A stretch of DNA of 64,000 nt from Dehalococcoides mccartyi. GTDB taxonomy: Bacteria; Chloroflexota; Dehalococcoidia; Dehalococcoidales; Dehalococcoidaceae. The translations under genes were made by a program, and so were the position numbers. Location of the stretch: NCBI RefSeq assembly GCF_001889305.1, contig NZ_CP013074.1, forward strand, positions 248,001 through 312,000. The letters are read 5' to 3'. Below are positions 1 through 64,000 of the stretch, piece after piece; within the stretch, counting starts at the first letter, position 1; every line of letters begins with the position of its first letter. Below the pieces are notes generated by a model, which saw only the letters and a list, made by a program, of their open reading frames with translations, was not told the origin of the DNA and did no database searches.

Positions 1-353
1 TAATCTGTGTACAACTCGGCAAAAACCGGTTCTATCATCTCCCTGAATTCATGAAGAACGGTGTTTTCTATGCCACTTTTTGTATCGCCTTTTTTGTAAT
101 AGATGTTTCTCTTATCATCAAAGACGTCATGATAGCCCCTTATATTTTGGGGGAAATTCTTACTTTCGACGCCATTAACGTAAACACCGCATGCCGAAGC
201 GATAGCTCGAAGTGTTCTTATGTCCGGCGGTAAATCCCGCAGGTAAATCTTGCGAAATTCTTGAGCCTTATCTTCCTCGGATGCATTTGAGGGTGAGCCG
301 TATTTTTTTACAATGTACTCACAAAAATAGCGCAGGTCGCTAAAACTTTTCAA
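1..353 (-). CDS. ImmA/IrrE-like metallopeptidase, partial (cut by window edge)
   Basis: An open frame runs on the minus strand from a TTG at 353 off the left edge. It is preceded by GGAGG at 361-365 and begins 4 nt after the stop of the XRE gene, so it is probably translationally coupled. About 117 residues are visible. Near the end they contain a Leu-His-Glu-Phe-Arg-Glu segment that resembles the zinc-binding helix of ImmA/IrrE peptidases, although the second His of HExxH is replaced. Peptidases of this family are usually encoded beside an XRE repressor and cleave it on induction. Assignment rests on one motif and on context. Confidence 0.55.
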   Translation of the reverse strand, partial: MKSFSDLRYFCEYIVKKYGSPSNASEEDKAQEFRKIYLRDLPPDIRTLRAIASACGVYVNGVESKNFPQNIRGYHDVFDDKRNIYYKKGDTKSGIENTVLHEFREMIEPVFAELYTD

Positions 354-356
354 AGA

Positions 357-752
357 CTATCCTCCAGGTAAAAGCTTCTTACCGGTTGCTTTCTCGTACA
401 TCTCGACAATGAAACGCTTCACATCGGTAGTAAGCCCACCCTTGATGCGGGTACCTGATTTATACCTGGGATCGTTCATTACGTAGTTGAAGGCCATCTC
501 GATTTCATCATTCTCACTTATAGAGATGTCTTCATCTTTCAGGTACCCGGCAGCCTTGAGTAGATCCCTCACCGGCACATCATAGACAGGAGCGAGCTTC
601 TTCAGGATATCTGCGCCCGGTATAGGTCGCTGGCCGCGTTCGATGAGTCCCAGGTATGAGTTCGAGACGCCGGACTGCTGTTCAACTTCCCGCAGTGATA
701 GCCTCTTCTCAACCCTCAAGGTACGGAGATATTCACCGAAGTTCTCCACCAT
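357..752 (-). CDS. XRE-family transcriptional regulator (element repressor candidate)
   Basis: A 131-aa protein with an N-terminal Cro/CI-type helix-turn-helix (about residues 7-62: LRTLRVEKRLSLREVEQ, then GVSNSYLGLIERG). The C-terminal 65 residues are acidic and of unknown fold. The gene is divergent from a second XRE gene at 911 and is followed at once by an ImmA-like gene, which is the layout of a phage or ICE lysogeny switch. A strong ribosome binding site (AGGAGGTGAGG on the minus strand) precedes the ATG. It probably represses the divergent promoters at 776-878. Confidence 0.85.
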   Translation of the reverse strand: MVENFGEYLRTLRVEKRLSLREVEQQSGVSNSYLGLIERGQRPIPGADILKKLAPVYDVPVRDLLKAAGYLKDEDISISENDEIEMAFNYVMNDPRYKSGTRIKGGLTTDVKRFIVEMYEKATGKKLLPGG

Positions 753-775
753 AGCTCCTCACCTCCTTTTAAAAC

Positions 776-804
776 ATAATAGCACTTTTTGTATACCAAG
801 TCAA
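776..804 (-). promoter_or_regulatory. Promoter of the leftward XRE gene
   Basis: On the minus strand TTGACT (799-804) and TATTAT (776-781) are separated by 17 bp, a near-consensus sigma-70 promoter about 25 nt upstream of the start codon. Its spacer contains TTGGTATAC, a 9-mer that recurs in inverted orientation in the opposing promoter. Confidence 0.65.
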
Positions 805-877
805 ACACTAATGTCATCAATATGCTATCTACAGTGACATTTATCTATTGACAATATATGAATAGCCTTTGGTATAC
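791..877. promoter_or_regulatory. Candidate operator repeats between divergent regulators
   Basis: TTGGTATAC occurs on the minus strand at 791-799 and on the plus strand at 869-877, overlapping the core of each divergent promoter. Between them, AATGTCA (810-816) and TGACATT (836-842) form a second inverted pair. Symmetric placement over both promoters is what a bistable repressor switch needs. Binding is inferred, not shown. Confidence 0.5.
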
Positions 878-878
878 T
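848..878 (+). promoter_or_regulatory. Promoter of the rightward XRE gene and early operon
   Basis: TTGACA at 848-853 and TATACT at 873-878 are separated by 19 bp, slightly long, about 30 nt before the ATG at 911. The -10 overlaps one copy of the TTGGTATAC repeat, so occupancy by a repressor would block it. Confidence 0.5.
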
Positions 879-910
879 ACAGAAAGCGTAATGAGTTCTG
901 AGGTATCTCT

Positions 911-1153
911 ATGGTTAAGGTAAAGTTGAACCGGGTCGCTTTTGAAGTTGCCATGTCGAGGAAAAACCTCTCTCAGCGTGACCTCGCAGAGAAGATAGGC
1001 TTTTCCCGTAGTCATTTGTCTCACATCATCAACGGGAGACGAGAGCCCTCGCCGGTTTTAAGACGCCTTATCCTAGAGCATTTACCCGAATACACTTTCG
1101 ATGACCTGTTTGTCATTGAGGAGAATGGCGGCAATGTCCGAACCAACGATTAG
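911..1153 (+). CDS. Small XRE-family regulator (Cro-like)
   Basis: An 80-aa protein that is almost entirely one helix-turn-helix domain (SQRDLAEKIGFSRSHLSHII followed by NGRREPSP, about residues 21-50). It starts the rightward transcript and is divergent from the larger XRE gene, so it occupies the Cro position of a phage-like switch. Its size leaves no room for a sensing domain. It may repress the leftward promoter or activate the rightward operon. Confidence 0.8.
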   Translation: MVKVKLNRVAFEVAMSRKNLSQRDLAEKIGFSRSHLSHIINGRREPSPVLRRLILEHLPEYTFDDLFVIEENGGNVRTND

Positions 1154-1355
1154 CGATTTCGATAATAGTCTGCGGATCCTAGCACGGATAATTGCCCAAG
1201 CATATTTGAAAGATTTAGCTAAGAAACCAGTAAAAACGTCATGCGATTCAAATATTACGAAGGAGGACGACAATGCCAATCAAAGGTGTGACCGGAGTGG
1301 TGAGGCTTCCCCGCCTGGGAAAATTAAGGCTGGGAGTAAAGAAAGAAAATGCTAG
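1134..1355 (+). CDS. Small hypothetical protein, doubtful
   Basis: A 73-aa frame begins at ATG 1134 behind GAGGAG at about 1118. It overlaps the end of the preceding XRE gene by 20 nt and the start of the next gene by 83 nt in another frame. The first 40 residues look protein-like (helical, ending in AYLKDLAKKPVK). The overlapping tail is low complexity. The long overlap with a gene that has a strong ribosome binding site makes the C-terminal part suspect. No function is recognised. Confidence 0.3.
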   Translation: MSEPTISDFDNSLRILARIIAQAYLKDLAKKPVKTSCDSNITKEDDNANQRCDRSGEASPPGKIKAGSKERKC

Positions 1356-2253
1356 CGGAATATCTTACCCCTGCCCGACGGATCATTTTGTCTGCCCGGA
1401 AGAGGTCAAGAAGGTTTTTGGTGAAAAGCCTAAAGAGTTGCGAATTATGTTCCCTACCGATGACCAGACTCAATGGGCTAGCCAGTATTTAAGATGTTAC
1501 TCGGCATCGAGAGGACTCGTTTGCCGCGGCGACGGTGAAACGGCAGTCGCCAAGGTTGACACCCGTACCGGTGAGATTGCCAACAGAGATTCTGTTGAGA
1601 CGGAAATGAAGGAAATCACCTGTAATCCGGCCAAGTGTACCTTCTATCAAGTAGCACGGTGCCGCCGAGTAATGAACCTACAATTCCTTTTGCCTGACTG
1701 TCCCGGCTTCGGCGTTTACCAGCTCGATACCAGCTCCTTTTATTCTATTGTAAATGTTAATTCCAGCCTTGAACTGATTCGCGGTACCTGCGGCAGACTA
1801 TCAATGATCCCGCTGTCACTCAAACTTGTTGAACAGGAAGTACAGCCGGAAGGAAAGAAAAAGACGGTCCGGGTCCTCAGCATGACAGCGCCGTTTTCAT
1901 TGGTCGAAATCCAACGATACGCACAAATTCCACCCGGGCAGGTCTTACTCCTACCTCCGCCCGACAATGAAGCACCTGATGATCTTTTTCCGGACGAAAT
2001 CCTGGGTAAAGAAGAACCTGCGAAGACAATTTTGGGTTCGGACAAAGATTTAATGCTGCTCTGGGACCGTGTCAAGAGTAAGGTCTGGCAAATGAACATG
2101 CAGGATTACCAAGTATCAAACTGGTTTCAAAAGAACTGTAACCTTGATGTCCATATAACCGATTTTGATCTTTTGACACCTCCGAACAGGATTAAGGCCG
2201 AGTACTTGGAAAACTTCTTGAAGACCTTGGAACGATATACAGATCGCAGCTAG
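1273..2253 (+). CDS. Gp3-like recombination directionality factor family protein
   Basis: A 326-aa protein preceded by GAAGGAGG 8 nt before the ATG. The opening MPIKGVTGVVRLPRLGKLRL, the following CPTDHFVCPEEV and the LRIMFPTDD segment match my recollection of the phage Gp3/RDF family, which is often annotated as hydrolase or metal-binding protein. It has scattered Cys residues (CNPAKCTFYQVARCRR, about residues 118-133) that could bind zinc. Known members switch serine integrases from integration to excision. No serine integrase is visible here, so the partner may lie left of the window or the protein may have another role. Family by recall: moderate to good confidence. Confidence 0.65.
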   Translation: MPIKGVTGVVRLPRLGKLRLGVKKENASGISYPCPTDHFVCPEEVKKVFGEKPKELRIMFPTDDQTQWASQYLRCYSASRGLVCRGDGETAVAKVDTRTGEIANRDSVETEMKEITCNPAKCTFYQVARCRRVMNLQFLLPDCPGFGVYQLDTSSFYSIVNVNSSLELIRGTCGRLSMIPLSLKLVEQEVQPEGKKKTVRVLSMTAPFSLVEIQRYAQIPPGQVLLLPPPDNEAPDDLFPDEILGKEEPAKTILGSDKDLMLLWDRVKSKVWQMNMQDYQVSNWFQKNCNLDVHITDFDLLTPPNRIKAEYLENFLKTLERYTDRS

Positions 2254-2302
2254 AACACAGGATTCTAATCACCTCGTAGAAAAGCGTTCCTGAAGGATTG
2301 CC

Positions 2303-4498
2303 ATGACTGAACTTGTTTTTTCAGAAGCTGTTCCGCAACTCCTGGCTGAGCATCTTACTCATCTAAGTGAAGGAAGCGGTATTAGTCTCGATGTCATCAA
2401 AGAAAGAGGCTACCGGAGCATACTCGGTAAAGACGAGCTTGCCAAAGCGGGGTTTACCTCGTCTCAGCAGAGAACTACCGGTATCCTCATTCCCCTGTGG
2501 GGAGTTGATGGCGGGGAGGTAGGCTATCAGTACCGCCCGGATAACCCCCGTTCGGATTCAAGGCAACGGCCAGTAAAATACGAGTCTCCTGTCGGCTCAT
2601 CGAATCATTTAGATTGTCCTCCTCGTTGCAAACAGATGCTCGGGGATCCAAAAACACCGCTGTGGATAACTGAAGGCTCCAAGAAAGCCGATGCCTTGGC
2701 TACACACGGTGCCTGCGTGATTTCGCTTACCGGTGTCTGGGGCTTCAAGGGTAAAAATGAGTTCGGTGCTATTACTATACTTTCGGACTGGGACCGCGTT
2801 GCTATTAAAGATCGGTTAGTCTATCTCGCCTTCGACTCTGACATTGTCTCCAAGGAGATGGTACGAAAAGCCCTCGAACACTTGGGCGAACATCTCAACC
2901 GCAAAGGTGCCACTATTCTGGTCGTTTATCTTCCTCAAGAAGGTAATCAGAAAGTTGGCATCGATGATTATCTGCTTAACCATACACTTGAAGAAGCCCG
3001 GAAACTGGCGACTGATTTCAAGATTGATGATACAGCGAGCAGAGAGCGATTCGTCCCGGGCTTTGTCCTGCATGACGGCACCGTAGGCGAGATGGTAGTT
3101 AGCAAAGAGGATGAGCGTGCCTTTATCATTGTTGTCAACGGCTCGGTGCGCAAGGTCTTTCGTTACGAGACACCCAAGGCTATATATCTTCCCACCGACG
3201 ATCCCCTAGTAACCGAGGTCGTCCACTTTGCCCCCACTGCCACCCCTTATGATTCACAGGCACGTTTGTTTGAAGAGATACGGAGTTTTGTTCACAAGTA
3301 TCTCGAATTGCCGGCTGACTTCGAAGAAATCTCTTCTCTCTACGTGCTTCTTACCTGGGTATATGAGTTTGCTCCCTCAATACCTTACCTACGGGTAATA
3401 GGCGATTGGGGTACCGGCAAGACACGGTTTCTACAGGTGGTAGGCAGTATCTGCTTCAGGCCGACATTCGCGTCGGGAGCTACCACGCCAGCACCGATAT
3501 TCCGCATTCTGGAGCAGTTCCGGGGGACTCTTGTCTTGGATGAAGCCGACTTCAAGGATTCTTCATCCTGGGTGGAGATGGTCAAACTCTTGAACAACGG
3601 TTACCGGCCGGGTATGCCCGTACTCAGGGCAGACAAAGAAAATGGCAAGTGGTTTCCTCGGAGCTACCAGGTGTTTGGTCCGAAACTTATCGCTACCCGC
3701 TTCCCTTTCAAAGACGAGGCGCTGGAAAGCAGATGCCTAACCTCCGAGATGATGTCGCTGACGCGCGATGATATTCCCAGGGTACTACCGCCGACTTTCG
3801 ATAAAGAGATAGATGATCTGAGGGCGAAATTATTGACCTTCCGGCTGGCGAACCTGATTAAGCTCAAGGGTAAAACCTTCGGCAATGACCTGCTGGAACC
3901 TAATCTTCAACCCCGCTTACAGGAGATTCTCATACCGCTCAAAGCGATGCTTAATGGCGACCGCTCCATGGTCGAAGCAATCACCGGCTTCGTTCACCGT
4001 CTCCAGGACAGCCTCTTTATACGAAGAAGAGAGAGCGCCCCAGGCCGAGTACTGGCGGCGCTGATGGAGCTTCATGAAGAAGGCAAAGAACTAACGTCTG
4101 AAAACGTGGCCAGGAAAGCCAATGAAACTGACGATGAAGTAGAGCAACTCAGTGCGGAAAAGGTTGGCAGAATGACGAAGCGATTGGGTTTTGCCAAAGA
4201 GCGGACTGGGAAGTCACGGCAACGCCTTATCTGCTGGGATGAGAACAGAGTTACCAAACTAATAGGGTCCTACGGGTTGCAGATGGCTCTTCCATTATCC
4301 CAGGAAAAACCGTCCGAACCGTCCTTACTGTCCGCTTTAGCTACAAAACAGGCGGACAGTAATAAAGGGGGCTCCGTATACCGTCCGCCATACTGTCCGC
4401 CAAAAACTGAAGCTGACTCAAGCGTGGGGGCGGACAGTAGGACAGAGCGGACAGTAACTGACGATAGATTAACAAAGGAGGCAAGTGGCGGTGAGTAA
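2303..4498 (+). CDS. Primase-helicase-like replication protein (DUF3854/Toprim N-terminus, P-loop C-terminus)
   Basis: A 731-aa protein. Residues about 20-250 resemble the DUF3854 Toprim-like primase region (LWITEGSKKADAL near 120 and YLAFDSD near 175, supplying the acidic metal-binding positions). Residues about 350-560 hold a helicase-like P-loop domain with GDWGTGKTR near 370 and TLVLDEADF near 412 as Walker A and B. The final 65 residues are Pro/Ser/Thr/Glu-rich and look disordered. The DNA encoding that tail contains five iteron-like repeats. The likely role is replication initiation of the excised element. The start ATG is preceded by GAAGGA. Confidence 0.75.
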   Translation: MTELVFSEAVPQLLAEHLTHLSEGSGISLDVIKERGYRSILGKDELAKAGFTSSQQRTTGILIPLWGVDGGEVGYQYRPDNPRSDSRQRPVKYESPVGSSNHLDCPPRCKQMLGDPKTPLWITEGSKKADALATHGACVISLTGVWGFKGKNEFGAITILSDWDRVAIKDRLVYLAFDSDIVSKEMVRKALEHLGEHLNRKGATILVVYLPQEGNQKVGIDDYLLNHTLEEARKLATDFKIDDTASRERFVPGFVLHDGTVGEMVVSKEDERAFIIVVNGSVRKVFRYETPKAIYLPTDDPLVTEVVHFAPTATPYDSQARLFEEIRSFVHKYLELPADFEEISSLYVLLTWVYEFAPSIPYLRVIGDWGTGKTRFLQVVGSICFRPTFASGATTPAPIFRILEQFRGTLVLDEADFKDSSSWVEMVKLLNNGYRPGMPVLRADKENGKWFPRSYQVFGPKLIATRFPFKDEALESRCLTSEMMSLTRDDIPRVLPPTFDKEIDDLRAKLLTFRLANLIKLKGKTFGNDLLEPNLQPRLQEILIPLKAMLNGDRSMVEAITGFVHRLQDSLFIRRRESAPGRVLAALMELHEEGKELTSENVARKANETDDEVEQLSAEKVGRMTKRLGFAKERTGKSRQRLICWDENRVTKLIGSYGLQMALPLSQEKPSEPSLLSALATKQADSNKGGSVYRPPYCPPKTEADSSVGADSRTERTVTDDRLTKEASGGE
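4326..4456. repeat. Five 10-bp iteron-like repeats (GCGGACAGTA), candidate origin
   Basis: GCGGACAGTA occurs five times in 131 bp: inverted at 4326-4335, direct at 4352-4361, inverted at 4391-4400, direct at 4430-4439 and direct at 4447-4456. The first two and the next two form inverted pairs with 11-bp arms. All lie in the low-complexity 3' end of the primase-helicase gene. Clustered repeats inside or beside a replication gene are the usual architecture of plasmid and phage origins. The origin role is inferred. Confidence 0.6.
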
Positions 4499-4784
4499 AA
4501 AGGAAAAGAGGACGCTCTATGAATGTGCTCACGCGCGAGTGAGAAACGGAAGAATTTGTTGCGATAAAGAATACCCATTATCGCAGGCATCGCCAGACGG
4601 TAGCTTGGACATCCAGCACTTAGCGGAGGGGAAGGCCTTGGCGCCAAAAATCTGCCAGCAATGCCTCAACTTCGACCGCATTGGGCCACCGGTGCCTGAA
4701 GAGGAAAGAGGCTGGCTCAAGGTAAAGGGGGTAGGGAAACATGATAGGAATCATCGGCAAGCTTTACGAGAAGCTTTGGCGTAA
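4491..4784 (+). CDS. Small Cys-containing hypothetical protein
   Basis: About 97 aa from GTG 4491, chosen because AAAGGAGG at 4475-4482 is 8 nt upstream (the GTG at 4485 is too close). It overlaps the primase-helicase gene by 8 nt. Cysteines occur as CAHARVRNGRICC near the N-terminus and CQQC near residue 61, a possible zinc site. The C-terminus is basic. It lies among replication genes and may bind nucleic acid. No family is recognised. Confidence 0.65.
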   Translation: MSKKEKRTLYECAHARVRNGRICCDKEYPLSQASPDGSLDIQHLAEGKALAPKICQQCLNFDRIGPPVPEEERGWLKVKGVGKHDRNHRQALREALA

Positions 4785-4962
4785 GGTGGGCGGTAAGCCC
4801 TGGACGGAGATCGTCCGGGAAGACCAGAAGGCTTCACCACTTTTGTATTTACTCATCTTCATGGGGTTGGGAATACTGGTGGCCAGACTGGCAGGTAAAA
4901 ACTGGTGGCAGATACTGGTCGGGTTTTTGCTTGGCATAATTTGCGGACATTTCTGGTGGTAA
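4741..4962 (+). CDS. Small two-span membrane protein
   Basis: A 73-aa protein with a charged N-terminal half and two hydrophobic segments (about residues 32-50 and 54-70, ending GFLLGIICGHFWW). The start lies inside the preceding gene (44-nt overlap) behind GGGGGTAGGG. The downstream J-domain gene begins 5 nt after its stop, so all three are co-translated. No family is recognised. It might anchor replication proteins to the membrane, by context only. Confidence 0.6.
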   Translation: MIGIIGKLYEKLWRKVGGKPWTEIVREDQKASPLLYLLIFMGLGILVARLAGKNWWQILVGFLLGIICGHFWW

Positions 4963-4966
4963 AGCC

Positions 4967-5314
4967 GTGGAAGACCAGGTAAAGAAAGCACAAAAGAGGA
5001 TGGCAGAAGCAACGGCAGATATGATGTCGGGATGGTTAAACCAGATGTTGCAAGGAATGTGTAACGATCCGGTATTGGGAGAGCTTTGGTCAGCCATGAA
5101 GATGGGTAATCAATCTTCTCGTTCTGTCGGTATAGATTCCTACCAGGTGCTTGGTCTGGACAAATCTGTTCCCGATGGCCAGGTTAAAAAGCGGTACCGG
5201 GAGCTGGTAGTAAGGCTGCATCCCGATACCGCCGGAGTACAGGGAACCGAGTTTCTCTTCCAGCTCGTGACAGCGGCCTATCAGCAAATTTCGAAAGAAA
5301 GGGGGTGGCGATGA
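4967..5314 (+). CDS. J-domain (DnaJ-like) protein
   Basis: A 115-aa protein from GTG 4967. Residues about 58-115 form a J domain: SYQVLGLDKSVPDGQVKKRY, then the HPD tripeptide at 85-87, then a final helix. The N-terminal 50 residues are helical. There is no G/F region, zinc-finger or substrate-binding domain, so it is a stand-alone J protein able to recruit host DnaK. Phage and plasmid J proteins often help remodel replication complexes. The neighbouring AAA+ ATPase and primase-helicase fit that role. Confidence 0.8.
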   Translation: MEDQVKKAQKRMAEATADMMSGWLNQMLQGMCNDPVLGELWSAMKMGNQSSRSVGIDSYQVLGLDKSVPDGQVKKRYRELVVRLHPDTAGVQGTEFLFQLVTAAYQQISKERGWR

Positions 5315-6237
5315 TGAAAGATGGTGACATGGAACTGATTATGGAGATAGCCAGGTTTGAGGCGTCAGTTGACATGGAGAAGGAATACCGGATTGGCTGG
5401 TCGTGGCGTCACGTTCGCATCTGGCCGGCAACGCTGAGCAGGTTATTTAAGGACGGTTATCTCGACAACGTCTTTCGTTCCAACTCCTTTACCGGGTACA
5501 AGCTCACGGAAAAAGCCAAAGCCATTATTCTAGCAAACCAGCAAGAATCTTCCGCCGGGCCTCAGCCAGAGCCGATGGTAAATCTTGGGGATGACCTCTT
5601 TACGGATATTATCGGGCATGAAGACGTTAAGGCTTTGCTTAAGGCTACCCTTCTGGCAGAAAAGCCTGTGCACGTCATGTTATCGGGGCCGCCTGCCCTG
5701 GCCAAGACTCTCTTCCTCTGGGACATCGAGCAGACCTTTGTTGAGCAAGCCATCTGGCTGGTCGGTTCAGCTACTTCCAAGGCGGGATTATGGGACCTAG
5801 TAGCCGAAAGAGAGCCGAAGATTTTATTGATTGATGAGATGGACAAAATGAACGCCGTTGATATGGCAGCCTTACTGACGATGATGGAAGGCGGCAGACT
5901 GGTCAGGGCCAAGAGAGGTCGAGAGCTCGACATCAACAATCCTCTCAAGGTCATTGCCGCCAGCAACCGGCTGGAGAAGTTATCCCCGGAGTTGCGTTCC
6001 CGTTTTGCTATCCGCAAGCTTAATCCCTACAGCCGCAGCGAATTCTTGACCGTGGTGAAAGGTGTAATGGTACATAAGGAAAACTTAACCAACGAACTAG
6101 CCGAGGAAATTGCGCGAAAACTGGATGGTCGAAGTCAGGATGTCAGGGACGCGATCCGCATCGCCCGGTTGGCGCCGCAAGTCGGTGTAGATAAAGCAAT
6201 CAATCTGTTACTGGGAGGTGTAACGGATTCAAGTTAA
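5311..6237 (+). CDS. AAA+ ATPase (MoxR/RuvB/MCM-like)
   Basis: About 308 aa. ATG 5311 overlaps the stop of the J-domain gene and follows AAAGGGGG at 5298-5305. Residues 1-90 look like a winged-helix module. Then comes an AAA+ core: Walker A GPPALAKT (about 126-133, with Ala where the family usually has Gly), Walker B ILLIDEMDKM (about 171-180), sensor-1 Asn in AASN (about 219) and an arginine-finger region LSPELRSRF. The acidic DEMDKM and the small C-terminal lid resemble MCM/MoxR/RuvB-type ATPases rather than FtsK/HerA packaging motors. The likely role is DNA or protein remodelling in replication. Confidence 0.8.
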   Translation: MMKDGDMELIMEIARFEASVDMEKEYRIGWSWRHVRIWPATLSRLFKDGYLDNVFRSNSFTGYKLTEKAKAIILANQQESSAGPQPEPMVNLGDDLFTDIIGHEDVKALLKATLLAEKPVHVMLSGPPALAKTLFLWDIEQTFVEQAIWLVGSATSKAGLWDLVAEREPKILLIDEMDKMNAVDMAALLTMMEGGRLVRAKRGRELDINNPLKVIAASNRLEKLSPELRSRFAIRKLNPYSRSEFLTVVKGVMVHKENLTNELAEEIARKLDGRSQDVRDAIRIARLAPQVGVDKAINLLLGGVTDSS

Positions 6238-6305
6238 GACTAGACCGGTGACCGGTCGGGAGACAAATTAGCTACGATTTCAAGGCTGGCAAGCGTGGTA
6301 AAAAC

Positions 6306-6396
6306 CAGACCATTTAGCTTCAAGTGGTCTGACCAGACAATAACCATCTCAGATATAAAGAATAAACCAGTGATAACCACCCTAGCTTTGGTGGTT
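6306..6396 (+). promoter_or_regulatory. Two hairpins in the 173-bp gap before the 6.4-22 kb operon
   Basis: The gap contains CAGACCA...TGGTCTG (6306-6312/6325-6331) and AACCACC...GGTGGTT (6375-6381/6390-6396). The second hairpin ends 5 nt before the AGGAGG at 6401, so it could modulate translation of the next gene or act as a weak transcript boundary between early and late regions. No clear promoter hexamers were found here. Confidence 0.4.
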
Positions 6397-6410
6397 GAAA
6401 AGGAGGAAAT

Positions 6411-7232
6411 GTGGATGACCAGTTTTTAGAAGAAGTTAAGAAACGCAAAGAGCAGGGGCAATCGGAAAGGCAGATGGCAACAGAACTCGGGGTGAGCCGC
6501 AGTAAGGTCCACAATGCTTTACAGGATCTCAAGCTATCGGATACAGGCACTTCCCTGGTGCCGGAAGACAAGCTGCGGGTAATTATCCGGGAAGAGCTGG
6601 AGCGGGTCCGTAACGGGGAGGAAGAAGAGGCAAAAACCAGCAGTGAGTTTCCCATCATACGCAAGATGGGCGGCGGCATGGAAATGATTGCTCCTGAAGC
6701 GGTGCTCAAGCACTACATGGGAGGCACTCCCGAAGGTGAGGTTGAGCTACGAGCCATCATGAAGTTCCGGGCAGCCATGCTCATGGTGATGGACCTGGTG
6801 AATATTCAGAAGGGTTCGGCTGAGGCTGACGCTAGACGTATGGAACCTATTCTAAGGCTGATGAAAGAGACACGGGAAGAGCAGGATGCGGCGGCAGCCA
6901 GGGCAAAGTCTTCCAGTGAGGAGATCGCCGAGCGAACCGCTCAGGCAACAGCGGGTCAACTATTTGGAGCAATCTCGCAGAGCAACACCCAGGTAAACAG
7001 CACACTGGCTCAGATCAAGCAGATGGTTGGGGGACAGGCGAACGACCCCTTCAGCCAGGTTGTAAGTATGCTCCAGTCCATGCAGCAGATGTCCCAGATG
7101 TTCGGTATGCCAATGCCCGGCATGATGCCGGGAGTGCCGCAGGGGGGCGGAATGCCCGGCAGTCAACCGCCGTCGGACCCGCAGCCGATTGAAAAACACA
7201 CCGCTAAAGAATGGGAGGAAAGAAATGTTTGA
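6411..7232 (+). CDS. HTH protein with Met/Gln/Pro-rich C-terminus
   Basis: A 273-aa protein from GTG 6411 behind AGGAGG (6401-6406). Residues 5-45 contain a helix-turn-helix (RQMATELGVSRSKVHNALQD) like resolvase/MarR-type DNA-binding tails. The middle is charged and helical. The end (about 200-260) is methionine-, glutamine- and proline-rich (MQQMSQMFGMPMPGMMPG). It opens the long 6.4-22 kb operon. It could be a regulator, a packaging or segregation adaptor, or a scaffold. Confidence 0.65.
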   Translation: MDDQFLEEVKKRKEQGQSERQMATELGVSRSKVHNALQDLKLSDTGTSLVPEDKLRVIIREELERVRNGEEEEAKTSSEFPIIRKMGGGMEMIAPEAVLKHYMGGTPEGEVELRAIMKFRAAMLMVMDLVNIQKGSAEADARRMEPILRLMKETREEQDAAAARAKSSSEEIAERTAQATAGQLFGAISQSNTQVNSTLAQIKQMVGGQANDPFSQVVSMLQSMQQMSQMFGMPMPGMMPGVPQGGGMPGSQPPSDPQPIEKHTAKEWEERNV

Positions 7233-7503
7233 TTTTATGCAAATGGCCAACTCACCCCAGGCAAGGGAGATGCTCTTCAAAATGATGAGCCGCCAGATGG
7301 GACAGTCTCCGCCGGACGTAAAAGAAGCGATCTCAAAAGTAGAGATTGCCATCAAGAGAAATGAGCGGGGTTTTGAGCTACGTCTCGGGAAAAGCGAGCA
7401 TCAGCAGGTCGAGAAGATGCTCCAGGAATCAACCGACAGCTGGATTGAAATGCTCAGCCGTGGCTTTCAGGCTGTCGGCTATAAGGTAAAAATCTATGAA
7501 TAG
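7225..7503 (+). CDS. Small hypothetical protein
   Basis: A 92-aa soluble helical protein from ATG 7225, chosen because GGGAGGAA lies 6-8 nt upstream. It overlaps the preceding gene by 8 nt. The N-terminus is methionine-rich (MFDFMQMANSPQAREMLFKM), then the chain is mixed charged. The chain ends GYKVKIYE. No family is recognised. Tight overlap with both neighbours indicates co-expression. Confidence 0.6.
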   Translation: MFDFMQMANSPQAREMLFKMMSRQMGQSPPDVKEAISKVEIAIKRNERGFELRLGKSEHQQVEKMLQESTDSWIEMLSRGFQAVGYKVKIYE

Positions 7504-7744
7504 CTGGTTTGCGCCTCTCCAGTGGCTGATATTCCTGTCACTCTGGAGAATGTCCTACGAGACTGCCAACGTTGGCAAACGCTCTGCAGTAGAGAAGAGC
7601 TTTCTGATCGAAAGGAATCCCACAGAGGAGGTGCAAAATCCCCGCGAGAAAGAATGGACGGAAAAGGCAGTCAAAAAGTATGCCGCTGCCCAAGAAAAGA
7701 AATGGCAGCGATGGAACGAAGCCATGTTTGAGAGGTCTGATTAA
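7496..7744 (+). CDS. Small single-span membrane protein
   Basis: An 82-aa protein with a hydrophobic N-terminal segment (WFAPLQWLIFLSLW, about residues 4-17) followed by a highly charged helical tail. It overlaps the preceding gene by 8 nt and shares TAATG with the next. The topology suggests a membrane-anchored cytoplasmic helix. No family is recognised. Confidence 0.55.
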   Translation: MNSWFAPLQWLIFLSLWRMSYETANVGKRSAVEKSFLIERNPTEEVQNPREKEWTEKAVKKYAAAQEKKWQRWNEAMFERSD

Positions 7745-7920
7745 TGCCACTCCTGGTAGAACGGAAGCTTTTCAAGATTGGTGAAGGTGGCTTTGCAGTC
7801 ACCTTGCCTAAAGCCTGGATAAACTATCACCGGCTTAAACCCGGTGATGCGGTCGAGGTCGTGGTAGACGGAGATCTTATTATCCGGGTCAAGGTGAAGC
7901 GGGAAGAGAAGCTTATATAA
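7744..7920 (+). CDS. AbrB/SpoVT-type small DNA-binding protein
   Basis: A 58-aa protein starting in TAATG of the preceding stop. The pattern ERKLFKIGEGGFAVTLPKAW, then LKPGDAVEVVVDGD, is the swapped-hairpin AbrB fold found in AbrB, MazE and SpoVT. It has no toxin partner beside it, so it is more likely a transcription regulator than an antitoxin. It closes the first block of the operon and is followed by two stem-loops, so it could control the structural genes downstream. Confidence 0.7.
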   Translation: MPLLVERKLFKIGEGGFAVTLPKAWINYHRLKPGDAVEVVVDGDLIIRVKVKREEKLI

Positions 7921-7971
7921 GCGTTTATAGACTTGTCAGGCGAGCCATGACGCGGTACGCTCTTAATGAAG

Positions 7972-8007
7972 CCCTGCGAGCTTGCCGGTGAAAGTCGGCT
8001 CGCAGGG
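7972..8007 (+). terminator. Stem-loop, candidate terminator or attenuator
   Basis: CCCTGCGAGC (7972-7981) pairs with GCTCGCAGGG (7998-8007) around a 16-nt loop, followed by TTTGCTTTTT. Part of the left arm can instead pair elsewhere: GAAGCCCTG (7968-7976) is complementary to CAGGGCTTC (8030-8038). The two structures exclude each other, as in an attenuator. Confidence 0.6.
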
Positions 8008-8039
8008 TTTGCTTTTTACCGGTAGCTTCAGGGCTTCAG

Positions 8040-8089
8040 AAAAGGGGTTAGCAACCTGGACCGGAAGGGTTCAAGGCTAACCCCTTTTT
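8040..8089 (+). terminator. Second stem-loop with T-run
   Basis: AAAAGGGGTTAGC (8040-8052) pairs with GCTAACCCCTTTTT (8076-8089), a 13-bp stem with a 23-nt loop, followed by more T residues. With its A-tract on the left and T-tract on the right it could terminate in either direction. It separates the AbrB-like gene from the next block. Confidence 0.6.
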
Positions 8090-8160
8090 CCTTTTCGGAC
8101 AGGTTGCACCCCGCCATTACCCGGCCGCGACCGGGTACGAACGAAAGAGGAGGTGCTCAC

Positions 8161-8373
8161 ATGGGTAAGTACGCAAGCTGGAACGAATTCGAGAAGAATG
8201 TCCCCATCACCTACAAGGAAAAAGCCACTCCCGAGGCTTTCCGCACCGGAATGAACGGTATTGCACCGTCCGGGCTGAAGGTCAAAGAGGGGCGGGTAAA
8301 TCACTACCGCGATGGTGTGGATGGTAAGGGTGAGGTCATGGTCTCCGGCTACAAACGGGCCATGTTCGAATAG
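8161..8373 (+). CDS. Small MGKYA-family protein (paralogue 1)
   Basis: A 70-aa protein from ATG 8161 behind GAGGAGGTG. It is clearly related to the gene at 19543: both start MGKYA, share EF then PI-YKE/YRE, a T-E-F segment, GM then IAPSG-K-K, and end in AMF. The two copies bracket the structural region. No known family is recognised. Small, polar and without membrane segments, it may be a cytoplasmic or particle component. Confidence 0.7.
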   Translation: MGKYASWNEFEKNVPITYKEKATPEAFRTGMNGIAPSGLKVKEGRVNHYRDGVDGKGEVMVSGYKRAMFE

Positions 8374-8383
8374 CAATCTGGCC

Positions 8384-8475
8384 GCTTGATGTCTATCCAG
8401 ACGAGGGCACAGCCCCAATTGGTTTAACCGCTGTCGCGGCAGCGGTAAACCTGATAAAGCGGACCGACATCAGGC
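8384..8475 (+). ncRNA. Candidate structured RNA leader
   Basis: GCTTGATGTC (8384-8393) can pair with GACATCAGGC (8466-8475) with one G-U pair. Inside, GGTTTAACCGCTG (8421-8433) pairs with CAGCGGTAAACC (8440-8451) with one bulge. This fills the 129-bp gap before the methionine-rich genes, and the ribosome binding site follows. It does not match a riboswitch I recognise. It could be a translational control element or a small RNA. Confidence 0.35.
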
Positions 8476-8502
8476 TCCAACTTAGAAATTGAGGAGGAAA
8501 AG

Positions 8503-8715
8503 ATGTTCAAAACACAGCAACTGACCGGGCCGGTGGCACCAGGACAATTTAACCCAGCGCAGGTGAGTGGTCCTTCTAGTTATTATCCGACCCAGACGAC
8601 TGGGACCGACTGGACGAGTATGTTCTCGGCCATGATGCCAATGATCATGATGATCATGATGATGGCCATCCTTATGCCCATGTTGAAGGGCGTCACCGCG
8701 TCTGCCAAAGACTAA
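8503..8715 (+). CDS. Methionine-rich membrane-anchor protein (paralogue 1)
   Basis: A 70-aa protein: a polar, Gln/Pro/Thr-rich N-terminal half (residues 1-38), then a single hydrophobic span in which about half of the residues are methionine (MFSAMMPMIMMIMMMAILMP, about 41-60), then a short tail. The downstream gene is a close paralogue. The same MF-x-MPMIMM type anchor ends the proteins at 14365 and 16958. Strong ribosome binding site GAGGAGG. No family is recognised. Confidence 0.75.
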   Translation: MFKTQQLTGPVAPGQFNPAQVSGPSSYYPTQTTGTDWTSMFSAMMPMIMMIMMMAILMPMLKGVTASAKD

Positions 8716-8758
8716 AAATCTGACTTATCGTAAAAGACTTTGAGGAGGTAATCGAAAA

Positions 8759-8956
8759 ATGTTCACAGCACAGCAGTTCGCCGGCCAGCAAATAAGGCCG
8801 CAGCAATACCAGTATGGCACCGTCTCGGGTTATTACCCGGCACAAACCACCGACATGACCAGCATGTTCTCAGCCATGATGCCAATGATCATGATGATCA
8901 TGATGATGGCTATCCTTATGCCCATGATGAAGGGCATGACCAGTTCCAGCAAATAG
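8759..8956 (+). CDS. Methionine-rich membrane-anchor protein (paralogue 2)
   Basis: A 65-aa tandem paralogue of the preceding gene. MFTAQQFAG parallels MFKTQQLTG, SGYYPAQTT parallels SSYYPTQTT, and the methionine-rich span is nearly identical. The N-terminal halves differ more, so the duplication is not very recent and the span is under constraint. Ribosome binding site GAGGAGG. Possibly an abundant small membrane component, like a minor coat or membrane protein of a lipid-containing particle. That role is inference. Confidence 0.75.
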   Translation: MFTAQQFAGQQIRPQQYQYGTVSGYYPAQTTDMTSMFSAMMPMIMMIMMMAILMPMMKGMTSSSK

Positions 8957-8989
8957 CAGGCGCTTGAAATCTAGTAAGGGGGTTTTAAT

Positions 8990-9577
8990 ATGACCGAAAA
9001 AATTGTAACACAACAATATCCGGGGTATCCCGGCACGCGGCCTCCGAAGGGATGGGTGCCTCCCCTGGGACAATCGCTGACCCTGCTCGGAGTCTATGAC
9101 AACGAGTCGGGCTACTGGATGGGCTTGCCTCTCCAGGTGCTCAGGGAAGCTTTGCTTAATGCTGAGGCTCTTCAAACCGAGGACCGCATCGACGAACGGG
9201 ATAAAATTGAAGTCACTGTGCCGAATGTTTCCGCACAGGATGTGGTAAAAACCACCGAATTTGAGGTACCTTCCGGTGAGGTGTGGTTCCTTAACCGTCT
9301 CAACCTGATCACCGAGGCCGAAGTATCTGGCAACGTCCGTATCTCCAAGTTCCCGAAGGTCAGTGACATCGACAAGAAATACCTGGGTACCGACCAGGCA
9401 GCCGGCGCCGATACTGACTATGACCTTGCTTCTCCAGGGCAACTCGGAGCTGACCTAAGATTAGTAGGTGGGGACAAGATTACCGTTGTAGCCACGGTGA
9501 CAGCGGTCGGCGGCACCACGGCAGATCGCAAGGTCACCCTCAATCCCTATGGTCGCAAAGCGAAGCGGCTGGTATAA
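8990..9577 (+). CDS. Beta-rich hypothetical protein, candidate major structural component
   Basis: A 195-aa protein from ATG 8990 behind AAGGGGG. The N-terminus is Pro/Gly/Tyr-rich (YPGYPGTRPPKGW), followed by an amphipathic helix and, from about residue 65, alternating beta-strand patterns (KIEVTVPNV, TTEFEVPSGEVWFLNRLNLI, DKITVVATVTAVGG). No signal peptide or span. Its place just after the small membrane proteins and its jelly-roll-like strand pattern make it a candidate coat or spike protein. No sequence family is recognised. Confidence 0.6.
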   Translation: MTEKIVTQQYPGYPGTRPPKGWVPPLGQSLTLLGVYDNESGYWMGLPLQVLREALLNAEALQTEDRIDERDKIEVTVPNVSAQDVVKTTEFEVPSGEVWFLNRLNLITEAEVSGNVRISKFPKVSDIDKKYLGTDQAAGADTDYDLASPGQLGADLRLVGGDKITVVATVTAVGGTTADRKVTLNPYGRKAKRLV

Positions 9578-9594
9578 GCCATGGGAGGTGCGGG

Positions 9595-10122
9595 ATGCCC
9601 TATGCCATGGCACCAGAGGGATACAGGGCTGTACTAATAGGCTCAGCTACAAGTATTGAAGACCTGGGCACCTTCGCTACGCTTGAAGAAAGTTCGGCTG
9701 AAGGTGCTCTTTTTTTAATGCGACTCGATTTTACCGAGTTTCCTTCCGAGGAAGCACTAAACCAACTGGAACAGGCGTGCTTTGACGCCGGAGTCGAATT
9801 GTGGCCGGGCTATAGCCACGTTGTCTATGCCGATGTAAATCAGCCTGCAGTCTACTTTGCCTGGCAAAAAGGATTTGCCTGGTTGCCGATTATTATCGGT
9901 CTGCTGGTTACTACTGTTTTGCCGCCGCTGTTGGGTTCACTGGTTTGGTGGCTCATGCCGGAAGACTTGAAAAACCTGATTAGCGGTATCGTCAACCTGG
10001 GAATCATGCTGGTTGTCATGATCCTCGTTACCAAACTCGTGCCTTCGTTCACACCTGAGAAAGAAAAGGTGAAGAAGGTAAAGCAGGTGGAGCCGGAGAA
10101 ATTAGAAGGGGCAGCAGCATGA
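9595..10122 (+). CDS. Two-span membrane protein
   Basis: A 175-aa protein. Residues 1-85 form a soluble alpha/beta domain (YRAVLIGSATSIEDLGTFAT, then a C-terminal VELWPGYSHVVYADVNQPAVYF). Two hydrophobic segments follow (about 93-122 and 130-148), then a Lys/Glu-rich tail. It overlaps the next gene by ATGA. No family is recognised. Possibly part of a membrane complex with the next small membrane protein. Confidence 0.6.
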   Translation: MPYAMAPEGYRAVLIGSATSIEDLGTFATLEESSAEGALFLMRLDFTEFPSEEALNQLEQACFDAGVELWPGYSHVVYADVNQPAVYFAWQKGFAWLPIIIGLLVTTVLPPLLGSLVWWLMPEDLKNLISGIVNLGIMLVVMILVTKLVPSFTPEKEKVKKVKQVEPEKLEGAAA

Positions 10123-10292
10123 ATCAATACCCGCAAGACTATTACTACACACTGGCAGAGTATCAGGCTGCCCAATGGCAGGGTGTCCTGGGTACTTTAA
10201 TGGGAGTCGCCGTGCTGGTAGCCATGGCTGCCTGGGCTTTTTCACTGGTGAAGAAAGCTATCAAGGGTGAGGAGGTGAAGTACCCGCTATGA
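10119..10292 (+). CDS. Small single-span membrane protein
   Basis: A 57-aa frame linked to both neighbours by ATGA overlaps (10119-10122 and 10289-10292). The N-terminus is Tyr/Gln-rich (MNQYPQDYYYTLAEYQAAQW), followed by one hydrophobic span (about residues 24-43) and a basic tail. This is the same layout as the methionine-rich proteins at 8503 and 8759, but with an ordinary Ala/Val/Leu span. The ATGA coupling on both sides is good evidence that it is translated. Confidence 0.65.
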   Translation: MNQYPQDYYYTLAEYQAAQWQGVLGTLMGVAVLVAMAAWAFSLVKKAIKGEEVKYPL

Positions 10293-10843
10293 CCACTTCA
10301 CTTTCAATCTTGAGCGGTGAATTGGGCGATATCTTCTGGGACCTGCCTCCGGTAGTTTCCTATGTAACCGGAATGGATCTCGGATGCAGCATCTATGTGG
10401 CTAATCCAACAGAAGTCGAAAAAGAATACGCCCTGATGGCTCGACTTACCAGGAACGAGACTTTAATCAGCGAAGAAGCGCTGCCGGTATTTGGTTATAC
10501 CTGGTTCAAGGTCGCACCGGGAGAATTTATCAAGCTTAATGGAGCGTTACGCTTTGAAGAAAGTGACGCTAGCCTCGCGGTACTACTTGTCGAAAAGGAA
10601 ACCGAGGAAGTTACCGATTCGGTATCAACATATTTAGCGCAGGTATCGAGCAGTGTTCTCCCACCCTGGTTGGGAGGCTCAACCACAACTACAACAGATT
10701 GGAGTTCACTACTGGGGATGATGTTCCCGTTCCTGATGCTGGGGATGATAGCGGTTGCTTTGAAACCACAATCTGAAAAGAAGGAAAACATCTCTCAGCC
10801 CAAAGAAGAAAGGAAGCTATTACCCGCAGGGAGGCAAAGTTAA
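10289..10843 (+). CDS. Beta-rich protein with C-terminal membrane anchor
   Basis: A 184-aa protein. An extracellular-like beta domain (residues 20-125: IYVANPTEVEKEYALMARLT, then GYTWFKVAPGEFIKL) is followed by a Thr linker (GGSTTTTTDW) and a hydrophobic anchor with methionines (SLLGMMFPFLMLGMIAVAL, about 146-164), then a basic tail. The organisation (soluble domain, anchor, basic end) recurs in the N-terminal part of the 19845 product. No family is recognised. Confidence 0.6.
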   Translation: MTTSLSILSGELGDIFWDLPPVVSYVTGMDLGCSIYVANPTEVEKEYALMARLTRNETLISEEALPVFGYTWFKVAPGEFIKLNGALRFEESDASLAVLLVEKETEEVTDSVSTYLAQVSSSVLPPWLGGSTTTTTDWSSLLGMMFPFLMLGMIAVALKPQSEKKENISQPKEERKLLPAGRQS

Positions 10844-11310
10844 TGCCGGGCGAGTTCTACATTGAGAACAAAGCAGAGAGGCTCAGCCTTCAAAGCATAG
10901 AGGATGCGATAGCTACACTTGAAGGAAAACTGGATGCAGTTAAGAGCCAGATAGACAAGCTGGCAGGACAAAGTCCTATGGAAGGATCTTTCGCCGCAGG
11001 CTGGCAAGTTTCAGAGTCAGATGTTGTCTCCATAGGTGCTGTAGGGACCAGAAATAAAATACACGATCTCACCCTTAGCATCCATAATCTGGCAGGTACC
11101 CAGATAACGATAAGGCTATATAAGGCAGTGAATGGTATTGAACGGAAAGTATATGAGCAGGTTTTCGATGCCGGTTCCGATCCACCTGGTATACCGGTCA
11201 TCAACGGAAGCTGGGCGGTACATAACATTTTGCGAGTAACCCTCCAAAGCAATGAGGTTACCGATAACGGTAAAAGTGTGGATTACGACTACATGCTGGA
11301 AGCGATGTAA
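10843..11310 (+). CDS. Beta-sandwich-like protein (tandem paralogue 1)
   Basis: A 155-aa protein starting in TAATG of the preceding stop. A short N-terminal coiled-coil-like helix (LQSIEDAIATLEGKLDAVKS) precedes a beta domain shared with the next gene: SDVVSIGAVG, LTLSIHNLAG, ITIRLYKAVNGIERKVYEQ, then GSWAVHNILRVTLQS. The coiled coil suggests oligomerisation (often trimers in fibre and spike proteins). The next gene lacks it. No family is recognised. Confidence 0.6.
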   Translation: MPGEFYIENKAERLSLQSIEDAIATLEGKLDAVKSQIDKLAGQSPMEGSFAAGWQVSESDVVSIGAVGTRNKIHDLTLSIHNLAGTQITIRLYKAVNGIERKVYEQVFDAGSDPPGIPVINGSWAVHNILRVTLQSNEVTDNGKSVDYDYMLEAM

Positions 11311-11703
11311 ATGAGTTTACTTATTAAAAGTAGTGTTACCAGGTTGTTAGGAAATAAAGGAACAACAAACGCAAACTGGTATGCAGGGATCGGAACTTCC
11401 GGAGAAACCGGTAGTGATGTTGTGACCATCGGGATTCTCGGCAATTTCAAAAAGGTTCAGGCTTTATGGCTGAACATAGAAAATTTGGTGGATGGAGCAA
11501 TCGTTACTGTGAGGTTATATCACTCGATTAACAATATCGAAAAAAAGGTGCACGAGCAATCGTTCACCCGCGGAATAGATCCCGATGGTCTATGGATAAT
11601 CAGTGGTGCAATGGCGATTAGTGGGACACTCCGCTGTGAATTAAAGAGCGATAACTCCGGCGATACTGCTAAAGACATCAGCTGGGAGTGGGTTACCGAA
11701 TAG
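11311..11703 (+). CDS. Beta-sandwich-like protein (tandem paralogue 2)
   Basis: A 130-aa paralogue of the preceding protein: GSDVVTIGILG, LWLNIENLVDG, VTVRLYHSINNIEKKVHEQ, then SGAMAISGTLRCELKS align across the whole beta domain. The N-terminal coiled coil is missing. The two genes abut directly (stop 11310, ATG 11311). The pair probably forms a hetero-oligomer or decorates the same structure. Confidence 0.6.
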   Translation: MSLLIKSSVTRLLGNKGTTNANWYAGIGTSGETGSDVVTIGILGNFKKVQALWLNIENLVDGAIVTVRLYHSINNIEKKVHEQSFTRGIDPDGLWIISGAMAISGTLRCELKSDNSGDTAKDISWEWVTE

Positions 11704-11713
11704 GAAGGATGCA

Positions 11714-12868
11714 ATGAGTCTGTTGTATGGGAAATCGGGAGAGCCGGTTCAAATCGGGCCGTTGATTGGTCGACCCGGGAGTGGCGATATTGCCAAGTCA
11801 GTGCTCAAGACGCTTGAAATCGACTTCTTCCCGGCTGTTGCTCATGAAGAAAATATAAGTGACCCGGGAGAAGCAGCGGCAGAGGAAGAAGGTTTGGTAG
11901 TACCTATACCTCTACTTGAAGAAGACAGTGTTGTAACAGCACCGGATGATCCGGATAAAGTTTATAAACACGATGATGACCTGCTGATAGAGACGGATGT
12001 TACGGCAGACGCATTGGATTCACCTGAAATTGCCGATGAATACACATCCGGGGCAGATAATGCCATTGGAGGCACTTCGACAACCTGGTTGGCGCAGACA
12101 TTTACTACTGATGGAATCGGTTACACCGTACTGGGTGTTCGCGTCATGTTATACCGTACCTCGACCATCGGAACGATAGCCGTTGCGATTAAAGCTACTG
12201 ATGTTAATGGCCATCCGACAGGAGCGGACCTGGTATCGGCAACCATCGATGGCTCAATAACGGACGCCATTCAAACTGAAAATTCGGGTGATTTCTATGA
12301 CTTCATGTTCACTGCGGGCTATGCTCTTACCCCGGCGACAAAGTATGCCATCGTCGTAACCGTATCTTCCGGAACTATTTACTGGAGATATAACTCATCC
12401 GGCTCATTTGCGGGCGGTAACCGGGAACACAGCACCAACTCCGGTGGCAGCTGGACAACTTACACTGCCCACGATTATATGTTTCAAAATATTAAAACCG
12501 AAATGGGAGACGTTGAGCCATTTCCGACAGTACCAGCTGTGGGCGACGGGTTATATGTGGGAAATGCTTCTCAGTTTGATACGGTACGGTTGTGGGTGAA
12601 CCGGCAAGGGCTTGGGACGTTCACCATCACCGCCAAATACTACAACGGCAGTACCTGGATTGCTCTGACGCTTTTAGGTAGCGGAGACCAGATATTCAGT
12701 TATAAACGCACGGGACATCGCTGGCTTTCGTTTATAAGGCCAGCGGACTGGGCAATGTTCACCGTAGACGGGAACAGTCTTTACTGGGTCAAATTTGAAG
12801 TTGCTACCTATTCGAGCATGACCCAGATGCCAAAGATTGGGAATGTCTCGATAGGAGTGTACTCGTGA
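11714..12868 (+). CDS. Large beta-rich protein with two lectin-like modules
   Basis: A 384-aa protein. Residues 1-115 are acidic and look unstructured. Residues about 115-260 form a module (TWLAQTFTTDGIGYTVLGVR, then GHPTGADLVSATIDG, TKYAIVVTVSSGTIYWRYN) of the type common in surface and phage tail proteins. Residues 275-384 form a second module (FDTVRLWVNRQGLGTFTITA, YNGSTWIAL, LYWVKFEVA). It overlaps the next gene by GTGA. Its role is probably exposed binding or adhesion. Confidence 0.6.
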   Translation: MSLLYGKSGEPVQIGPLIGRPGSGDIAKSVLKTLEIDFFPAVAHEENISDPGEAAAEEEGLVVPIPLLEEDSVVTAPDDPDKVYKHDDDLLIETDVTADALDSPEIADEYTSGADNAIGGTSTTWLAQTFTTDGIGYTVLGVRVMLYRTSTIGTIAVAIKATDVNGHPTGADLVSATIDGSITDAIQTENSGDFYDFMFTAGYALTPATKYAIVVTVSSGTIYWRYNSSGSFAGGNREHSTNSGGSWTTYTAHDYMFQNIKTEMGDVEPFPTVPAVGDGLYVGNASQFDTVRLWVNRQGLGTFTITAKYYNGSTWIALTLLGSGDQIFSYKRTGHRWLSFIRPADWAMFTVDGNSLYWVKFEVATYSSMTQMPKIGNVSIGVYS

Positions 12869-13563
12869 TAAGACGATTTGTGGATGAAATTCAGGGTTGG
12901 CTACTGAAGAAATCCAGTTTACAACTGCATGTTCCGCACATGGCGATGTATCTGGATATCGAACTCAAGATGCCTGATGGAAGAATTACGGACCATCGAT
13001 ACCAGCGCAGCAAGAGCTTTGTCAGAAATGCCTATAACCTGTTTTTCCATACTATTGCAGGTTATCCGATGAGTGATGGGACATGGGGAGATGGCTATGT
13101 GAATTTGAAAAACACCAACGGATCCTTAAGTTCCGGTTCCTATCGGGGTTTTTGTTTTTCTACCGATAACAACGGGCAGGGATTTCTTTCACCCGGCAGT
13201 GCGAACGATTTTGGTATCGTCGTTGGTACGGGAACAGGGGCAGAATCTTTTGATGGTTACGCATTAGGCACCAAGATCGCCATTGGCAACGGTGTAGGGC
13301 AATTATACACATTGAGGAGTGAGGATCCTGTCGATTCATATAGTAGCCTTACCAAGAAAAGAACCTTGGTACGCTACTTTAATAATAACTCCGGGGCGAC
13401 TATTAGCCTTGGAGAAATCGGACTGATAGCACGCATTATCACCGGTGGAGATAGCTCTATGTATGCGTTGTTCAGCCGTGACCTCATTACGCCGGTCGTG
13501 GATATTTTGGACAAAGCGCAGTTGAAAGTTACTTACACCATCAGTCTGGTATATCCGTCATAG
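12865..13563 (+). CDS. QRSKSFVRNAYN-family structural protein (paralogue 1)
   Basis: A 232-aa protein from GTG 12865 in the preceding stop. It is homologous to the next gene over its length. Shared parts are an N-terminal amphipathic helix, QRSKSFVRNAYNL, a Gly-rich beta middle with GTGTGAES, a RYFNNNSGA motif, and an ending FSRDLITPV then KAQLKVTYTISLVYPS. The beta-rich, Gly-rich character fits a capsid, fibre or surface subunit. No family is recognised. Confidence 0.6.
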   Translation: MIRRFVDEIQGWLLKKSSLQLHVPHMAMYLDIELKMPDGRITDHRYQRSKSFVRNAYNLFFHTIAGYPMSDGTWGDGYVNLKNTNGSLSSGSYRGFCFSTDNNGQGFLSPGSANDFGIVVGTGTGAESFDGYALGTKIAIGNGVGQLYTLRSEDPVDSYSSLTKKRTLVRYFNNNSGATISLGEIGLIARIITGGDSSMYALFSRDLITPVVDILDKAQLKVTYTISLVYPS

Positions 13564-13572
13564 GGGGAAGGG

Positions 13573-14301
13573 ATGATAGATTATATCGCCGATAAAATAG
13601 CCAGGAAAACAGCTCATAATCTCCATCTGCCATATATCGAAGCTCATCTGGAAGTTGAGATGACGAGAGATGGAAAGAGCCTGTTGCATAGATGCCAGCG
13701 GAGTAAGAGTTTCGTCCGTAACGCCTACAACATATTGTTTTCCCAGGCGGCGGCGGCTGAAGCTGATGATACGACTTTCGGACCGGGCTTAATCAACGCG
13801 AAAGATGTCGCCGGCACTATCGCTAAAAGAGATACGCCAATCAGCTGGATACCCAATGATGTCTCTTCGTTAGGAAGCGGATTTCGGGGAAACGAGGGCA
13901 TATCTAACCACGGGATAGTATTGGGACTGGGAACCGGCGCCGAGAGTATTGAAGATTATTATCTGAGTGGTGCGTTAATTCCTAACGGTAATGGCTCAGG
14001 ACAGATTAACTACAACCCAACTGAGGCTCTCATCAAAGTATGGTCGGCTGGAACCAAGACGCTATCGAATTCCATCAAACGGTATTTCAACAATAACAGC
14101 GGTGCCCAGATCAATGGTTGGGGAGAGATTATTCTAATTGGCAAGATTAACTTCGCCTATTCGTACGGCAGTCTAACCGGCTGGTGGTACGACACTTATA
14201 ACGCAGTTTTTAGCCGGGATTTATTACCAGCACCGGTAAATATACCCGATAAAGCCCAGGTCAAAGTAATGTACACGATTTCGCTGGTTTATCCCTCATA
14301 A
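13573..14301 (+). CDS. QRSKSFVRNAYN-family structural protein (paralogue 2)
   Basis: A 242-aa paralogue of the preceding gene: CQRSKSFVRNAYNI, GLGTGAESIEDY, RYFNNNSGAQ, FSRDLLPAPV and VMYTISLVYPS align in order. The conserved C-terminal strand (TISLVYPS) ends both proteins exactly, which suggests it is buried in an assembly. Ribosome binding site GGGGGAAGGG. Confidence 0.6.
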   Translation: MIDYIADKIARKTAHNLHLPYIEAHLEVEMTRDGKSLLHRCQRSKSFVRNAYNILFSQAAAAEADDTTFGPGLINAKDVAGTIAKRDTPISWIPNDVSSLGSGFRGNEGISNHGIVLGLGTGAESIEDYYLSGALIPNGNGSGQINYNPTEALIKVWSAGTKTLSNSIKRYFNNNSGAQINGWGEIILIGKINFAYSYGSLTGWWYDTYNAVFSRDLLPAPVNIPDKAQVKVMYTISLVYPS

Positions 14302-14364
14302 GGAGTATGAAGTGATAAATTGCATAGATTTACGCTACCGGAAATGGTTAATAGGAGCAAGACG

Positions 14365-15621
14365 ATGAGATATGCGTTGATATCGAAAGGGCTAACCCTT
14401 TCTGATCTTATAGCGGAAGCAAAGAAAGTTGGCGCTCGTGATATTACCAGGACGAAGCTTGTTGAGCAGGTCTTTTGCGAGATGGATGAGAATCAGGCAA
14501 AAGCTCTGGCGAAAATTTCCGGTCTGGTAGTAAAACCTGTTAAAGCATACCTTACCAACCAGGTCGTTTCCGTAGCGCAACCTGTCGAGACCATCTCTGA
14601 TGTATTTTATCTATTGCGTTCCTACTTTTCACCGCCGCTCACTGGTACTGGTTTAACCGTAGCGGTGTTGGACAGTGGTATTCGTAAGACCCACGAATCA
14701 CTTCAGAACAAGGTGATTTACGAGGCTAACTATACTGATTCGCCTTCCGCTAGCGACGTCTTCGGACATGGGACACAGGTAGCTTTCATGATTGCCGGTG
14801 GCATGCATGCGCTGGGATATAAAGCTGGCATCTCACCAGGTGCGACCTTGATGAATATTAAGGTTATCAGTGACGAGGGTATCGGCAACGATGAAGACAT
14901 CGTAATGGGCATCGATCGTGTTTGCGAACTCGCGGAGCAAGCCAGAAGTAAAGGATTTTGGGCGACTGATGAACTCTATCCCAATGTTATCAACCTATCT
15001 CTGGGTGCCGAAGACGACGGCGATCCTGATAATCCGGTAAGAGCTGCTTGCCGCAAAGCCAGTACGGTATATGGATTAGACGTTATCGCTGCTGCAGGTA
15101 ACTCTGGTCCCAATATGACCACGATAATGCTACCAGCTTGCGATCCGGAAGTGATCGCGGTAGGAGCAGTAGAAACTACCGGCGATCTGATCATCTGGGA
15201 AAAATCTTCCCGCGGCCCAACTGTGCAGGGAGAAACCAAGCCTGATTTCGTTATCTGGGGTACTAACCTGGAAATGGCCAGCAACAAGGCTGACGATGAA
15301 TATCTAACCAAATCAGGGACTAGCTTTGCAGCTCCTATGCTGGCTGGACTTACCGGACTTCTCTGGGAAAGCGGGCGGCGGGCTTATGGTGAGAGTTGGT
15401 CGTTCCGCTGGACGGATGCCCGCCAGTATGCTCTCTATTTTTCGACCAAACCATCGGATGCACCCGTTAATAAGGATAATGCTTATGGTTATGGTCTACC
15501 GGCTATGGGAACGATGTTGGGAGAAGTAGCCCAGGTGAGCTCTTCGAACCTGCAAGGAACCGAAATGTTCCCGATGATAATGATGATGGCGCTGATGTCG
15601 GCTCTTACGGGAGGTGTTTAA
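14365..15621 (+). CDS. Subtilisin-family (S8) serine protease with Met-rich C-terminal anchor
   Basis: About 418 aa from ATG 14365, chosen because AGGAG lies at 14353-14357; an in-frame TTG at 14320 lacks a ribosome binding site. Residues 1-70 resemble an I9-type propeptide. The catalytic triad is visible: Asp in VAVLDSGI (about 103), His in GHGTQVA (about 135), oxyanion Asn in AAGNSG (about 246) and Ser in SGTSFAAP (about 320). The last 20 residues (MFPMIMMMALMSALTGG) are a short Met-rich hydrophobic anchor like that of the 8503, 8759 and 16958 products. It probably processes structural proteins or degrades the cell surface. Confidence 0.9.
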   Translation: MRYALISKGLTLSDLIAEAKKVGARDITRTKLVEQVFCEMDENQAKALAKISGLVVKPVKAYLTNQVVSVAQPVETISDVFYLLRSYFSPPLTGTGLTVAVLDSGIRKTHESLQNKVIYEANYTDSPSASDVFGHGTQVAFMIAGGMHALGYKAGISPGATLMNIKVISDEGIGNDEDIVMGIDRVCELAEQARSKGFWATDELYPNVINLSLGAEDDGDPDNPVRAACRKASTVYGLDVIAAAGNSGPNMTTIMLPACDPEVIAVGAVETTGDLIIWEKSSRGPTVQGETKPDFVIWGTNLEMASNKADDEYLTKSGTSFAAPMLAGLTGLLWESGRRAYGESWSFRWTDARQYALYFSTKPSDAPVNKDNAYGYGLPAMGTMLGEVAQVSSSNLQGTEMFPMIMMMALMSALTGGV

Positions 15622-15947
15622 TGGATAGATTTTATGTGGGACTAGTGGCTTTGGCGGGAGGTCTAGTTGCTGCCCTTTTAGGATGGCTCGATTCGAAAGA
15701 GCCGTTTGATGGACGTAAGTTTAGCGGCTCAGCCATTCGTTCTCTGATTGCAGCTGCTGTGTTTACGGTCGGCTACCAGCTATCGGACGGTATAAATGCG
15801 CTGGATTTGTTTTATGCCTTTCTGGGCGGGGCTGGTATCGACGTTATAGGGAACCGGGTTGCAGGCAGTTTCGGCAATGGGAACTTCCCTTTATCTAACG
15901 GCAAAGATACCAATAACACAGAAGAGCCGCAAGAACTCAAGGAGTAA
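15621..15947 (+). CDS. Small membrane protein, holin-like in layout
   Basis: A 108-aa protein starting in TAATGG of the protease stop. Three hydrophobic segments (about residues 5-22, 38-52 and 62-80) are followed by a hydrophilic acidic tail (EEPQELKE). Small size, several spans and a charged tail are holin-like, but no recognisable endolysin is next to it, and no family is recognised. It may instead anchor the structural complex. Confidence 0.5.
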   Translation: MDRFYVGLVALAGGLVAALLGWLDSKEPFDGRKFSGSAIRSLIAAAVFTVGYQLSDGINALDLFYAFLGGAGIDVIGNRVAGSFGNGNFPLSNGKDTNNTEEPQELKE

Positions 15948-15949
15948 TC

Positions 15950-16336
15950 ATGGCGCTATATGCAGATATCATCGAGATAGTCGCCCCCAGCCAGGCTGCT
16001 GCAGGGAACAAGGTAGACATTACCATTAAGGTAAAGAATACCTACTCTGCGGTTATAAGCATCATGATAGGCGGCGCTTTAGAATACGGCGTCTCACCCT
16101 GGCCGGGGATCAATGTCCCTGAGAACTGGGCGAACGTCAACGGCGGTGCCACATATTCATCTAGTGCTTCTTTTGTAATGCCGGACCGACGAGTAACAAT
16201 ACACGCTTATAGCTACTGGTATGGTTCCGATGGCTACTGGTATTTCGATGACGAGTTTACCAAATCGGTGGAAATTACCGCATTATCAGAGCCATCGATC
16301 TCGGATTTCCGTATCGCTGACTTTATCAAGGTTTAG
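15950..16336 (+). CDS. Ig-like beta protein with C-terminal SISDF tag
   Basis: A 128-aa beta-rich protein (IIEIVAPSQAAAGNKVDITI opens an Ig-like strand pattern). It ends in EPSISDFRIADFIKV, which matches the last 15 residues of the next protein (DPSITEFKISDFAKV). The body of the two is otherwise only weakly alike, so the tail looks like a conserved sorting or docking peptide. No membrane span. Confidence 0.6.
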   Translation: MALYADIIEIVAPSQAAAGNKVDITIKVKNTYSAVISIMIGGALEYGVSPWPGINVPENWANVNGGATYSSSASFVMPDRRVTIHAYSYWYGSDGYWYFDDEFTKSVEITALSEPSISDFRIADFIKV

Positions 16337-16346
16337 GAGGAAAACT

Positions 16347-16949
16347 ATGGCACTCAAAACATTGGATTTAAATCTGGGATGGTTCAAGCTGCTCGAAGAT
16401 GATTCTGTCCAGCAGATGGAAGATCCCGCTGTATCAGGCTGGTATATTGACTCAAGAACAGGACAGCGTGTCTTCTATGATTCCACTGCCGGGAAATTCT
16501 TTACTCTCGCGGGTGGTGTTTATATTCCGCTGGGATACATGAATCCCGCACCGAAGCAAGTAGCCGTGGCCCCTGGCGACCGGCTTAAAATTACTTTGTC
16601 TTTCAAATACACCGGACCAGCGATAACAGGGATCACCGGATACTACAGCATTGGTATCAACGGGATATTCGGTTTTGACGAGAGGCTCACACAGAGGACT
16701 TCGTTTAATGTTCCTCAGGTAACCACCCCTCCGTCATCTCCGAACGTGAGTGATTCCTATACTTTTACTATTCCGACCGGTATTGGTACCAACTGGGATG
16801 ACATCTACGTTAAGATTTTTGGTGGCAGCCCCAGCATCGGTGGAGAAGCAACCACATCATTCCTGTTTGGCTACGAGAATGCCTTGACTATTGCCGGTGT
16901 TGATCCCAGTATCACGGAGTTCAAGATTAGCGACTTTGCCAAGGTCTAG
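16347..16949 (+). CDS. Ig-like beta protein with C-terminal SITEF tag
   Basis: A 200-aa protein from ATG 16347 behind TAGGAGG. Residues 20-65 (VSGWYIDSRTGQRVFYD) resemble a small beta module. Residues 75-180 carry an Ig-like pattern (APGDRLKITLSFKYTG) shared with the next protein (VGDTVRVTVSFKYIVG). It ends in the DPSITEFKISDFAKV tag also found at the end of the preceding protein. Likely a surface or virion component. Confidence 0.6.
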   Translation: MALKTLDLNLGWFKLLEDDSVQQMEDPAVSGWYIDSRTGQRVFYDSTAGKFFTLAGGVYIPLGYMNPAPKQVAVAPGDRLKITLSFKYTGPAITGITGYYSIGINGIFGFDERLTQRTSFNVPQVTTPPSSPNVSDSYTFTIPTGIGTNWDDIYVKIFGGSPSIGGEATTSFLFGYENALTIAGVDPSITEFKISDFAKV

Positions 16950-16957
16950 GAGGAAAC

Positions 16958-17428
16958 ATGACCCTGGATATAGTCCTGGCGCCGATGGCGCTGGAACAGA
17001 AAACATTTAACGTTGGGGATACTGTCAGGGTGACCGTCTCCTTTAAATATATCGTTGGTGTAAATAAGACGGTAAGACTGATGGCAGGTCCTTACTATAC
17101 CAATCTATTCGGTAAGCACATGGTTGATCAGTGTGTGGGGGACGCCGATGTAGCGTTGGTTCCTGCCTCGACTCCAGCAGAACAAACGGCTACAGTCGAC
17201 TTCATCCTTATACCGAAAGCGACCGGCGGTATTGATGATGGCACTTACGGCTTAAGGGTTTGGATCGAGGATACTAATGCTTTGGCTGAGCAGGATAACG
17301 TGGTTATAGTAACCGGCAATCCCAGTAGCAGCGATATGTTCAGCTCCATCATGCCCATGATAATGATGCTCATGATGATGGGAATGATCATGCCGATGAC
17401 CCAGCAGATGGGTGAGGGAGCCGAATAA
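16958..17428 (+). CDS. Ig-like beta protein with Met-rich C-terminal anchor
   Basis: A 156-aa protein. Residues 10-120 are an Ig-like beta domain (VRVTVSFKY, ATVDFILIPKA, GTYGLRVWIED). The end is a Met-rich membrane span (MFSSIMPMIMMLMMMGMIMP) nearly identical in pattern to the products at 8503 and 8759, then a short acidic tail. Topology is therefore a soluble domain anchored by its C-terminus. It shares TAATG with the recombinase gene downstream. Confidence 0.65.
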   Translation: MTLDIVLAPMALEQKTFNVGDTVRVTVSFKYIVGVNKTVRLMAGPYYTNLFGKHMVDQCVGDADVALVPASTPAEQTATVDFILIPKATGGIDDGTYGLRVWIEDTNALAEQDNVVIVTGNPSSSDMFSSIMPMIMMLMMMGMIMPMTQQMGEGAE

Positions 17429-18102
17429 TGGTGAAAGCCTACCTCGAAATACAGGAGATTGAACAGCTCGAACAGGCTGCAGAATATTTGCGGGATAAGC
17501 TGCTAATTCGCCTTTTATTTCATTTGGGTTGTCGGGTATCCGAAGCGCTGGGAATTAAAACGAGCGATATTGATTTTAAGCAGGGTTTAGTTACAATCCA
17601 GTATCTTAAGCAACGAATCAAGCTTTCCTGCCCGGAGTGTAATGCCAGGCTAGGAAAAGAGCACAAATATTGCCCGGTATGCGGGAAAAAGGTAGACAAG
17701 GCCTTATCTGATGAAAAAGAGCACCGTAAATTCCGTACTCTGCCCTTGGATGAAGATACATTGAAGATGCTGAAGGAGTATATAGGTCGGGGAGGAGCTA
17801 ATCACCAAAATAAATTGATATTTGCTTTAACTCGTCACCGAGCTTGGCAGATTATCCGGGATTGTGCTGAAAGAGCTCAACTCCCGCACCTGGTAAATTC
17901 TGAAACCGGTAAGGAGCACAATGTAAGTCCTCACCGCCTTCGAGATGCCTTCGCCGTCCATGCGGTCAAACTGGATGATTCAGGTGATGGTATCAGGCTG
18001 CTTCAAGAACACTTGGGACACCAGAGCATTGTTACGACGATGAAATACCGGAAGGTATCCGGTGAAGAGCAGCGTGAGTGGTATGAAAAATTATGGAATT
18101 GA
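17428..18102 (+). CDS. Minimal tyrosine recombinase with inserted zinc ribbon
   Basis: A 224-aa catalytic domain of the XerC/lambda-integrase family. Visible residues: Arg36 in GCRVSEAL, His169-x-x-Arg172 in HRLRDAF, His198 in LGHQS and Tyr207 in MKYRKV. A four-Cys zinc ribbon (C68, C71, C82, C85: CPEC...CPVC) is inserted between the beta strands after box I. The usual N-terminal SAM-like DNA-binding domain is absent. The gene is embedded in the structural operon, overlapping its neighbour, rather than next to the regulatory switch. It may act in integration, dimer resolution or DNA inversion. Confidence 0.85.
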   Translation: MVKAYLEIQEIEQLEQAAEYLRDKLLIRLLFHLGCRVSEALGIKTSDIDFKQGLVTIQYLKQRIKLSCPECNARLGKEHKYCPVCGKKVDKALSDEKEHRKFRTLPLDEDTLKMLKEYIGRGGANHQNKLIFALTRHRAWQIIRDCAERAQLPHLVNSETGKEHNVSPHRLRDAFAVHAVKLDDSGDGIRLLQEHLGHQSIVTTMKYRKVSGEEQREWYEKLWN

Positions 18103-18105
18103 GCC

Positions 18106-18309
18106 ATGGAAGAAGAATTTGAAGACGAGGTACTCACTTTCATGATGAAGGCTATTATCGTAACTGGTTGTATCGCGGTGCTTATGCCTTCACTAATGAA
18201 TGCTTTCGCAACCGGGCAAGCGGTTGCTCCATTATCGAACAGGTTGTACCTTGATCCTGATACCGGAAACTACTGGGTGTATGTACCTGAAGAGGAGGCA
18301 AGCAAATGA
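18106..18309 (+). CDS. Small single-span membrane protein
   Basis: A 67-aa protein with an acidic N-terminus (MEEEFEDEV), one hydrophobic span (about residues 12-34, with MM and M-P-S-L-M), and a polar tail (LYLDPDTGNYWVYVPEEE). The layout resembles the other small anchors of the operon, reversed relative to them. It overlaps the next gene by ATGA. No family is recognised. Confidence 0.55.
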   Translation: MEEEFEDEVLTFMMKAIIVTGCIAVLMPSLMNAFATGQAVAPLSNRLYLDPDTGNYWVYVPEEEASK

Positions 18310-18698
18310 CTTGGAAAAAGGTGATGCTCGAGGGTGATGTAGCTGTCCTATCTGATACGGTACCTGAAAATGTCGACTTCAACGCTGCGTCGGCAGGTGT
18401 AGCTGCCGGGGCATCACGACAGGATCATAAACACGATGTCCCTGAATCTCTGGTCGGTGATTTGGCGGCGGTCGATGGCCAGGCGGCAGCAGTCGGAACA
18501 GCAAACAAGTTTGTTAGGGCCGATCACCGGCACGCACTGGGTCCGCTACAAGCTAATCTTGACTGTAACCAGAAGCAGCTTGTTGGCCAGGTGATACATG
18601 TTGCCGCGGCAGCTCCTAATTCTGGAACCGAGGTCGAGGGGCAAATCTACTATAACTCCACTGGTGGTGACAAACATCCCTATATTTGGGTGCCTTAA
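18306..18698 (+). CDS. Tail-fibre-like protein (MTWKK group)
   Basis: A 130-aa protein. The segment AASAGVAAGASRQDHKHDVP, repeated more loosely as AVGTANKFVRADHRHALGPL, is the type of collar repeat seen in phage tail-fibre and baseplate proteins, where the DHKH/DHRH histidines may bind metal. The end (GQIYYNSTGGDKHPYIWVP) also resembles fibre tips. The N-terminus MTWKKVMLEGD matches MSWKKMMLDGD of the 18941 product. This is the clearest phage-structural signal in the operon. Confidence 0.65.
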   Translation: MTWKKVMLEGDVAVLSDTVPENVDFNAASAGVAAGASRQDHKHDVPESLVGDLAAVDGQAAAVGTANKFVRADHRHALGPLQANLDCNQKQLVGQVIHVAAAAPNSGTEVEGQIYYNSTGGDKHPYIWVP

Positions 18699-18707
18699 GG
18701 AGAAAAG

Positions 18708-18944
18708 ATGAAAACAAAAGACCTTTTAGAACAGTTTGAAAAGACCTACCGTGAGGAGAAACAAAAAGAAGCGGAAGAGTTGCATAATGCCCTGGTTTCC
18801 GTTTTATCCGAGCATAAGGCCGAAATACAAACTGTATTGTACGTCCTTGAGATGGTTAAGTTCGAACTGCTTGAGGATAGATTTAAACAGTTGTTTGCAA
18901 GTGCGCCAAAACCTGGAGAAATACGTTTCGGGAAGCCTGAATGA
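18708..18944 (+). CDS. Small helical hypothetical protein
   Basis: A 78-aa protein, Glu/Lys-rich and helical (LEQFEKTYREEKQKEAEELH, then an amphipathic helix), probably a coiled coil. Its end overlaps the next gene by ATGA. No family is recognised. Located between two MxWKK-type proteins, it may be a chaperone or assembly factor for them, by context only. Confidence 0.5.
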   Translation: MKTKDLLEQFEKTYREEKQKEAEELHNALVSVLSEHKAEIQTVLYVLEMVKFELLEDRFKQLFASAPKPGEIRFGKPE

Positions 18945-19243
18945 GCTGGAAGAAGATGATGCTGGACGGTGATGCTGGAGGTGGACCCGCTTTGAAGGGA
19001 ACGGTGGCTGTCGATCCGCCTAGTATTACCAAGGCTTCGACAGAAAACGTGGATGTCAGTGTGAGCGGGGTATTGACCACCCACAAAGTCTACGTCCAAT
19101 GTCAGTCGGACCTTGAGAACGGTCTAGTCTGCATTGCTGCTTACTGTCCGACCAATGGAACCCTCAGATTCCGGATCAGCAACTGGTCTTCTTCAGCTAT
19201 AGACGGAGCTCAAAGAACATGGGCTTATCAGGCTTATACATAG
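18941..19243 (+). CDS. Beta-rich protein (MSWKK group)
   Basis: A 100-aa protein whose first 11 residues (MSWKKMMLDGD) match those of the 18306 product. The rest is a small beta domain (STENVDVSVSGVLTTHKVYV, then NGTLRFRISNWSSS) with two cysteines. It appears to be a second fibre-like or receptor-facing protein using the same N-terminal attachment peptide. No family is recognised. Confidence 0.55.
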   Translation: MSWKKMMLDGDAGGGPALKGTVAVDPPSITKASTENVDVSVSGVLTTHKVYVQCQSDLENGLVCIAAYCPTNGTLRFRISNWSSSAIDGAQRTWAYQAYT

Positions 19244-19244
19244 A

Positions 19245-19550
19245 ATGGCATGGAAGAAATTGATACTGCAAAAATCAAATCAATCAGGACGATTTGAGGT
19301 AATCGGCCAATGTAATCGTTGTGGCCAGTGCTGCATTTGCTGGATTTATAACCAACCTGATCAGCCGGCAGAGGTATTACCAAAAAAAGGTTGGTGCCCT
19401 GATTTGGATCAAGAGTCGGGACGCTGTCGGATATGGGAAAACAGACCTGAAGGGTGCCGTAACTTTCCAACTCTGAGAGATTTCGACTTGGGAGCGGTAC
19501 CCGACAAGTGTGGATTCAGGCTGGTATCAGGAGGTAATGAAAATGGGTAA
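19245..19550 (+). CDS. Cysteine-cluster (YkgJ-like) protein with MAWKK N-terminus
   Basis: A 101-aa protein. Residues 24-90 contain the YkgJ-type cysteine pattern (CNRCGQCC...C, then GWCPDLDQESGRCRIWENRP, CRNFP), a family thought to bind zinc or iron-sulfur clusters. The first 9 residues (MAWKKLILQ) match the MTWKK and MSWKK starts of the two neighbouring fibre-like proteins, which normal YkgJ proteins lack. It overlaps the next gene by 8 nt. It may modify or mature its neighbours. Confidence 0.65.
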   Translation: MAWKKLILQKSNQSGRFEVIGQCNRCGQCCICWIYNQPDQPAEVLPKKGWCPDLDQESGRCRIWENRPEGCRNFPTLRDFDLGAVPDKCGFRLVSGGNENG

Positions 19551-19848
19551 ATATGCGAATCACGAAGAATTTGGGATCAACGCTCCGATAAACTACCGGG
19601 AAGATTCTACTAGCGAGTCTTTCCTTAAAGGTATGTCGGTAATTGCTCCATCGGGTATGAAGCCGAAGGTCTTGCGAGGTAAAAAGTTCGAGGAGAAAAC
19701 CGATTTCAAGGCTTCCGCACGGTGGCACAAGAATTTCGATTTAGCGATGTTCGGTGGCTCAGATATCGGGACGTCAAATTATGAATCTAATCAAATGAAT
19801 TTAGAAGGAAAAATCAATGGCGTAAAAAGAATACCCGGGAGGCAATGA
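19543..19848 (+). CDS. MGKYA-family protein (paralogue 2)
   Basis: A 101-aa protein from ATG 19543 behind GGAGGT. It is homologous to the 70-aa product of 8161 over the first 75 residues (MGKYA, EF, PINYRE, GM then IAPSGMKPK, DLAMF), with about 27 extra C-terminal residues. ATGA overlap joins it to the DUF192-ArdC gene. No known family is recognised. Confidence 0.65.
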   Translation: MGKYANHEEFGINAPINYREDSTSESFLKGMSVIAPSGMKPKVLRGKKFEEKTDFKASARWHKNFDLAMFGGSDIGTSNYESNQMNLEGKINGVKRIPGRQ

Positions 19849-21497
19849 TGGCAGGACAGGTCAAAATAACGATTGGAGATAAAGAGTGGTTAGCTTCCCT
19901 ATCCAGCACATACTGGGAGTTGGTGCAAGGACTTGGCGGTATTCCCGAGATGGAGGCCGGTACGGGAATGCTATTCGATTTGGGTTTTACTCAGGATATC
20001 ACCGTAACCACTGAGCCGATGCTTTTCCCGCTGGATATTGCCTTCTTATCCGAGGACATGGTAATTACCGAGATCTATCGCAATGTTCAGCCGGGATATC
20101 TTGTACATGCAACGATACCTCCTCGTTATTTCATTGAGGTTAATGCCGGTGAGCTTGAAGGTATAGAAGAAGGCGCCCAAGTATCGTTTGAATTACTGAC
20201 CCTTGTAAGCACCGTAGAAGCCTCTGATTGGATGACTCCGATGATTTCCCTTATGGGTTTTACTCTAATGGGTGTTTTCGCAGTAAGCCTGGTACGTGAC
20301 TTGGTGAAAGAACAACCGGAGGAGGTCAGGCATCTACGGTTGGTTAAGTCCAGTCGATCTGATGCTGGCTTGCTAGATCCCCGACGTTTTCCAAAAAGGA
20401 CCGAATCACTGAACAGGCTCGGAGCTTATGATGTGGTTCATGTACACGATGATGGCGATCTAACTGTCCTCAGCCGCGGCAAGCTGTATGTAGTAACTAC
20501 CGGAGGTGAAGTCTTCAAGCAGGAGCCCGATTCTTATGACAGCCCAAACCAGGTAGCTGGAGCATGTGAGAGGATTTCGCCACAATATTACGGTCTATTG
20601 AGGTGGGTTGGTGTTCCGTTGCCGGACTACAGCTTCGCGATTGAATCCGAAGTCAAAGAACGCAAGATTGACGATGTTTTGAAACGGCTCAAGGAAGGGG
20701 TCGATGGTATCCAGCAAAGCGACAACTTTAGGACATTCTTGCTTACCATGTCCAAGTTTCACGATTACAGCATCGGTAACTTGATACTGATCATGCTCCA
20801 GAACCCTGACGCTACCCGGGTCGCCGGTTTCAGTACTTGGAAAGGTTTATATCGTTGGGTTAAAAAAGGCGAAAAGGGAATTGCTATTCTGGCTCCGTGT
20901 ATGCCTCCTAAGAAAAAGATACTTGAACCTTCTGAAACTGAGACTGCACAGGATGAAGAGGAAACGGAGATCCGACCGATCTATTTCAAAGTGGTCCACG
21001 TTTTTGATGTTAGTCAAACAGAAGGGAAACCTCTTCCCGAATTTGAAGTTCCACCTCTTACCGGTGAAGCAAATGAAAAATTATTTGAGCAAGTTATGCA
21101 TCTGGCAGAATCACAAGGCCTTGAGGTCAGTTTTGAATCAAAGCCGGATCAGGATCCGGATATCAAGGGTTACTACACGGGCAAAAGTATCTGGGTTCGA
21201 CCGGAAGAATCACGAGCTCAGCAATTAAAAACACTGTTGCATGAAGTTGCTCATTATTACTCTGAGGGGGTATTTCGCATACCACGGAGTGATGCCGAAA
21301 CCATTGCCGAAAGCGTGGCATTTACTATCGGCGCTCATTATGGTTTTGACACCGGTGCCCGCTCATTCCCCTATGTAGCAATCTGGTCCAAGGATAAGAA
21401 AGTTCTTGAAGCTAACTTGGCTGCTATACGCAAAGTAGCAGACAAGATATTCGATGGTCTTGAGCAAACCGCCAGAAAATTGATAGAGGTAGCCTAA
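19845..21497 (+). CDS. DUF192 - membrane span - ArdC-like - zincin metallopeptidase fusion
   Basis: A 550-aa fusion. Residues about 40-118 resemble DUF192 (GMLFDLG, PLDIAFLSEDMVI, then RYFIEVNAGEL and GIEEGAQVSF). A hydrophobic span follows (about 131-151). Residues about 265-390 match the ArdC N-terminal DNA-binding domain (SKFHDYSIGNLILIM, FSTWKGLYRWVKKGEKGIAI). Residues 400-550 are a zincin with HEVAH at 466-470 and a downstream Glu in AETIAESVAF. ArdC proteins protect incoming DNA from restriction. Membrane anchoring and the DUF192 part are unusual and suggest delivery at entry or packaging in the particle. Confidence 0.8.
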   Translation: MMAGQVKITIGDKEWLASLSSTYWELVQGLGGIPEMEAGTGMLFDLGFTQDITVTTEPMLFPLDIAFLSEDMVITEIYRNVQPGYLVHATIPPRYFIEVNAGELEGIEEGAQVSFELLTLVSTVEASDWMTPMISLMGFTLMGVFAVSLVRDLVKEQPEEVRHLRLVKSSRSDAGLLDPRRFPKRTESLNRLGAYDVVHVHDDGDLTVLSRGKLYVVTTGGEVFKQEPDSYDSPNQVAGACERISPQYYGLLRWVGVPLPDYSFAIESEVKERKIDDVLKRLKEGVDGIQQSDNFRTFLLTMSKFHDYSIGNLILIMLQNPDATRVAGFSTWKGLYRWVKKGEKGIAILAPCMPPKKKILEPSETETAQDEEETEIRPIYFKVVHVFDVSQTEGKPLPEFEVPPLTGEANEKLFEQVMHLAESQGLEVSFESKPDQDPDIKGYYTGKSIWVRPEESRAQQLKTLLHEVAHYYSEGVFRIPRSDAETIAESVAFTIGAHYGFDTGARSFPYVAIWSKDKKVLEANLAAIRKVADKIFDGLEQTARKLIEVA

Positions 21498-21500
21498 CTC

Positions 21501-22034
21501 ATGGTAATCCGACTAGCACCTACAAGAGGTGGATTCCTCCGTCCATTTGGCTGCGGGTGGTTTATTCGGGAATACCTTATGGGTAAAGGCCCTGAAGGTT
21601 CAAGGAAAATAGATCCTGAGCGAGGTGCTCCCCAGGCTGACATCAACTTCGAATACAAGGAGGCTTTAGCACGTGCTACAGCCAGGGAGCGAGCTGAGCG
21701 AATCATAAGTAACATGGTGGTCAAAGGTGCTGATGTTTCCGAAGAAGAAGCCGAGAAAATTTACCAGCGTGAGTTGAAACGAGTCTCCCGCAAGTTCACG
21801 CATATGCGGTATCATTCTTTTCTCATGTATTTTGGGGTACTAAAAAGGCTGGGATGGGTTGAAGTCACTCATAAAACTGAAGCTTCAACAATCCAAGATA
21901 ACTATTCCCCGGCTCCGGAGCGGACTTACTACCGACTTACGAAAACTGGCATAAAAGCCGGTGATGATCTCTGGTCTAATCCACTCTTCACATTGTATCC
22001 CGAGGTCGGCCCCAGCCACACGAAGAGAGCTTAA
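21501..22034 (+). CDS. Hypothetical protein, last gene of the operon
   Basis: A 177-aa protein. The C-terminal half looks like a winged helix (SFLMYFGVLKRLGWVEVTHK, then RTYYRLTKTG), preceded by a charged helical region (ARATARERAERI). The N-terminus (LAPTRGGFLRPFGCGWFIREYL) is compact. It begins 4 nt after the ArdC fusion. It could be a DNA-binding accessory of that protein. No terminator is visible in the 55 bp before the convergent TIR gene. Confidence 0.55.
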   Translation: MVIRLAPTRGGFLRPFGCGWFIREYLMGKGPEGSRKIDPERGAPQADINFEYKEALARATARERAERIISNMVVKGADVSEEEAEKIYQRELKRVSRKFTHMRYHSFLMYFGVLKRLGWVEVTHKTEASTIQDNYSPAPERTYYRLTKTGIKAGDDLWSNPLFTLYPEVGPSHTKRA

Positions 22035-22089
22035 CAACCAAAAGAATCCCACAAAATCTCAGCGCATAAATTTGAAAAATCTCTTGACT

Positions 22090-25000
22090 TCATGAGTTGT
22101 ATTGCTCATAAATATCGCGAAGAAATTCTATGTTCCGTCCACCATAAATATTACTTATCTTGTTGGCGGCATCAACTTGTCCTGACTCATAAAGCTTGGT
22201 CACTGTAGCCCTGATAATTTTTTGATCAAATACTGGGGTTGAGCTATCAAGCATCGCGATGTATACCTCACCTACTTGAGACGGACTCGTGTCACACAAT
22301 CTCAAAAGGTATTCAATGAAGAAGGAGCTGTTGAAATTCTTATCTGCGAATTTTGCTGAAAATATAATCATTTCAAATGTATCGGGATCAAGAACTTTGA
22401 TATAACAAGTCAGCCTGCAAAGATCCGATGCGAGCTTTTTTTCACTTTCCGTTAGGGTATTTTTGCCCTTTAGAATATCGTAGATATATCTCCAAAATTT
22501 TAAAATCCTAGCCGTTTGTCTCTTAACTATATCCTGCTGGTCGGTTTGAATTTCTTGAGTATCCTTATCAACGAGGTGCTCTCTTTGAATCCAGAAAAAC
22601 CAGATGATTTCAGTTAGACTTTCAGTGTTCCAAGGAGCTAAACAAGCATGGAATGGGCTTGCTTGATCGTCGATTTCCTCCTTTTCCAGCAAGTACCCAA
22701 TACTGAGGTGCTGTATGAGATGCTTTCTCGCTTCTTTGTCACGAAAGGTAGTTTCAACTGCCTTTTGGTAGTGTTCGTTGCTTCTCAATAGGTCATAAAT
22801 AGTGGAATACACTTTTCCATGCAAAAGATACCCTTCCATGGTTGCTTGCCAATGCTCTTCTATGTTTTTCGGTAATATTAGGTTAATGTTGCTTTCAACC
22901 CATTGCTTGTCTAAGTAGTAGAGATTTGGCAGATATCTTCCAAGTGTCAGTGAGAATCTCGGATCAGGTTCAATGGTTCGGTCAAGGCGTTTGGTAAACT
23001 CATCCTTAACTTTTCCTGACCACTTTGTAGTAGTGCTTTGATTACTCAACCTTGCAACACGTAAAGAGTAGTTAATTAAGGCTGTTAGAACGCGCCCTTT
23101 AGCTGAATTAAGCACTTCAAAAAGTAGATCATCAGGTCTTTCTAACTTAGATTCTACCTTAATCAACAAGAATAGGAGTAACTCCTCAGCCTGTGGCAAT
23201 AGATTCTGAGGGAAAGCCCTGCTATCATCTCTCGTTCCATCGGTTATGATGTCTGCAATCTCCGAAACTATTATGTCTCGGAGATTGCTTTCTCCGTTCT
23301 GTTCGGATTTTACCCAGAATTCATTGGGCATGACTATCTGGGTACAGAAGGAAATTATCTTCTCCCAATCAAGGTCAGTTTTTTCTTCCCATGCCTTTCG
23401 GAAGCCACCAATAATTCGGTATTGGTAGTCGATAGGCACCTGGGTAAACGGATGGAGATCAACGTAGAACTTTTCAGCGTGAGTCCTAACAGCTTCGGAA
23501 AGAGCTCCCTGTAATCCTTCTCTCGAAGGGCCTTTCCATGTTATTCCCGATTGTTTATAAGAAGAAAGATAATTCGCGATATCGGAGTTATTCTTTTGGA
23601 CTAGAATGTCTACCGATATCGGACTGAGGTCAGGCCCCCATCCCATCTCCATCCAAGAGCTGAAATCCGGATGATCAGGTTCAATGTTGGTCAGAGTCTT
23701 ATACTTTTCATATAATTCTTGTGCCTTTGGATAACCCGATGGGGCAACAGCGGAGAGCCATCCCTGTTTCCAGTATGCTTGCCGTTTTCCCTCTACATCT
23801 TCTTTGTCCTCTTTCTCCGGACCTGATTCAATCCAATCGATAACCCTATCCTTTTCCTCTTGCGGGAAAGCGCTAAAATTCTGCTTCAGAAAGACATATA
23901 CCTCATGCTTAATGTTGTAGTCATTAAACATGCGACGATTAGCCAACAATTTGTATAATGGAGAACATACCTGCCAGTTCATCGAAATAACAGAAAAAGC
24001 AAGGCGCCGGAATATCGGATGCTCTCTCTTAAATAATCCAGCTAGCATATTAAGAGCAGATTCTTTATCTCTGGTCACTGAAGCATTCAGCAAATCTCGA
24101 GTGCCTCTGACTATAACGTTTGGAAGCCTTCCTTTATGAAGATCATCCTGAGAGTGATCTTCAATAGCAGCAACCTCAAATATATTGAATTCTGATGGCT
24201 TGCGTTCAATTATCTCCTGTATTCGGTTTATAAGTATTTCGGCAGCCTCCAAAGGACAGGCACTTGCTAAGCTTCCGATATTCCGTTCGAAAAGGTCATT
24301 AAGCCAATAAACATCAATAATCGAATCAGGCGAGGAATCTCCGACTTCATTAACCCACTTCACGGAAGTAGCGATATTAAAAAGCTTAAGTGATTTTTCT
24401 ATTTGACCACGTCTTAGGATGGCAGGTAATAATTTGCTGCCGATTTCTGGTCCGATAAGAGTACTTTTCCAGCGGGATTCCAAATATGTTGCGACCAGAT
24501 CAACATCTTCGATAGTAAGGAACTGATCAGGGAGGTTTGCCATGATTTTGATGAATACCCAGTCCGTAATGTAATTATCATTCCTCTTACCGTTTGGATC
24601 ACGATACTTTGAAACAGAACGAACAATATCCATTAAAGCTTCACCGAAAGCGGAGTTTTCATTTTCCGTGATCTGAGTAGAGCACCATTCCAGATAATCG
24701 AGAACGCTCCAGCGAGGCATAGTATAGCTTCCAGGTTGATTTTCAACCTCAACAGGCCATGGATTACGGTCAAAGAAGCCGTAAAGCTTGAGAAAAGCCA
24801 GCCAATTCAGCTGTTTCAACCTTGAAAAAAAATAGTGCTGATAACCATCTTTTAAAAGGAAGACATCAATCATGATTTTAATTTCAGAAGGGGACGGATT
24901 TTCGCGTGCGATAATTTTGTCTATATGCTCAACGTCATGGTAAAAGAATTCATCCTTCTGGAATATATTGAGTTGAATCAATTTGTCTTGGATTGCTTTG

Positions 25001-25404
25001 AGTAGATCCTGTGTACCCAATTCCCATCGGTGTTTATCTGAAAAATCGGTGCAAATTAGACCATCTACTTTGTCTGGAGTCTTAAATTCGATCTTGATTC
25101 CAGCAGACAGATCGCTGAAGTTCAAGTCAAGCTTGATTGGGAAGATATTCGTATTAAGACTACCTTGAGCTGCAGCCAATTCGTTTCGAAGGAATTCACT
25201 GCCTTGCCATTGTTTTGAAAAGATAGGGATGAACACGACCGATCGCTTTGCCTCGTCAATCATATTCTGAGCTTTGTCGCCAGTCTTGTTTCTCTTGTGG
25301 TCAACGAAGATATCAAGACCAAGCTTTGCTCTTTCCAGCTTTTCGTACAAGTAGTCTACGAAAGCATCATCTTCTTCAGCATGAGAAATCATCGTTTTTA
25401 TCAT
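22090..25404 (-). CDS. Large TIR-domain protein, probable defence effector
   Basis: An 1104-aa protein. Residues 1-135 form a bacterial TIR domain: MISHAEEDDAFVDYLYEKLE, then IFVDHKRNKTGD, VVFIPIFSKQW and SEFLRNELAAAQ, with Glu75 at the position of the catalytic glutamate of TIR NADases. The remaining 950 residues are helical, with no motif I recognise, resembling HEAT/TPR-like repeat or sensor scaffolds. There is no STAND P-loop. TIR proteins deplete NAD on phage sensing. The gene stands alone and faces the opposite way to its neighbours, which suggests separate acquisition. Confidence 0.75.
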   Translation of the reverse strand: MIKTMISHAEEDDAFVDYLYEKLERAKLGLDIFVDHKRNKTGDKAQNMIDEAKRSVVFIPIFSKQWQGSEFLRNELAAAQGSLNTNIFPIKLDLNFSDLSAGIKIEFKTPDKVDGLICTDFSDKHRWELGTQDLLKAIQDKLIQLNIFQKDEFFYHDVEHIDKIIARENPSPSEIKIMIDVFLLKDGYQHYFFSRLKQLNWLAFLKLYGFFDRNPWPVEVENQPGSYTMPRWSVLDYLEWCSTQITENENSAFGEALMDIVRSVSKYRDPNGKRNDNYITDWVFIKIMANLPDQFLTIEDVDLVATYLESRWKSTLIGPEIGSKLLPAILRRGQIEKSLKLFNIATSVKWVNEVGDSSPDSIIDVYWLNDLFERNIGSLASACPLEAAEILINRIQEIIERKPSEFNIFEVAAIEDHSQDDLHKGRLPNVIVRGTRDLLNASVTRDKESALNMLAGLFKREHPIFRRLAFSVISMNWQVCSPLYKLLANRRMFNDYNIKHEVYVFLKQNFSAFPQEEKDRVIDWIESGPEKEDKEDVEGKRQAYWKQGWLSAVAPSGYPKAQELYEKYKTLTNIEPDHPDFSSWMEMGWGPDLSPISVDILVQKNNSDIANYLSSYKQSGITWKGPSREGLQGALSEAVRTHAEKFYVDLHPFTQVPIDYQYRIIGGFRKAWEEKTDLDWEKIISFCTQIVMPNEFWVKSEQNGESNLRDIIVSEIADIITDGTRDDSRAFPQNLLPQAEELLLFLLIKVESKLERPDDLLFEVLNSAKGRVLTALINYSLRVARLSNQSTTTKWSGKVKDEFTKRLDRTIEPDPRFSLTLGRYLPNLYYLDKQWVESNINLILPKNIEEHWQATMEGYLLHGKVYSTIYDLLRSNEHYQKAVETTFRDKEARKHLIQHLSIGYLLEKEEIDDQASPFHACLAPWNTESLTEIIWFFWIQREHLVDKDTQEIQTDQQDIVKRQTARILKFWRYIYDILKGKNTLTESEKKLASDLCRLTCYIKVLDPDTFEMIIFSAKFADKNFNSSFFIEYLLRLCDTSPSQVGEVYIAMLDSSTPVFDQKIIRATVTKLYESGQVDAANKISNIYGGRNIEFLRDIYEQYNS

Positions 25405-25633
25405 TTTGTGCTTCTCGGTTTTATGTCTATTATAACAATCTGCGATCTATCTGTCCCTTTCCCTTCTAAGCGTGAAATTATTTGTGAAACGTTTGCCTCA
25501 CTCGAGTGGATAGGGGACGGTTATATAGCTAGTTCTTGAAATTTTACCTTATGTATTTTTGTTGGAAAATGAAGCTAAATACACACAAAACATGAAGCAC
25601 ATTAACAACAGAATACAGAGGACAAAGACCTTG

Positions 25634-25649
25634 ACCTGAACGCTTGCCC
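25634..25649 (+). repeat. 16-bp repeat, left copy of an inverted pair
   Basis: ACCTGAACGCTTGCCC. Its exact reverse complement lies at 26431-26446, and 11 bp of it (CTGAACGCTTG) recur at 27687-27697. The pair brackets the sigma-like gene. The function is unknown: a recombination or regulator site is possible. Confidence 0.6.
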
Positions 25650-25670
25650 GAATAAAAAGGGGGTTTAAGC

Positions 25671-26276
25671 GTGGTAACTACTTTATGCTGTCCGCAAGAC
25701 GATAATTCCCTATCCTATGACCGACTTAACGGCGAATGGGCACAATGGTTTCGCACCGCCCAAAGGTTTGAACACAAAGTGCCTACACAGGATAGGGAAG
25801 ACATCCGACATAGTATCATACTTGAATTGGCTTTGACCAGAGCCAGAGACGGCAACAAACCGTTTAGTGAAGCGATGATGTGCCGTATCGCAAGTTGTAT
25901 GGTCGCTCAATACTGGCGAAAGCAATACAAACTCACCAATGGGCTTGATTGTGGTAGCTGTAGCCAGAAACAAAGAGCGAAATGCAAAGCAGACTATCTT
26001 TATTCCCAGTGTCCGAAAGCTGTAAAGATTGAAAGCCTAAATAAGCCGATAACCGATGAAAAAGGCAACGTCACCGAGCTTGGGGATACCATAGCCGATG
26101 ATAAGGCGATTGACATTGGAGCTTGGCTAGACGCCCGAACTTTCTTACTCAGCTTTCCAAACAGACTTGTCTATATAGCTCACAAGAGGGTTGACGGCAT
26201 ACCGCTAACTGGTGCTGAAATGAAATACCTTTGCAAGTGGCGGAAACGGGAACAAAAAATACTTGTTGCGGGGTAA
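25671..26276 (+). CDS. Sigma-factor-like protein with Cys cluster
   Basis: A 201-aa protein from GTG 25671 behind AAAAAGGGGG. Residues 30-85 and 120-200 follow the sigma-70-like pattern (EDIRHSIILELAL, then ESLNKPITDEKGNVTELGDT, a linker typical between sigma regions). Between them, C94, C97, C105 and C114 (CGSCSQKQRAKC...C) could bind zinc or an iron-sulfur cluster. Region 4 is poorly conserved. It may redirect host RNA polymerase, in a redox- or metal-sensitive way. The next gene is a sliding clamp, the pairing used by T4 for late transcription. Confidence 0.5.
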   Translation: MVTTLCCPQDDNSLSYDRLNGEWAQWFRTAQRFEHKVPTQDREDIRHSIILELALTRARDGNKPFSEAMMCRIASCMVAQYWRKQYKLTNGLDCGSCSQKQRAKCKADYLYSQCPKAVKIESLNKPITDEKGNVTELGDTIADDKAIDIGAWLDARTFLLSFPNRLVYIAHKRVDGIPLTGAEMKYLCKWRKREQKILVAG

Positions 26277-26313
26277 GGTTTTCACCCTCTTTACCAATAT
26301 ATATAGTGGGAGC

Positions 26314-26346
26314 ACCGATAATGCCAGCGAATTGCGGGTTATCGGT
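26314..26346 (+). promoter_or_regulatory. Hairpin upstream of the clamp gene
   Basis: ACCGATAA (26314-26321) pairs with TTATCGGT (26339-26346) around a 17-nt loop. The loop region (AATGCCAGCG.ATTGCGGGTT) is similar to a stretch inside the clamp gene at about 26610-26630. No T-run follows, so a leader or protein-binding role is more likely than termination. Confidence 0.35.
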
Positions 26347-26430
26347 AGCTTACTACTAGATGAAGCCGATAGCCTTGCCCACTGTCGGATAGTCAAAAGG
26401 GGGTGTTCCAATAGAACAATTGAATATTGA

Positions 26431-26446
26431 GGGCAAGCGTTCAGGT
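26431..26446 (-). repeat. 16-bp repeat, right copy of an inverted pair
   Basis: GGGCAAGCGTTCAGGT, the exact reverse complement of 25634-25649. It lies in the leader of the clamp gene. Confidence 0.6.
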
Positions 26447-26518
26447 GAGGGCTTTTGTGCTCACAAGGCGATACTGGTAAACGCTCTATCAAGAGCACTA
26501 GCCGAAAGGGTAGTGCTT

Positions 26519-27679
26519 ATGGACTTCACGATAGGGCGTAAAGGCTTTCTTACCTACATTAAGTCATTAGGCGGGAGTAATGTCGTTAAAGTCGTTCCCT
26601 CGTCTAACGGCAATGCCAGCGGGTTGCGGGTTGCCGATAAAAGACTGAAGGTGGTCTGCGGAGCTAATACCAGTTACCTTGACGATATGGCTTGGGTAGG
26701 TGATAAAACACCTCTAACACTCTGCGATGTCAGGGTAAGCCCATCAAATACTGTCAAGCCTAACCTCGGAGCACTGGAGCTATCGGAAGCACTGTCAAGA
26801 GTAGTGCCGTTCACCGCTAAAGAGGATAACAGACCAGTTTTACAGTGTGTCCTCTTTAAGGTGGCAGACGGCAAGCTCACGATGGTAAGCGCCGATGGTT
26901 ACAGGCTGGCGATGGTGAAGTTGGACTTTGACGGTGATGAGGGGCAAGTCCTGATAAATCGGGATGAGCTAAGGGGGGTAATTAGTGCCCTGCGAAGGGC
27001 ATACAGGGTGAGGGTGGGCTTTGAGAAAAGCGGGGAAAGCCTTGACGGAATGAGCCTTGTTCTGGACACGGAGCTAATCCGCTATAAATGGCGGGGGGCT
27101 GATGGGAACTTTCCCGAATACGAGAAGCTGATACCCGCCGACTTCAACACCTTTGTTAGCTTTGACACTAACGAGGCAATCAGGGCGGTAAGCTCACTCA
27201 AAGTCCTGTCCGATAGCAAGGCATACCCGATAGACCTCACAATCGGCAACGGCAAGCTCACAATGTCCAGTCCCGATGATAAGGGAATGGCAGAGATACC
27301 CGCCGATACACAGGGCGATGGCAAGATAAGACTGGATGGCAGTTACCTTGCTGACGCCTTAAGAGCTTGTGGCGGGATGGTAGAGCTAAAGCTGGTCAAT
27401 AGCCAGTCTCCAATGCTTTTTACCAGTCCCGACTATGAGCTTGTGGTAATGCCGATGTTTGCTGGTGAAAGTCAGAAGCCGAAAGGTGAGGCACAGACCG
27501 CCGAGCCAGTCAAGGCAGAAACCGAAACCACCGAGGATACAGAGCCAACCGAGCCAGAAGCCGAAATGGTAAGCGAAGCCGAGAAAGCCAATGCTGTAGC
27601 CGAAGCCGAAGCAATTACCAAAGCCGAGAAGCCGAAGCGGAAGCGAAGCAAGGCAAGAGAACCAGTCGCCGTAGCATAA
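26519..27679 (+). CDS. Diverged DNA polymerase III beta sliding clamp-like protein
   Basis: About 386 aa from ATG 26519 (GAAAGGG 8 nt upstream), which begins with MDFTI like other clamps. The frame is open upstream to TTG 26420, and AAAAGGGGG at 26395-26403 is well spaced only for a non-standard ATA at 26411. Middle and last domains are clear (FTAKEDNRPVLQCVLFKVAD, ADGYRLAMVKL, FPEYEKLIP, ending SPDYELVVMPM). The first domain is short. A Glu/Thr/Ala-rich tail then a basic KPKRKRSKARE end is added. It could load the element's replisome or couple to the sigma-like protein. Confidence 0.75.
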   Translation: MDFTIGRKGFLTYIKSLGGSNVVKVVPSSNGNASGLRVADKRLKVVCGANTSYLDDMAWVGDKTPLTLCDVRVSPSNTVKPNLGALELSEALSRVVPFTAKEDNRPVLQCVLFKVADGKLTMVSADGYRLAMVKLDFDGDEGQVLINRDELRGVISALRRAYRVRVGFEKSGESLDGMSLVLDTELIRYKWRGADGNFPEYEKLIPADFNTFVSFDTNEAIRAVSSLKVLSDSKAYPIDLTIGNGKLTMSSPDDKGMAEIPADTQGDGKIRLDGSYLADALRACGGMVELKLVNSQSPMLFTSPDYELVVMPMFAGESQKPKGEAQTAEPVKAETETTEDTEPTEPEAEMVSEAEKANAVAEAEAITKAEKPKRKRSKAREPVAVA

Positions 27680-27722
27680 GCCTGAACTGAACGCTTGAAC
27701 TCAGAAAACAGCCAACGCAGGA

Positions 27723-27795
27723 AAGCGGGGGAGACCCCGCTTTTTTGCTTTTTTAGGGGTATTCGTTTCCCCAATGCGTGGGAACGGATACCCCT
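27723..27795 (+). terminator. Two consecutive stem-loops after the clamp gene
   Basis: AAGCGGGG (27723-27730) pairs with CCCCGCTT (27735-27742) around GAGA and runs into TTTTTT: a good intrinsic terminator. A second near-perfect inverted repeat follows (AGGGGTATTCG at 27755 and CGGATACCCCT ending 27795, then TTTTT). The remaining 210 bp to the next gene hold no frame I trust. GGGAGCACCGAT at about 27817 repeats the sequence at 26308. Confidence 0.75.
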
Positions 27796-28005
27796 TTTTT
27801 CGTAGTTAAAAGGGCAGGGAGCACCGATGCCCGATGGCAGAGGCAGACCTCGATAGACGTAAGCCCTCGATGGCAGGGACAGCACCGGAGGTTGCGTACT
27901 TTTTGGAAGTCCACAGGGACAGCTGCACAGTACGAACCACAACCAAAGTGAGTAGGTACTCCCAGATATTTATTCGTAATTCATAAAGAAAGGAGGAAGA
28001 CGACT

Positions 28006-28194
28006 ATGGCGGATACGGACACTATCTTTGTCCTCAGCAAGGTGGATGTCGTTGATTGCGCCAGGGAGATGGGTATCCCTGAAGAAGCGATAACCGATGA
28101 CATACTCGCCCAGGTTAAGAAGGGCGTGGAATGGGGACTGGAGTGCTGGTCTGATGTCGTCAAGGAAGCCATCAATATGGCTCTCAAGAGTTAG
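28006..28194 (+). CDS. Small hypothetical protein
   Basis: A 62-aa acidic helical protein behind AAAGGAGGAAGA. It contains VDVVDCAREMGIPEEAITDD and ends in an amphipathic helix (VVKEAINMALKS). No family is recognised. First of four small genes, each with its own strong ribosome binding site, separated by 40-70 nt. Confidence 0.6.
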   Translation: MADTDTIFVLSKVDVVDCAREMGIPEEAITDDILAQVKKGVEWGLECWSDVVKEAINMALKS

Positions 28195-28262
28195 ACAGCC
28201 GCACATTACCCATTCTTGCAGGGGTAACTATGCCTAAAAACTGAATAAAAGGAGGTGAATCT

Positions 28263-28598
28263 ATGCCTATCAAGTGGAATGCTCTGATGGTTAGTGAGGC
28301 TATGGACATGGTCGAGGAATACGTCAGCCAAGCTATCGAACCATTGGAACAGGCGAGACTCGTAGCAACTGAAGCGCGGAAAATCCCGAACCTGCCAGGA
28401 TACATTGACCAGCACCTGTCTCGTCTCATTGGCGAAATCGAGCGGGTTACCGGCGGAATATCGCCATGGAACCAGCAACCACATCCGGGAAATGTCCGTT
28501 CTGCGATTAGCTCTGTCCGTGAATCTATACCAGGGGGAACGGTAGAGGCAGAACGACAGAAGGTAAACAGCGGCAAACAGCTCAGTTTGGTGAGCTAA
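28263..28598 (+). CDS. Small helical hypothetical protein
   Basis: A 111-aa protein behind AAAGGAGGTG. The N-terminal 75 residues are helical (EAMDMVEEYVSQAIEPLEQA, then HLSRLIGEIERVTG), suggesting a helical bundle. The C-terminus is polar. No family is recognised. Its leader carries a sequence (GGGGTAACTATGCCTAAAAA) repeated in the leader of the next gene. Confidence 0.6.
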   Translation: MPIKWNALMVSEAMDMVEEYVSQAIEPLEQARLVATEARKIPNLPGYIDQHLSRLIGEIERVTGGISPWNQQPHPGNVRSAISSVRESIPGGTVEAERQKVNSGKQLSLVS

Positions 28599-28653
28599 TG
28601 CCAGCGATACCGGTAATTGAAGGGGTTAGTATGCCCTAAAAAGGAGAAATACG

Positions 28654-28971
28654 ATGAATACACTATTCGTTATCAACGCTGTTTTTAACACCGGCCAGAT
28701 TGTGGCCACGAGAGGGGTTTATGACCTCGCGTGTGAGAACTCCGACTTCGCCAAATTTGTCCAGAAATCCCTTAATCGCCACGTCAAGGGAGATTGGGGA
28801 GATGTGGATGACGAGGATAAGCAGAGCAACTGCGAGGCGCTCAAAGAAGGCACCCGTTTACTCTCGGCTTACAACGATGATCGTTTCTCTAAGAACGGGG
28901 TGGCGAACATCTGGATAATCACCGAAGCTGACCGGAGTGCAACCACCATTCTCTTTCCTGATGAGTATTAG
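28654..28971 (+). CDS. Small hypothetical protein
   Basis: A 105-aa mixed alpha/beta protein (MNTLFVINAVFNTGQIVATR, then ANIWIITEADRSATTILFPD). The pattern of two strands at each end around an acidic helical centre is reminiscent of small plasmid-borne proteins of unknown role. No family is recognised. Confidence 0.6.
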   Translation: MNTLFVINAVFNTGQIVATRGVYDLACENSDFAKFVQKSLNRHVKGDWGDVDDEDKQSNCEALKEGTRLLSAYNDDRFSKNGVANIWIITEADRSATTILFPDEY

Positions 28972-29011
28972 CCAATCAACATACAACAAATACGAATAAA
29001 GGAGGGTTACC

Positions 29012-29497
29012 ATGTCTAAAAATGCTGACTCGATGATAGATGATCTTGTCGGGACATTAACCGACCCGATTGTCGTCTACCCAGGAGGCTGGGGAGATAG
29101 CCTCCCCGGATGGCTAAAGAACGCCATTACACTGGAGAGGTTGACTGAAAACATGAAGGAGACTAAGGGGGAGCAGCCTACGGGCACCGATGCAGAAGCC
29201 TGTGCCTATCTCAATACGGCTTCGCTGACTACGCCGATGGATAGCGACTGGAGCCAGATTTACCTCTATGTGGCAGGTAAAACTTACAGTCGGTGGCAGA
29301 AGAATAAAATGCCTGATGATATTCGGGTAGAATCGCTCACAAGCCAGCAAACGGCTGACTTGAACCGGCTGAAGGAATGGCTATATCGGCGGCGTACCAC
29401 AGCGAGGCAAGAATCAGAACGAGCAGAAAGACGACAACAAAAAGAAGAGGAAGTGACCAAGAGAAAGGCGGAACAGCCAGCATTGTTTGAGTTCTAA
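29012..29497 (+). CDS. Hypothetical protein with charged coiled-coil tail
   Basis: A 161-aa protein behind AAAGGAGGG. Residues 1-100 are globular (VVYPGGWGDSLPGWLKNAI). Residues 115-155 are a very charged helix (RRRTTARQESERAERRQQKE), and it ends in PALFEF, a hydrophobic tail similar to clamp-binding peptides (QxxLF-type). With a clamp gene 1.3 kb upstream, an interaction with it is possible. No family is recognised. Confidence 0.6.
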   Translation: MSKNADSMIDDLVGTLTDPIVVYPGGWGDSLPGWLKNAITLERLTENMKETKGEQPTGTDAEACAYLNTASLTTPMDSDWSQIYLYVAGKTYSRWQKNKMPDDIRVESLTSQQTADLNRLKEWLYRRRTTARQESERAERRQQKEEEVTKRKAEQPALFEF

Positions 29498-29543
29498 GTA
29501 GATTTTAAAGGTAGCAATCGAGAGGGCTGTAACTCTTCACTGG

Positions 29544-29577
29544 CTTGGCATCAGCACCTTAAGGTGCTGATGCCAAG
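29544..29577. repeat. 34-bp perfect palindrome
   Basis: CTTGGCATCAGCACCTT (29544-29560) is followed directly by its exact reverse complement (29561-29577), with no spacer. It lies between the last small gene and the methyltransferase. There is no long T-run. It could be a terminator for the upstream operon or a protein-binding or resolution site. Confidence 0.7.
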
Positions 29578-29645
29578 CTTTCCTAATGAATGGATTAAAG
29601 GGTATAATGAGAACGAAATTAAGTAACAAAAGGCAGCAACATAAA

Positions 29646-30437
29646 ATGAGCGAATATTTTAAGACTGAAAGCATATCAATTTATAAAGACGATGTCTTGA
29701 CCACTAAAGAAATTCCGGGAAATACTATAGACCTCATCGTCACTTCACCACCATACAACGTCGACATAAAATATAATTCCCACGACGATAAGATGTCTTA
29801 CGAAATATATTTGGAATTCTCTGAAAAATGGTTGGGCAGATGCTATGAGTTTGTAAAGGAAGATGGAAGGTTGTGTCTGAATATTCCCCTGGACAAGAAT
29901 AAGGGCGGTCAGCAGAGTGTGTATGCTGATCTCACTACGATTGCCAAAAAGGTAGGATGGAAATACCATACTACTGTCGTTTGGAATGAGCAGAATATCT
30001 CAAGGCGCACCGCTTGGGGCTCATTCCGTAGTGCTTCAGCGCCTTTTATCATTGCACCTGTAGAAATGATAGTAATTTTATATAAGGAACGCTGGAAGAA
30101 GACCAGCGGAAGCTGTGAATCCGATATTACAAAAGAGGATTTCATGGCATGGACAAACGGGGTTTGGACTTTTGGTGGCGAAAGCAAGAAACGGATAGGG
30201 CACCCAGCACCATTTCCTCTAGAACTTCCCATGAGGTGCATTAAATTATTCAGTTTCGTGGGTGATGTAGTCCTTGACCCATTTGCTGGAAGCGGAAGCA
30301 CTTTAATTGCTAGTGCTCTGGCTGGAAGAAAAGGAATCGGTATCGAAATTGACGAAGGTTATTGCAAACTCGCACATCACAGGCTTTTAACAGAAGCAAA
30401 ACTTAATCAATACAATTTTGAGTCAATATTAACCTAG
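29646..30437 (+). CDS. DNA methyltransferase, beta class (N4-cytosine/N6-adenine)
   Basis: About 263 aa from ATG 29646. This start lies downstream of TATAAT at 29603-29608, which looks like a -10 box; earlier in-frame ATGs at 29586 and 29607 are less likely. Motif IV TSPPYN (near residue 34) precedes motif I DPFAGSGST (near 220), the beta order typical of N4mC and some N6mA enzymes. The putative target-recognition region lies between. It faces a convergent group of nuclease-like genes, so it is probably the protective half of a restriction system. Confidence 0.85.
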   Translation: MSEYFKTESISIYKDDVLTTKEIPGNTIDLIVTSPPYNVDIKYNSHDDKMSYEIYLEFSEKWLGRCYEFVKEDGRLCLNIPLDKNKGGQQSVYADLTTIAKKVGWKYHTTVVWNEQNISRRTAWGSFRSASAPFIIAPVEMIVILYKERWKKTSGSCESDITKEDFMAWTNGVWTFGGESKKRIGHPAPFPLELPMRCIKLFSFVGDVVLDPFAGSGSTLIASALAGRKGIGIEIDEGYCKLAHHRLLTEAKLNQYNFESILT

Positions 30438-30473
30438 TCTTAGCTTAATCGTCTGCGAAATACATTTAAACCG

Positions 30474-30505
30474 ATGCCGGGGCGGCGAATTCGCCGCCCC
30501 GGCAT
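30474..30505. terminator. 32-bp perfect GC-rich palindrome with T-run, bidirectional terminator
   Basis: ATGCCGGGGCGGCGAA (30474-30489) is followed directly by its reverse complement (30490-30505) and then TTTTTT. It sits between the convergent methyltransferase and EVE-like nuclease genes, the right place for a bidirectional terminator. The stem is much more GC-rich than its surroundings. Confidence 0.8.
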
Positions 30506-30555
30506 TTTTTATTGTTAGAGATAACAATGTTAATCTTGTCGCTATATCATGGAAG

Positions 30556-32070
30556 CTACCAATCGTAGACCAATATCGGTCTACGCACAGATAGGTCGTT
30601 GTAACTAGCAATATAGTTGAGCGTCAACGGTTCATACCCGCGGGAGATTATTACTGGGTTTATTGCTCTGAAATTGTAAGAAGTGATAGGAGCTACTTCC
30701 TCGTACAATATTTTCATAAAATCGTGAAACGTTGAAGTAGAAAAAACCTGATCCCATACAAAAGCATAGCATAGCGAGATCACCCGACTAGTCAACGTAT
30801 TCTTCTCTTCGATAATAAAGCTGCTATTGGTTGGTTGTTTGATAAGGTTACGAGAGACATAGCCATTATTGGGACAGCATGGGAGTCCGTAAGTAACATT
30901 TGCGATTATGTCTTTTATCGGCGATGGAGTTCCCCAAGGTATTGGTGTTATGGAAGGATTCTGAGGCAGTGATACAGTACCAGGTAACTCAGCAAACAGA
31001 GCATCTTTGGATTGACCAGCAGACTTGTATTCTATCAAGATTACTGGGTCGTAGGGTGAAAAAGTATTATGCATGTTCCTGAATTTTACCGTATCAGGTG
31101 CGAATTTAGCTGCAAGAGCACACGCTGAGATCTTATCTTTGCCAGGATGGAAAATGGCTCTTTGTCTGAATAGATCTATATACAACATAAGTTGCCGTAG
31201 TTCCCCCAGCTTGAAATTCGAATTCTTTGCTTCAATGATGTAATAGTGGCGGTCGTCTTCATTTATTGTCGATACTACAAGGACATCCATCAATTTTCGC
31301 GTTGTTGGAGCAACGAATGTTTCATTCATATAATCGACGTAATTTGGGAATATTGCTGTAAGAGAAGGATGCAAATCCGCCAATTTATCCATCAAGAGGG
31401 CTTTTACTGCATTCTCATATCTTCCTACATTACCAACCTGTGTCCTCATGGGAATAATATTTGCAGGAACAGGTGATATAACACTCGATGAAACTTTGTG
31501 ACCGCTTAATCTGAATTCACGTAGGAAAATGTTCAGGATAGTCTGTGCATCGGAGAAGGAGATTTTTCTTACAGCCCTTCTTTCAATATTGCGTTCGTTT
31601 TCAAGAGTAGCAAGAGACCAAATTTGGTGAGCTTCTATCGCTTGATAAATGTCTGAGACTCTTACTGACATGTCGGCGTCGCAAATAGCCTCGTAGCCAG
31701 GGTAAGGTTTGAATAAAAACCTAAAAGGAAAGACTTCTTTTTGGTTCTTCCATACGGGAGAGTTATCATAAAATGGATTTGAGCTAGGTGTATATGGTCC
31801 GTGTAAGCCAGATATCCCAAATTCCTTACCGATCACGTGAAAGAATATGAGATCGCCAGGGCGAACTGCAATCAAGTCTCTTATTACAGACAATTGGTCC
31901 TGAGGACGTAATTGGGTTGTGGAATCCGGCTTGTTCTTTCTATTACCGTATATACCCTTTACCCTAGATATTGGCCAGTCGGTATCTGATACTTGGCAAA
32001 CAAAACCTCCCATATCATTCTCCCAATTAATCTGGTCTTTGTATCTGGGAATCGATGCCGTATTGGTCAT
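30556..32070 (-). CDS. EVE-like domain plus PD-(D/E)XK nuclease-like protein
   Basis: About 504 aa from ATG 32070. Residues about 5-150 resemble an EVE/PUA-like modified-base reader (VRPGDLIFFHVIGKEFGISG, then WKNQKEVFPFRFLF). Residues about 255-330 contain a PD-(D/E)XK-like core (LMDVLVVSTINEDD, then YYIIEAKNSNFKLGELRQLM, with D and E-x-K). The last 120 residues are unassigned. EVE-nuclease fusions restrict DNA with modified bases, or act as specificity and cleavage subunits beside a methyltransferase. It overlaps the upstream HNH gene by about 44 nt. Confidence 0.6.
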   Translation of the reverse strand: MTNTASIPRYKDQINWENDMGGFVCQVSDTDWPISRVKGIYGNRKNKPDSTTQLRPQDQLSVIRDLIAVRPGDLIFFHVIGKEFGISGLHGPYTPSSNPFYDNSPVWKNQKEVFPFRFLFKPYPGYEAICDADMSVRVSDIYQAIEAHQIWSLATLENERNIERRAVRKISFSDAQTILNIFLREFRLSGHKVSSSVISPVPANIIPMRTQVGNVGRYENAVKALLMDKLADLHPSLTAIFPNYVDYMNETFVAPTTRKLMDVLVVSTINEDDRHYYIIEAKNSNFKLGELRQLMLYIDLFRQRAIFHPGKDKISACALAAKFAPDTVKFRNMHNTFSPYDPVILIEYKSAGQSKDALFAELPGTVSLPQNPSITPIPWGTPSPIKDIIANVTYGLPCCPNNGYVSRNLIKQPTNSSFIIEEKNTLTSRVISLCYAFVWDQVFSTSTFHDFMKILYEEVAPITSYNFRAINPVIISRGYEPLTLNYIASYNDLSVRRPILVYDW

Positions 32071-32608
32071 ATAGGTTAAATATACTTGAGCAGAATTCAA
32101 TCATGTTTTCGTCATCAGTCCGGACGGCGTCTTCATACATCTTAATAAAGAACCTCTTCCCTGCCTCGGTCATGGAATACCGCTTCTTTAATAGATTATG
32201 CTGTGTGCAAAGCGTCTGTCCATTCTCTGCAGTATTAGTCCCACCCTTGTCCTTAGCTCTTTTATGGTCGGCACAAATTTCCACCCCATTTTCTCTACCC
32301 AGTCCGCAGACAACACATCTGTAGTGATCGCGCTTAAATATTTCTTCTTTAACATCTGCTGGAAAGTCATATAAATCTACATCGTGGACGTAATTGGGAT
32401 CGTATCTATATACCCCTTTTCTGACCTGAATTAGTTGACCTTGCTGGTATAAACTCCTAATATTTCTCCATATATCACGAGGTTTTTTGCCATACATAGA
32501 CATATATTGTTCTTCAACCCAGTCCACTACGGGTGCGTGGTTCAAATCTTGTTTCGGGTGTGACTTGAAGTACGCCATAATGAGTTCACCAATTGTTTTA
32601 TGTTCCAT
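32027..32608 (-). CDS. HNH endonuclease-like protein
   Basis: About 193 aa from ATG 32608, chosen because AAAGGA lies 8 nt upstream; it overlaps the preceding gene by 11 nt. Residues 100-150 hold an HNH motif: HYRCVVCGLGRENG, ICADHKRAKDKGGTNTAENG, LCTQHN, where CxxC and CxxH would bind zinc and ADH supplies the catalytic His. The N-terminal 90 residues look like a winged helix (DIWRNIRSLYQQGQLIQVRK). The operon with the EVE/PD-(D/E)XK protein suggests a restriction role. Confidence 0.75.
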   Translation of the reverse strand: MEHKTIGELIMAYFKSHPKQDLNHAPVVDWVEEQYMSMYGKKPRDIWRNIRSLYQQGQLIQVRKGVYRYDPNYVHDVDLYDFPADVKEEIFKRDHYRCVVCGLGRENGVEICADHKRAKDKGGTNTAENGQTLCTQHNLLKKRYSMTEAGKRFFIKMYEDAVRTDDENMIEFCSSIFNLYDQYGIDSQIQRPD

Positions 32609-33155
32609 TTTTAGATTCCTTTGGGTATAGTCTTTTATCCCATTCATCCCATTTAATTGGATTTAGTGTATCTGTCTCAATAAGCGTTATCCTATCTGGG
32701 CGTCCCGGTCGATTATAGACACGATATTTCGCTTCTCGGGAACTATGTACAAGGGTTTTGTTATCAACTAGTCGTTCAACTAACTCTATCAGGTCAGTAC
32801 GCTTGACGATCACGAACGAAGTCATTTTCTCGAAACTTATGAGATCGGCTTTGCCATGATAAAGCCATCCTTGATCTTGAGACCTAACCCCATGCAACTC
32901 TATCCATATCCATCTATCCTGAACGTCTAAATCACCTCGGTTGAGTCTTTTCATCGCTTTAACGTCAATCTTAAAATTATCGCTACCCCTCTGCATCAAG
33001 AAGTCCCAATGCTCATTGACATTACAATCAAAAGAAGCCTCGGTTAATTCCCAACCGCGCTTTTCAGCCAATCGCCTGAAGACAAGTTCAGCTTTGTCGC
33101 CTAATTCAAGGGAATCCTTAGTATCATATTTGTTACGTCTGCTGTCGTTATTCAT
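32598..33155 (-). CDS. PD-(D/E)XK nuclease-like protein
   Basis: About 185 aa from ATG 33155 (ATG 33167 is an alternative; no strong ribosome binding site at either). Residues 20-80 contain LGDKAELVFRRLAEKRGWEL, then WDFLMQR...FKIDVKAMK, i.e. E, D and D-x-K in the arrangement of the PD-(D/E)XK fold. The rest is beta-rich (WIWIELHGV, FVIVKRTDL). It resembles the nuclease subunits of small Type II-like systems. First gene of the leftward three-gene operon facing the methyltransferase. Confidence 0.6.
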   Translation of the reverse strand: MNNDSRRNKYDTKDSLELGDKAELVFRRLAEKRGWELTEASFDCNVNEHWDFLMQRGSDNFKIDVKAMKRLNRGDLDVQDRWIWIELHGVRSQDQGWLYHGKADLISFEKMTSFVIVKRTDLIELVERLVDNKTLVHSSREAKYRVYNRPGRPDRITLIETDTLNPIKWDEWDKRLYPKESKNGT

Positions 33156-33283
33156 TGAGTAGAGCATACAACAAGTGGGGACCAAATTCAAAAGTTTTCT
33201 GCGTTGTCCTTTAACATCCTTACTGATATTATGTCTATAGTTGACGCGACAAAGGTTTCGTAGGGTCAAATAGAGAAGACAGA

Positions 33284-34330
33284 ATGTGGGACATAAGAGG
33301 ATGGAAGAACCTGACTGTGCACGATGACCCACCACTCGTGGTGGCGAAACAGGAGTTCCTATCATGGCTTGCTGAAGTACCAGAGCCCAACCGGTCTGCA
33401 TGGGAGGAAAGGCTTAAAAGCGGACTGGACCACCCCCACTTTTCTGTTCGACTTGAGCTGTATCTCCACCATTACTTTAGAAGCAACGGTTGGCACATAG
33501 ACATTGAACCGGACATGCTTGGAAGCCCGAACAAACCTGACTTCAGGGTCAGCCACGGCGAAGATTGCATCCTTGTGGAAGCGAAAGCGGTTCTAGAAGA
33601 GAAGAGTACCGCACAACAGACTCAGAGATTAAGACAACTGGCTGATAATCTGACTAACAATTTATCAAGATACATCATTATTCAGCCATTATCCGACCTT
33701 CCTACAAGCCTTCCCACCAAGAAAATCCGAAATATAGTTGAACAACACGCAAAAACCCTAGCAGACGAGGTTTTGGAGTTTGACCTAAGGGACGTGCATC
33801 TGAAAACGCCATACTCACTCAAAGTAGTCATCCTTCCCACGGGTTCTGAACCAGATGAAGCAGGAGGCGTTGGCGGAACGGTCTCAGGCGTGCATACGCT
33901 AGCTATTGGCAGACGAATTCGTGATGCTCTAGAACAAAAAGCAGGCAAGTACGGTGACATCGACGTGCCCTTTCTTATAGCTGTCTATGGCAAAGGTGAG
34001 TTCCCGGTTAAAACTAGAGATGAAGTTGATGCTCTTTTTGGGGACAGAGTATTTCTGGTTCCCACAAAAGGGAGAGGTGCTGTTACGGAGAGTCGAAAAC
34101 CTAACGGATTCTTTACGTCAATGCAAGATGGGACACATCGTCATGAACAAGTGTCAGCAGTACTCTTCTATCGTTTTAAATGGCTTGAAGACAACCACGT
34201 TCATCAAATACACATCTACCATAATCCCTTTGCACAAAAAATAATAAATACAAGCTTGTTCCCTGAAGTACAACAGATGGTCCCACATGACGACGAAAAG
34301 ATGATATGGATAAATGGTGAGCCTGAATAA
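33284..34330 (+). CDS. PD-(D/E)XK-type hypothetical protein
   Basis: A 348-aa protein. Residues about 50-110 hold a PD-(D/E)XK-like core (FSVRLELYLHHYFRSNGWHI, NKPDFRVSHGEDCILVEAKA, giving E, PD and E-x-K). The remainder is alpha/beta with no recognised motif. It is divergent from the nuclease operon at 33155. Proteins of this type occur as single-gene defence or homing-like elements. The function is not known. Confidence 0.55.
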   Translation: MWDIRGWKNLTVHDDPPLVVAKQEFLSWLAEVPEPNRSAWEERLKSGLDHPHFSVRLELYLHHYFRSNGWHIDIEPDMLGSPNKPDFRVSHGEDCILVEAKAVLEEKSTAQQTQRLRQLADNLTNNLSRYIIIQPLSDLPTSLPTKKIRNIVEQHAKTLADEVLEFDLRDVHLKTPYSLKVVILPTGSEPDEAGGVGGTVSGVHTLAIGRRIRDALEQKAGKYGDIDVPFLIAVYGKGEFPVKTRDEVDALFGDRVFLVPTKGRGAVTESRKPNGFFTSMQDGTHRHEQVSAVLFYRFKWLEDNHVHQIHIYHNPFAQKIINTSLFPEVQQMVPHDDEKMIWINGEPE

Positions 34331-34617
34331 CGCAAATCGTCAAGACTGCCTAACTTAGTTGACGAAGATTATTCGATGTAATAAACATATGCAGCTGGTC
34401 CTGGATAGGATATGATGCTAATGGGGTTTGCAGTTCTGGAAAGGCCATGGAAAGGTTATTGAAAAGACTCTCCCTGAACAGTCTGTTTTGATGCCCGGGG
34501 AGTTCTAGATATCGTCCCCTTGGTGGACCTCGAGATTTAGGAATTTGATGAGAATAATAAAAAAGCTGATACTATTGAAATCAGCACAATTCATAATAGT
34601 TAATTGGAGAAAAAGTT

Positions 34618-35427
34618 GTGGAAGGAATCCAGAAACAAGAATCTCCTATAATTCGTGTGACACGTTGGTCAGTAAAAATGTCTTTTCCAAAGAAAGGAAA
34701 CAAGGAACCCGAGACGCATGGTGATACGATTATTTATGGAGTTGATGCAGAAGGAAAAGAGAAGGTCTACGCGGAGATCCCATCCATAAAGTGGGAGGAA
34801 TGGTCGAAAAAAGACCCATTGTGGAACCAAGCTCATAACGCAATGCTTGATAATCTGTTGTCCGATCCAAAGACTCGAGATTTTGTGATCCAGGTTAATA
34901 TACAAGCAGCTTTAGATGATGGTGATGAAGAGATGGCGATTAGACTCTGGAATGCTCTATCCGAATCGGCCAAAGCAGAACTGAAAGCTAGATCGGAAAC
35001 TAATTCCAGTACAGAGAAGTCTGATAAGAGTTATAGCTTATCAGATGTTCAAAAAGTATGGGCGCAGAGAGCAAAGCAAGGATTAAGTTCTTCTGAGCTC
35101 CAAAAACTTATCATAAAACAGGAAGGACGCTGCGCATTATCTGGTGCACTGATGATATTCGACAAAACCTGGGGAACCCCCAAAATAAACGGACAGGGAT
35201 GTCATCCCCTATATGCAGCTGTTGACCATATCTCCCCGGGCAACAGGGAGCACGGGCATCAACTTGTTTGTTACGATCTCAATGATCTCAAAGGACATCT
35301 CCCCAAAAAAGTATTCACTGAACTACAAAATACGTCTGCTTGGAAAGATCTAATGCAACAATGGAGATCCCAATCTGAAAATGACCCTACGAATATTGCT
35401 GCTTTCAAGGCTTTGTTGAAAGACTGA
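34618..35427 (+). CDS. HNH-like protein with unusual zinc motif
   Basis: A 269-aa protein from GTG 34618. Residues about 155-235 hold a degenerate HNH core: GRCALSGALMIFDKTWGTPK, YAAVDHISPGN, then YDLNDLKGHL. Only one Cys is near the expected CxxC, and the DH catalytic pair is kept. The N-terminal 150 residues are charged and helical (ALDDGDEEMAIRLWNALSES). Its closest analogues are phage and plasmid HNH proteins acting in DNA nicking or homing. Faces the same way as the PD-(D/E)XK gene upstream. Confidence 0.6.
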   Translation: MEGIQKQESPIIRVTRWSVKMSFPKKGNKEPETHGDTIIYGVDAEGKEKVYAEIPSIKWEEWSKKDPLWNQAHNAMLDNLLSDPKTRDFVIQVNIQAALDDGDEEMAIRLWNALSESAKAELKARSETNSSTEKSDKSYSLSDVQKVWAQRAKQGLSSSELQKLIIKQEGRCALSGALMIFDKTWGTPKINGQGCHPLYAAVDHISPGNREHGHQLVCYDLNDLKGHLPKKVFTELQNTSAWKDLMQQWRSQSENDPTNIAAFKALLKD

Positions 35428-35988
35428 CACCAACTCATGAGCCATTATATTGATGTTAACTTTTCAGATTGACGATAAATTCGAAGGTTTTAGTTCTGCG
35501 TATTGTACAGTACCGCCCACCATTTTTTAAACGTAAAACAGCCTCCATGATTTAGGTTCATGGAGGCTGTTTTTATTGGTGGCACTAATTTGGCACTAAA
35601 CTTTTTCTGCCGGTCGCTTTTTAGTCAGTCAGAATAATATCAATGCATCAGGAATTTGGGCGAAGTGCTTTTATCGGCAATATTTATGTAGACAGCTGCT
35701 ATTTTTGGTCCAAATGGTTTAAAGTGTGCCAAATGCAGAGTAAACTATGACTAAGCATATTTGCGTAATATAGTACCAATATAGTCCATAATGGGATATA
35801 AATATCTGATACTTGCGTTATTATGTATTATTATGGCTATGTGTAGATTACGTAAATTGAAGTCAGAAACAACAGAGTCCGGAGAAAAGGTAGTAAAATC
35901 CTATACAATGCATATAATACTTGTCTTAAAACGTTAAGGGCGCTTTTTATTATGAAATAATGCCCAATTGATTTGTGGATAAAGCTTT
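35428..35988. other. 561-bp AT-rich gap with a terminator; possible island junction
   Basis: No gene is supported. It contains a strong stem-loop (35535-35573), two direct TGGCACTAA copies (35581-35589 and 35594-35602) and a sequence ACCGCCCACCATTTTTT (35511-35527) resembling a tRNA 3' end, but without the T-arm needed for a real tRNA. Base composition falls sharply here, so a junction between island segments is plausible. Confidence 0.4.
35535..35573 (+). terminator. Strong intrinsic terminator
   Basis: AAAACAGCCTCCATGA (35535-35550) pairs with TCATGGAGGCTGTTTT (35558-35573) around a 7-nt loop, a 16-bp perfect stem ending in T residues. It can act on both strands. Confidence 0.8.
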
Positions 35989-36504
35989 ATGAGATTAAAA
36001 CTTAAAGACTTATTAGATAGCTATCTTGCATATATGGTTGAAGATGACATTAAACTTACAACCAAAACTATGTATGATTACAAAGAGGAGATAGTTGCCC
36101 TCTCTATAATGCCTTTTATCATGTTTGTGGCTTCTATTATTCTGGCAATTCGGTTAAGATCATTTTATGAGCTGGATTTTTTCCTATGTATATTGGTTAT
36201 ATTGTTATATGTGATTCTGGATTTATTAACATTATTGATTGCTATTAGGTTCTTTGAAAAACGCAAGACTGTAAAAAAGAGCAAAAAAGATATACCTTAC
36301 GGATATATACCTGGAGGATACATAGTAGCCTTTTATGTGGCAATATATATTTTTAACGAGATTAATAGCCAGAATTATACACTAATACTTCTACTGTTCT
36401 TTACTTCCATGGCAGCACTAAGTAATATCGTATTATTGATCCTCAAATATAGATATTACAGTGCACGGGTGAAATCAGGGGAATTGATGATACGCTTAAA
36501 GTAA
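35989..36504 (+). CDS. Four-span membrane protein of unknown function
   Basis: A 171-aa protein with four hydrophobic segments (about 34-53, 61-84, 105-120 and 127-148) and basic loops. It is AT-rich, with codon use unlike the preceding operon. No ribosome binding site is obvious, and no family is recognised. It stands alone between two gaps. Confidence 0.5.
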   Translation: MRLKLKDLLDSYLAYMVEDDIKLTTKTMYDYKEEIVALSIMPFIMFVASIILAIRLRSFYELDFFLCILVILLYVILDLLTLLIAIRFFEKRKTVKKSKKDIPYGYIPGGYIVAFYVAIYIFNEINSQNYTLILLLFFTSMAALSNIVLLILKYRYYSARVKSGELMIRLK

Positions 36505-36924
36505 AATAATACGCTAATAGAGATGCATAATAATTATACTGAAGACTTGACCCAGTAGAAAGTTGCCCAAGAGGTTATCTAATACCAGAGCAACAAACTG
36601 AGCATTGCTATTCGTTATTTATATAAACTCAGCGTGTGTTGCCCTAAAGATTTAGGGCACTATTCTAGTGTATGAGTTTGCCGACTGTGATAGCTATTAT
36701 CAATACGTGCTTATTTTTCAACCAGTGTTCTTTTCCCGTCCAAAACAATATCGTTAAACTTACTGGTGGCAACTTGTTGTAAGCTATGGGTTGCATGGCT
36801 ATAAGTATCTAGGGTTATCCGGGTTGATTTTTGGGCTATTTATTGGCAAAAGTGGTTCTTATTTGTATACTGATATACATTATAAGATATTTCGCAGAAT
36901 ACGATAAATGCTTAGGGGTGGATT
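36505..36924. other. 420-bp gap, no gene seen
   Basis: AT-rich, with no reading frame of convincing quality. One small inverted repeat (GCCCTAAAGATTTAGGGC at 36642-36659) is present. The sequence looks like decayed DNA between accessory genes. Confidence 0.5.
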
Positions 36925-37485
36925 ATGAAAACCCAATATTATAAAAATTTTCTTGAACAAAAGGGTGTAATTTTTGAAGAAGGGTTATCAGAAGAAGAGA
37001 CAGTTCTAATAGAGCAGAAATACGATTTTAAATTTCCGCCGGATTTGAGGGAATTCCTGTCTCTTGGTTTGCCGGTTTCAGATGATTTTATAAATTGGCG
37101 GTCTGATTCTGAAAAAAGTATTAGAGGTAAGTTAGACTGGCCTTATGATAGCATGTGTTTTGATGTGGAGAATGATGAATTCTGGCTGCCGGAATGGGGT
37201 AAAAAACCGCAATCACATGAAAAAGCATGTGAAATTGTTAAAAAAGCACTGGATAAGATGCCTAAGTTGATTCCGATTTGTTCTCATCGTTATATACCAG
37301 ACACGCCTTGCGAGGCAGGTAATCCGGTGTTTTCGGTATATCAGACAGATATTATTTATTACGGTAGAAATCTGGGAGATTATTTGGAGATTGAATTTGA
37401 TAGGTCCCGTAAATGGGACCTTCAAACCGGTTATATAAAACAGATTGAGTTTTGGTCAGAATTTGCCGAAGGTTATATACTTTAG
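36925..37485 (+). CDS. SMI1/KNR4 (SUKH) family protein
   Basis: A 186-aa protein. The N-terminal pattern (LSEEETVLIEQKYDFKFPPD, then LREFLSLGLPVSDDFINWR) and later PKLIPICSHRYIPDTP...GNPVFSVYQTDIIYYG are typical of SUKH-superfamily proteins. Many act as immunity proteins against polymorphic nuclease toxins. No toxin gene is next to it, so it may be an orphan immunity gene. Good ribosome binding site (GGGGTGG) before the ATG. Confidence 0.75.
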   Translation: MKTQYYKNFLEQKGVIFEEGLSEEETVLIEQKYDFKFPPDLREFLSLGLPVSDDFINWRSDSEKSIRGKLDWPYDSMCFDVENDEFWLPEWGKKPQSHEKACEIVKKALDKMPKLIPICSHRYIPDTPCEAGNPVFSVYQTDIIYYGRNLGDYLEIEFDRSRKWDLQTGYIKQIEFWSEFAEGYIL

Positions 37486-37681
37486 CTATTGAATGGTCTT
37501 ATTTGTCATTAACCTTTCACTAGATAATCTTGGGTAGTTTGTTTAAATAGTAAAACAATATGATAGCCATAACTGGTTTTATAGCATTTGCAGCAATTAA
37601 TATATGAGGGTGTTGAGAGGCTATTTCACATAGAGCATTTTTATATTCCGGGTCTTATAGGTCCATAGAGGGGAGTATATT

Positions 37682-37855
37682 ATGAGCCCAATTGGTGGAA
37701 TTATTTTCGGTTGTTTGGGTATCCTATGTGTCGTATATAGGCTAAAGAATCCAAAGAGCACTCAGGCTTTAGACGAAGAAAAACCCTTGCTGTACGTTTT
37801 AGCTTTTGGAATAATTATTTATATAATTGGGCAAGTATTAGATATTATAGTATAG
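37682..37855 (+). CDS. Small two-span membrane protein
   Basis: A 57-aa protein with two hydrophobic segments (residues 4-19 and 37-56) and a charged loop (RLKNPKSTQALDEEKP). GAGGGGAG lies at the right distance upstream. It is short, but the ribosome binding site and the helix-loop-helix pattern support it. No family is recognised. Confidence 0.5.
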   Translation: MSPIGGIIFGCLGILCVVYRLKNPKSTQALDEEKPLLYVLAFGIIIYIIGQVLDIIV

Positions 37856-37868
37856 ATGCAGGTTAAAT

Positions 37869-38129
37869 ATGAAAACAAAAACTTTACATTTTTACACCAA
37901 GATGTTTTATTGGTTAGTGCTAGCTTGTATTCCGGTAGTTTTTAGCGCGCTGTTTTTACTTTACCAAATCAGAGGTTTCCCCATCCTGAAACTTGATGAC
38001 AATGTCCAGTCAACTTTCATTTTAATAACAAATATATTTATAGGTAATTATCCCTTGACAACAGGTAGTATATATGATAAGATTGTCTTACACATAAAGG
38101 AGCAAGGCAATGGAAAAATATACTACTAA
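37869..38129 (+). pseudogene. Membrane protein fragment, probably truncated by the transposase insertion
   Basis: An 86-aa frame. Two clear spans (about 13-32 and 49-62) are followed by a tail that reads into the transposase ribosome binding site and ends 20 nt inside the transposase gene. The last 25 residues are therefore unlikely to be native. A membrane-protein remnant on the other side of the transposase (39350-39742) may be the other half or a separate gene. Confidence 0.4.
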
Positions 38130-38961
38130 AGATTTTGAACGTGACTTTCCCAGCGATGATGCTTGTATGGATTGGCTCTTTAATATACGCTATCCCGAAG
38201 GCGTGTATTGTCCTAAATGCGATAAGGTAACCAAGCATCATAGGATTAAAGCCCGCTCCAGCTATTCCTGTGATATTTGCGGTAGCCAAGTTTACCCCAC
38301 TGCTGGCACTATTTTTCATAAATCCAGCACTCCGCTTAAAGTTTGGTTTCAGGTCATGTACCGTATGGCTTCTACCAGATGCGGTATTTCCGCTAAGCAA
38401 ATCCAGCGTGAAACTGGTGTTACCTATAAAACAGCGTGGCGTATGTTTAAACAAATCCGCTCTCTGCTTGATGAAAACTGTGGAACAGTAAAGGGTGAAG
38501 TAGAGGCTGACGAAACTTATATAGGCGGTAAACACTCTGGCACTCGTGGACGTGGTGCGGAAGGTAAAACTCCTGTAATCGGCATCGCACAAAGACATGG
38601 CAAGATTATTGCCAGTGTATCCCCCGATGTATCCAGCAAGGCCATCACACCATTTATAGCTCAAAACGTGGCCCTTGAAAGCACTATCTATACTGATGAG
38701 TTCAGAAGCTACAATAACGTGTCTAAACTCGGCTATAAACATCGTGTTGTCAACCATGGCAGAGAGCAGTGGGTTGATGGATTGGCTCATACCAATACAA
38801 TTGAGGGTTTCTGGTCGCTTATGAAGCGTGGCATTGATGGTGTTTATCACGCTGTCAGCCCTAAGTACCTTCAATCCTATGTGAATGAGTACTCTTTTCG
38901 CTATAATCATCGGAACGATGAGACTCCGATGTTCCAGTCTTTTCTAGAGAAGCTGGTTTGA
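38110..38961 (+). CDS. IS1595-family (ISXO2-like) transposase
   Basis: A 283-aa protein. Residues 30-60 form a zinc ribbon (CPKCDKVTKHH...CDICGSQV). Residues 125-270 are the DDE domain: EADETYIGGK (first Asp), IYTDEFRSYNNV (second Asp), then HTNTIEGFWSLMKRGIDGVY (family-specific N/E region) and YVNEYSFRYNHR. Length and motif order are complete, so it may be active. AAAGGAGCAAGG precedes the ATG. I could not find matching terminal inverted repeats by eye, so the element ends are not set. Confidence 0.9.
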   Translation: MEKYTTKDFERDFPSDDACMDWLFNIRYPEGVYCPKCDKVTKHHRIKARSSYSCDICGSQVYPTAGTIFHKSSTPLKVWFQVMYRMASTRCGISAKQIQRETGVTYKTAWRMFKQIRSLLDENCGTVKGEVEADETYIGGKHSGTRGRGAEGKTPVIGIAQRHGKIIASVSPDVSSKAITPFIAQNVALESTIYTDEFRSYNNVSKLGYKHRVVNHGREQWVDGLAHTNTIEGFWSLMKRGIDGVYHAVSPKYLQSYVNEYSFRYNHRNDETPMFQSFLEKLV

Positions 38962-39006
38962 TAGGTTGAGAGGACTTATATAATAAGTCAAAGAATTCCT
39001 CTCGTG

Positions 39007-39414
39007 TTACCGTATTCTCAATTGTCTCTTTCTCGGTTCTCTTCGTTTGTGTATCCAGTTTTTTCTTTTCCATTGTGAACCTCTCTGCTTAAACGTTCTT
39101 CTATTTAAAGATTCAAGAGATATACGAATCTCATTCATTAATTTGTAAATCTCTTTCAGTTCGTTTTTATGTTCTTTTCTCTCTTTTTTCTCTGCTCTTA
39201 TGGTTAGTATTTCACTTATAATAAAGATTATCATTACAAGAATTGAAATTAGCATAGGTATCCACGCCTCTCCCAATTCGCTAGAGATAGCATTACACCA
39301 TCCGTTACTGGATTGTTTATACCAGATAGATTGAATATGAGCGAATAAGATGTTGAGAGCGAAGACAAGAGCAATAAGCCGTAATATTGATTGCAATATT
39401 TTAAGCATCGCCAC
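39007..39414 (-). CDS. Two-span membrane protein of unknown function
   Basis: A 135-aa protein. Two hydrophobic segments (about 8-26 and 53-71) are followed by a very basic, charged coiled-coil-like tail (AEKKERKEHKNELKEIYKLM, then RRREPRKRQLRIR). It is adjacent and convergent to the transposase, so it could be a passenger of that insertion. No family is recognised. Confidence 0.45.
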   Translation of the reverse strand: MAMLKILQSILRLIALVFALNILFAHIQSIWYKQSSNGWCNAISSELGEAWIPMLISILVMIIFIISEILTIRAEKKERKEHKNELKEIYKLMNEIRISLESLNRRTFKQRGSQWKRKNWIHKRREPRKRQLRIR

Positions 39415-39742
39415 CAGTATAACAGACTTTTATTTAGCTTACTACCTGTTAAAAGGGTATAGTTACCTATTTATATTCATGTTTCTTATTACAGCCGAAA
39501 GAATACCTAATATTCTGGTTAAAATGAACCTTGATAATACCAATGATAAATCTATATATACCGCATTCCTGTTTAGGTTAGCTTTGGTTATAACTTTAAT
39601 ACTGCTGGGATTTATGCAAGCAGCAAGCCGTGATACATTCATCTTAACAGTAGGTCCTTTGGTATTTGGTCCCCTGATACTTCTGTATTTTTGGCCTACT
39701 GCTAGGAATTGGGAGAAACTAAAACGAGAATTAGTAAAATAG
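39350..39742 (+). pseudogene. Membrane protein remnant
   Basis: A 130-aa frame whose first 20 residues overlap the divergent gene on the other strand and look accidental. From residue 26 it reads as a real membrane protein: spans at about 27-46, 72-92 and 97-113, ending WEKLKRELVK. The native start is missing. It probably lost its 5' end to the insertion event. Confidence 0.4.
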
Positions 39743-40273
39743 AGCTTTAGGTTTGCTAGTCATAAAAAATTAATTGGAAGTGTATGGGTAAATATCAAGC
39801 CTAGAGTAATTTAAACTGTCATGCGGGAATTCTTCGATCCAGCCCGTATTCAAGGCAAAAAACAAGTTATTATTGTCGCCAGTGAGATCGGTGCTCGGTT
39901 AGGCAGAAAAGACAGATATCCGGCAATTTGTAACGCATTAAAAGATCCTTCGGGGGATCTTCAGAGGAAGGCCAATATTTCTGTGAACAATCTCCCCCAA
40001 TAAGAACTGGGCGAAGTGGTTGAAGCCGCAGCTGGCTAATAATGAACAGGGATAGATGTGGAATACATGTAACTATAAAATACCAAGGCCAAAATAAGAA
40101 CTTGAATGAGATTAGATATGAAAACTAGAAGAAAATTACCTGTTTATAAAATGATGACATTTTTCTTGAGCATATATCCAATTCCCTGTTTACTGGTATA
40201 TGAACGTGTGGGAAGAACCGGTTAAGGAGCAGATTTTTGGCTGAGCAAGGGTGACAGCTCAGCCCTTCGGAAG
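39743..40273. other. 531-bp gap with a possible gene fragment
   Basis: No complete gene is supported. A 60-aa frame at 39821-40003 includes GKKQVIIVASEIGARLGRKD followed by RYPAICNAL, which resembles a small C-terminal domain attached to some restriction-associated proteins and may be the remnant of one. The rest is AT-rich. This stretch is the likely edge between accessory DNA and the rdh locus. Confidence 0.35.
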
Positions 40274-40954
40274 TTATTCGGTAAAAGACAACCGGTATCC
40301 TATCCCGGCTTCGTTTTTAATAATGCAACCGGTCTTAAGGTTTTTTTCTATCTTGATACGCAAACGGGATACATAAACCCGTATACTTTCATCTGAACCT
40401 GGGTAGGCATGTCCCCACAGTGTATCCGATATGTCACGGTAGTCTACTATCTGTCCATTTTTCTGCAGCAGCAGGCTCATAATCATGGTTTCCACTCTGG
40501 TCAGTAGTGCCTTGTCATTTCGGAAAGTAAGTTCGTGTTTGGCGCAATCTATGGTAAGGTCACCGCATTTGATTATAGCCGTGTTTTGGCTGGTATTTTT
40601 GGATAGGGCTTTTTTGACTCTGGCCAGAAATTCGAGGTGGCGGAACGGTTTGATAATGTATTCGTCAGCCCCTTGTTCCAGAGCTTTTAATACATTTTCT
40701 TCGTCTTCACAGGCTGTGACCACAATAATGGGTGCACCGGTGATGGGGCGTATCTCATCCAGAACTTTCAGCCCGTTCATATCCGGCAGCCCCAAATCCA
40801 GCAGTATCAGGTCTGCTTTGTCGGAGTTTATGCTTTCCAATGCTTCATAGCCGGTATGGCAGATGGTGATTTTGGCGTCATGATAAGACAGCCTTAAAAT
40901 AGAGCTTATGGTTGAAGCGGCGGCATCATTGTCCTCAACTAGTAGAATGTTCAT
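40274..40954 (-). CDS. OmpR-type response regulator
   Basis: A 226-aa protein. The receiver domain (1-120) has the acidic pocket in LLVEDND, phospho-acceptor Asp in LILLDLGLPD (about 53), Thr in VVTACED and Lys in IIKPFRH. The C-terminal winged helix (130-226) has the OmpR pattern (LLTRVETMIMSLLLQKNGQI, then SIRVYVSRLRIKIEKN). It is downstream of the kinase gene with 3 nt between them and next to rdhA. Two-component control of rdhA transcription is known in this genus. Confidence 0.93.
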   Translation of the reverse strand: MNILLVEDNDAAASTISSILRLSYHDAKITICHTGYEALESINSDKADLILLDLGLPDMNGLKVLDEIRPITGAPIIVVTACEDEENVLKALEQGADEYIIKPFRHLEFLARVKKALSKNTSQNTAIIKCGDLTIDCAKHELTFRNDKALLTRVETMIMSLLLQKNGQIVDYRDISDTLWGHAYPGSDESIRVYVSRLRIKIEKNLKTGCIIKNEAGIGYRLSFTE

Positions 40955-40957
40955 TCG

Positions 40958-42727
40958 CTATCCTGAAGCATGATTTTCTTTTTGAGACAGACCTTTAACC
41001 GGTATGGTAAAAGAGAATTCACTGCCTTTGGGTTTTGCCGGATTATAGATAATACTGCCTCCATGGGCCTCAACATAAAGTTTGGCAATAGGCAGGCCTA
41101 ATCCGAGTCCGCTGAGGTTATGCCCGCCGCTGAGTTTGCCGTATTCTGTAAATAGGTCAGGAATCAGGCAGGCAGGTACACCCGCCCCGCTGTCGCTTAC
41201 GCTAAAGCGCAGAAATCCATTTTCTATCCAGGCGGAAACCAATACACTGTCATCCTGTTTGGTATATTTCAGGGCGTTGTCTATCAGGTTGGTCAGTATC
41301 TGCAGCAAACGCTCTTTGTCACAGTATATTTCGGAGTTAGGTGTTTCATTGCCGAAGACCAGGCTTTTATGCTGTTTTAGAAAAATAGGCATATAACGCA
41401 GCTGCAACTCGTCCATGATATCCTCAATGGAGTAGTTAGCCATTTTCAGTTTCAGCATGCCTATTTTACCGCGCTCAAGTTCAATCAAATCGTGAATTCG
41501 GCTGTTCAAGGTTTCTGCTCCTTCGCGGATACTGCTGGCCAGATTATAAAGTTCAGTGCCTTTCTCAGAGACATTTACCAATGCGTCACTGGCAGCAAGC
41601 AGAGGGGTGAGGGGGGTTCTTATTTCATGTACCAGAGCCTTAAGGTGGGCCTGCCTTTTCTTGGTTTCGTCCTGCAGGGCCTGCCTCAGCAGGCATTCTT
41701 TAGTATAGCTTTCAGCTATGGATTTTTCAGAGATTTTCACCTCGGTGATATCTTCCATCCGCCCGCAGATATTGGATATAGAGCAATTATCGTCATAAGA
41801 CACCCACAGGGTTTCTTTTATCCAGGTGGATTTATTATTCTGGATAATTTCATATTCGGTGGTCAAGGACGAACGGTTAGCAAAGCGTTTGCATTTATCC
41901 AGATACAACCCTCGGTGTTTTAGCAGGGAATCAAAATCTTTTACCTGAAAATTGATATCTGCTTGGCGGTTTACAATAAGCTGCAGCAGCCTTTGGCATA
42001 TCTGGTTGGGAGTTGCCAGAGCAACATAGGGGCTGAATATTATTTTGTCATGTTTGTCCAGAATATACAGGTATTCATCTGAGTTGTGGAAAGAGAACGG
42101 GAAAATCAGCTGGCGGGAGGTTTCGTCTTCTTCTTCACTGGCAAGCTGTATTTTGGCATAGGCCTGGTCCAGTTTATCTTCCAAGAAGTGGGGTTGGGGG
42201 TGCAGTACCTCAACCGAATACTCGAGTGCAGTGTTGTTCTTAAGGTTGTTTACATAACTGGCAGCTTTTTCTTCTTCGCCGTTTTCCAGAATAAATGTTA
42301 TCGGGGCAGGGTAGATGCCTGCTTTCACCGGTTGCATAACTTCTAGTGCGGGCATACTGTGCCAGCAGGACATGGTGGTGGGATTGCGGAAAATATGTCC
42401 CTGTTCTACACGCTCATGGTAGATGGCGGTGCCTATGGCTGCTTCGTAACAGTTATCTAGCTCTACCACAGATAATCTTTCGGCATAGTGGTTTTTAAGC
42501 TCGGTGATAGATTCATTGCACATACCGTAGTTTAAAATGCAGTATCCGTTTTCCAGGATTGCCCGTTCAATATAATAGGATAGCATCTCTATTTTTACGC
42601 TGTAGAAGCAGGAGTTGGTTATGGGGTAAATGCGGACGTCCAGATTCCTGTGCAGAGCCCAGTTTTTAACAAAGTTGCTCATGCTTACGCAAGTCACTAC
42701 CCCAACCTTGTTATTTTCGGTTTTCAT
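40958..42727 (-). CDS. Cytoplasmic sensor histidine kinase beside rdhA
   Basis: About 589 aa from ATG 42727, which overlaps the previous gene by 17 nt. Residues 1-170 resemble a DUF1638-like domain (VVTCVSMSNFVKNW, then ILNYGMC and AAIGTAIYH). Residues about 215-345 look like a PAS region. The H box is LKALVHEIRTPLTPLL, the N box LTNLIDNALKYT, and the G boxes DSGAGVPA and GLGLGLPIAK. There is no membrane span, so the signal is internal. With the B12-binding-like protein encoded just upstream, it may sense cobalamin or a redox state linked to RdhA. Confidence 0.9.
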   Translation of the reverse strand: MKTENNKVGVVTCVSMSNFVKNWALHRNLDVRIYPITNSCFYSVKIEMLSYYIERAILENGYCILNYGMCNESITELKNHYAERLSVVELDNCYEAAIGTAIYHERVEQGHIFRNPTTMSCWHSMPALEVMQPVKAGIYPAPITFILENGEEEKAASYVNNLKNNTALEYSVEVLHPQPHFLEDKLDQAYAKIQLASEEEDETSRQLIFPFSFHNSDEYLYILDKHDKIIFSPYVALATPNQICQRLLQLIVNRQADINFQVKDFDSLLKHRGLYLDKCKRFANRSSLTTEYEIIQNNKSTWIKETLWVSYDDNCSISNICGRMEDITEVKISEKSIAESYTKECLLRQALQDETKKRQAHLKALVHEIRTPLTPLLAASDALVNVSEKGTELYNLASSIREGAETLNSRIHDLIELERGKIGMLKLKMANYSIEDIMDELQLRYMPIFLKQHKSLVFGNETPNSEIYCDKERLLQILTNLIDNALKYTKQDDSVLVSAWIENGFLRFSVSDSGAGVPACLIPDLFTEYGKLSGGHNLSGLGLGLPIAKLYVEAHGGSIIYNPAKPKGSEFSFTIPVKGLSQKENHASG

Positions 42728-43310
42728 TTGACAAGTCCTCGCTAAGTTTGCAGATAAGCTCACGGAATGATTCGGGGAAAGAACAGAAAGAGAGCCTCTG
42801 TTTATTCTGATTTTGATATACAAATGGTACACCCCCGGTGATGACATTCAGGCCGGCGGCTTCAAAACAGGGTTTCAGTTTGGCCAGTTTATCAATGTGG
42901 TGAAACAGGGTCAGGCTGATAACCACTGTGGGGAAAATCCGGTTTGCTATTTTGCTGATGGTTTGTTCATCAAGCCCCAGCACCACCGGCGTAAACCCAT
43001 TCAGTTTCAGATATGCTTCAAGCAGGCTGATACCCGGCGGGATAAAGGAGACAGGGTTGAATATGGCTACGGGGGCACAATTGCGGGTTATGGTTTGGGC
43101 TTTTTCAGCTTTATTATGGATTATCCCGATAAGTCTGCGGATATCATTGTGGTGGATAAGCCCTTGCCTGTAGTCATCAAACATCTGGTCAACCAGATCA
43201 ATCAGCTTCACTGTCTCCGAAGGAAGGATACCGCGAATGGCTTTTTCAAGTTCAGCAGATTGGCTTCTGGTAATCATACTGGTTTCTGACAGTAAATTCT
43301 GATGTACCAT
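42711..43310 (-). CDS. B12-binding-domain-like protein of the rdh regulator operon
   Basis: A 199-aa protein. An N-terminal helical part (1-90) is followed by an alpha/beta half (FIPPGISLLEAYLKLNGFTP, VVLGLDEQTISKIAN, VVISLTLFHHIDKL, GLNVITGGVPFV) with the Rossmann-like order of cobalamin-binding domains; the DxHxxG base-off motif is not present. It heads the operon with the histidine kinase. RdhA enzymes need a corrinoid, so a corrinoid-sensing role is attractive but unproven. ATG 43277 is an alternative start. Confidence 0.6.
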   Translation of the reverse strand: MVHQNLLSETSMITRSQSAELEKAIRGILPSETVKLIDLVDQMFDDYRQGLIHHNDIRRLIGIIHNKAEKAQTITRNCAPVAIFNPVSFIPPGISLLEAYLKLNGFTPVVLGLDEQTISKIANRIFPTVVISLTLFHHIDKLAKLKPCFEAAGLNVITGGVPFVYQNQNKQRLSFCSFPESFRELICKLSEDLSNENRK

Positions 43311-43333
43311 GATTTTATTTTATATCTATTAAT

Positions 43334-43458
43334 GGGGTAATACAATTGACACCCGAATGTTTAAACGGGGTGTAACAGAACTGATACGGGGTATTACTGA
43401 TTAGTATCCACTAGTTATTGAGTGTTAGCTAAGTTATGTAATACCATACGGGTAATAC
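43334..43458 (+). promoter_or_regulatory. Phased repeats upstream of rdhA, candidate regulator sites
   Basis: GGGGTAATAC (43334-43343), GGGGTGTAAC (43367-43376), GGGGTATTAC (43388-43397) and CGGGTAATAC (43449-43458) are all in the same orientation. Their starts are 33, 21 and about 61 bp apart, near 3, 2 and 6 helical turns, so they would lie on one face. GTAATACC at 43438-43445 adds an inverted copy. Direct repeats on one face are typical of OmpR-family binding. A TTGACA at 43346-43351 lies between the first two. Confidence 0.5.
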
Positions 43459-43549
43459 CCGCTGCAGATAAAGGCTGATGCGCGCAATTTGCCTGGATAT
43501 CTGTGGTGAAATGAAATCTATTAGGAAAGGTAAATAAAAAGGTCAGGAC

Positions 43550-44917
43550 ATGGATGAAAAAATAAACCGTCGTGATTTTGTAAAAGGTGCGGGCCTCGCA
43601 TCTGCCGCCACCGTTGCTACTATCATGGCAACAGCTTCAACCGTATCCGCTGAGGATCTGGTTCATCCTGGCGGCAAAGCTATGGATGAAATGGGAAGTG
43701 CCTCCCTTACCCGAGACCTGCCGACAAGTTTTTACAAAAGGATTGAAAACAAGGACGGCTATATAGGCACTACCAGGGTTATTGCCCCTACTCAAAGACT
43801 TGATGCCCGCGAACATGGTTTTTCCCAGATAGTCAGGCGCGGCTCAACCGGTGACTGGTCAGGTGAACCCGGAGACTGGGGGCCGGTATTGTTGGCCGCT
43901 GTTCAGGAAAAAAAGAAACACGCAGCTGAAATTACCCCTCTGGAAGCGGCTGATTATACTTGGAGTAATGCTTTCCAGATTGCTATGGACAGATGGCATA
44001 TTACCCTTGAGCCGGGCCGGTATCAGCAGGCACCTATAGCCGCCACTAAGGTTGAGCTTTCTCCCGAAGAAATGACAGCCCGCATAAAGAAAATCTGCCG
44101 CTGGTTTGGCTGTGAGCAGGTGGGTATCTGCGAAGTAACTGAAGATATGAAACCTTTCTTCTACAGCGTTGGCAGAACCAAGGGTACTTATACCACCGGA
44201 CATGCAAATTATGTAGATGAGGGCCGTGAAATACCCTGGCCGTATCCCTACAAATACTGCATTGTCATGGCTGACAAATGTGATACCGATACTCTAAGTG
44301 CTATGACCGGACCTCTGGTTGAGGCCAGTGCCAAAATAGCCTGTTCCCAATCGGACTTTGCTCCCCATTATCTGGAATCCATAATCCGCTCACTGGGACA
44401 TGATGCTAAGGCCAATATCTTTAGCGATACTGATATTATGGATACCCCCTTTGCGGTCAAAGCCGGTCTGGGTGAATTGGGCAGGAGTGGCCTGGTGATT
44501 TCACCCTGGGGCGCCCAGATGAGAATCATGGAAGTCTTTACAAACTTGCCGCTGGTTCCGGATAAGCCCATAGATTTTGGTCTTCAGGAATTCTGCAAGG
44601 TCTGCAAGAAGTGTGCTGACAATTGTCCTGCCAGTGCTATTTCCATGGATGACGAACCCAGCGAAGTGGATACGGTAGTCAAGTCTATCCGCTGGTTCCA
44701 GGATGGCAAAAAATGTTTGTCCCAAAGGTTGGCTTATGGCTGTTCCAAGTGCCAGAGCGTCTGCCCCTGGTCTAAACCTGACACCCTGATTCACGAAATA
44801 GGGCGTATGGTAGGCCAGAACCCGGCCTTTGCCCCGTTCCTGGTTAAGCTGGATGATTTCTTCTATAACCGCTATCCCGAAGGGCATGAAACCGGTGAAT
44901 GGGCTCCCTGGAGATAG
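43550..44917 (+). CDS. rdhA: Reductive dehalogenase catalytic subunit
   Basis: A 455-aa protein. The Tat signal is MDEKINRRDFVKGAG with a hydrophobic stretch and a likely cut after about residue 34. The corrinoid-binding catalytic body spans 60-340. Two cubane cluster motifs are intact: C349-x2-C352-x2-C355-x3-C359 and C389-x8-C398-x2-C401-x3-C405. The protein removes halogen from organohalides, using cobamide and electrons from the membrane complex, on the outer face of the membrane. Substrate cannot be read from sequence. rdhB follows after 49 nt. The position near omeA and omeB resembles my recollection of the DET0180/cbdbA187 group. Confidence 0.97.
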   Translation: MDEKINRRDFVKGAGLASAATVATIMATASTVSAEDLVHPGGKAMDEMGSASLTRDLPTSFYKRIENKDGYIGTTRVIAPTQRLDAREHGFSQIVRRGSTGDWSGEPGDWGPVLLAAVQEKKKHAAEITPLEAADYTWSNAFQIAMDRWHITLEPGRYQQAPIAATKVELSPEEMTARIKKICRWFGCEQVGICEVTEDMKPFFYSVGRTKGTYTTGHANYVDEGREIPWPYPYKYCIVMADKCDTDTLSAMTGPLVEASAKIACSQSDFAPHYLESIIRSLGHDAKANIFSDTDIMDTPFAVKAGLGELGRSGLVISPWGAQMRIMEVFTNLPLVPDKPIDFGLQEFCKVCKKCADNCPASAISMDDEPSEVDTVVKSIRWFQDGKKCLSQRLAYGCSKCQSVCPWSKPDTLIHEIGRMVGQNPAFAPFLVKLDDFFYNRYPEGHETGEWAPWR

Positions 44918-44966
44918 ACACGGGGTCTTTCTGAATATCAAGGTACTTTAAAAAGGAGTTGGAGAT

Positions 44967-45254
44967 ATGACAGCAATTATCTTTTTGTTCGGCTTGCTTG
45001 TCGGTATATTTGGCAACTGGCTGTGGCATGCCGCCAAGGAACATAATATAAAACTTATCTGGATAGATTACCTGATGATGGCTTTGTTTGTTTTGCTGGC
45101 TGGCAGCGGTATCGTCTTTGTTAATACATTTAACGAAGAATCGGTGGCCAGTGCCGCCCGCAGTTCCGGTCTGATATTCGGCTTACTGGCGTTGCTGGTG
45201 CTGGGTATAACCTGGCAGCTTATCTGGCGGCGTAACCGCAAATCAGGCATTTAA
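44967..45254 (+). CDS. rdhB: Reductive dehalogenase membrane anchor
   Basis: A 95-aa membrane protein with three hydrophobic segments (about 2-20, 31-49 and 66-86). The pattern WLWHAAKEHNIKLIWIDYLM matches the RdhB family, which anchors RdhA to the membrane. AAAAGGAGTTGGAG precedes the ATG. It is followed by a terminator at 45280, which closes the rdhAB operon. Confidence 0.93.
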   Translation: MTAIIFLFGLLVGIFGNWLWHAAKEHNIKLIWIDYLMMALFVLLAGSGIVFVNTFNEESVASAARSSGLIFGLLALLVLGITWQLIWRRNRKSGI

Positions 45255-45279
45255 ACCACTTAGTAAGTGCTAAGTAAAG

Positions 45280-45311
45280 AAAGGCAGGGGGCTGTATGGC
45301 CTTCTGCCTTT
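45280..45311 (+). terminator. Terminator of rdhAB
   Basis: AAAGGCAG (45280-45287) pairs with CTGCCTTT (45304-45311) around a 16-nt loop that can itself pair partly (GGGGC/GGCCT), followed by CCTTTTG. Confidence 0.7.
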
Positions 45312-45367
45312 CCTTTTGTATTTGGCAGGTAAACTCCAATCCAGTTTGAACGGTCAATGGGGTAAAT

Positions 45368-45396
45368 TTGACATAAAACCCCGTATGATATATTCT
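45368..45396 (+). promoter_or_regulatory. Promoter of the DEAD-box helicase gene
   Basis: TTGACA (45368-45373) and TATTCT (45391-45396) are separated by 17 bp. Transcription from here would give a leader of about 305 nt before the ATG at 45709, long enough for post-transcriptional control. Confidence 0.55.
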
Positions 45397-45517
45397 TAGT
45401 GGACTGCATAAGCAGGGCAACACAGATAAGAAAATACAGTAATTCGGGTTTGGCCCCAGTCTCACATAGGCCTGGCCCGGGCAGGGAAAAATCCCAGGGC
45501 TGGGTAGCTTTTCAACC

Positions 45518-45533
45518 GTCCTTCTAGAAGGAC
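45518..45533 (+). repeat. 16-bp perfect palindrome in the helicase leader
   Basis: GTCCTTCTAGAAGGAC lies in the long untranslated leader of the helicase gene, between GC-rich pairing segments (CCCGGGCAGGG, CCCAGGGCTGGG). No T-run follows. It could be an RNA structure target for autoregulation or a DNA site. Confidence 0.5.
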
Positions 45534-45708
45534 CGGCGTATCTACCCCCAGGTAATTACTTGCACTCCTATCTTCTGCATCCTTTTTAGAACAGGGCAGG
45601 ATAATGATGGGATATAAGATTTCCTATCTGGACAACAGTGAGAAATTAGCGGTTGTCTGACTGCCGGCAGAAGAAAAATATGAGTGCCAAGCACTCAACA
45701 GGAGTTGT

Positions 45709-47394
45709 ATGTCTTTCGAATCTTTCAATTTTGCTCCGGCTGTTATGGCTGGAGTAAGAGCCTGCGGCTATAAAGAGCCCACTCCTATTCAGGCTCAGGC
45801 TATTCCCCCCATTATGGAAGGGCACGATGTTATTGGTCTGGCTCAAACAGGTACAGGTAAAACCGCTGCTTATGCTCTGCCCATTATTCAGAAAATGCTT
45901 TCCACTCCCAGGGGACGGGTACGCACCCTTGTTATTGCACCGACCCGGGAACTGGCTTGCCAGATTTCCGATAGTTTCCGTTCACTTGGTCAGCGCGCCC
46001 GTATTCGGGAGTGCTCCATTTACGGCGGTGTAAATATGGACCAGCAAATCCGCCGCTTAAGGAGCGGGGTGGATGTAGTGGTTGCTTGTCCCGGCAGGCT
46101 TCTGGACCATATATGGCGGGGTACTATTGATGTTTGCGGGGTTGAAACCCTGATTATAGACGAAGCTGACCGCATGTTTGATATGGGTTTCCAGCCGGAT
46201 ATCCAGAGCATTTTAAAATGCCTGGTTCAGCCTCATCAAACTCTTTTATTTTCGGCAACCATGCCGCCGGAGGTCCGTAAGCTTACTCAGGAAAGTCAAA
46301 CCAATCCGGTGACTATACAGGTTGGGACTCAGGCTCCGGCAAGCAGTGTCAGCCATAGCGTTTATCCGGTGAAAAGCCACCAGAAAACCCCTTTGCTGAT
46401 TGAAATACTGAAAACAACGGAAACTAAGTCTGTCCTGATATTTGCCCGAACCAAGTACGGGGCAGAAAATCTGGCTGACGAAATATCTAAAGCCGGTTTT
46501 ACTACCGCTTCGCTTCAGGGTAATCTTTCCCAGAACCGCCGTCATGCCGTTATGGAAGGATTCCGCCGCGGAAATTTCAAAATTCTGGTAGCTACTGATA
46601 TTGCCGCCAGAGGCTTGGATATTGACCATATTTCCCATGTGATAAACTACGATATGCCGGATACTCCTGAAGATTATACTCACCGTATCGGGCGGACAGG
46701 GCGTTTTGACCGCACCGGTCAGGCCCTCAGTTTGGTAACCGGACGTGATGGCGATATGGTAAGGGATATTCAAAGGCTCTTAAGCAGCCCTATTCAGCGT
46801 CTTCGGGTTGACGGGTTTGATTATGCGACTACCCGCAATGATGGACAACACCAGTCACAACGCAGGGATTTTGCCCCCCGCCGCGGTTATTCAAGTGGCG
46901 GTTACAATCACCCTGAAATGTCTGTAAATGAGGCTTTGCAAACGGATACCCCGGCTGAGATGCCGCTAAGCCCTGCCAGACCCTATAATGCAGGTTTCAG
47001 ACCGGGCCGCCCCTCAAATTCTGCTCCCCGTTTCCGCAGGGAGGGTAACTTAGCACCCCGTATACAGAGGCAGTCTTCTTTTGAGGATAGCCCTGCGCCG
47101 GCACCCAGACCTGAAGCCCGGTTTAATGACCGTCCCTCTTATAGAAAAGAGAATAGCTTTCCTGTTTCCGAACAAGTGCGTCCTGCTTTCAAAAAGGAAA
47201 CCGGGTTTACTCCCCGTGAGCATAACCCGGCTGATTTTGAAAATCACGAACAGCCTTCAGGCAGGCGTCCTGCCCGGTTTAACGGCAAGGTTTCTTTTGC
47301 AGATCGCCCTGCCCGTCCGGGGAATAAAGTGGGGAAACCTCCCTTCTTTAAACGGTCAAGGAAACCCGTTTCAGAGAATAACGAAACTTACTAG
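45709..47394 (+). CDS. DEAD-box RNA helicase
   Basis: A 561-aa protein. The helicase core (1-380) shows the Q motif (FESFNFAPAVMAGVRACGYK), Walker A AQTGTGKT, PTRELA, DEAD in LIIDEADRMFD, SAT, and HRIGRTGR. The C-terminal 180 residues are basic, Arg/Pro/Ser-rich and disordered, as in RhlE/CsdA-type helicases that remodel ribosomal or messenger RNA. The long leader before it fits the autoregulated expression known for such helicases. ATG is preceded by CAGGAG. Confidence 0.95.
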   Translation: MSFESFNFAPAVMAGVRACGYKEPTPIQAQAIPPIMEGHDVIGLAQTGTGKTAAYALPIIQKMLSTPRGRVRTLVIAPTRELACQISDSFRSLGQRARIRECSIYGGVNMDQQIRRLRSGVDVVVACPGRLLDHIWRGTIDVCGVETLIIDEADRMFDMGFQPDIQSILKCLVQPHQTLLFSATMPPEVRKLTQESQTNPVTIQVGTQAPASSVSHSVYPVKSHQKTPLLIEILKTTETKSVLIFARTKYGAENLADEISKAGFTTASLQGNLSQNRRHAVMEGFRRGNFKILVATDIAARGLDIDHISHVINYDMPDTPEDYTHRIGRTGRFDRTGQALSLVTGRDGDMVRDIQRLLSSPIQRLRVDGFDYATTRNDGQHQSQRRDFAPRRGYSSGGYNHPEMSVNEALQTDTPAEMPLSPARPYNAGFRPGRPSNSAPRFRREGNLAPRIQRQSSFEDSPAPAPRPEARFNDRPSYRKENSFPVSEQVRPAFKKETGFTPREHNPADFENHEQPSGRRPARFNGKVSFADRPARPGNKVGKPPFFKRSRKPVSENNETY

Positions 47395-47401
47395 AACTGA
47401 A

Positions 47402-47428
47402 AAGGGGAGCGTCAAAAGCGCTCCCCTT
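47402..47428 (+). terminator. Terminator of the helicase gene
   Basis: AAGGGGAGCG (47402-47411) pairs with CGCTCCCCTT (47419-47428) around a 7-nt loop, followed by CAGCTTTTT. Confidence 0.8.
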
Positions 47429-47560
47429 CAGCTTTTTAAGGTATTTGACGGGTCTTATGGCGGGTGTTATATTAGCCTGATTAAGATGGTATATAGACAC
47501 AGGTTCTTCATTCCGTAATTTCTTTTGGAGTAACGGTATTTGGTTTAAAGGAGTATTGCC

Positions 47561-48523
47561 TTGTCTTTGACTGTTTTGTGGGTAATATTTGCTGTAATGG
47601 TGCTTTGTATGCTGGCGCTGGATTTGGGTGTTTTTCACCGCCGCGCCCATGAAGTAAAGACTAAAGAAGCTCTTATCTGGAGTGGTGTCTGGATTTTACT
47701 GGCCCTGATATTCGGCGGGCTTGTGTATTTCAGTTTGGGCAATGAAATAGGGCTTAATTATCTAAGCGGGTATATTATTGAGTTGTCCCTTTCGGTTGAT
47801 AACCTGTTTGTATTCATCATGATATTCTCTTATTTCTGTATCAAAAGGGAGTATCAGCACAAGGTTCTGTTCTGGGGTATTCTGGGGGCTATTATTATGC
47901 GGGCGGTTTTTATAGCGGCCGGCATTACCCTTATAGAAAACCTCAGCTGGGTGCTGTATATATTCGGGGCTTTCCTGATTTATACCGGTATACGTATGGT
48001 GAAAGACCAGAATAAAGAGATACACCCTGATAAAAATCCTCTGGTAAATTTTGTCTGCCGTATTTTGCCCATGACCAACAAACTCCATGGTGACCATTTC
48101 TTTATAAAAGAAAACGGCAGAAAACTGGCTACCCCCTTGATTCTGGTGCTGGTTACAATAGAGGCTATGGATTTGGTTTTTGCTATAGATTCCATACCTG
48201 CGGTTATGGCCATTACTTTAGACCCGTTTATTGTCTTTACGTCTAACATCTTTGCCGTGATGGGGCTGAGGGCTATGTATATGGCACTTTCAGGGGTAAT
48301 TCAGAAACTGCATTATTTGCATTATGGTTTGGCGGCTATACTGTCTTTCCTGGGTATAAAAATGCTGATAAGTGATTTTGTTCATCTGCCGGTGGCGCTT
48401 TCCTTAAGTGTGGTGGCGGTTATACTGGCGATATCAATTGCGGCGTCACTCCTCAGGCCGCCTAAGGAAATAAAGCCGGTTGAAGTGCCTCAACCGGAGT
48501 GTCCGGTAGATGAGGGGAAATAA
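47561..48523 (+). CDS. TerC/Alx-family integral membrane protein
   Basis: A 320-aa protein from TTG 47561 behind AAAGGAG. About eight membrane segments; the family motifs are clear (SLSVDNLFVFIMIFSYF, then MDLVFAIDSIPAVMAIT), with the conserved Asp/Asn residues in the membrane. TerC/Alx proteins export manganese or other divalent metals, or help load metals onto exported proteins. In this organism they may serve the exported metalloenzymes. The gene stands alone, followed by a terminator. Confidence 0.9.
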   Translation: MSLTVLWVIFAVMVLCMLALDLGVFHRRAHEVKTKEALIWSGVWILLALIFGGLVYFSLGNEIGLNYLSGYIIELSLSVDNLFVFIMIFSYFCIKREYQHKVLFWGILGAIIMRAVFIAAGITLIENLSWVLYIFGAFLIYTGIRMVKDQNKEIHPDKNPLVNFVCRILPMTNKLHGDHFFIKENGRKLATPLILVLVTIEAMDLVFAIDSIPAVMAITLDPFIVFTSNIFAVMGLRAMYMALSGVIQKLHYLHYGLAAILSFLGIKMLISDFVHLPVALSLSVVAVILAISIAASLLRPPKEIKPVEVPQPECPVDEGK

Positions 48524-48533
48524 GTAAATAACG

Positions 48534-48549
48534 GGGGGCGGAAGCCCCC
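48534..48549 (+). terminator. Terminator of terC-like gene
   Basis: GGGGGC (48534-48539), loop GGAA, GCCCCC (48544-48549), then TTTCTTTTTT. A short stable stem with a T-run. Confidence 0.8.
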
Positions 48550-48684
48550 TTTCTTTTTTCGGTATTATCTTCCCCTGTGTGCTTTTCCAGTAAATTTCGC
48601 CTTATTAAAATGGCATAACTATGCGCTTTGGGGGATTTAGACATTCCGTATTGGCAGGGCAGGGAAGGGGGCTTAAAAGGGGTT

Positions 48685-49533
48685 CTAGCCGGGCTGGTAG
48701 CCCTCGTTCTGGGCGATGTTATCCAGATGGATGGAAACAGCGTCTTCAACTTCAGGCAGACACTCGCGTCCCAGCCGCCGTTCATCAGTGGTCTTGATGT
48801 ATGACTTACACTTTTCGCAGACATCCACCCGCTGGTAAGGGAACACTGCAGAGTAGAAATGACGGAGCTTTTCGGCATTGGCATTGGAACAATAGGCGCA
48901 TTTTATCCGGCGGTAATTCCATTGGATGTGGCAGAGTGAGCAGAACAGGCGGCGGGCACCGTTGTCCTTATCCAGCCGGGAGTAGCGGGGGCTTGAGCCG
49001 CAGAAGGGGCAGGTATTTTTATCCCAGCCTAGCAGATCTACCTGCGGTTGATAGTATTTGGCTTGGGCCGCTGAAAAAGGAGAAACCAAATTGGTCACAA
49101 AGAAGAGCAGCGTTTCGGGATTGAAGCTGGTTTTTTGGGCAAATTCAGCCAGATAGTCCAGATTATCCGCGAGTATGGCGGAAATAAAGCCGGATAATCC
49201 TTCAGGATGGCTTTCTATCAGCTTAAGCAGGGCTGGAGCGGGGAATTTCTCTCCGGCTGTTTGGGTAAAGGCCTGTCCCAGTTTAAGGCCTGTCTGGTGA
49301 AAAAGTTCGGCCGGGGGGCTAAGCGGAATACCTTTCAGTATATATTCGCCGGATGCCAGCTTGGCTATGGCATCTTCCTCTGAAATAAGGGGAGCCGGCT
49401 CCTCTTGCGAGGAAGCCGACTCCTGAATTGCAAAAACCTTCTGGTACAGGGCAAGTATGGTTTCCAGTTCCGGCTGAGCGGCCCTGTATCTTTCAATTTC
49501 CGAATTGATACGCTCCAGCCGATTAGTATTCAT
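48685..49533 (-). CDS. fdhE: Formate dehydrogenase accessory protein FdhE-like
   Basis: A 282-aa protein. The C-terminal half has the rubredoxin-like Cys pairs of FdhE: CPFCGSSPRYSRLDKDNGAR, FCSLCHIQWNYRRIKCAYC, then VDVCEKCKSYIKT. The N-terminal half is helical. FdhE binds Tat-dependent molybdoenzymes before export and delivers or checks their cofactor. It abuts omeB (its start is adjacent to the omeB stop), so it is the dedicated maturation factor of OmeA. Promoter is that of omeA. Confidence 0.9.
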   Translation of the reverse strand: MNTNRLERINSEIERYRAAQPELETILALYQKVFAIQESASSQEEPAPLISEEDAIAKLASGEYILKGIPLSPPAELFHQTGLKLGQAFTQTAGEKFPAPALLKLIESHPEGLSGFISAILADNLDYLAEFAQKTSFNPETLLFFVTNLVSPFSAAQAKYYQPQVDLLGWDKNTCPFCGSSPRYSRLDKDNGARRLFCSLCHIQWNYRRIKCAYCSNANAEKLRHFYSAVFPYQRVDVCEKCKSYIKTTDERRLGRECLPEVEDAVSIHLDNIAQNEGYQPG

Positions 49534-50745
49534 TTAGTTTGCCGGTATAACCTCAGGTGCTTTCTTGACCTGTTCGGGGGTAAGCCCCTTCATGTGGTCA
49601 GAATAAAGCGGCAGGTATTTGGCACACAGGCGGAATACATACATAGCCCCGGCAATAAGACCGAAGGTGAAGACGAATTCCAGTATGTGCGGGAAATAAC
49701 TGCCTTCGCGGTTGGGAGCCTGAGAGATAACCAGGGTATTTATGCGGTTTAAGACCACACCCATAATTATCAAACCGGTTGCCCAGAGAAGGCCGGTGCG
49801 TGAAGTGCGGACCTTCTTTATGAAGAGCAGTATCATGGGCAGCAACATGCCGATACCTACTTCAGCTACCCAGAGTACGGTATACCAGTCACCGTTAAGG
49901 CCGGTGGCCAGGTTTCCGGTGATAGCGTAGTCAACGCCGCGGGCTGCCAGATAAACTAGCAGAATCCAGGCGATAACCAGCCCCAGTTTGGAAAGTATAT
50001 CCATACGCAGGGTCATCTTCCAGGAGCGTGACAGTATAATGGAGAAGTAAGTGAGAACTGACAAACCCAGAGCCATGGCGGATACCAGGAACAGGTGACC
50101 CATCAGCGGGCCGTGCCAGAGGGGCTGCTGAGCCGGGTTAATCAGGAACAGGGCACCCAGTGAAGACTGGTGGAGGAAGGAGAGCATAATGCCGAAGATA
50201 ACCAGCGGGATAATAAAGGCATGCTGCAGGTTACCCAGCTTCTTCCAGCCAATACGTTCAAAAATATTGTTGGAGAATTCGAGATAGAGTACGGTCAGGT
50301 ACATCATAACGCACCAGCCTACTTCAAACATGATGGACTCATGGTTCCACATCCAGATAGGATGAACAATCCGTATGGAGCGGGCAAGGTCAATCATGAT
50401 GCCGATAGCGCCGATGGTGTAACACAATGCACCAATGAGAATAGCCGGCCGTACCAGGGGGCGGAATTTCTCAAAACCGAATATGTATACAATGGCAGCC
50501 ATGGTAAAACCACCGGCCGCCGAGGCGATATATGCGCCTACGTCAAAGGCAACCCAAAGACCCCAGGGCCAGTTATCTGAAAGGTTGGTGATGGGACCCA
50601 GACCATAAGCCAGTTTCAACCCGGCCACGGTTAAGGCACCCAGACCAAGGATAATCTGGAGGAGTCCCCATTTGCCGAATAAAGGCACGTTGGGGTTGCC
50701 GGTCTGTTCGAGCTTGTTTACCCAGCCCTTGATGGCACTGAACAT
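49534..50745 (-). CDS. omeB: NrfD/PsrC-like membrane subunit (OmeB)
   Basis: A 403-aa integral membrane protein with about ten hydrophobic segments and the NrfD-type start (PLFGKWGLLQIILGLGALTV). The ribosome binding site GGGAGGG is 12 nt before the ATG, inside the upstream small frame. In D. mccartyi this protein is a membrane subunit of the organohalide respiratory complex, linking OmeA and hydrogenase HupX/HupSL with RdhA in place of quinones. There is no adjacent iron-sulfur (FdhB-like) subunit, as known for this operon. Confidence 0.9.
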   Translation of the reverse strand: MFSAIKGWVNKLEQTGNPNVPLFGKWGLLQIILGLGALTVAGLKLAYGLGPITNLSDNWPWGLWVAFDVGAYIASAAGGFTMAAIVYIFGFEKFRPLVRPAILIGALCYTIGAIGIMIDLARSIRIVHPIWMWNHESIMFEVGWCVMMYLTVLYLEFSNNIFERIGWKKLGNLQHAFIIPLVIFGIMLSFLHQSSLGALFLINPAQQPLWHGPLMGHLFLVSAMALGLSVLTYFSIILSRSWKMTLRMDILSKLGLVIAWILLVYLAARGVDYAITGNLATGLNGDWYTVLWVAEVGIGMLLPMILLFIKKVRTSRTGLLWATGLIIMGVVLNRINTLVISQAPNREGSYFPHILEFVFTFGLIAGAMYVFRLCAKYLPLYSDHMKGLTPEQVKKAPEVIPAN

Positions 50746-50748
50746 GCT

Positions 50749-50829
50749 CTAAAGCCCTCCCTTCCTGGAAGGAGAAATCCCTTCCGTATATGCGAGTTCG
50801 CCGTTTAATTTAGCATTCAGATACTTCAT
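50749..50829 (-). CDS. 26-aa small protein between omeA and omeB
   Basis: An ATG at 50829 (7 nt from the omeA stop) opens a 26-codon frame ending at 50749, 3 nt before the omeB ATG. GAGG lies 8 nt upstream. The peptide starts MKYLNAKLNGELAYTEG and ends SRKGGL. Its last part overlaps the omeB ribosome binding site, so it could be a leader peptide that couples translation, or a very small subunit. Translation is not proven. Confidence 0.5.
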   Translation of the reverse strand: MKYLNAKLNGELAYTEGISPSRKGGL

Positions 50830-50832
50830 GGC

Positions 50833-53814
50833 TTAGTCCTCAAGTACCGTGTAGCGTCCGGTAATGGTAGGTACGGTACCGTCGGCTTCTTTTTCAACCT
50901 TGACCAGGAACGCCTTGAACTCAGGGGTGGATGAGTTGGAGTCTGCGGTGTTCGGGGCAAGTGTGTTGGCACTGTCACCCTGTGCAATTCCCATAAAGCC
51001 CCAGTGATAGGGGATAGCTACCTGATGAACAGTTTTGCCGCCAATGCTGAAGGATTTAAGTCGTTTGGTGACAGCCGCAGCTACTGATACGCTGCCTCTG
51101 GCTGAGGTGAGTTTTACAATATCACCGGCCTTGATACCCTTTTCGCTGGCCAGCTGTTCGGATATTTCCACATAAGCGGCCGGGGCAAGTTCCACCAGGA
51201 AAGGCATATTGCGGGTTAACTGGCCGCCCAGACTATGCTCTACGGTGCGAATGGTGGTACAGATAACCGGATATTCACCGGCACTGCCCTTAGTGTCGCC
51301 CTCGAAGATCATAGCAGTTGGGTTATTCTGGGTGCCAGACAGAGCATTGTCCACCGGGCTTTCCCATGGTTCATAATGTTCGGGCATAGGGCCGTCAACC
51401 ATAGCGGCAAAGAGCTGGGCGGTATTACCGCTTGTGCCTTTGAAGGGTAGTTCACCGCTCTGATTAACCGGGCCTACTTTACCGTCAACTGCGTCACCGG
51501 TCCAACCCATACCGTTCCAGCTGACAACGGGCTTAGCCGCATTGAAGGGCTGGCCGCTCAGGTCAACTGAAGCGCGGTTGTTCAGGATACGTACATTCAT
51601 CGGCCAGCTCCAGGCCCAGCCGGCATGGAAAGCACCGGTCTGTTCACGCCGTGCCATCTTGTTGCCGCTATCTGTAAAGCTGCCGATATAAAGATTATTG
51701 CCGCAGGCAACAGTTCCATCTGACTTCAGGTCTTCAGGGCTGTCAATCTGCTGCATGGAGGATACTTGATAACCGTTCATCTCTTTGGCTACGTCAGCCG
51801 CAGAGGGATTGGTGCTGTAAGTCCAGCTGAGTTTAGTAACAGCCTCTGCATTCAGAGCGCTTTCACCCTGATAAAGGGACTGAAGGCGGCTGAGCAGTGA
51901 GCTGATAATCTCAAGCTCGGATTTGGCTTCACCGACGGCATTTACGGCCTTGTTTCGCCACTGTACCCAGCGGTCGGCATTGGTTACACTGCCTTCTTTT
52001 TCGTAAGAGCAGGCAGTGGGCAGCAGGAAGACCTCGGTCTGTGAACTGATGCCTTCTTTCTTCCAGAAAGCAGCAGTTTCAGATTCAAACATGTCTGTCA
52101 CTACCAGCCAGTCCAGTTTGGCCAAAGCCTGAATAGCCTGACCGGCAGCAGAACTTTCAACCACCGGGTTTGCACCCCAGGCAAAAGCGCCCTTTATCTT
52201 GCCGGCAGCCATCTGCTTGATAGCGTTTACGTAAGAATAATTGGTATTTAAATCTGTCTTGGGCAGGAAGCTGAAACCAAAGCCATTTGAGCTGGAGGCA
52301 TTAGAGCCGTACCAGGCCTTCAAAAGGCTGGCTGCGTTCTGCTCGCTGGATTTAGCGGCAAAAGCAGCAAAATTGGTGTCATCTTCGGTGGGGGCAGATA
52401 AATAACCGGGCAGTTTGTTCCAGGAAACACCGTTGTCAGCAGCACCCTGTACGTTAGATTCGCCGCCCAGGGCGAATAAACCGCCGCCGGATACGCCGAT
52501 ATTGCCCAGCAGCATTTGAAGTATGGCATAAGCCCGGACTGTCTGAGCGCCGGAAGTGTGCTGGGTGGAGCTCATGGCGTAGATAATAGCGCCGGCCTTG
52601 TCTGCTTTGCCGGTTGCGGCAAAAGAGGCACAGACCTTTGCAAAATCAGCCTGAGAGCAGCCACAGGTTGCGGCCACCATTTCCGGGGTATAACGGGCAT
52701 ATTGCTTCTTCAAAAGCTGGAAGACACAATTGGGGTTGGTCAGGGTTTTGTCTATTACCGGCTCACCGTTGCTGGCTTTGGCAAAACTCCAGTTTGACTG
52801 GTCGTAAGAATGGCTGGCGGAGTTGTAACCGGTAAACATACCGTCCAAATCGGCCGGGCCCTTGAAGTTGGAATTTACTACCATGCCGGCAGTGGTGTAC
52901 TCGGTAATATAAGTCAGGTTGTAATTTGCGGGGTGGGCTTCAATGTCAGCAATGACATACTTGATAAGACCGCCGGTAAAGGCAATCTCCGAACCGGAGC
53001 GGGCGGCAACGAATGTGCCGGCCTTGGCCGCAGTCCGGGTCAGGCGGCAGTCAACGCTGATAAGCTCTGCCCCTTTTCCCATGGCTTCACCCAGATGGGA
53101 GAAACAGGCAGGGTAGTTTTCAGCCGGGTTACCGCCCATGTCCAAAATAACGTTGGCATTTGAAACATCGGTCCAGCTGTTGTTCATGGCGTTTTGTCCG
53201 AACGAAGCAGCCAGAGCTTCCATTCCGGAAGCGGTGCTCAGTCTGGCCTGGCTGTCCAGGTAGACAATGCCCAGGGCGCGAAGCATCTTGGACAGCAGAT
53301 AACATTCTTCGTTGTCCAGAGTAGCTCCGCCCAGGGAGGCTATTGCCTCGGTGCGGTTGACAGTCTTGCCTGCAGCATTTTTAGCCACAAACCCGCTGTC
53401 GCGACTGGTTTTTACCTTTTTGGCAATTTCACCAATTGCCCAATCCCAGCTTTTTTCTTCCCAATCATTCGCACCGGCGGCACGGTAAAGTACCTTTTCC
53501 AAACGGTGTTTATTATTGTGAAGTTGAATCAGCGAAGCACCTTTGGAGCAGGCACTTCCCCGATTTACTGGATTATCAGGATCACCTTCCATATTGGTGA
53601 GGTTGCCGGCCGAATCGGTATAGCAGATAAATCCGCAACCGCTGGCGTCAAAGGGACAAATGGTGGTGGTTTCTTTTACCCACCGGGGGCGCGTGTCAAC
53701 CATCTTGGGCTCAACACCCTTGATGGGTCCACGGAAAAGACCAGCTGTGGCAAAGAGACCCGCGGTCCCTCCGCTGATCTTGAGGAAATCTCGCCTACTA
53801 AACTGAGACCTCAT
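50833..53814 (-). CDS. omeA: Molybdopterin oxidoreductase of the organohalide complex (OmeA, FdhA-like)
   Basis: About 993 aa from ATG 53814 (the adjacent GTG 53817 is possible), behind AAGGAGG. Tat signal SRRDFLKISGG. Iron-sulfur ligands C-x6-C-x3-C...C (CPFDASGCGFIC, then GSACSKG near residue 89). The molybdenum-ligand region reads LDSQARLSTASG: Ser at about residue 193 replaces the Sec or Cys of formate dehydrogenases (DNQARVU in E. coli FdnG). Known as the CISM subunit of the D. mccartyi respiratory complex. It is not expected to oxidise formate normally. Confidence 0.95.
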   Translation of the reverse strand: MRSQFSRRDFLKISGGTAGLFATAGLFRGPIKGVEPKMVDTRPRWVKETTTICPFDASGCGFICYTDSAGNLTNMEGDPDNPVNRGSACSKGASLIQLHNNKHRLEKVLYRAAGANDWEEKSWDWAIGEIAKKVKTSRDSGFVAKNAAGKTVNRTEAIASLGGATLDNEECYLLSKMLRALGIVYLDSQARLSTASGMEALAASFGQNAMNNSWTDVSNANVILDMGGNPAENYPACFSHLGEAMGKGAELISVDCRLTRTAAKAGTFVAARSGSEIAFTGGLIKYVIADIEAHPANYNLTYITEYTTAGMVVNSNFKGPADLDGMFTGYNSASHSYDQSNWSFAKASNGEPVIDKTLTNPNCVFQLLKKQYARYTPEMVAATCGCSQADFAKVCASFAATGKADKAGAIIYAMSSTQHTSGAQTVRAYAILQMLLGNIGVSGGGLFALGGESNVQGAADNGVSWNKLPGYLSAPTEDDTNFAAFAAKSSEQNAASLLKAWYGSNASSSNGFGFSFLPKTDLNTNYSYVNAIKQMAAGKIKGAFAWGANPVVESSAAGQAIQALAKLDWLVVTDMFESETAAFWKKEGISSQTEVFLLPTACSYEKEGSVTNADRWVQWRNKAVNAVGEAKSELEIISSLLSRLQSLYQGESALNAEAVTKLSWTYSTNPSAADVAKEMNGYQVSSMQQIDSPEDLKSDGTVACGNNLYIGSFTDSGNKMARREQTGAFHAGWAWSWPMNVRILNNRASVDLSGQPFNAAKPVVSWNGMGWTGDAVDGKVGPVNQSGELPFKGTSGNTAQLFAAMVDGPMPEHYEPWESPVDNALSGTQNNPTAMIFEGDTKGSAGEYPVICTTIRTVEHSLGGQLTRNMPFLVELAPAAYVEISEQLASEKGIKAGDIVKLTSARGSVSVAAAVTKRLKSFSIGGKTVHQVAIPYHWGFMGIAQGDSANTLAPNTADSNSSTPEFKAFLVKVEKEADGTVPTITGRYTVLED

Positions 53815-53817
53815 CAC

Positions 53818-54193
53818 TACCTCCTTACTAAAGGCTCTGGAGACACAATTTGTTAATATGATATACCAAGTAGTTGTTTAAACGCAAGTTAAAATCACGA
53901 ATAACTTATATCCAAAGTACTAGTGCCGGGATTTAGTCTGGAATAAATATTTTGAGATTGTTTTTTTAGCTGGGAAAACTCTGAAAATCACCTGCATTCA
54001 GGCTGAAAATGATGGAAGATATTTAAAAAAGTTTCAAATTTCTTTGGACAACCGGCATAGTCCTAAGCCTGTCAGGCCGGATTATGCTGCAGATGTTTTC
54101 AAAGTCAGCGTTTTTGCCGGAATATCTGCCCGGAACAGGATTTACACCCTTTTTAACTTGATTTGGAGTTTATATTCCGCTATTTTTTAAAGC
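53818..54193. promoter_or_regulatory. 376-bp divergent gap between omeA and rsmD
   Basis: No gene is seen. For omeA, a weak promoter can be read on the minus strand (TTGCGT, 16 bp, TATATC, near 53855-53885), about 40-70 nt before its start. An AT-rich stretch at 53900-54040 separates it from rsmD. No strong palindrome is visible. Confidence 0.4.
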
Positions 54194-54772
54194 ATGAGAA
54201 TTATTGCCGGAGATGCCAAAGGTAAAAACATTATCGTGCCCCAGCGGAAAGCCACTCGTCCGGCTACCGAGTTGGTCAGAGGAGCTATGATGTCCATGCT
54301 GGAGGCAATTGCTGAAGACTGGAGCGAGGTGCTGGATATTTATTCCGGCAGCGGCTCTCTGGGTCTGGAGGCACTTTCCCGCGGGGCAGGGCATGTAGAT
54401 TTTGTTGAGCACGAGCGCTGTTGTTGTGATATAATAAAACAAAATTTGGAAACCATTGGCTGTGCAAGCCAGGCTCACGTTTATTGTTTGGATGTGCCCA
54501 AGGCAATAGCCTTCCTGAAAAAACAATATGACGTAATACTGGCAGACCCGCCGTACCGCAACCAGCAGATTGGCGAGGTACTGGAGAAGCTGGGGAATTC
54601 AGGGCTTATCGGTGAAAGCACAGTCATGGCGGTGACCCATTCTGCCCATCTAACCCTTGCCGAACGTTATGGGCGGCTTAAGATGTTAAAAGAACATCGC
54701 CATGGGGATAGCCTTATCGCTATATACAGAAAGGATAGCAGTTTTGATAGCCATTTACCCGGGCCGGTTTGA
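54194..54772 (+). CDS. rsmD: 16S rRNA (guanine966-N2)-methyltransferase
   Basis: A 192-aa protein. MRIIAGDAKGKNI opens as in RsmD; the SAM motif is VLDIYSGSGSLGLEAL and the catalytic motif is LADPPY. Normal length for the family. It overlaps coaD by 29 nt; rsmD-coaD is a widespread pairing in bacteria. Methylates G966 of 16S rRNA in the small subunit. Confidence 0.93.
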   Translation: MRIIAGDAKGKNIIVPQRKATRPATELVRGAMMSMLEAIAEDWSEVLDIYSGSGSLGLEALSRGAGHVDFVEHERCCCDIIKQNLETIGCASQAHVYCLDVPKAIAFLKKQYDVILADPPYRNQQIGEVLEKLGNSGLIGESTVMAVTHSAHLTLAERYGRLKMLKEHRHGDSLIAIYRKDSSFDSHLPGPV

Positions 54773-55223
54773 CCCGGTAACCCTCGGCCATTTGAGCGTC
54801 GCCAGGCGCGCCTCTGGCTTTTGTGACCGGCTGATTATTGCTGTCTTTGATAACCCTGCCAAACCGGGGCTTTTTACTGCCGCCGAGAGGGTAGATTTCA
54901 TCAAACAATCCGTTAAAGACATTCCTAATGTAGAGGTGTGCTCTTTCCGTGGTCTTATGGTCAGTTTCGCCCGTAAGACGGGTGCTTCGCTTATAATCCG
55001 CGGTCTCAGGGTTGGGGCTGATTTTGAGCGTGAGATGGAAATGTATGTTATGAACCGCCGCCTTGATGAGGGGATTGAGCTTTGTTGTCTTTTCTCTGAG
55101 CCTCAGTACCAGTATCTCAGTGCCTCCCTTATAAAGGAAATAGTGATGCTGGGCGGGGACTCAAGCGGGCTAATATCGGAACATGTGGCAGCAGCTTTAA
55201 AAATCAAGTTAGCGCCTGCCTAG
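54744..55223 (+). CDS. coaD: Phosphopantetheine adenylyltransferase
   Basis: About 159 aa from TTG 54744 (AAAGGAT lies 8 nt upstream), giving the usual start IAIYPGRFDPVTLGHLSV. Contains the nucleotidyltransferase motif (T/H)xGH as TLGHL, RGLRVGADFERE, and YLSASLIKEIVMLGGD (ISSTxxR-type loop). Family length is about 160. Transfers AMP to phosphopantetheine, the fourth step of CoA synthesis. The upstream in-frame ATG 54702 would add a tail lacking homology. Confidence 0.93.
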   Translation: MIAIYPGRFDPVTLGHLSVARRASGFCDRLIIAVFDNPAKPGLFTAAERVDFIKQSVKDIPNVEVCSFRGLMVSFARKTGASLIIRGLRVGADFEREMEMYVMNRRLDEGIELCCLFSEPQYQYLSASLIKEIVMLGGDSSGLISEHVAAALKIKLAPA

Positions 55224-55311
55224 TGTGGTATAATCAATTAATTATTTTACAGGAGGGTGTATCGCCAGAAGAAGTTTTGCTTAAGACAGATTTTGGAGGT
55301 AGAAGGAATTT

Positions 55312-55566
55312 ATGTCGTTCAAGATAACAGATGACTGTATCAGTTGTGGAGCTTGTGAACCGGAATGCCCCAACAAGGCTATTTCGGAAGGCGAGACTAT
55401 TTACATTATTGATCCTGAAAAGTGTTCTGAGTGCGTGGGTGCTTTTGAAACCCCTCAGTGCGTTGAAATCTGCCCGGTAGACTCCTGTGTGAAATGCTGC
55501 AATGAATCTCACGAAGAGTTGCTGGCAAAATGGCAGAAACTGCACCCCGGCGAAAGCCCCAAGTAA
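55312..55566 (+). CDS. 2[4Fe-4S] ferredoxin
   Basis: An 84-aa protein with two cluster motifs: CISCGACEPECPNKAI and a second, looser CSECVGAFETPQCVEICP with an insert of 7 residues between its first two and last two cysteines. This is the Clostridium/Allochromatium-type arrangement. CVKCC adds more cysteines near residue 60. A cytoplasmic electron carrier. GGAGG precedes the ATG. Confidence 0.95.
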   Translation: MSFKITDDCISCGACEPECPNKAISEGETIYIIDPEKCSECVGAFETPQCVEICPVDSCVKCCNESHEELLAKWQKLHPGESPK

Positions 55567-55674
55567 AAATAAAAAATTTTAAGGCGATCTGGATAGATTG
55601 TTTTAAATAAAACAGTAAATGCCTTAAGAGCCATCTGGGTTACGGCGGTTTAGTGTGAAGGTTTTGTATTTGCT

Positions 55675-56163
55675 TTAGTTGAAAAAGTCACGGATTACTC
55701 CGAACTCATCCGGTAAAAGCGACAGAATCAGCGGAAACTTGTCAAGAAGTATCTGGGCTACGGCAGAATCGGTAATGACCGAAGCGGAGCCAAAGAACTT
55801 AACCCAGATGGCCAGCAGGGCGGCAGTAAAAATGCTGGACACCAGCAAACCGAATATTGCACCCCCCAGCCGATTTACCCAGTTAAGGAAAGTCGGCTTT
55901 ATTATGGTATCAAGCAGCTTGGCAATGATGGTGGTTGTTACCCAGATAGCCATAAGTACCAGCAGGAAAGCGATTATATTTGCCCACTCCGGGCTGGATA
56001 TAAAACTGAGCCATTCGGCAACTGTAGGGTAGAAGCGGCCTGCCAGTATAATACCTATTATCAGCCCCACCAGATGCAGGAAATTGAGTATCAGGCCGGT
56101 AAAAAAGCCGCTTACGGTTTGAGCGCCCAGTGCTATCAGTAAAACTATATCTAACCAGTTCAT
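55675..56163 (-). CDS. CvpA-family membrane protein
   Basis: A 162-aa protein with four hydrophobic segments and the CvpA pattern (NWLDIVLLIALGAQTVSGFF, then LLDTIIKPTFLNWVNRLGGA, FGLLVSS). The family is tied to colicin V production, purine gene loci and envelope maintenance; its precise role is unclear. It is downstream of proC and leuS on the same strand but separated by about 100 bp. Confidence 0.85.
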   Translation of the reverse strand: MNWLDIVLLIALGAQTVSGFFTGLILNFLHLVGLIIGIILAGRFYPTVAEWLSFISSPEWANIIAFLLVLMAIWVTTTIIAKLLDTIIKPTFLNWVNRLGGAIFGLLVSSIFTAALLAIWVKFFGSASVITDSAVAQILLDKFPLILSLLPDEFGVIRDFFN

Positions 56164-56259
56164 GGCTTTGATTAAAGCATATCCGCAGGGATAAACGCAA
56201 TAGCCGGATTGGCCGGGATTTGCCAGCTGTATTTAAACAGGTCTTGAACTAAGGGCAGC

Positions 56260-57063
56260 TTAACCCTTACCCAGCTCTACCGAACGGTCAAAAGCCGCTT
56301 TTGCAGCCTTAATTACGGTTGTTTCCAGTCCTGCTTCCTCAAATACCTTTATAGCTTCGGCGGTAGTGCCGCCGGGAGAGGTTACGTTTTTGCGGAGCTG
56401 GGCTAGCGGCAGGCCGGATTTCCCGGCATAAACAGCCGAACCGGCGGCTGTCTGGGATACCAGTATAGAGGCTTCCTCAGGGGTAAAACCCATTTCCAGG
56501 GCTGCTTTTTCTAAACTTTCCATAAACAGGAAGAAATAAGCCGGGCCTGAACCTGAGATGGCGGTAGCCGCATCCAGCATGGTTTCTTTGCCGGTATATA
56601 TTTCTTTGCCCATGGCGGAAAGTATGCTTTTAGCTTGTTCTTTCTGGGCGGGGCTTACCGCCGGCAGGGCAGTCCAGATGCTCATGCCCATGCCTATCAT
56701 AGCCGGGGTATTGGGCATAACCCGTACTACGGCTTTGTGCCCAAGCCCGCTGGACAGTTTACTTAGAGTTGCCCCGGCAATAATGGATATCACCAGCTGT
56801 GTCTCTGCCAGTTTGCCTTTCAGTCCGGCGCTCAGTTCGGCCAGGTTCTGGGGTTTTATAGCCAGCAGAACTACTTCGGCGTTTTTTATGGCCTCCGGAT
56901 TTGCGGCGGTGGTCTTTATGCCATAGGTATTTTCAAGGAAAGCGCGGCGTTCGGCTTTAATCTCACTTACGGTAATATCCTGCGGCGGGCAGATATTTTT
57001 CCTGATAAGGGCACCCAAAATGGCCTCGCCCATATTCCCCCCGCCGATAAATGCTATTTTCAT
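56260..57063 (-). CDS. proC: Pyrroline-5-carboxylate reductase
   Basis: A 267-aa protein. Rossmann motif IAFIGGGNMGEAILG at the N-terminus, VLLAIKPQN, RVMPNTPAMIGMGM and the C-terminal DAATAISGSGPAYFFLFMES, with NVTSPGGTTAEAI. Final step of proline synthesis using NAD(P)H. It follows leuS by one nucleotide, so the two are co-transcribed. Confidence 0.95.
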   Translation of the reverse strand: MKIAFIGGGNMGEAILGALIRKNICPPQDITVSEIKAERRAFLENTYGIKTTAANPEAIKNAEVVLLAIKPQNLAELSAGLKGKLAETQLVISIIAGATLSKLSSGLGHKAVVRVMPNTPAMIGMGMSIWTALPAVSPAQKEQAKSILSAMGKEIYTGKETMLDAATAISGSGPAYFFLFMESLEKAALEMGFTPEEASILVSQTAAGSAVYAGKSGLPLAQLRKNVTSPGGTTAEAIKVFEEAGLETTVIKAAKAAFDRSVELGKG

Positions 57064-57064
57064 A

Positions 57065-59506
57065 TTATTTCACCACAATATTTACTAATTTGCCGGGTAC
57101 ATATATGACAGACGCCGGGGTTTTGCCCTGAAGATGGGGCTTGACTCTGGCGCTGTTTAAGGCAGTTTCCTTAGCTTCGTCCTCCGAGATACCGGCCGGC
57201 ATTTCCAGCCTTTCGCGGAGTTTGCCGTTTACCTGGATAATCAGGGTAATTACTTCGTCTTTGGCCAGTTCTTCGTCCCACTTAGGCCAGCTCTGGTTGT
57301 GAATGGAATATTCCATGCCTAGATTTGTCCAGAGTTCCTCGGCAATATGGGGGGCAACCGGGGCAAGCATAAGGGCAAAAGTTTTAAGGCTGTTTTGCCA
57401 GCTTTCTGCCGAAATGGCGGCAGCCTCTTTAAACTTGGCCAGGCTGTTTGAAAGCTCCATCAGGGCGGCCACTACCGTATTGAAACGCAGCCGTTCAATA
57501 TCCATAGTTATTTTTTTGATAGTCTGGTGGAGGGTGCGCTTAAGTTCGCGTTCCGCTTCAGCCGAGGCGGTGTTTGGGGTGTATTCCTCTGTAAACAAAT
57601 TCCAGACCCGGTTCAGCCAGCGGCTCATGCCCGAAAGGCCGGAATCATTCCATTCCCCGCCCTGATCCCACGGGCCCACAAACATCAGGTAAGCCCTGAC
57701 GGCGTCTGTGCCTACCTCTGCCACCAAATTATCCGGGGTAACTACATTCCCCTTGGATTTGCTCATTTTCTGGTGGTTGCTGACGATAATGCCCTGATTA
57801 AAAAGCTTTTTAAAAGGTTCGCCGAAGTCTATTATTCCCATATCCCGCAGGGCTTTGGTGAAGAAACGGGAATAAAAAAGGTGCATAACGGCGTGTTCGG
57901 CACCGCCGGTATAAAGGTCTACCGGCATCCAGTACCGCAGTTTTTCCGGGTCAAACGGCCCTTTGTCATAACCGGGGCTGGTATAACGCAGGAAATACCA
58001 CGAAGAACACATGAAGGTATCCATGGTATCTGTTTCGCGTTTGGCCTTACCCCCGCAGACCGGGCAAGTGGTATTTACAAAGCCTTCATTATATTTCAGG
58101 GGGGATTCGCCCCCGCTGCGGAACTCTACATCTTCCGGCAGAAGCACCGGCAGGTCCTTTTCGGGTACGGGTACAATGCCGCACTTTTCGCAGTAGACCA
58201 TGGGTATGGGGGCGCCCCAGTAACGCTGGCGGGAAATAAGCCAGTCGCGCAGTTTGTAGTTTACGGTTTTTTTGCCCCAGCCGTGTTCCGCCAGATAGTC
58301 ACATACCTTTTCTTTGCCTTCGGTATTGGGCAGGCCGTTAAACGGGCCGGAATTCTGCATAACCCCTTCATTTATATAAGCGGTTTCAAGGGGCTGGCCG
58401 TCATAATCCGGTGGGGCAATTACAGTTATAACCGGCAAATGGTATTTTTGGGCAAAGACAAAATCACGCTCGTCATGGGCGGGCACGCCCATAACCGCCC
58501 CGGTGCCGTAACTCTGGAGAACATAATCACCAATCCAGACGGGTACTTTATGGCCGTTTACCCGGTTGGTCACGTATGCACCGGTAAAAACGCCGTCCTT
58601 TTCCCTTTCGGTGGAAAGGCGCTCAATCTCGGTGCAGGCGCGGGATTTCTTTATATATTCATCCACCGCCGCTTTGTTTTCGGGGGTGGTAATCTTTTCA
58701 ACCAGAGGGTGTTCGGGTGCCAGTACCATAAAGGTCACCCCGTAAATAGTGTCAGGGCGGGTGGTAAAGACCTTTATCTCATGTTCGGGCGTAGCCGGGC
58801 AGTCCAGGGAAAAGGATACTTCCGCCCCGTAGCTTTTGCCCACCCAGTTTCTCTGCATAGCGGTTATTTTTTCCGGCCAGTCCAGGCCGTCATGGTCTTT
58901 AAGTTCATCAGCATAGTTGGTAATGCGGAAAAACCACTGTTCAAGGTCACGGCGGGTGGTGGGGGTTTCACATCTCCAGCAGGTGCCGTCTACCACCTGT
59001 TCGTTGGCCAGCACCGCCTGACAACTGGGACACCAGTTTACCGGAGCTTTGGCGCGGTAAGCCAGCCCGGCTTCATACAGCTTTAAGAAGAACCACTGAG
59101 TCCACTTGTAGTATTCGGGCAGGCAGGTTATAACCTCTCTGTCCCAGTCAAACATAGCACCGATAGTTTTAAGCTGGCGGCGCATATTTTCCACATTGTT
59201 CAGCGTCCAGATACGGGGGTGAATATGGTGTTTGATGGCGGCGTTTTCCGCCGGCAGGCCGAAAGAGTCAAAACCCACCGGGCGCATTACATTAAAGCCG
59301 TTTAAGCGTTTGTATCTGGCAAAACAGTCTGCCGGGACTTCGGCATACCAGTGGCCTATATGGAGGTTGCCAGAAGTATAAGGGAACATGGTAAGGGAGT
59401 ACCATTTGGGTTTGGGGCTGTCTTCACCGGCGTGGTAAAGGCGGTCTGCCGCCCATTTATCCTGCCACTTTTTTTCTGTTTCCTGCGGATTATATTTTTC
59501 GGCCAT
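57065..59506 (-). CDS. leuS: Leucyl-tRNA synthetase
   Basis: An 813-aa class I synthetase. HIGH-type motif in SGNLHIGHWYAE, the editing domain (TRPDTIYGVTFMVLAP, GYGAVMGVPAHDERD-like GTGAVMGVPAHDERD), the zinc site CPVCGGKAKRETDTMDTFMC, and KMSKS in HQKMSKSKGN. Length and domain order are complete. No T-box leader is visible in the gap before its start. Confidence 0.97.
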   Translation of the reverse strand: MAEKYNPQETEKKWQDKWAADRLYHAGEDSPKPKWYSLTMFPYTSGNLHIGHWYAEVPADCFARYKRLNGFNVMRPVGFDSFGLPAENAAIKHHIHPRIWTLNNVENMRRQLKTIGAMFDWDREVITCLPEYYKWTQWFFLKLYEAGLAYRAKAPVNWCPSCQAVLANEQVVDGTCWRCETPTTRRDLEQWFFRITNYADELKDHDGLDWPEKITAMQRNWVGKSYGAEVSFSLDCPATPEHEIKVFTTRPDTIYGVTFMVLAPEHPLVEKITTPENKAAVDEYIKKSRACTEIERLSTEREKDGVFTGAYVTNRVNGHKVPVWIGDYVLQSYGTGAVMGVPAHDERDFVFAQKYHLPVITVIAPPDYDGQPLETAYINEGVMQNSGPFNGLPNTEGKEKVCDYLAEHGWGKKTVNYKLRDWLISRQRYWGAPIPMVYCEKCGIVPVPEKDLPVLLPEDVEFRSGGESPLKYNEGFVNTTCPVCGGKAKRETDTMDTFMCSSWYFLRYTSPGYDKGPFDPEKLRYWMPVDLYTGGAEHAVMHLFYSRFFTKALRDMGIIDFGEPFKKLFNQGIIVSNHQKMSKSKGNVVTPDNLVAEVGTDAVRAYLMFVGPWDQGGEWNDSGLSGMSRWLNRVWNLFTEEYTPNTASAEAERELKRTLHQTIKKITMDIERLRFNTVVAALMELSNSLAKFKEAAAISAESWQNSLKTFALMLAPVAPHIAEELWTNLGMEYSIHNQSWPKWDEELAKDEVITLIIQVNGKLRERLEMPAGISEDEAKETALNSARVKPHLQGKTPASVIYVPGKLVNIVVK

Positions 59507-59685
59507 TTCTGTTTTCCTATCTGAAATATCAGATTATATTACCCCGTACTGCCGGTGCTTTCAAGTTTGGGGCGGCTTTTCGGGGCTATTTCTATATTGG
59601 GCAGGAATTGGGTAAAATGAAGCAGACCTGAAAATGTGCTATATATAAATAGAAAGGCTGGCCGTAAGTGGCCGGTGGTTTTTTA

Positions 59686-60993
59686 ATGACAGCTAAAGAG
59701 ATTGTGGTAATAGGTGCGGGGGCGGGCGGGCTTATGGCGGCAGGCCGGGCGGCTGAGTGCGGCGGCAAAGTAATCCTGCTGGAAAAGACCGAACAGCCGG
59801 GCAAGAAAATGCTTATTTCGGGGCAGGGCAGGTGCAATATTTCCAACAGCCGGGATATTGCCGAATTTATCACCGCTTTCGGTCCTAACGGGCGGTTTTT
59901 ATACAGCGCCTTCAGCCGTTTTTTCCGTCAGGAGCTGGTAGATTTGCTGGCACGTTATGGGGTGGAAACCAAAACCGAACGGGGCGGGCGGCTTTTCCCT
60001 GTTTCGGATAAAGCTCATGATGTGGTGGCAGCCTTAACTGAATATGCTTCAGGCGCGGCCTTGGTAAGCGGGCAAAAGGTCAGCCAGATACTGGTGAGCG
60101 AGGGGCGGGTAGTGGGGGTCAAAACTGAAAAGGAGACCTTCAGGGCGGATGCGGCGGTGATTGCCACCGGGGGTGCATCCTATCCCGGTACCGGCTCTTC
60201 GGGAGACGGTTTCCGTTTGGCGGAAGCGCTGGGGCATACTATTGTGAAACTACGTCCGGCTCTGGTGCCTCTGGTGGTGAAAGAGATAGATTTGGCAAAG
60301 AGCATGCAGGGGGTGGCCCTGAAAAATATCCGCCTGACGGCCTACCGCTGTGAAGCGGATAAAATACCTGCGGATCTGACCCTGCAGGACTGGGGGCGGG
60401 GTATTGCTGGCAAAAAACCGCCCAAAGCGGTGATTGAAAGCCGCATGGGTGAGCTTATGATTACCCACTTCGGGCTGGGCGGGCCTTTGACCATGCTGAT
60501 GGGGCTGCCGGTTGCCGAGGCACTGGAGCAAGGGGCGGTGAGTGTGGCCATAGATTTGAAACCGGCACTGTCGCTGGATAAACTGCGTCTTCGCCTCCAG
60601 CGGGACTTTGATACTTTCGGCAAACGCAGTTTTCAAAACCTGCTCTCAGAGCTTTTGCCCCAGAAGATGATAAGGCCGTTTGTAGACCTGACTGGCATAG
60701 ACCCGTTCAAATGCGGCGGCCAGATAACGGCGGCTGAACGCGAAGTTATCTTGGCAAACCTGAAATGCCTGCGGTTCAATATTACTTCCACGTTGCCCCT
60801 GAGTGCGGCGGTGGTGACTGCCGGCGGGGTAGACCTGAAGGAGATAAATCCGCGGACTATGGAGTCTAAACTGATAAGTGGGCTTTATTTCTGCGGGGAG
60901 GTTATGGATATAGATGCGGATACCGGCGGTTATAACCTTCAGGCGGCTTTTTCCACCGGCTATCTGGCAGGTGAATCAGCGGCGGGGGCTTGA
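59686..60993 (+). CDS. HI0933/YhiN-family flavoprotein
   Basis: About 435 aa from ATG 59686; GTG 59668 is a less likely start. Dinucleotide-binding motif VVIGAGAGGLMAAGRAAE, then GQGRCNISNS, the second FAD motif ATGGASYPGTGSSGDGF, and the C-terminal GEVMDIDADTGGYNLQAAF, all features of the family of BaiN-like NAD(P)/FAD-dependent oxidoreductases. The substrate is unknown. It is divergent from leuS; grpB-like gene follows after 6 nt. Confidence 0.93.
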   Translation: MTAKEIVVIGAGAGGLMAAGRAAECGGKVILLEKTEQPGKKMLISGQGRCNISNSRDIAEFITAFGPNGRFLYSAFSRFFRQELVDLLARYGVETKTERGGRLFPVSDKAHDVVAALTEYASGAALVSGQKVSQILVSEGRVVGVKTEKETFRADAAVIATGGASYPGTGSSGDGFRLAEALGHTIVKLRPALVPLVVKEIDLAKSMQGVALKNIRLTAYRCEADKIPADLTLQDWGRGIAGKKPPKAVIESRMGELMITHFGLGGPLTMLMGLPVAEALEQGAVSVAIDLKPALSLDKLRLRLQRDFDTFGKRSFQNLLSELLPQKMIRPFVDLTGIDPFKCGGQITAAEREVILANLKCLRFNITSTLPLSAAVVTAGGVDLKEINPRTMESKLISGLYFCGEVMDIDADTGGYNLQAAFSTGYLAGESAAGA

Positions 60994-60999
60994 GTATAA

Positions 61000-61530
61000 A
61001 TGGTCAGACGGGTGATAGTAGAGAAATACAACCCACGTTGGATAACGCAGTATGAAGCCGAAGCCGAAAGGTTAAGAAAGCTGCTCTCCGATAATTTGCT
61101 TGAGATACATCATATAGGTTCAACAGCCATACCCGGGCTTAGTGCCAAACCCATTATTGATATTATGCCGGTGGTCAGGGATATTTTAGCAGTGGACCTG
61201 CTTCAGAAAACCTTTGAGCAGGCAGGATATCTGTATTTCGGCGAATACGGCATTCCGGGCAGGCGTTTTCTGGTTAGAGGTACTGCCGAAATGCGGCTTG
61301 CCCAGGTGCATATATTCGGGATATCTTCCCCTGATATAAAAAGGCATCTTGCTTTCCGTGATTATCTGCGCGTGCATCCGGAGGCAGCAGCGGAATATTC
61401 TTCCCTTAAAACAAGTCTGGCGGAAAAGTTTCCTCTGGATATAGATGCTTATATTGGCGGTAAGTCCGGGTTTGTAAAGGACCTGGAAGCAAAGGCCTTG
61501 AAATGGTACCGCCAAAACCCGCAGCACTAG
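61000..61530 (+). CDS. GrpB-family protein
   Basis: A 176-aa protein with the GrpB/nucleotidyltransferase-like pattern (VEKYNPRWITQYEAEAERLR, HHIGSTAIPGLSAKPIIDIM, HLAFRDYLRVHPEAAAEYSS). GST and D-x-D-like residues resemble the nucleotidyltransferase fold. In some bacteria the domain is linked to CoaE (dephospho-CoA kinase). Starts 6 nt after the flavoprotein gene. Confidence 0.9.
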   Translation: MVRRVIVEKYNPRWITQYEAEAERLRKLLSDNLLEIHHIGSTAIPGLSAKPIIDIMPVVRDILAVDLLQKTFEQAGYLYFGEYGIPGRRFLVRGTAEMRLAQVHIFGISSPDIKRHLAFRDYLRVHPEAAAEYSSLKTSLAEKFPLDIDAYIGGKSGFVKDLEAKALKWYRQNPQH

Positions 61531-61771
61531 GTTTTATTTTTTAAGTCACTTAGCGTCTCTTGTCTTAAAAGTATATACATATTTCCGCGAGTCCGTTGAT
61601 GGCCTTTTCAGGCAGCAAAATGCCTAAATACTTTTGTAATAAATACGTACACTTACTAATATCGCCGTAAACTGATAAAACGCATAATAAATATCCGGTG
61701 CCATTTCCATGGGGTTTCTGAGACGGAAATTTTCCGCACATATTGTCCCCAGTGCTGCCGGGAGGAACGTA

Positions 61772-62074
61772 ATGAGCATACAAATGCCTTTTAATCAGGA
61801 TACTATAAACAAGTGCGTCTGCCACAAGTGCCCCGTACAGAACCAGAGTGAATGCGTTCGTGACCAGATGTCAGTACTGAAAAGCAGCCTCAATGAAATT
61901 CCTCTAAACCCTCAAAAAATCCCCAAGGCGTATTGCGTCAGCGGAAAATCCCTCTGCAAAGGGGTTAACCGCACTAAACCCTGTATCTGCGGCAGCTGTG
62001 AAGTGTATGCAATGTATCATCTGTCCGAAGGAGAACCGGGCGGGTTTTACTGCTTTGAAGGCAAATCCGCTTAG
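61772..62074 (+). CDS. DUF2769-type cysteine-rich small protein
   Basis: About 100 aa from ATG 61772 behind GGGAGGAA. Cysteine pattern CVCHKCPVQNQSEC, YCVSGKSLCKGVNRTKPC and CICGSCEVYAMYHLSEGEPG, FYCFEG matches the DUF2769 layout of paired Cys motifs, likely a metal site. Function unknown. It stands alone, preceded by a 241-bp gap with nothing recognisable. Confidence 0.7.
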   Translation: MSIQMPFNQDTINKCVCHKCPVQNQSECVRDQMSVLKSSLNEIPLNPQKIPKAYCVSGKSLCKGVNRTKPCICGSCEVYAMYHLSEGEPGGFYCFEGKSA

Positions 62075-62253
62075 ATAAATACATAGTTATAGTTACTTGA
62101 CCCTTTGCAACTCTGTTTTACTTCATTTAATCTAGTAGTAATATATTCTTATCCAGACATAATGACTCACCGCCAAAGGGATAGCCGCCGCTTTGAGCGG
62201 CCGGTTTTTATTATAATCGCAGTATCAGTATGAAAGGGAGGGCTTTGCCATAT

Positions 62254-62529
62254 ATGGAAAAGATAACGGGTAGGAACGCCGGGGAGATTAAGCTCTATGC
62301 TCTAAGCACTTGCGGCTGGTGCCGTTTAACCCGCCAGCTTCTGGCTGAACTGGGGGTAGCTTATGAATTTGAATATGTGGATTTGCTTACGGGAGATGAA
62401 CGGGCAAAAGCCTTAAAAGCTTTGGCCGCACTTAATCCGTCCAGTTCATTTCCTACTATGGTTATCCGGGGAAACAAAGTGATTATAGGTTATAAAGAGG
62501 CTGAAATAAGGGAGGTGCTGAAAGCATGA
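62254..62529 (+). CDS. Glutaredoxin/NrdH-like redoxin
   Basis: About 91 aa from ATG 62254 (GGGAGGG lies 11 nt upstream; ATG 62230 is an alternative without a ribosome binding site). The thioredoxin fold active site is CGWC, followed by the VDLLTG strand and cis-Pro in SSFPTMVI. It overlaps the next gene (ferredoxin-thioredoxin reductase-like) by ATGA, so they probably form a redox pair in which the reductase reduces this redoxin. Confidence 0.9.
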   Translation: MEKITGRNAGEIKLYALSTCGWCRLTRQLLAELGVAYEFEYVDLLTGDERAKALKALAALNPSSSFPTMVIRGNKVIIGYKEAEIREVLKA

Positions 62530-63032
62530 GCCCGAAAATACCTAAACCGGCTGAAGATGCAGTAGTTTTGCAGGCACGTCTCAAGCGTGAGGCTGAGGCT
62601 TCTGGTTACCACCTTAACCCAAACGGTGATTTTGTAAAGATGCTTGCGGAAGGTTTGCTTGCTAACCGCAGGCGTTATGGTTATCCTTCTTGTCCCTGCC
62701 GTCTGGCAGAAGGCGACAAAGAGGCGGATAGGGATATTCTTTGTCCGTGTGATTACCGTGATGCAGACTTAAGTGAATTCGGCAGCTGCTACTGTGCCCT
62801 GTATGTAAACAGCCGGATTGCAAAGGGGGAAAAACAGCCTCAGCCTGTACCTGAACGCCGCCATCTGCCCAATCCTGCGCCGAAGGCAAAATCTGTCGAA
62901 ACATCTTTCGGGCTGACTTACCCTGTCTGGCGTTGCCGGGTATGCGGTTACTTGTGCGGGCGTGACGAAGCACCGGACGAATGCCCCATTTGCAGGGCTG
63001 GCAAAGAGCGGTTTGAGCTGTTTATACATTAA
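62526..63032 (+). CDS. Ferredoxin-thioredoxin reductase catalytic subunit fused to rubredoxin-like domain
   Basis: A 168-aa protein. Residues 1-105 match the catalytic beta chain: CPCR, CPCDYRDADLSEFGSCYC, with the six cluster and redox cysteines. Residues about 135-168 form a rubredoxin-like zinc or iron knuckle (WRCRVCGYLCGRDEAPDECPIC). The gene follows the redoxin by ATGA. Ferredoxin would supply electrons to reduce the redoxin's disulfide. The rubredoxin fusion may act as an internal electron donor. Confidence 0.9.
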   Translation: MSPKIPKPAEDAVVLQARLKREAEASGYHLNPNGDFVKMLAEGLLANRRRYGYPSCPCRLAEGDKEADRDILCPCDYRDADLSEFGSCYCALYVNSRIAKGEKQPQPVPERRHLPNPAPKAKSVETSFGLTYPVWRCRVCGYLCGRDEAPDECPICRAGKERFELFIH

Positions 63033-63119
63033 AACCCAAAAGTCCATAAGGCTTGCCTGAGAGTGCCACTTGGGCTATCATAGTGTCTGGCAGTGAGTAT
63101 ATGAGGCTGGTCTTTTGGG

Positions 63120-64000
63120 ATGAATTTTTTACGCCGTTATGATTTTTATCTGCTGATACTGTTTATAGGGTTAGGGGTGCTGGCCTTTAACGGTGGCTGG
63201 GTACTGCCTTTGCGGCTGTTATTTGGCCTGCCGCTGGTCCTGATAGTGCCGGGTTATGCCCTGGCATCAGTCCTGTACCCCTCTAAGCTTAGCCTCAGCC
63301 GCTCCTCACGGCTTATGGTTAGTCTGGCACTCAGTCTATCAGTCTCCATGCTGGCAGGGCTGGTTTTAAACTATACGGTTGGGCTGGGGCAGGAGAGTGT
63401 TCTGTGTACTCTTTGCAGTTTAAGCCTTATATTTTGTCTTGCGGCCATTGGCAGAAGGCAACGTTTGCCGCCTGACGAAAGACCCGGTCTGATACTAATC
63501 CCTCCTGACACTAAAAAACAGGTCTCCGGAAATACCTCCCAGGTTTTCTTGAATATGCTTCTGGCAGTTTGCCTGCTGGGAGTGGGCGGATTTGCCGTAA
63601 AACAACTGGTACAAGTTTATTCGCCGGCGGAGTTTACTCAGTTTTATATGCTGGGTATAGATGATACTGCCGAAAACTTTCCAAGTATGTTTTTTCTGGA
63701 TAACGGGCAGGTGACTGAAGTGCAGTATGGCAACCGGCCTGCGGTAGAGGCTGTTTCTGCCTGCCTGAAGCTGGTCATCTCCAATAGCGGCCAGTTTGAC
63801 ATAGTTTATAGGGTGGAAGCTCTACTTAACGGCCATCTGCACAAGTTTTCCTTTGGCGATGGCACAGAATTTGACGGTTTTATAGACGTGCCTGCGAGTG
63901 TTGTTAATTCACTTGAGCTCTATTTTGCCCCGATTGAACCGGGTGATAACCAGTTACTGGAAATTTGGCTTTATTCGGGTGACACCCCGGTATTCTCCCA
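63120..64000 (+). CDS. DUF1616-like membrane protein, partial (cut by window edge)
   Basis: The first 293 codons of a gene from ATG 63120. Four N-terminal membrane segments (about 9-25, 29-52, 63-85 and 92-108), a charged loop, a fifth span (about 142-162), then an extracytoplasmic beta domain (FPSMFFLDNGQVTEVQYGNR, KLVISNSGQFDIVYRVEAL). The pattern VPGYALASVLYP resembles DUF1616 proteins of archaea and Chloroflexota, of unknown function. The end lies beyond the window. Confidence 0.7.
   Translation, partial: MNFLRRYDFYLLILFIGLGVLAFNGGWVLPLRLLFGLPLVLIVPGYALASVLYPSKLSLSRSSRLMVSLALSLSVSMLAGLVLNYTVGLGQESVLCTLCSLSLIFCLAAIGRRQRLPPDERPGLILIPPDTKKQVSGNTSQVFLNMLLAVCLLGVGGFAVKQLVQVYSPAEFTQFYMLGIDDTAENFPSMFFLDNGQVTEVQYGNRPAVEAVSACLKLVISNSGQFDIVYRVEALLNGHLHKFSFGDGTEFDGFIDVPASVVNSLELYFAPIEPGDNQLLEIWLYSGDTPVFS

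Follow-up and report, generated by a model that had tools for sequence, protein, structure and literature searches.

An iteron array in the coding tail of a Toprim primase-helicase gene of Dehalococcoides mccartyi as a probable replication origin with the encoded protein as its proposed reader

In lambda, the origin iterons lie inside the coding sequence of the initiator O, and the DNA-binding domain and the iterons vary between relatives as a matched pair. Lambda O, which is neither a helicase nor a primase, binds DNA with its N-terminal part and has direct repeats of approximately 18 bp as iterons. The alpha protein of P4 is a primase-helicase whose C-terminal origin-binding domain is a winged helix, and just 3' of the alpha gene lies crr with its short 8-bp type 1 repeats, which are phased at 9 bp and occur in both orientations. 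In SaPI Rep and SCCmec Cch2, a C-terminal domain binds iterons downstream of the protein's own gene (PMC7581432). Plasmid initiators with a DUF3854 domain are represented by CyRepA1, which was tested experimentally in cyanobacteria (PMC10899382).

The window analyzed here is a 64,000-nucleotide stretch of the D. mccartyi chromosome (contig NZ_CP013074.1, positions 248,001–312,000). It contains a primase-helicase gene on an integrated mobile element, whose left end is the 3' end of a tRNA-Val gene located ~2.1 kb to the left of the window beside a large serine recombinase. The tRNA-Val junction in an element-free relative (Table 1) gives an element length of ~37.7 kb. A second element in the same genome has a replication region that is 86% identical over 11 kb. 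The likeness to SaPI/PICI Rep and ori consists in a self-encoded initiator helicase, an integrated mobile element, and iterons directly 3' of the gene (PMC7581432, PMC6092414). The differences are that the primase of the window is of the Toprim/DUF3854 type, without a match to any known SaPI Rep family; that neither a DUF927 nor a D5/Primase_Cterm helicase was matched, DUF3854 (E = 1.2e-21) being the only domain to reach Pfam's cut-off; that the array is located within the coding tail and lacks an AT-rich segment separating two sets of iterons (AT 0.40–0.57); and that no helper-phage induction is known for the element. The window element thus resembles SaPI-type replicons without sharing all of their features.

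The repeats resemble P4 crr in layout, though not by descent, with copies in either orientation at 9-bp intervals at the 3' end of a gene; crr and ori are separate in P4, whereas the window has one array. Like P4 alpha, the encoded protein is a primase-helicase with a (here proposed) C-terminal origin-binding domain; homology to alpha was rejected, with an hhalign probability of 4.7% over 36 columns around Walker A. With lambda O the locus shares iterons within the initiator gene and matched pairs of domain and iteron, but the putative initiator is a primase-helicase and its proposed DNA-binding part is C-terminal. CyRepA1 and its relatives contain the same Toprim-like DUF3854 domain (tblastn), but the match is limited to this part, the window protein had no match to the CyRepA1 model in NCBIfam, and no comparable array was found in pAQ1. 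A classical iteron plasmid was discarded as a model since no Rep_3/RepA-type Pfam match was obtained; such plasmids combine a winged-helix Rep_3/RepA protein with direct iterons of 18–22 bp, in contrast to the 9-bp words of the window, which are spaced at 9 or 12 bp in both orientations.

Table 1 Features of the window, with positions counted from its first nucleotide.
Feature	Position	Strand	Basis or remark
XRE-type HTH regulator, not tracking the iteron word	357–752	-	Identity comparison; upstream of primase-helicase gene
XRE-type HTH regulator, not tracking the iteron word	911–1153	+	Identity comparison; upstream of primase-helicase gene
Gp3-like recombination directionality factor	1273–2253	+	Pfam PF18897, E = 5.9e-50; upstream of primase-helicase gene
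Primase-helicase gene, 731 aa	2303–4498	+	DUF3854 (Toprim-like) aa 112–228; Walker A GDWGTGKT; Walker B LVLDEAD
C-terminal HTH-like (probably winged-helix) domain, aa ~574–660, proposed iteron reader	4022–4282	+	Sequence follows the word
Iteron array, ~nine sites, pattern > > > < > > < < <	4308–4457		3' coding tail of primase-helicase gene
Left triplet, 9-bp period, AACCGTCCG AACCGTCCT TACTGTCCGC	4308–4335	+	Left edge of the array in relatives with other words: same 9-bp triplet
Site 4 (GCGGACAGTA on + strand)	4352–4361	-	Word copy
Inner pair 12 bp apart, TACCGTCCGC, TACTGTCCGC	4379–4400	+	Word copies
Right triplet, GCGGACAGT A GGACAG A GCGGACAGTA, cores 8–9 bp apart	4430–4456	-	Word copies
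Small Cys/His-rich protein gene, overlapping primase-helicase gene; 5' part inside exchanged segment	4485–4784	+	Identity within versus between types
Element right end	35508–35525		Element-free relative: tRNA-Val joined to sequence matching window 35508

An earlier note on this DNA had reported five copies of a 10-mer, three direct and two inverted, within 131 bp. Their coordinates were confirmed: exact GCGGACAGTA occurs on the + strand at 4352–4361, 4430–4439 and 4447–4456 and on the - strand at 4326–4335 and 4391–4400. The array proved to be even larger, with approximately nine sites, six of them exact or one mismatch off (the one-mismatch copy of GCGGACAGTA is at 4379–4388, - strand) and three degenerate (AACCGTCCG at 4308, AACCGTCCT at 4317, GGACAG at 4440), the latter extending it to 4308–4457. 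Both of the inverted pairs with 11-bp arms described before are present and perfect (4325–4335/4352–4362 and 4351–4361/4391–4401), and an additional 12-bp pair links 4325–4336 to 4446–4457. The two triplets at 9 bp face inward, and the inner pair is spaced at 12 bp. The array is confined to the last 190 bp of the gene, where the encoded protein ends ...EKPSEPSLLSALATKQADSNKGGSVYRPPYCPPKTEADSSVGADSRTERTVTDD..., consistent with the previous description of this tail.

Chance does not produce such an array. No other 10-mer reaches more than two copies per 131 bp anywhere in the 64 kb, and 40 of 40 dinucleotide shuffles yielded at most two copies. In the genome of 1,521,287 bp, the 13 exact copies of GCGGACAGTA comprise the five of the window, five in the second element, and three singles; the 10-mer is therefore not evenly spread, the point on which the earlier note had suggested a genome-wide count, and the array of the second element (753106–753236) has spacing identical to that of the window. 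Across ~479 kb of these genomes, the clusters with at least five copies of one 7-mer per 220 bp were the arrays and one low-complexity gene tail, and when elements with the primase-helicase were read as 20-kb stretches, the array was almost always the densest cluster of a 7-mer.

Selection on the tail peptide, with the DNA repeats as a by-product, would be conceivable where all copies share a frame, as in one group of relatives (type B, see below), whose copies lie in one frame per strand and encode KPF and KG motifs. According to their coordinates, the copies in the window fall into two reading frames on each strand, and hence a single repeated peptide cannot account for them. Moreover, in 2000 codon shuffles of the gene that left the protein unchanged, the tail never contained the word more than twice, and in four related loci (L043, L044, L062 and L064) the stop codon lies inside the array, which continues into non-coding DNA. 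Peptide-level selection is thus refuted for the window and these four loci, and as a general explanation we regard it as scarcely credible. Sites also vary far less than spacers, as counted in variable columns with the sites picked by their likeness to the word, which somewhat favors them: 4/98 in sites versus 25/103 in spacers for type A (p = 4e-5), 8/108 versus 73/161 for type B (p = 3e-12), and 0/70 versus 5/77 for the window type, where divergence is small (p = 0.06). The array is real, and the constraint acts on the DNA, as the earlier note had supposed; neither of the two outcomes by which that note would have had its reading refuted, an even spread of the 10-mer or a lack of raised conservation, was observed.

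Homologues were gathered from 61 and 393 genomes, from viral contigs (these scans contributed only L061–L064), and from contigs of Dehalococcoidales, Dehalococcoidia or Chloroflexi bacteria. At least 20 loci of this class have an array at the same place, with ~16 words that differ by lineage: ACTGTCCGC in the window, AGTGTCCGC, ATTGTCCGC and ACCGTCCGC in type A, ACCGTCACT and ACCTTTCGA in type B, and elsewhere ACCTTCGAA, ATGCTTCGA, ATTGTCACC/AACGTCACC, AACGTAACA, ACTGTCCCC, ACCTTCAGA, AACGTCAGC, AACGGCAGC and ACTGTCGAA, in addition to weaker cases. Copies within one array agree, differences being found mainly at positions 2–4, and the word switches in all copies together. The expectation that related elements would keep the repeats thus held for position and spacing but not for the word itself, which is replaced in concert. 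The geometry of the window, >9>9>25<28>12>38<(8)<(9)<, recurs as >9>9>25<28>12>38<9<9< in L067 and as >9>9>26<26>12>26<9<9< in L062, and types A and B have additional inner sites. In a distant relative (L025:1462–1746), one triplet of a GGTAAC word is located inside the region coding for the HTH-like domain (SVTNVTNVTNVTGEE) and the other near the gene end. Among loci retrieved via the C-terminal domain alone, all five true homologues contain an array; L105 was discarded as a false hit, and L063 has the C-terminal domain with no array visible. Loci retrieved only via the Toprim domain (L026, L027, L048, L049, L051–L055 and L059), several of them truncated, showed no comparable array, which indicates that the arrays accompany the C-terminal domain and not DUF3854.

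Types A and B could be compared on a nearly identical background within one Dehalogenimonas-like genus (name inferred), and one genome (G004) carries A, A and B elements. Between the types, ~700 bp are swapped as a unit, comprising the C-terminal domain, the array, and a portion of the gene that follows: counted from the stop codon, nucleotide identity falls near -560 and is regained near +200, and the boundary in the protein is sharp at aa ~583. Identities within A, between A and B, and within B were.957/.926/.970 for aa 320–510 of the helicase and.946/.946/.975 for aa 510–580, as opposed to.902/.421/.863 for aa 583–660 of the C-terminal domain. Because this domain is exchanged together with the array on a constant background, the reader appears to travel with the array; most likely it is the C-terminal domain of the primase-helicase itself, the best candidate on these sequence comparisons. 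Of the binders that the earlier note had proposed, the same protein is therefore favored, and the nearby HTH proteins are not. Such regulators are indeed encoded close by, but their identities are alike within and between word types (.715/.678/.683 and.598/.553/.599 for the XRE regulators,.674/.651/.581 for the HTH protein at 6411–7232), and the array is not located at a promoter. We consider it very improbable that the array consists of their operators, and as readers these regulators were rejected since their sequences do not follow the word. The downstream AAA protein likewise showed similar values (.869/.842/.850). The small Cys/His-rich protein, as an accessory initiator or centromere-binding protein, could be the reader or a co-reader because the 5' part of its gene belongs to the exchanged segment and the identity of the protein drops between types (.882/.590/.848). 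This drop is weaker than that of the C-terminal domain, which the array also accompanies in distant relatives, and we therefore regard reading of the iterons by this protein as unlikely.

The assignment to the C-terminal domain agrees with a partial Mantel test, in which the word correlated with this domain given the helicase across 20 loci (r = 0.54, p = 0.0002) and with one locus per word (r = 0.32, p = 0.004). By eye, a wing segment tracks the word, with GKxRQR or GKSRTR accompanying ...GTCCGC, HDGRH accompanying ...GTCACC, and SRR/TRR-type segments accompanying ...TTCGA; the GTCCGC group includes a protein that is only 24% identical overall. As this correspondence between wing motif and word was noticed after the fact, we offer it as a hypothesis. 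The C-terminal domain, a probable winged helix, gave no usable match in Pfam or PDB.

The concentration of the word in two arrays of the genome, the constraint at the DNA level, the conserved geometry, and the joint exchange of domain and word are best explained if the array is an origin. It is likely, judging from the sequences, that the array serves as a replication origin and that the primase-helicase binds it with its own C-terminal domain, in the manner of SaPI Rep and ori and of P4 alpha and crr. We infer binding, helicase loading, replication and fork direction as follows. The serine recombinase would excise the integrated element, and the primase-helicase would bind the nine sites via the HTH-like domain at its C-terminus. 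Together with the inner sites, the triplets, which face inward with 9-bp phasing, could then position one or two helicase rings, which would melt and unwind the DNA, while the Toprim domain would prime and the host polymerase would extend. Since the origin would lie inside the initiator's coding tail, reader and sites would be passed on and exchanged as one cassette, so that specificity may shift while the match is kept. GC skew rises at the array in 13 of 13 loci, a weak signal that is confounded by gene content.

An improbable though not negligible alternative is that the array, read by the same C-terminal domain, acts mainly as an operator or incompatibility site that controls copy number or transcription, as do P4 crr and plasmid inc repeats, and that the strands open elsewhere. 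Specific sites co-exchanged with their reader would be expected under either reading; no AT-rich melting region was found in or beside the array (AT 0.40–0.57), and crr of P4 is separate from ori. Against such a role, the 64-kb window contains no second cluster of the word, and SaPI-type origins occupy the same place (PMC6092414). For the origin reading, the interesting part is that reading domain and word are exchanged together while the geometry stays fixed. That this represents a widespread family of initiator primase-helicases, with the origin in their own coding tail and with cassettes of domain and iteron exchanged in a code-like manner on constant geometry, we judge to have a slightly better than even chance. 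The ~16 natural pairs of putative initiator and iteron on one scaffold provide a testable set for how initiator specificity may change without loss of the origin, and the primase-helicase gene with its array could naturally serve as the basis of a vector.

Related arrays were also found beyond this family. The chromosome of the window encodes a second, distantly related protein with Toprim and DUF3631 domains (profile match 99.5%), whose gene contains a 3' array of six copies of TGTTACGGAT (L037:757–898, near 1470.9 kb of the genome). The relatives of this protein in two genomes of the next genus have TGTTGCGGAT instead in each of the six copies, with hardly any change in spacing (arrays of this protein were compared at L037, L033, L039 and L040). 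An archaeal plasmid of Haladaptatus (17.6 kb) carries a rep gene with a related helicase (25%) and, directly after the stop codon of this putative rep, 12 copies of GGTTCAC in both orientations (L116:4302–4586), a cluster that probably represents an unannotated origin. The C-terminal domain of the Haladaptatus protein matched that of the window weakly (hhalign 54%).

Several other genes of the element were observed in passing. The product of the gene at 26420–27679 resembles the beta clamp of DNA polymerase III and has a tail that is acidic and repetitive (AAGCCGA six times at 27475–27636), and the gene at 19845–21497 encodes a fusion of DUF192 and ArdC-N, which is of the antirestriction type. 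At 8503–8956, tandem small genes encode proteins with a hydrophobic Met/Ile-rich stretch (FSAMMPMIMMIMMMAILMPM) that had no family match and may be membrane or coat proteins. Similar stretches recur in further proteins of the element, including the end of a subtilase-family protease encoded at 14320–15621.

Follow-up and report, generated by a model that had tools for sequence, protein, structure and literature searches.

An integrative element of Dehalococcoides whose late operon may build a membrane-bounded, capsid-less transfer particle

The window, that is, the whole stretch of 64,000 nucleotides of Dehalococcoides mccartyi analysed here, holds all but the left end of a temperate integrative element, to which we give about an even chance (probability near 0.5, judged from its genes) of making its own membrane-bounded and probably capsid-less transfer particle. 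A bolder version, which we put forward only tentatively and consider improbable as a whole, is that the element stands for a new bacterial virus lineage without capsid or packaging motor, whose membrane particles would bear phage-type fibres, leave peptidoglycan-free hosts by means of a holin and an S-layer protease, and carry satellite islands, some of them with reductive dehalogenase genes.

The integrated element is complete and measures 37,663 bp; it begins at a tRNA-Val gene, 2,148 bases to the left of the window. Identical att cores, GCCCACCAT, occur at window positions -2148 and 35515, a matching empty site is found in the related genome G002, and the integration took place at the 3' end of the tRNA gene by a large serine integrase. 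Integrase, recombination directionality factor (RDF), att cores and empty site, as expected of an integrative mobile element of the serine-integrase kind, are therefore all present, and together with repeated insertions at tRNA genes they bear out the phage- or plasmid-like mobile element supposed in the first-pass annotation. Its calls among the early genes (RDF, primase, AAA+ and XRE proteins) were likewise matched by domain searches, the RDF as Gp3-like and the primase as a DUF3854 protein, beside a DnaJ-domain protein. The ends and the early half comprise:

1 to 35523, no strand: in-window part of the integrated element (att cores and empty site)
35515 to 35523, no strand: attR core GCCCACCAT
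-2154 to -601, outside the window: large serine integrase (Resolvase, Recombinase and zinc ribbon)
1 to 353 of -576 to 353, - strand: ImmA/IrrE-like (M78) protease, 3' part in the window frame (Peptidase_M78 E=0.008, weak)
357 to 752, - strand: XRE repressor-like regulator (by sequence), divergent to 911
911 to 1153, + strand: XRE regulator in Cro-like position (HTH_3 E=7e-11)
1273 to 2253, + strand: RDF, Gp3-like (PF18897 E=6e-50)
2303 to 4498, + strand: primase-helicase, DUF3854 (PF12965 E=1e-21; PHROG DNA primase)
4967 to 5314, + strand: DnaJ-domain protein (PF00226 E=4e-11)
5305 to 6237, + strand: AAA+ ATPase, RuvB/clamp-loader-like, not FtsK/HerA
6411 to 7232, + strand: HTH protein with Met-rich tail, kept in most elements

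The late half is a single operon at 8104-22034, in which 26 plausible genes on the + strand bring the coding share to 98%; of their 25 junctions, 15 are overlaps or gaps of at most 4 bp, so that the earlier picture of a long, mostly overlapping one-strand operon (then counted as about 30 genes) stands. Its genes are:

8104 to 8373, + strand: small conserved protein, paralogue of 19510-19848
8503 to 8715, + strand: Met-rich tail-anchored small membrane protein 1
8759 to 8956, + strand: Met-rich tail-anchored small membrane protein 2
8990 to 9577, + strand: candidate structural protein, most conserved, beta-rich (low-confidence mostly-strand model)
9595 to 10122, + strand: protein with two predicted membrane segments
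10119 to 10292, + strand: small one-TM protein
10289 to 10843, + strand: N-terminal domain and C-terminal membrane anchor
10843 to 11310, + strand: protein with a coiled coil and a beta domain (the G226 homologue has a long coiled coil)
11311 to 11703, + strand: duplicate of the 10843 beta domain
11714 to 12868, + strand: fibre-like protein, fastest diverging
12865 to 13563, + strand: fibre/adhesin protein R1 (homologues beside tail genes of a tailed-phage contig)
13573 to 14301, + strand: fibre/adhesin protein R2 (AlphaFold2 pLDDT 77.6, pTM 0.79)
14320 to 15621, + strand: subtilase without signal peptide, propeptide-like at the N-terminus and ending in a Met-rich anchor (PF00082 E=7e-36)
15621 to 15947, + strand: small membrane protein in the holin slot (hydropathy)
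15950 to 16336, + strand: beta protein, Ig-like as judged by eye
16347 to 16949, + strand: beta-rich protein (an RBS before 16347 places the true start there and not at 16221)
16958 to 17428, + strand: domain that is Ig-like as judged by eye, followed by a Met-rich C-terminal anchor
17428 to 18102, + strand: short tyrosine recombinase with zinc ribbon insert, inside the operon (PF00589)
18106 to 19550, + strand: optional cassette of TM protein, fibre-like protein, coiled coil and CxxCxxCC protein
19845 to 21497, + strand: DUF192-TM-ArdC-M78 membrane protein
21501 to 22034, + strand: backbone protein common to small islands

Fourteen copies with this gene order occur across 7 of the 11 Dehalococcoidaceae genomes, and more distant versions in other Dehalococcoidia; the order is common to at least 10 elements inserted at tRNA-Val, -Asn, -Ala and -Gln genes. 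The operon is no chance assembly: nine or more further elements retain this order, and within the genus every Ka/Ks value that could be measured falls at 0.00-0.18. The 18106 to 19550 cassette is present in G361 and G069a and absent from cp2, G002 and G069b. A phylum-wide sample yielded no genomes beyond those already known, 8990 homologues were absent from the phage and plasmid records searched, and among viral contigs the operon appeared only in one of 76.5 kb, whose name suggests a sequenced isolate. Spacers of two CRISPR arrays (10 in the window's own genome, 61 in G124) matched the elements only at chance level. This result and the single viral contig speak against a particle. For cp2 and G262, a search for long terminal att repeats found none, and their right ends are therefore approximate.

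To the right of the operon, backbone and cargo alternate:

22090 to 25404, - strand: cargo, TIR protein with DSR1-like C-terminus (TIR_2; PADLOC Dsr1 E=3e-215)
25671 to 26276, + strand: backbone protein, sigma-factor-like by eye, no Pfam match
26420 to 27679, + strand: DNA polymerase III beta-like sliding clamp (PF02768, PF02767)
28263 to 29497, + strand: three small conserved genes, right end of the backbone
29586 to 35427, no strand: cargo, DNA methyltransferase and putative defence genes

The product of 26420 was considered as a terminase or portal and rejected, being a sliding clamp. Smaller islands without the operon have the same backbone, namely the integrase type, the tyrosine recombinase, the 21501 and 25671 proteins and the clamp, and one of them bears a reductive dehalogenase gene. 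The integrase and left end outside the window, the tyrosine recombinase at 17428 and the extension to about 35.5 kb with the clamp had gone unremarked before.

Part of the evidence for a particle comes from the adhesins. By their relatives and a predicted structure, the products of 12865 and 13573 are phage-type fibre proteins, the model resembling viral fibre proteins. The two are duplicates with 44-45% identity and, with 10843 and 11311 forming one further family, account for the duplicated beta-rich proteins noticed earlier. In a tailed-phage contig their relatives lie next to the tape-measure gene; one relative matches a PHROG tail fibre. For the 13573 model, tail fibres are among the best viral fold matches, but the TM-scores of its fold matches, taken on the query, are low (0.3-0.46), and a fold search of the PDB gave no match below E=0.001. 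Fibre-type adhesins as in tailed phages (Caudoviricetes) are thereby present. The 11714 product, which had no match in Pfam and PHROG, shares 29-32% identity with its sister copies against 66-83% for neighbouring genes, and the adhesin genes altogether are the most divergent (29-42%).

Directly downstream stand the presumed release genes. The subtilase named in the first-pass annotation is intact, its catalytic Asp, His and Ser and the Asn being invariant. The possible holin proposed there is a weak call for 15621 itself and a strong one for its counterpart, the gene after the subtilase in a sister copy being a holin (PHROG 1299, E=6e-18). The murB domain, from a peptidoglycan gene, is absent in 11 of 11 host genomes and present in 10 of 14 controls; therefore the subtilase may replace an endolysin in these peptidoglycan-free hosts. 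The lysis that a holin implies counts against a budding vesicle.

As for the membrane proteins, the Met-rich anchors reported before recur at the C-termini of 8503, 8759 and 16958, where half of the anchor residues are Met, and a weaker one ends the subtilase. No N-terminal signal sequences were found on the beta-rich proteins of the operon, which carry C-terminal anchors instead, and no spike with a signal peptide was seen in the element. Between the two readings offered at first, a lipid-containing particle and a surface structure, the gene content tilts towards the particle because of the phage-type fibres, the holin in the lysis slot, the lack of N-terminal signals and the high variability of the adhesins. 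Such a particle might be made as follows. After excision and replication the operon would be expressed, and the Met-rich tail-anchored beta proteins and the two-TM protein would stud the host membrane; the DNA would be enclosed through budding or vesiculation, not via a packaging motor. The holin-slot protein and the subtilase would open the peptidoglycan-free envelope, with the protease in the endolysin's place, and 11714, 12865 and 13573 would form variable fibres that bind the surface layer of the next host. The DUF192-TM-ArdC protein would keep its ArdC domain on the DNA side, enter with the DNA and blunt restriction; the small backbone islands may ride the same particles.

The earlier statement that no recognised capsid or packaging genes are visible agrees with our scans of the element proteins against Pfam and PHROGs, in which capsid, portal, terminase, tape measure and FtsK/HerA found no match. 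Of the tailed-phage set, the HK97 capsid, portal, terminase and tape measure are all missing from the element, the portal gene of this genome lying elsewhere. The best surviving alternative, in our judgement still an unlikely one, is a genuine virion built on a novel capsid, possibly around an internal membrane as in PRD1-like viruses and sphaerolipoviruses, whose coat would be 8990 with 10289 or 10843. It would suit 8990, which is mostly beta strand and, at 74-83% identity between close elements and 42-52% for remote ones, better conserved than any other structural candidate; tail anchors without signal peptides would suit cytoplasmic assembly, and lytic release would fit the holin and protease. 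Against it, the FtsK/HerA packaging ATPase of such viruses was not found: the AAA+ protein at 5305, disfavoured as a packaging ATPase, is RuvB-like, and the other P-loop gene is the primase-helicase. Nor did 8990 give a significant match to PDB, Pfam or PHROGs profiles. PDB profile searches with the R family and 10289 gave no significant match either. A comparison with capsid folds had been advised for four products, among them 8990 and 13573; the good model of the latter is fibre-like, with no capsid fold, and the model made for the former from five relatives (pLDDT 45, mostly strand) is too poor to discount such a fold, a point against the capsid-less reading.

Somewhat less probable again is a surface apparatus, encoded by the element, that would attach to neighbouring cells or fuse them and hand over DNA on contact, much as in conjugation. 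Many proteins of the operon are membrane proteins, and 19845, already recognised as an ArdC fusion, matches ArdC-N (PF08401, E=3e-14) and PF06114 (E=0.0015, below the family cut-off), so that it has the ArdC-N and metalloprotease domains of the ArdC family; ArdC is typical of conjugative elements and travels with DNA (PMC5512222). The joining of ArdC-N to a metalloprotease domain is also seen in the ArdC polyvalent proteins (PMC5512222), whereas in 19845 DUF192 and a membrane segment precede ArdC; DUF192-TM occurs with and without ArdC, standing alone in G262. The archaeal pT26-2 family has moreover been proposed to use a membrane-protein DNA transfer system, by the description in PMC6972569. 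However, of the marks of an integrative conjugative element, the VirD4-type coupling ATPase PF02534 is absent in 11 of 11 genomes and no relaxase was matched in the element's Pfam scans, the adhesins are of phage type without signal peptides, and the sister copy has a holin.

A phage satellite that would use the head and tail of a tailed prophage and add only its own fibres and lysis genes is quite improbable. There is a portal gene at about 1.02 Mb in the window's own genome, and a Siphoviridae-like, starvation-induced Dehalococcoides prophage is known (Waller 2012, as reported in PMC3462421). But the portal domain is absent, for the one portal family tested, in 6 of 7 element-bearing genomes, three of which have two or three copies; an obligate tailed helper is therefore disfavoured, helpers of a transient kind being conceivable, and satellites do not usually devote a large operon to membrane proteins. 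Least credible is a domesticated or cargo surface structure serving the host cell with no link to transfer: the orthologous site shared by cp2 and G002 (91% identity) does mean that one copy stayed in place, but the operon belongs to the element, as first supposed, always goes with integrase, RDF and replication genes in elements read to the left end, is missing from related genomes, and lacks signal peptides.

If the particle of our preferred reading exists, it would be a membrane-bounded vehicle with an unfamiliar coat and a lysis module adapted to peptidoglycan-free hosts, and would give a function to some 20 protein families nameless in Pfam and PHROGs. Plasmavirus L2, a further comparison beside the Pleolipoviridae, has a membrane-protein module, an AAA-type NTPase and hosts without peptidoglycan. 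Pleolipoviruses have virions that lack a capsid, with a spike, a membrane protein and an AAA NTPase (PMC5867852), and resemble the element in the membrane-protein module, AAA-type NTPase, peptidoglycan-free hosts and, for some, integrases. Unlike them, the element carries a subtilase, a gene in the holin slot and fibres of tailed-phage type, and shows neither a signal-peptide spike nor any sequence relation: searches of PHROG, Pfam and viral contigs, with the membrane proteins tested, gave no homologues of pleolipoviruses or other enveloped viruses, the spike, internal membrane protein and NTPase included. The pT26-2 family and the vesicle plasmid pR1SE, compared by the description in PMC6972569, are also integrative, with a conserved membrane-protein block of unnamed families, and thought to be DNA carriers; they are, however, archaeal, with no shared families detected and no fibre or lysis genes in that description.

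The Waller 2012 prophage, as far as it is described in PMC3462421, is temperate and lives in the same hosts, but is tailed, whereas the element encodes no portal, capsid, terminase or tape measure. Also close are the Dehalococcoides ssrA/tRNA islands of McMurdie (2009, 2011), among them the tRNA-Val island of strain 195, which are likewise serine-integrase islands of Dehalococcoidia at small stable RNA genes; they have no transfer apparatus, and a host or phage system was supposed to move them (PMC2764846, PMC3146451). The G001 island has five backbone genes in common with the element. As to the route of reductive dehalogenation genes between Dehalococcoides cells, an unknown host or phage vehicle was assumed (PMC3146451). 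Unlike the McMurdie islands (PMC2764846, PMC3146451), the element brings replication genes of its own and a phage-like late operon of 26 genes. It is a self-contained candidate vehicle in those very cells, and its link to dehalogenase spread can be tested through the small islands with the same backbone, one of which bears a dehalogenase gene.

The element is a real, intact and repeatedly inserted piece of DNA, which carries a phage-like late operon with no known coat or packing machine. The source genome is complete (1,521,287 bp, the window being its bases 248001-312000), and a large serine integrase lies immediately left of the window with its final codons overlapping the 3' end of a tRNA-Val gene. 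In the related genome G002 this tRNA-Val site is empty: homology of the left flank ends at the tRNA end, and that of the right flank starts at window 35508. Each end of the element carries the core GCCCACCAT, at window -2148 and 35515, and the spacing of the two cores gives a length of 37,663 bp. The outer half sites are GTACAGTA and TACTGTAC, which in the excised circle would form a facing inverted repeat. Sister elements are inserted at tRNA-Asn (cp2, the copy in the same genome), tRNA-Ala, tRNA-Val and tRNA-Gln, and the integrase adjoins the tRNA in every one whose left end was read and tRNA found; the G178 element, also read to its left end, showed no tRNA there.

Regarding the late operon, the first-pass annotation had described a long one-strand run of mostly overlapping genes, and this description holds: 26 genes lie at 8104-22034 (+ strand) with a coding density of 98%, and most junctions overlap or almost do. 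The Met-rich anchors and duplicated beta-rich genes that it named are indeed there, the subtilase has its catalytic residues intact and its nearest outside relatives in Dehalococcoidales assemblies, the ArdC fusion takes the form DUF192-TM-ArdC-protease, and the neighbouring early genes (RDF, primase, AAA+ and XRE) were all found.

Protein 8990, the most conserved candidate structural protein, is present in 13 of 393 genomes sampled from the class and in 7 of the 11 family genomes; these hold 14 copies between them, up to three apiece. Other orders have remote versions at 42-52% identity, and in G262 such a version belongs to a compact element of ~25 kb with the same gene set and few additional genes. 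Gene order is conserved across the elements, and variable cargo is found at three places, following 7496, 21501 and 29012. In the window element this cargo includes methyltransferases and a TIR protein whose C-terminus is DSR1-like; in cp2 it includes a type III restriction pair together with nickel/metal genes. Features observed in and around the elements are as follows.

Window 22090-25404, - strand: TIR domain, standing in place of the N-terminal part of the PADLOC Dsr1 profile, with a C-terminus matching that profile (E=3e-215, profile positions 283-1225)
Window 29543-29578: perfect 18-bp palindrome GCTTGGCATCAGCACCTT/AAGGTGCTGATGCCAAGC, between backbone and methyltransferase cargo
Window 43550-44917: TAT-signal protein resembling a reductive dehalogenase, right of the element and outside it
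L046 6506-9310, G226 element: 934-aa protein with an intein bearing a LAGLIDADG homing endonuclease
L045 12054-17657, G226 element: adhesin slot filled by a 1867-aa repetitive fibronectin-like protein
L071 ~10725-11380, window's genome: CRISPR array with 11 repeats GTATTCCCCACGCGTGTGGGGGTGAACCG, its spacers matching none of the elements compared

Where Ks is unsaturated, Ka/Ks is 0.00-0.18 for early and late genes alike (window copy against cp2, and against G002). Identity is highest in the replication genes (89-99%, nearly the same) and 66-83% in most structural genes; the integrase is diverged (45%), and lowest are 11714, 12865 and 13573, the candidate adhesins (29-42%). Such low identity is the usual pattern for receptor-contacting parts, and the mosaic as a whole suggests recent exchange.

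The 12865/13573 family, the duplicated fibre-like pair, also has tandem relatives (L063 7191-8546) on the tailed-phage contig IMGVR_UViG_3300027863_000011, where they adjoin genes for a tape-measure protein and an amidase; there the family is therefore part of real tailed virions. For a relative in G262, PHROGs gave a tail-fibre match (E=6e-4). The structure model of 13573 is good (pLDDT 77.6, pTM 0.79); it gave no significant match in the PDB, and its best hits among predicted viral structures, all with low TM-scores, were to proteins of tailed viruses, to tail fibres and to proteins of enveloped filamentous viruses of archaea.

By hydropathy, a crude predictor, the beta-rich proteins all lack a signal-like segment at the N-terminus, and several have a C-terminal hydrophobic Met-rich anchor, whose flanking charges are too weak to settle topology. 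Directly after the subtilase, cp2 encodes a clear holin (PHROG 1299, E=6e-18), while this slot holds a different small membrane protein in the window and short hydrophobic proteins in other elements. A peptidoglycan endolysin would have no target, since none of the 11 family genomes has the murB domain (10 of 14 controls have it), and thus the subtilase and neighbouring holin are plausibly a wall-opening pair acting on the S-layer. The ArdC part looks like an effector borne by a structural membrane protein, because the DUF192-TM protein occurs without ArdC in G262 and with a different long C-terminus in G226. ArdC is known to travel together with DNA during conjugation (PMC5512222).

A second class of island consists of an integrase, an HTH gene, a short tyrosine recombinase of the 17428 type, the backbone genes 21501 and 25671, and the sliding clamp, with no primase, RDF or late operon. 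The full set is found in four islands; a fifth (G200) is broken and rearranged, with no recognised clamp. The 21501 copies of these small islands group apart as a diverged set (47-51%, compared with 72-100%), so the islands are a separate lineage rather than products of recent loss. Hypothetically, they could be satellites of the large element. The recombinase at window 17428-18102, of a type common to both classes, is without the usual N-terminal domain and has a zinc ribbon insert. At the same tRNA-Val, G001 has an island (L078 3105-19174) with cores 16.07 kb apart, backbone genes, no late operon, and a reductive-dehalogenase-like gene that looks truncated at the N-terminal end; a tRNA-Val island has been reported in strain 195 (PMC2764846). 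Four further backbone-sharing islands (L081, L082, L083 and L084, one rearranged) have unrelated nearby cargo, e.g. cobalamin or cysteine genes.

The absence of capsid and packaging genes, also noted in the first-pass annotation, is borne out by Pfam and PHROGs scans: among the element's proteins scanned, none matched a capsid, portal, terminase, tape measure or FtsK/HerA. We put at about 0.5 the probability that the element produces a membrane-bounded particle. That it makes a new capsid instead is unlikely, and slightly more doubtful is a contact-dependent surface apparatus, against which stands the lack of a VirD4-type coupling ATPase in all 11 family genomes (one coupling family searched). 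It is improbable that the element is a satellite of tailed phages: the window's own genome does have a portal gene elsewhere, but in 6 of the 7 element-bearing family genomes this gene is missing (one portal family searched). Least probable of all is a structure of the host surface. In its mode of action the element would resemble a temperate virus or an infectious vesicle plasmid, and the results do not support placing it in any named virus family.

Follow-up and report, generated by a model that had tools for sequence, protein, structure and literature searches.

Why would a protein of a kind that guards invading DNA be tied to a membrane? An ArdC-type protein normally protects invading DNA against bacterial restriction enzymes, and the known ArdC proteins are, to our knowledge, soluble and tied to conjugation. 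In the window analysed here, a stretch of 64,000 nucleotides of contig NZ_CP013074.1 from Dehalococcoides mccartyi, a member of a genus used in chlorinated-solvent clean-up, an ArdC-like sequence shares one open reading frame with a DUF192 domain and a hydrophobic segment. We considered what this protein is, what kind of element carries it and what its anchor might be for. All coordinates are window positions unless a contig is named.

Architecture of the fusion protein

The open reading frame at 19845–21497 (+) is a real gene with a product of 549 or 550 residues. Because all aligned relatives open with MAGQ or its equivalent, translation more probably begins at the second ATG (19848–21497, 549 aa) than at the alternative, 19845. 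A single chain holds DUF192, one membrane helix, a linker, ArdC-N and a zincin with an intact HEVAH motif; the preliminary description had proposed that these parts lie in one 550-aa chain, and Pfam, the fold matches and the relatives all bear this out. The DUF192 domain (residues 19–115; 19899–20189, +) was recognised by Pfam (PF02643; E = 3.6e-16, 59.5 bits against a cut-off of 27) and by PDB profile matches (3pjy, 5.4e-12; 3m7a, 1.4e-5). It has the same fold as the DUF192 proteins 3pjy of Sinorhizobium (Foldseek E = 2.7e-7; Z 15.6, rmsd 2.1 over 115 residues) and 3m7a, which is Saro_0823 (Z 14.3), and the DUF192 part has a net charge of −6 to −16. The linker between the span and ArdC-N (20298–20636, +) is variable: an extra beta segment is confined to the window copy and L031/L052, and in some relatives the site is occupied by Cys pairs or by a C2H2-like motif.

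The ArdC N-terminal domain, of the ssDNA-binding type (20649–21005, +), was matched by Pfam at residues 269–387 (E = 2.7e-14, 53.8 bits against a cut-off of 22.6), and the zincin metallopeptidase domain (21075–21485, +) gave a sub-threshold match to Peptidase_M78. The best fold match of the C-terminal half is R388 ArdC, 6i89 (Foldseek E = 7.7e-8, probability 1.00). Against 6sna the Z score was 11.0 but the rmsd 10.8, so either the two-domain arrangement or a poorly predicted N-domain differs from that structure. Two AF2 models were available (mean pLDDT 66 and 61), in which the zincin is modelled confidently but ArdC-N is not; for the latter, therefore, the sequence match outweighs the fold match. 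The DUF192 and ArdC folds, both conjectured in the preliminary description, were thus matched independently, to 3pjy and to R388 ArdC. Within the zincin, the HEVAH motif occupies residues 466–470 (21240–21254), with E485 as a further ligand and Y510. All of 36 ArdC relatives share H466, H470, E485 and Y510, E467 is present in 35 of them, and all five residues align with R388 ArdC. The sole exception is a fused relative (L053/L139; L053:10001–11524) that reads HAVAH, either through natural loss of the catalytic Glu or through a sequence error in the MAG. By its sequence and predicted fold, the fusion protein belongs to the ArdC family.

R388 ArdC (6i89, 6sna) shares ArdC-N, the zincin, the metal ligands and the Tyr with the fusion protein; however, it is a 297-aa protein that has neither a membrane span nor DUF192 and acts in conjugation, whereas no conjugation genes were recognised in the element described below. 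It binds ssDNA and counters HsdRMS, and its protease activity is dispensable for anti-restriction (PMC7213743). By analogy, the fusion protein would also bind ssDNA and oppose restriction. R388 agrees with the earlier statement that ArdC is normally soluble and has its effect in the recipient (PMC7213743); the ArdC of pSa is itself transferred as a protein (PMC5512222).

In phage records, matches were confined to the ArdC region, with no DUF192 fusion; in plasmid records they likewise fell in the ArdC region alone, none covering 80% of the query; and none of the papers listed by a literature search links ArdC to DUF192.

The membrane span and its orientation

The segment at about residues 130–151 (20232–20297, +) is a helix predicted by AF2 (129–150 of 549) with low pLDDT. 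Hydropathy alone was rejected as proof of a span, since that of the single sequence was equalled by 382 of 2000 shuffles, and for this reason the argument is drawn from conservation: this is the strongest hydrophobic segment, always near 130–150, in each of the 12 aligned fusions. Around it, the same 12 sequences have no Lys or Arg in the preceding 20 residues and one to seven in the following 30; in several relatives the residues after the span show a weak charge bias.

This charge pattern, together with the negative net charge of the DUF192 part and with extracytoplasmic DUF192 proteins elsewhere, favours a topology in which DUF192 would lie on the outer face and ArdC on the cytoplasmic side. 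Saro_0823 (structure 3m7a) was found in the periplasm with its signal peptide removed (PMC3608174), and the DUF192 protein HVO_0504 is an N-glycoprotein (PMC8241124). Both are exported by signal peptides, whereas the fusion protein has none, a hydrophobic N-terminus being found neither in it nor in any aligned relative; unlike both, it continues from DUF192 into a membrane span and an enzyme-like cargo. The lack of a signal peptide that would carry an N-terminal domain of folded size outward speaks against this topology.

Distribution and cargo exchange

Proteins with DUF192 followed by a span occur in 14 of 156 genomes of the order Dehalococcoidales, at 21 loci, 16 fused to ArdC-zincin and 5 not, and the fusion is kept between genera. 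The preliminary description had called for a search for other DUF192-ArdC fusions, and because these 16 Dehalococcoidales loci retain it, the join is not a matter of chance. The same genome has a second copy of the fusion gene near 767 kb with syntenic flanks, and genomes of a sister genus have up to three copies. The slot of the DUF192-span gene is constant: upstream lies a tyrosine recombinase with a zinc-ribbon insert (17428–18102, +) and downstream, where the contig reaches, the gene at 21501–22034 (+; 74–91% identity across copies, no family match) or its relatives. This short recombinase sits mid-element, besides the serine integrase at the left end. A small conserved protein (19534–19848, +) overlaps the start of the fusion gene and resembles that at 8104–8373; the element thus has two similar small MGKYA...EEF proteins at separate places.

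What follows the span differs between loci. In L151 there is no cargo, the 161-aa protein consisting of DUF192 and the span and nothing more; in L048 and L152 the cargo is a short tail ending in the tag DSPExLxxTIDDIGYR. In L046 it is an undefined domain, and the tag closes its apparent continuation at the start of L040, the join across the two contigs being inferred from their overlapping, near-identical ends. This L046/L040 cargo had no Pfam match; from its Cys/His pattern we would guess at a papain-like peptidase. Most unfused ArdC relatives with a known N-terminus have a comparable span, and in the unfused ArdC-zincin proteins of L040, L058, L059, L060, L062 and L162 a hydrophobic span of their own lies N-terminal to ArdC. 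Because the locus always has a DUF192-membrane protein with a varying C-terminus, and because unfused ArdC relatives mostly keep a span, the DUF192-span part reads as a fixed anchor with exchangeable cargo.

The tag, in the longer form DSPExLxxTIDDIGYR...D.AF, is C-terminal on otherwise unlike proteins of related elements (L040:1045, L048:3418, L063:588, L058:6909, L119:11948, L152 and L162). It is present in three viral contigs too, and a 40-kb viral contig encodes an ArdC-zincin protein of 644 aa that closes with it. Adjoining the tag-bearing genes is a conserved protein of about 500 aa (L040:1122–2693, L048:6755–7843, L152, L162:3671–5170) with a C-terminal HELAHH motif where complete and a weak DUF6782 match.

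More distant relatives combine this ArdC-zincin with ddrB-ParB in one protein (1493 aa) and with PBECR3 in another (732 aa), domains that have been linked to proteins delivered with phage DNA (PMC5512222). The polyvalent proteins described there (Iyer et al. 2017) have ArdC-N and MPTase as hub domains, as does the fusion protein, which with several effector-type domains encoded on a mobile element has the composition of a polyvalent protein, to judge from its domain matches. It differs in its N-terminal header, which is DUF192 plus span in the fusion protein and ArdC-N in the polyvalent proteins; the word 'transmembrane' is absent from the main text of that paper.

The element and its gene content

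The fusion gene lies in an element of about 37.6 kb, from about −2142 to about 35515, seen as an insertion relative to two sister genomes. Its left junction coincides with the 3′ end of tRNA-Val, shortly before the window begins; the right junction, GCCCACCAT (35515–35523, +), repeats this tRNA-Val 3′ end, and genome G001 has the uninserted, joined site. At the left end a large serine recombinase is followed by HTH genes, a Gp3-like recombination directionality factor (1273–2253, +; Pfam E = 5.9e-50), a DUF3854 primase-type replication protein (2303–4498, +) and DnaJ and AAA proteins. The element also encodes repressors and its own sliding clamp (26420–27679, +).

From 8.5 to 17.4 kb extends a block of membrane and beta-rich proteins that is conserved across the copies compared. 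Its most conserved member (74–84%) is a 195-aa protein (8990–9577, +) with no known relatives; neither this nor the 242-aa protein had a match in named phages. Relatives of the proteins at 12865–13563 (+) and 13573–14301 (+) are found in four viral contigs (L124–L127) that encode tape-measure, baseplate or HK97 head proteins, and because of this adjacency to tailed-phage genes the two are probably two copies of an adsorption protein of the tail-tip type. A particle is therefore supported, as is the earlier placing of the fusion gene among putative structural proteins. The block further encodes two small proteins with Met-rich membrane spans after TD(W/M)TS (8503–8956, +), a protein with an N-terminal domain, a DW motif, a C-terminal span and a basic tail (10289–10843, +), a subtilase with a Met-rich hydrophobic C-terminus (14320–15621, +; Pfam E = 7.4e-36) and a protein with an N-terminal domain and a Met-rich C-terminal span (16958–17428, +).

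Met-rich C-terminal spans after a D(W/M)(T/S)S-like motif recur at 8503–8956, 10289–10843 and 16958–17428 and at the C-terminus of 14320–15621. Met makes up 22% of residues in the block spans but 4% in the host proteins on either side (Fisher p = 2e-10, no more than indicative in that residues within a span are not independent). Several block proteins, and the fusion protein too, have a D(W/M) motif ahead of the span. The combination looks like a shared sorting or coat signal.

Two further regions have a defence character. An inserted gene at 22090–25404 (−), which follows the ArdC operon immediately and is missing in the other copies compared, encodes an N-terminal TIR and then a DSR1-like body (PADLOC Dsr1 E = 3.3e-215, residues 147–1103), apparently a defence protein in which TIR replaces the sirtuin part. 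The right end (29586–35427) has an N6/N4 methyltransferase, an HNH nuclease and a weak PD-T7-1/PD-T7-5 match, and is probably restriction-modification and defence cargo.

Among the element proteins that were scanned, no PHROG of a large terminase, portal, HK97 capsid or tape measure was found, nor did we recognise any known type of capsid or packaging enzyme in the element; the sole terminase match of the genome is at 1.02 Mb, outside it. An ordinary tailed prophage was thus rejected, head, packaging and tape-measure families being absent from the scanned proteins. Relaxase PF03432 had no match in the whole genome, and the VirB4-like family had only a sub-threshold match, at the FtsK gene at 453 kb; a conjugative element was rejected for want of a relaxase or an above-threshold VirB4-like gene in the genome. 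In its recognised gene content, then, the element belongs to neither recognisable conjugative elements nor recognisable tailed phages. It may be a satellite of a tailed prophage to which the 1.02-Mb terminase points.

The element resembles the ssrA-specific Dehalococcoides islands (PMC3146451) in that a large serine recombinase has inserted it at the 3′ end of an RNA gene, but it differs from them in its tRNA-Val site, in its replication, clamp, excision-factor and particle-type genes and in its other gene content. As far as the siphovirus-like Dehalococcoides prophage (Waller et al. 2012) is portrayed in PMC3462421 and PMC10667658, it is likewise temperate and of the same genus, whereas in the element we recognised neither a tail family nor a terminase family.

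What might the anchored protein do?

We tentatively propose, at a probability of roughly 0.4, that a temperate virus-like element uses the fusion protein as a polyvalent-type effector anchored in the membrane, with DUF192 outside and ArdC inside, to protect entering DNA. DUF192 and the span would form a fixed module that places the protein in the membrane with DUF192 on the outer face, so that the C-terminal cargo, ArdC-N and zincin, would point into the cytoplasm of the cell that makes it. Should particles take up this membrane, the cargo would come to lie inside, beside the packaged DNA; on entry it would face the cytoplasm of the new cell, where ArdC-N would coat the incoming DNA and block restriction. 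Without a particle, the same protection could take place at the inner face of the membrane. In either case the arrangement suggests that the protein with which the element shields its DNA is held in a membrane or in the coat of a particle and is not free in the cell. For this proposal speak the fusion kept between genera, the cargo exchange, the spans of unfused relatives, the charge pattern, the adsorption-type neighbours, the kinship with delivered effectors and the activity of R388 ArdC. Against it count the absence of a recognised capsid, terminase or packaging enzyme, the missing signal peptide, the weak charge bias in several relatives and the low confidence of the ArdC-N model. The earlier idea of an anti-restriction protein carried in a particle or at the entry site is thus supported in part, by the fusion, the conserved anchor and the setting among probable particle proteins.

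The zincin might instead be the working part, an anchored protease that matures the particle or membrane proteins of the element or cleaves itself to free ArdC-N. The conservation of HExxH, E485 and Y510, the place of the gene among membrane-protein genes and the self-processing proposed for such peptidases of polyvalent proteins (PMC5512222) speak for this; yet the fused relative with HAVAH lacks the catalytic Glu, R388 ArdC needs no protease for anti-restriction (PMC7213743) and the subtilase of the same block could do the maturation, and we consider the protease reading unlikely. A shade less probable still is that the protein never travels, staying in the lysogen membrane and protecting element DNA or excluding other elements. 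Such a role would suit an element with other defence genes, namely the DSR1-like TIR protein and the methyltransferase with HNH, but the fusion gene has a fixed place beside the particle-type block, outside the variable defence region, and its product is akin to delivered polyvalent proteins.

Each of these readings takes the span to be real. Were the segment a buried or linker helix, the protein would be soluble, as its moderate hydropathy, within the range of the shuffles, and its low pLDDT might allow. The preliminary description had placed a span at about 131–151 and named a buried helix as the contrary case; the segment turns out to lie outside the folded domains, at the same place and uncharged in all relatives, the protein of L151 stops just past it and most unfused ArdC relatives with a known N-terminus have a comparable one, which makes a soluble protein quite improbable.

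Implications

The fusion alone is of modest novelty; more surprising is that, in an unrecognised virus-like element, cargo is exchanged behind a membrane module in a conserved manner. The mobile element that the fusion gene marks is widespread, a genome having up to three copies of the gene, and the DUF192-span part is a concrete candidate for sorting effectors to a membrane or coat. A conserved, anchored ArdC in an element with no recognisable conjugation genes points to another route by which anti-restriction proteins are carried. We would go further only as speculation, and with considerable doubt: Dehalococcoidia might harbour temperate viruses of a family not yet described, tailless and possibly enveloped, with DUF192-span proteins in the coat that carry exchangeable effectors, ArdC-zincin being one such cargo. 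If this were true, an anti-restriction protein would be delivered while anchored in the viral membrane.
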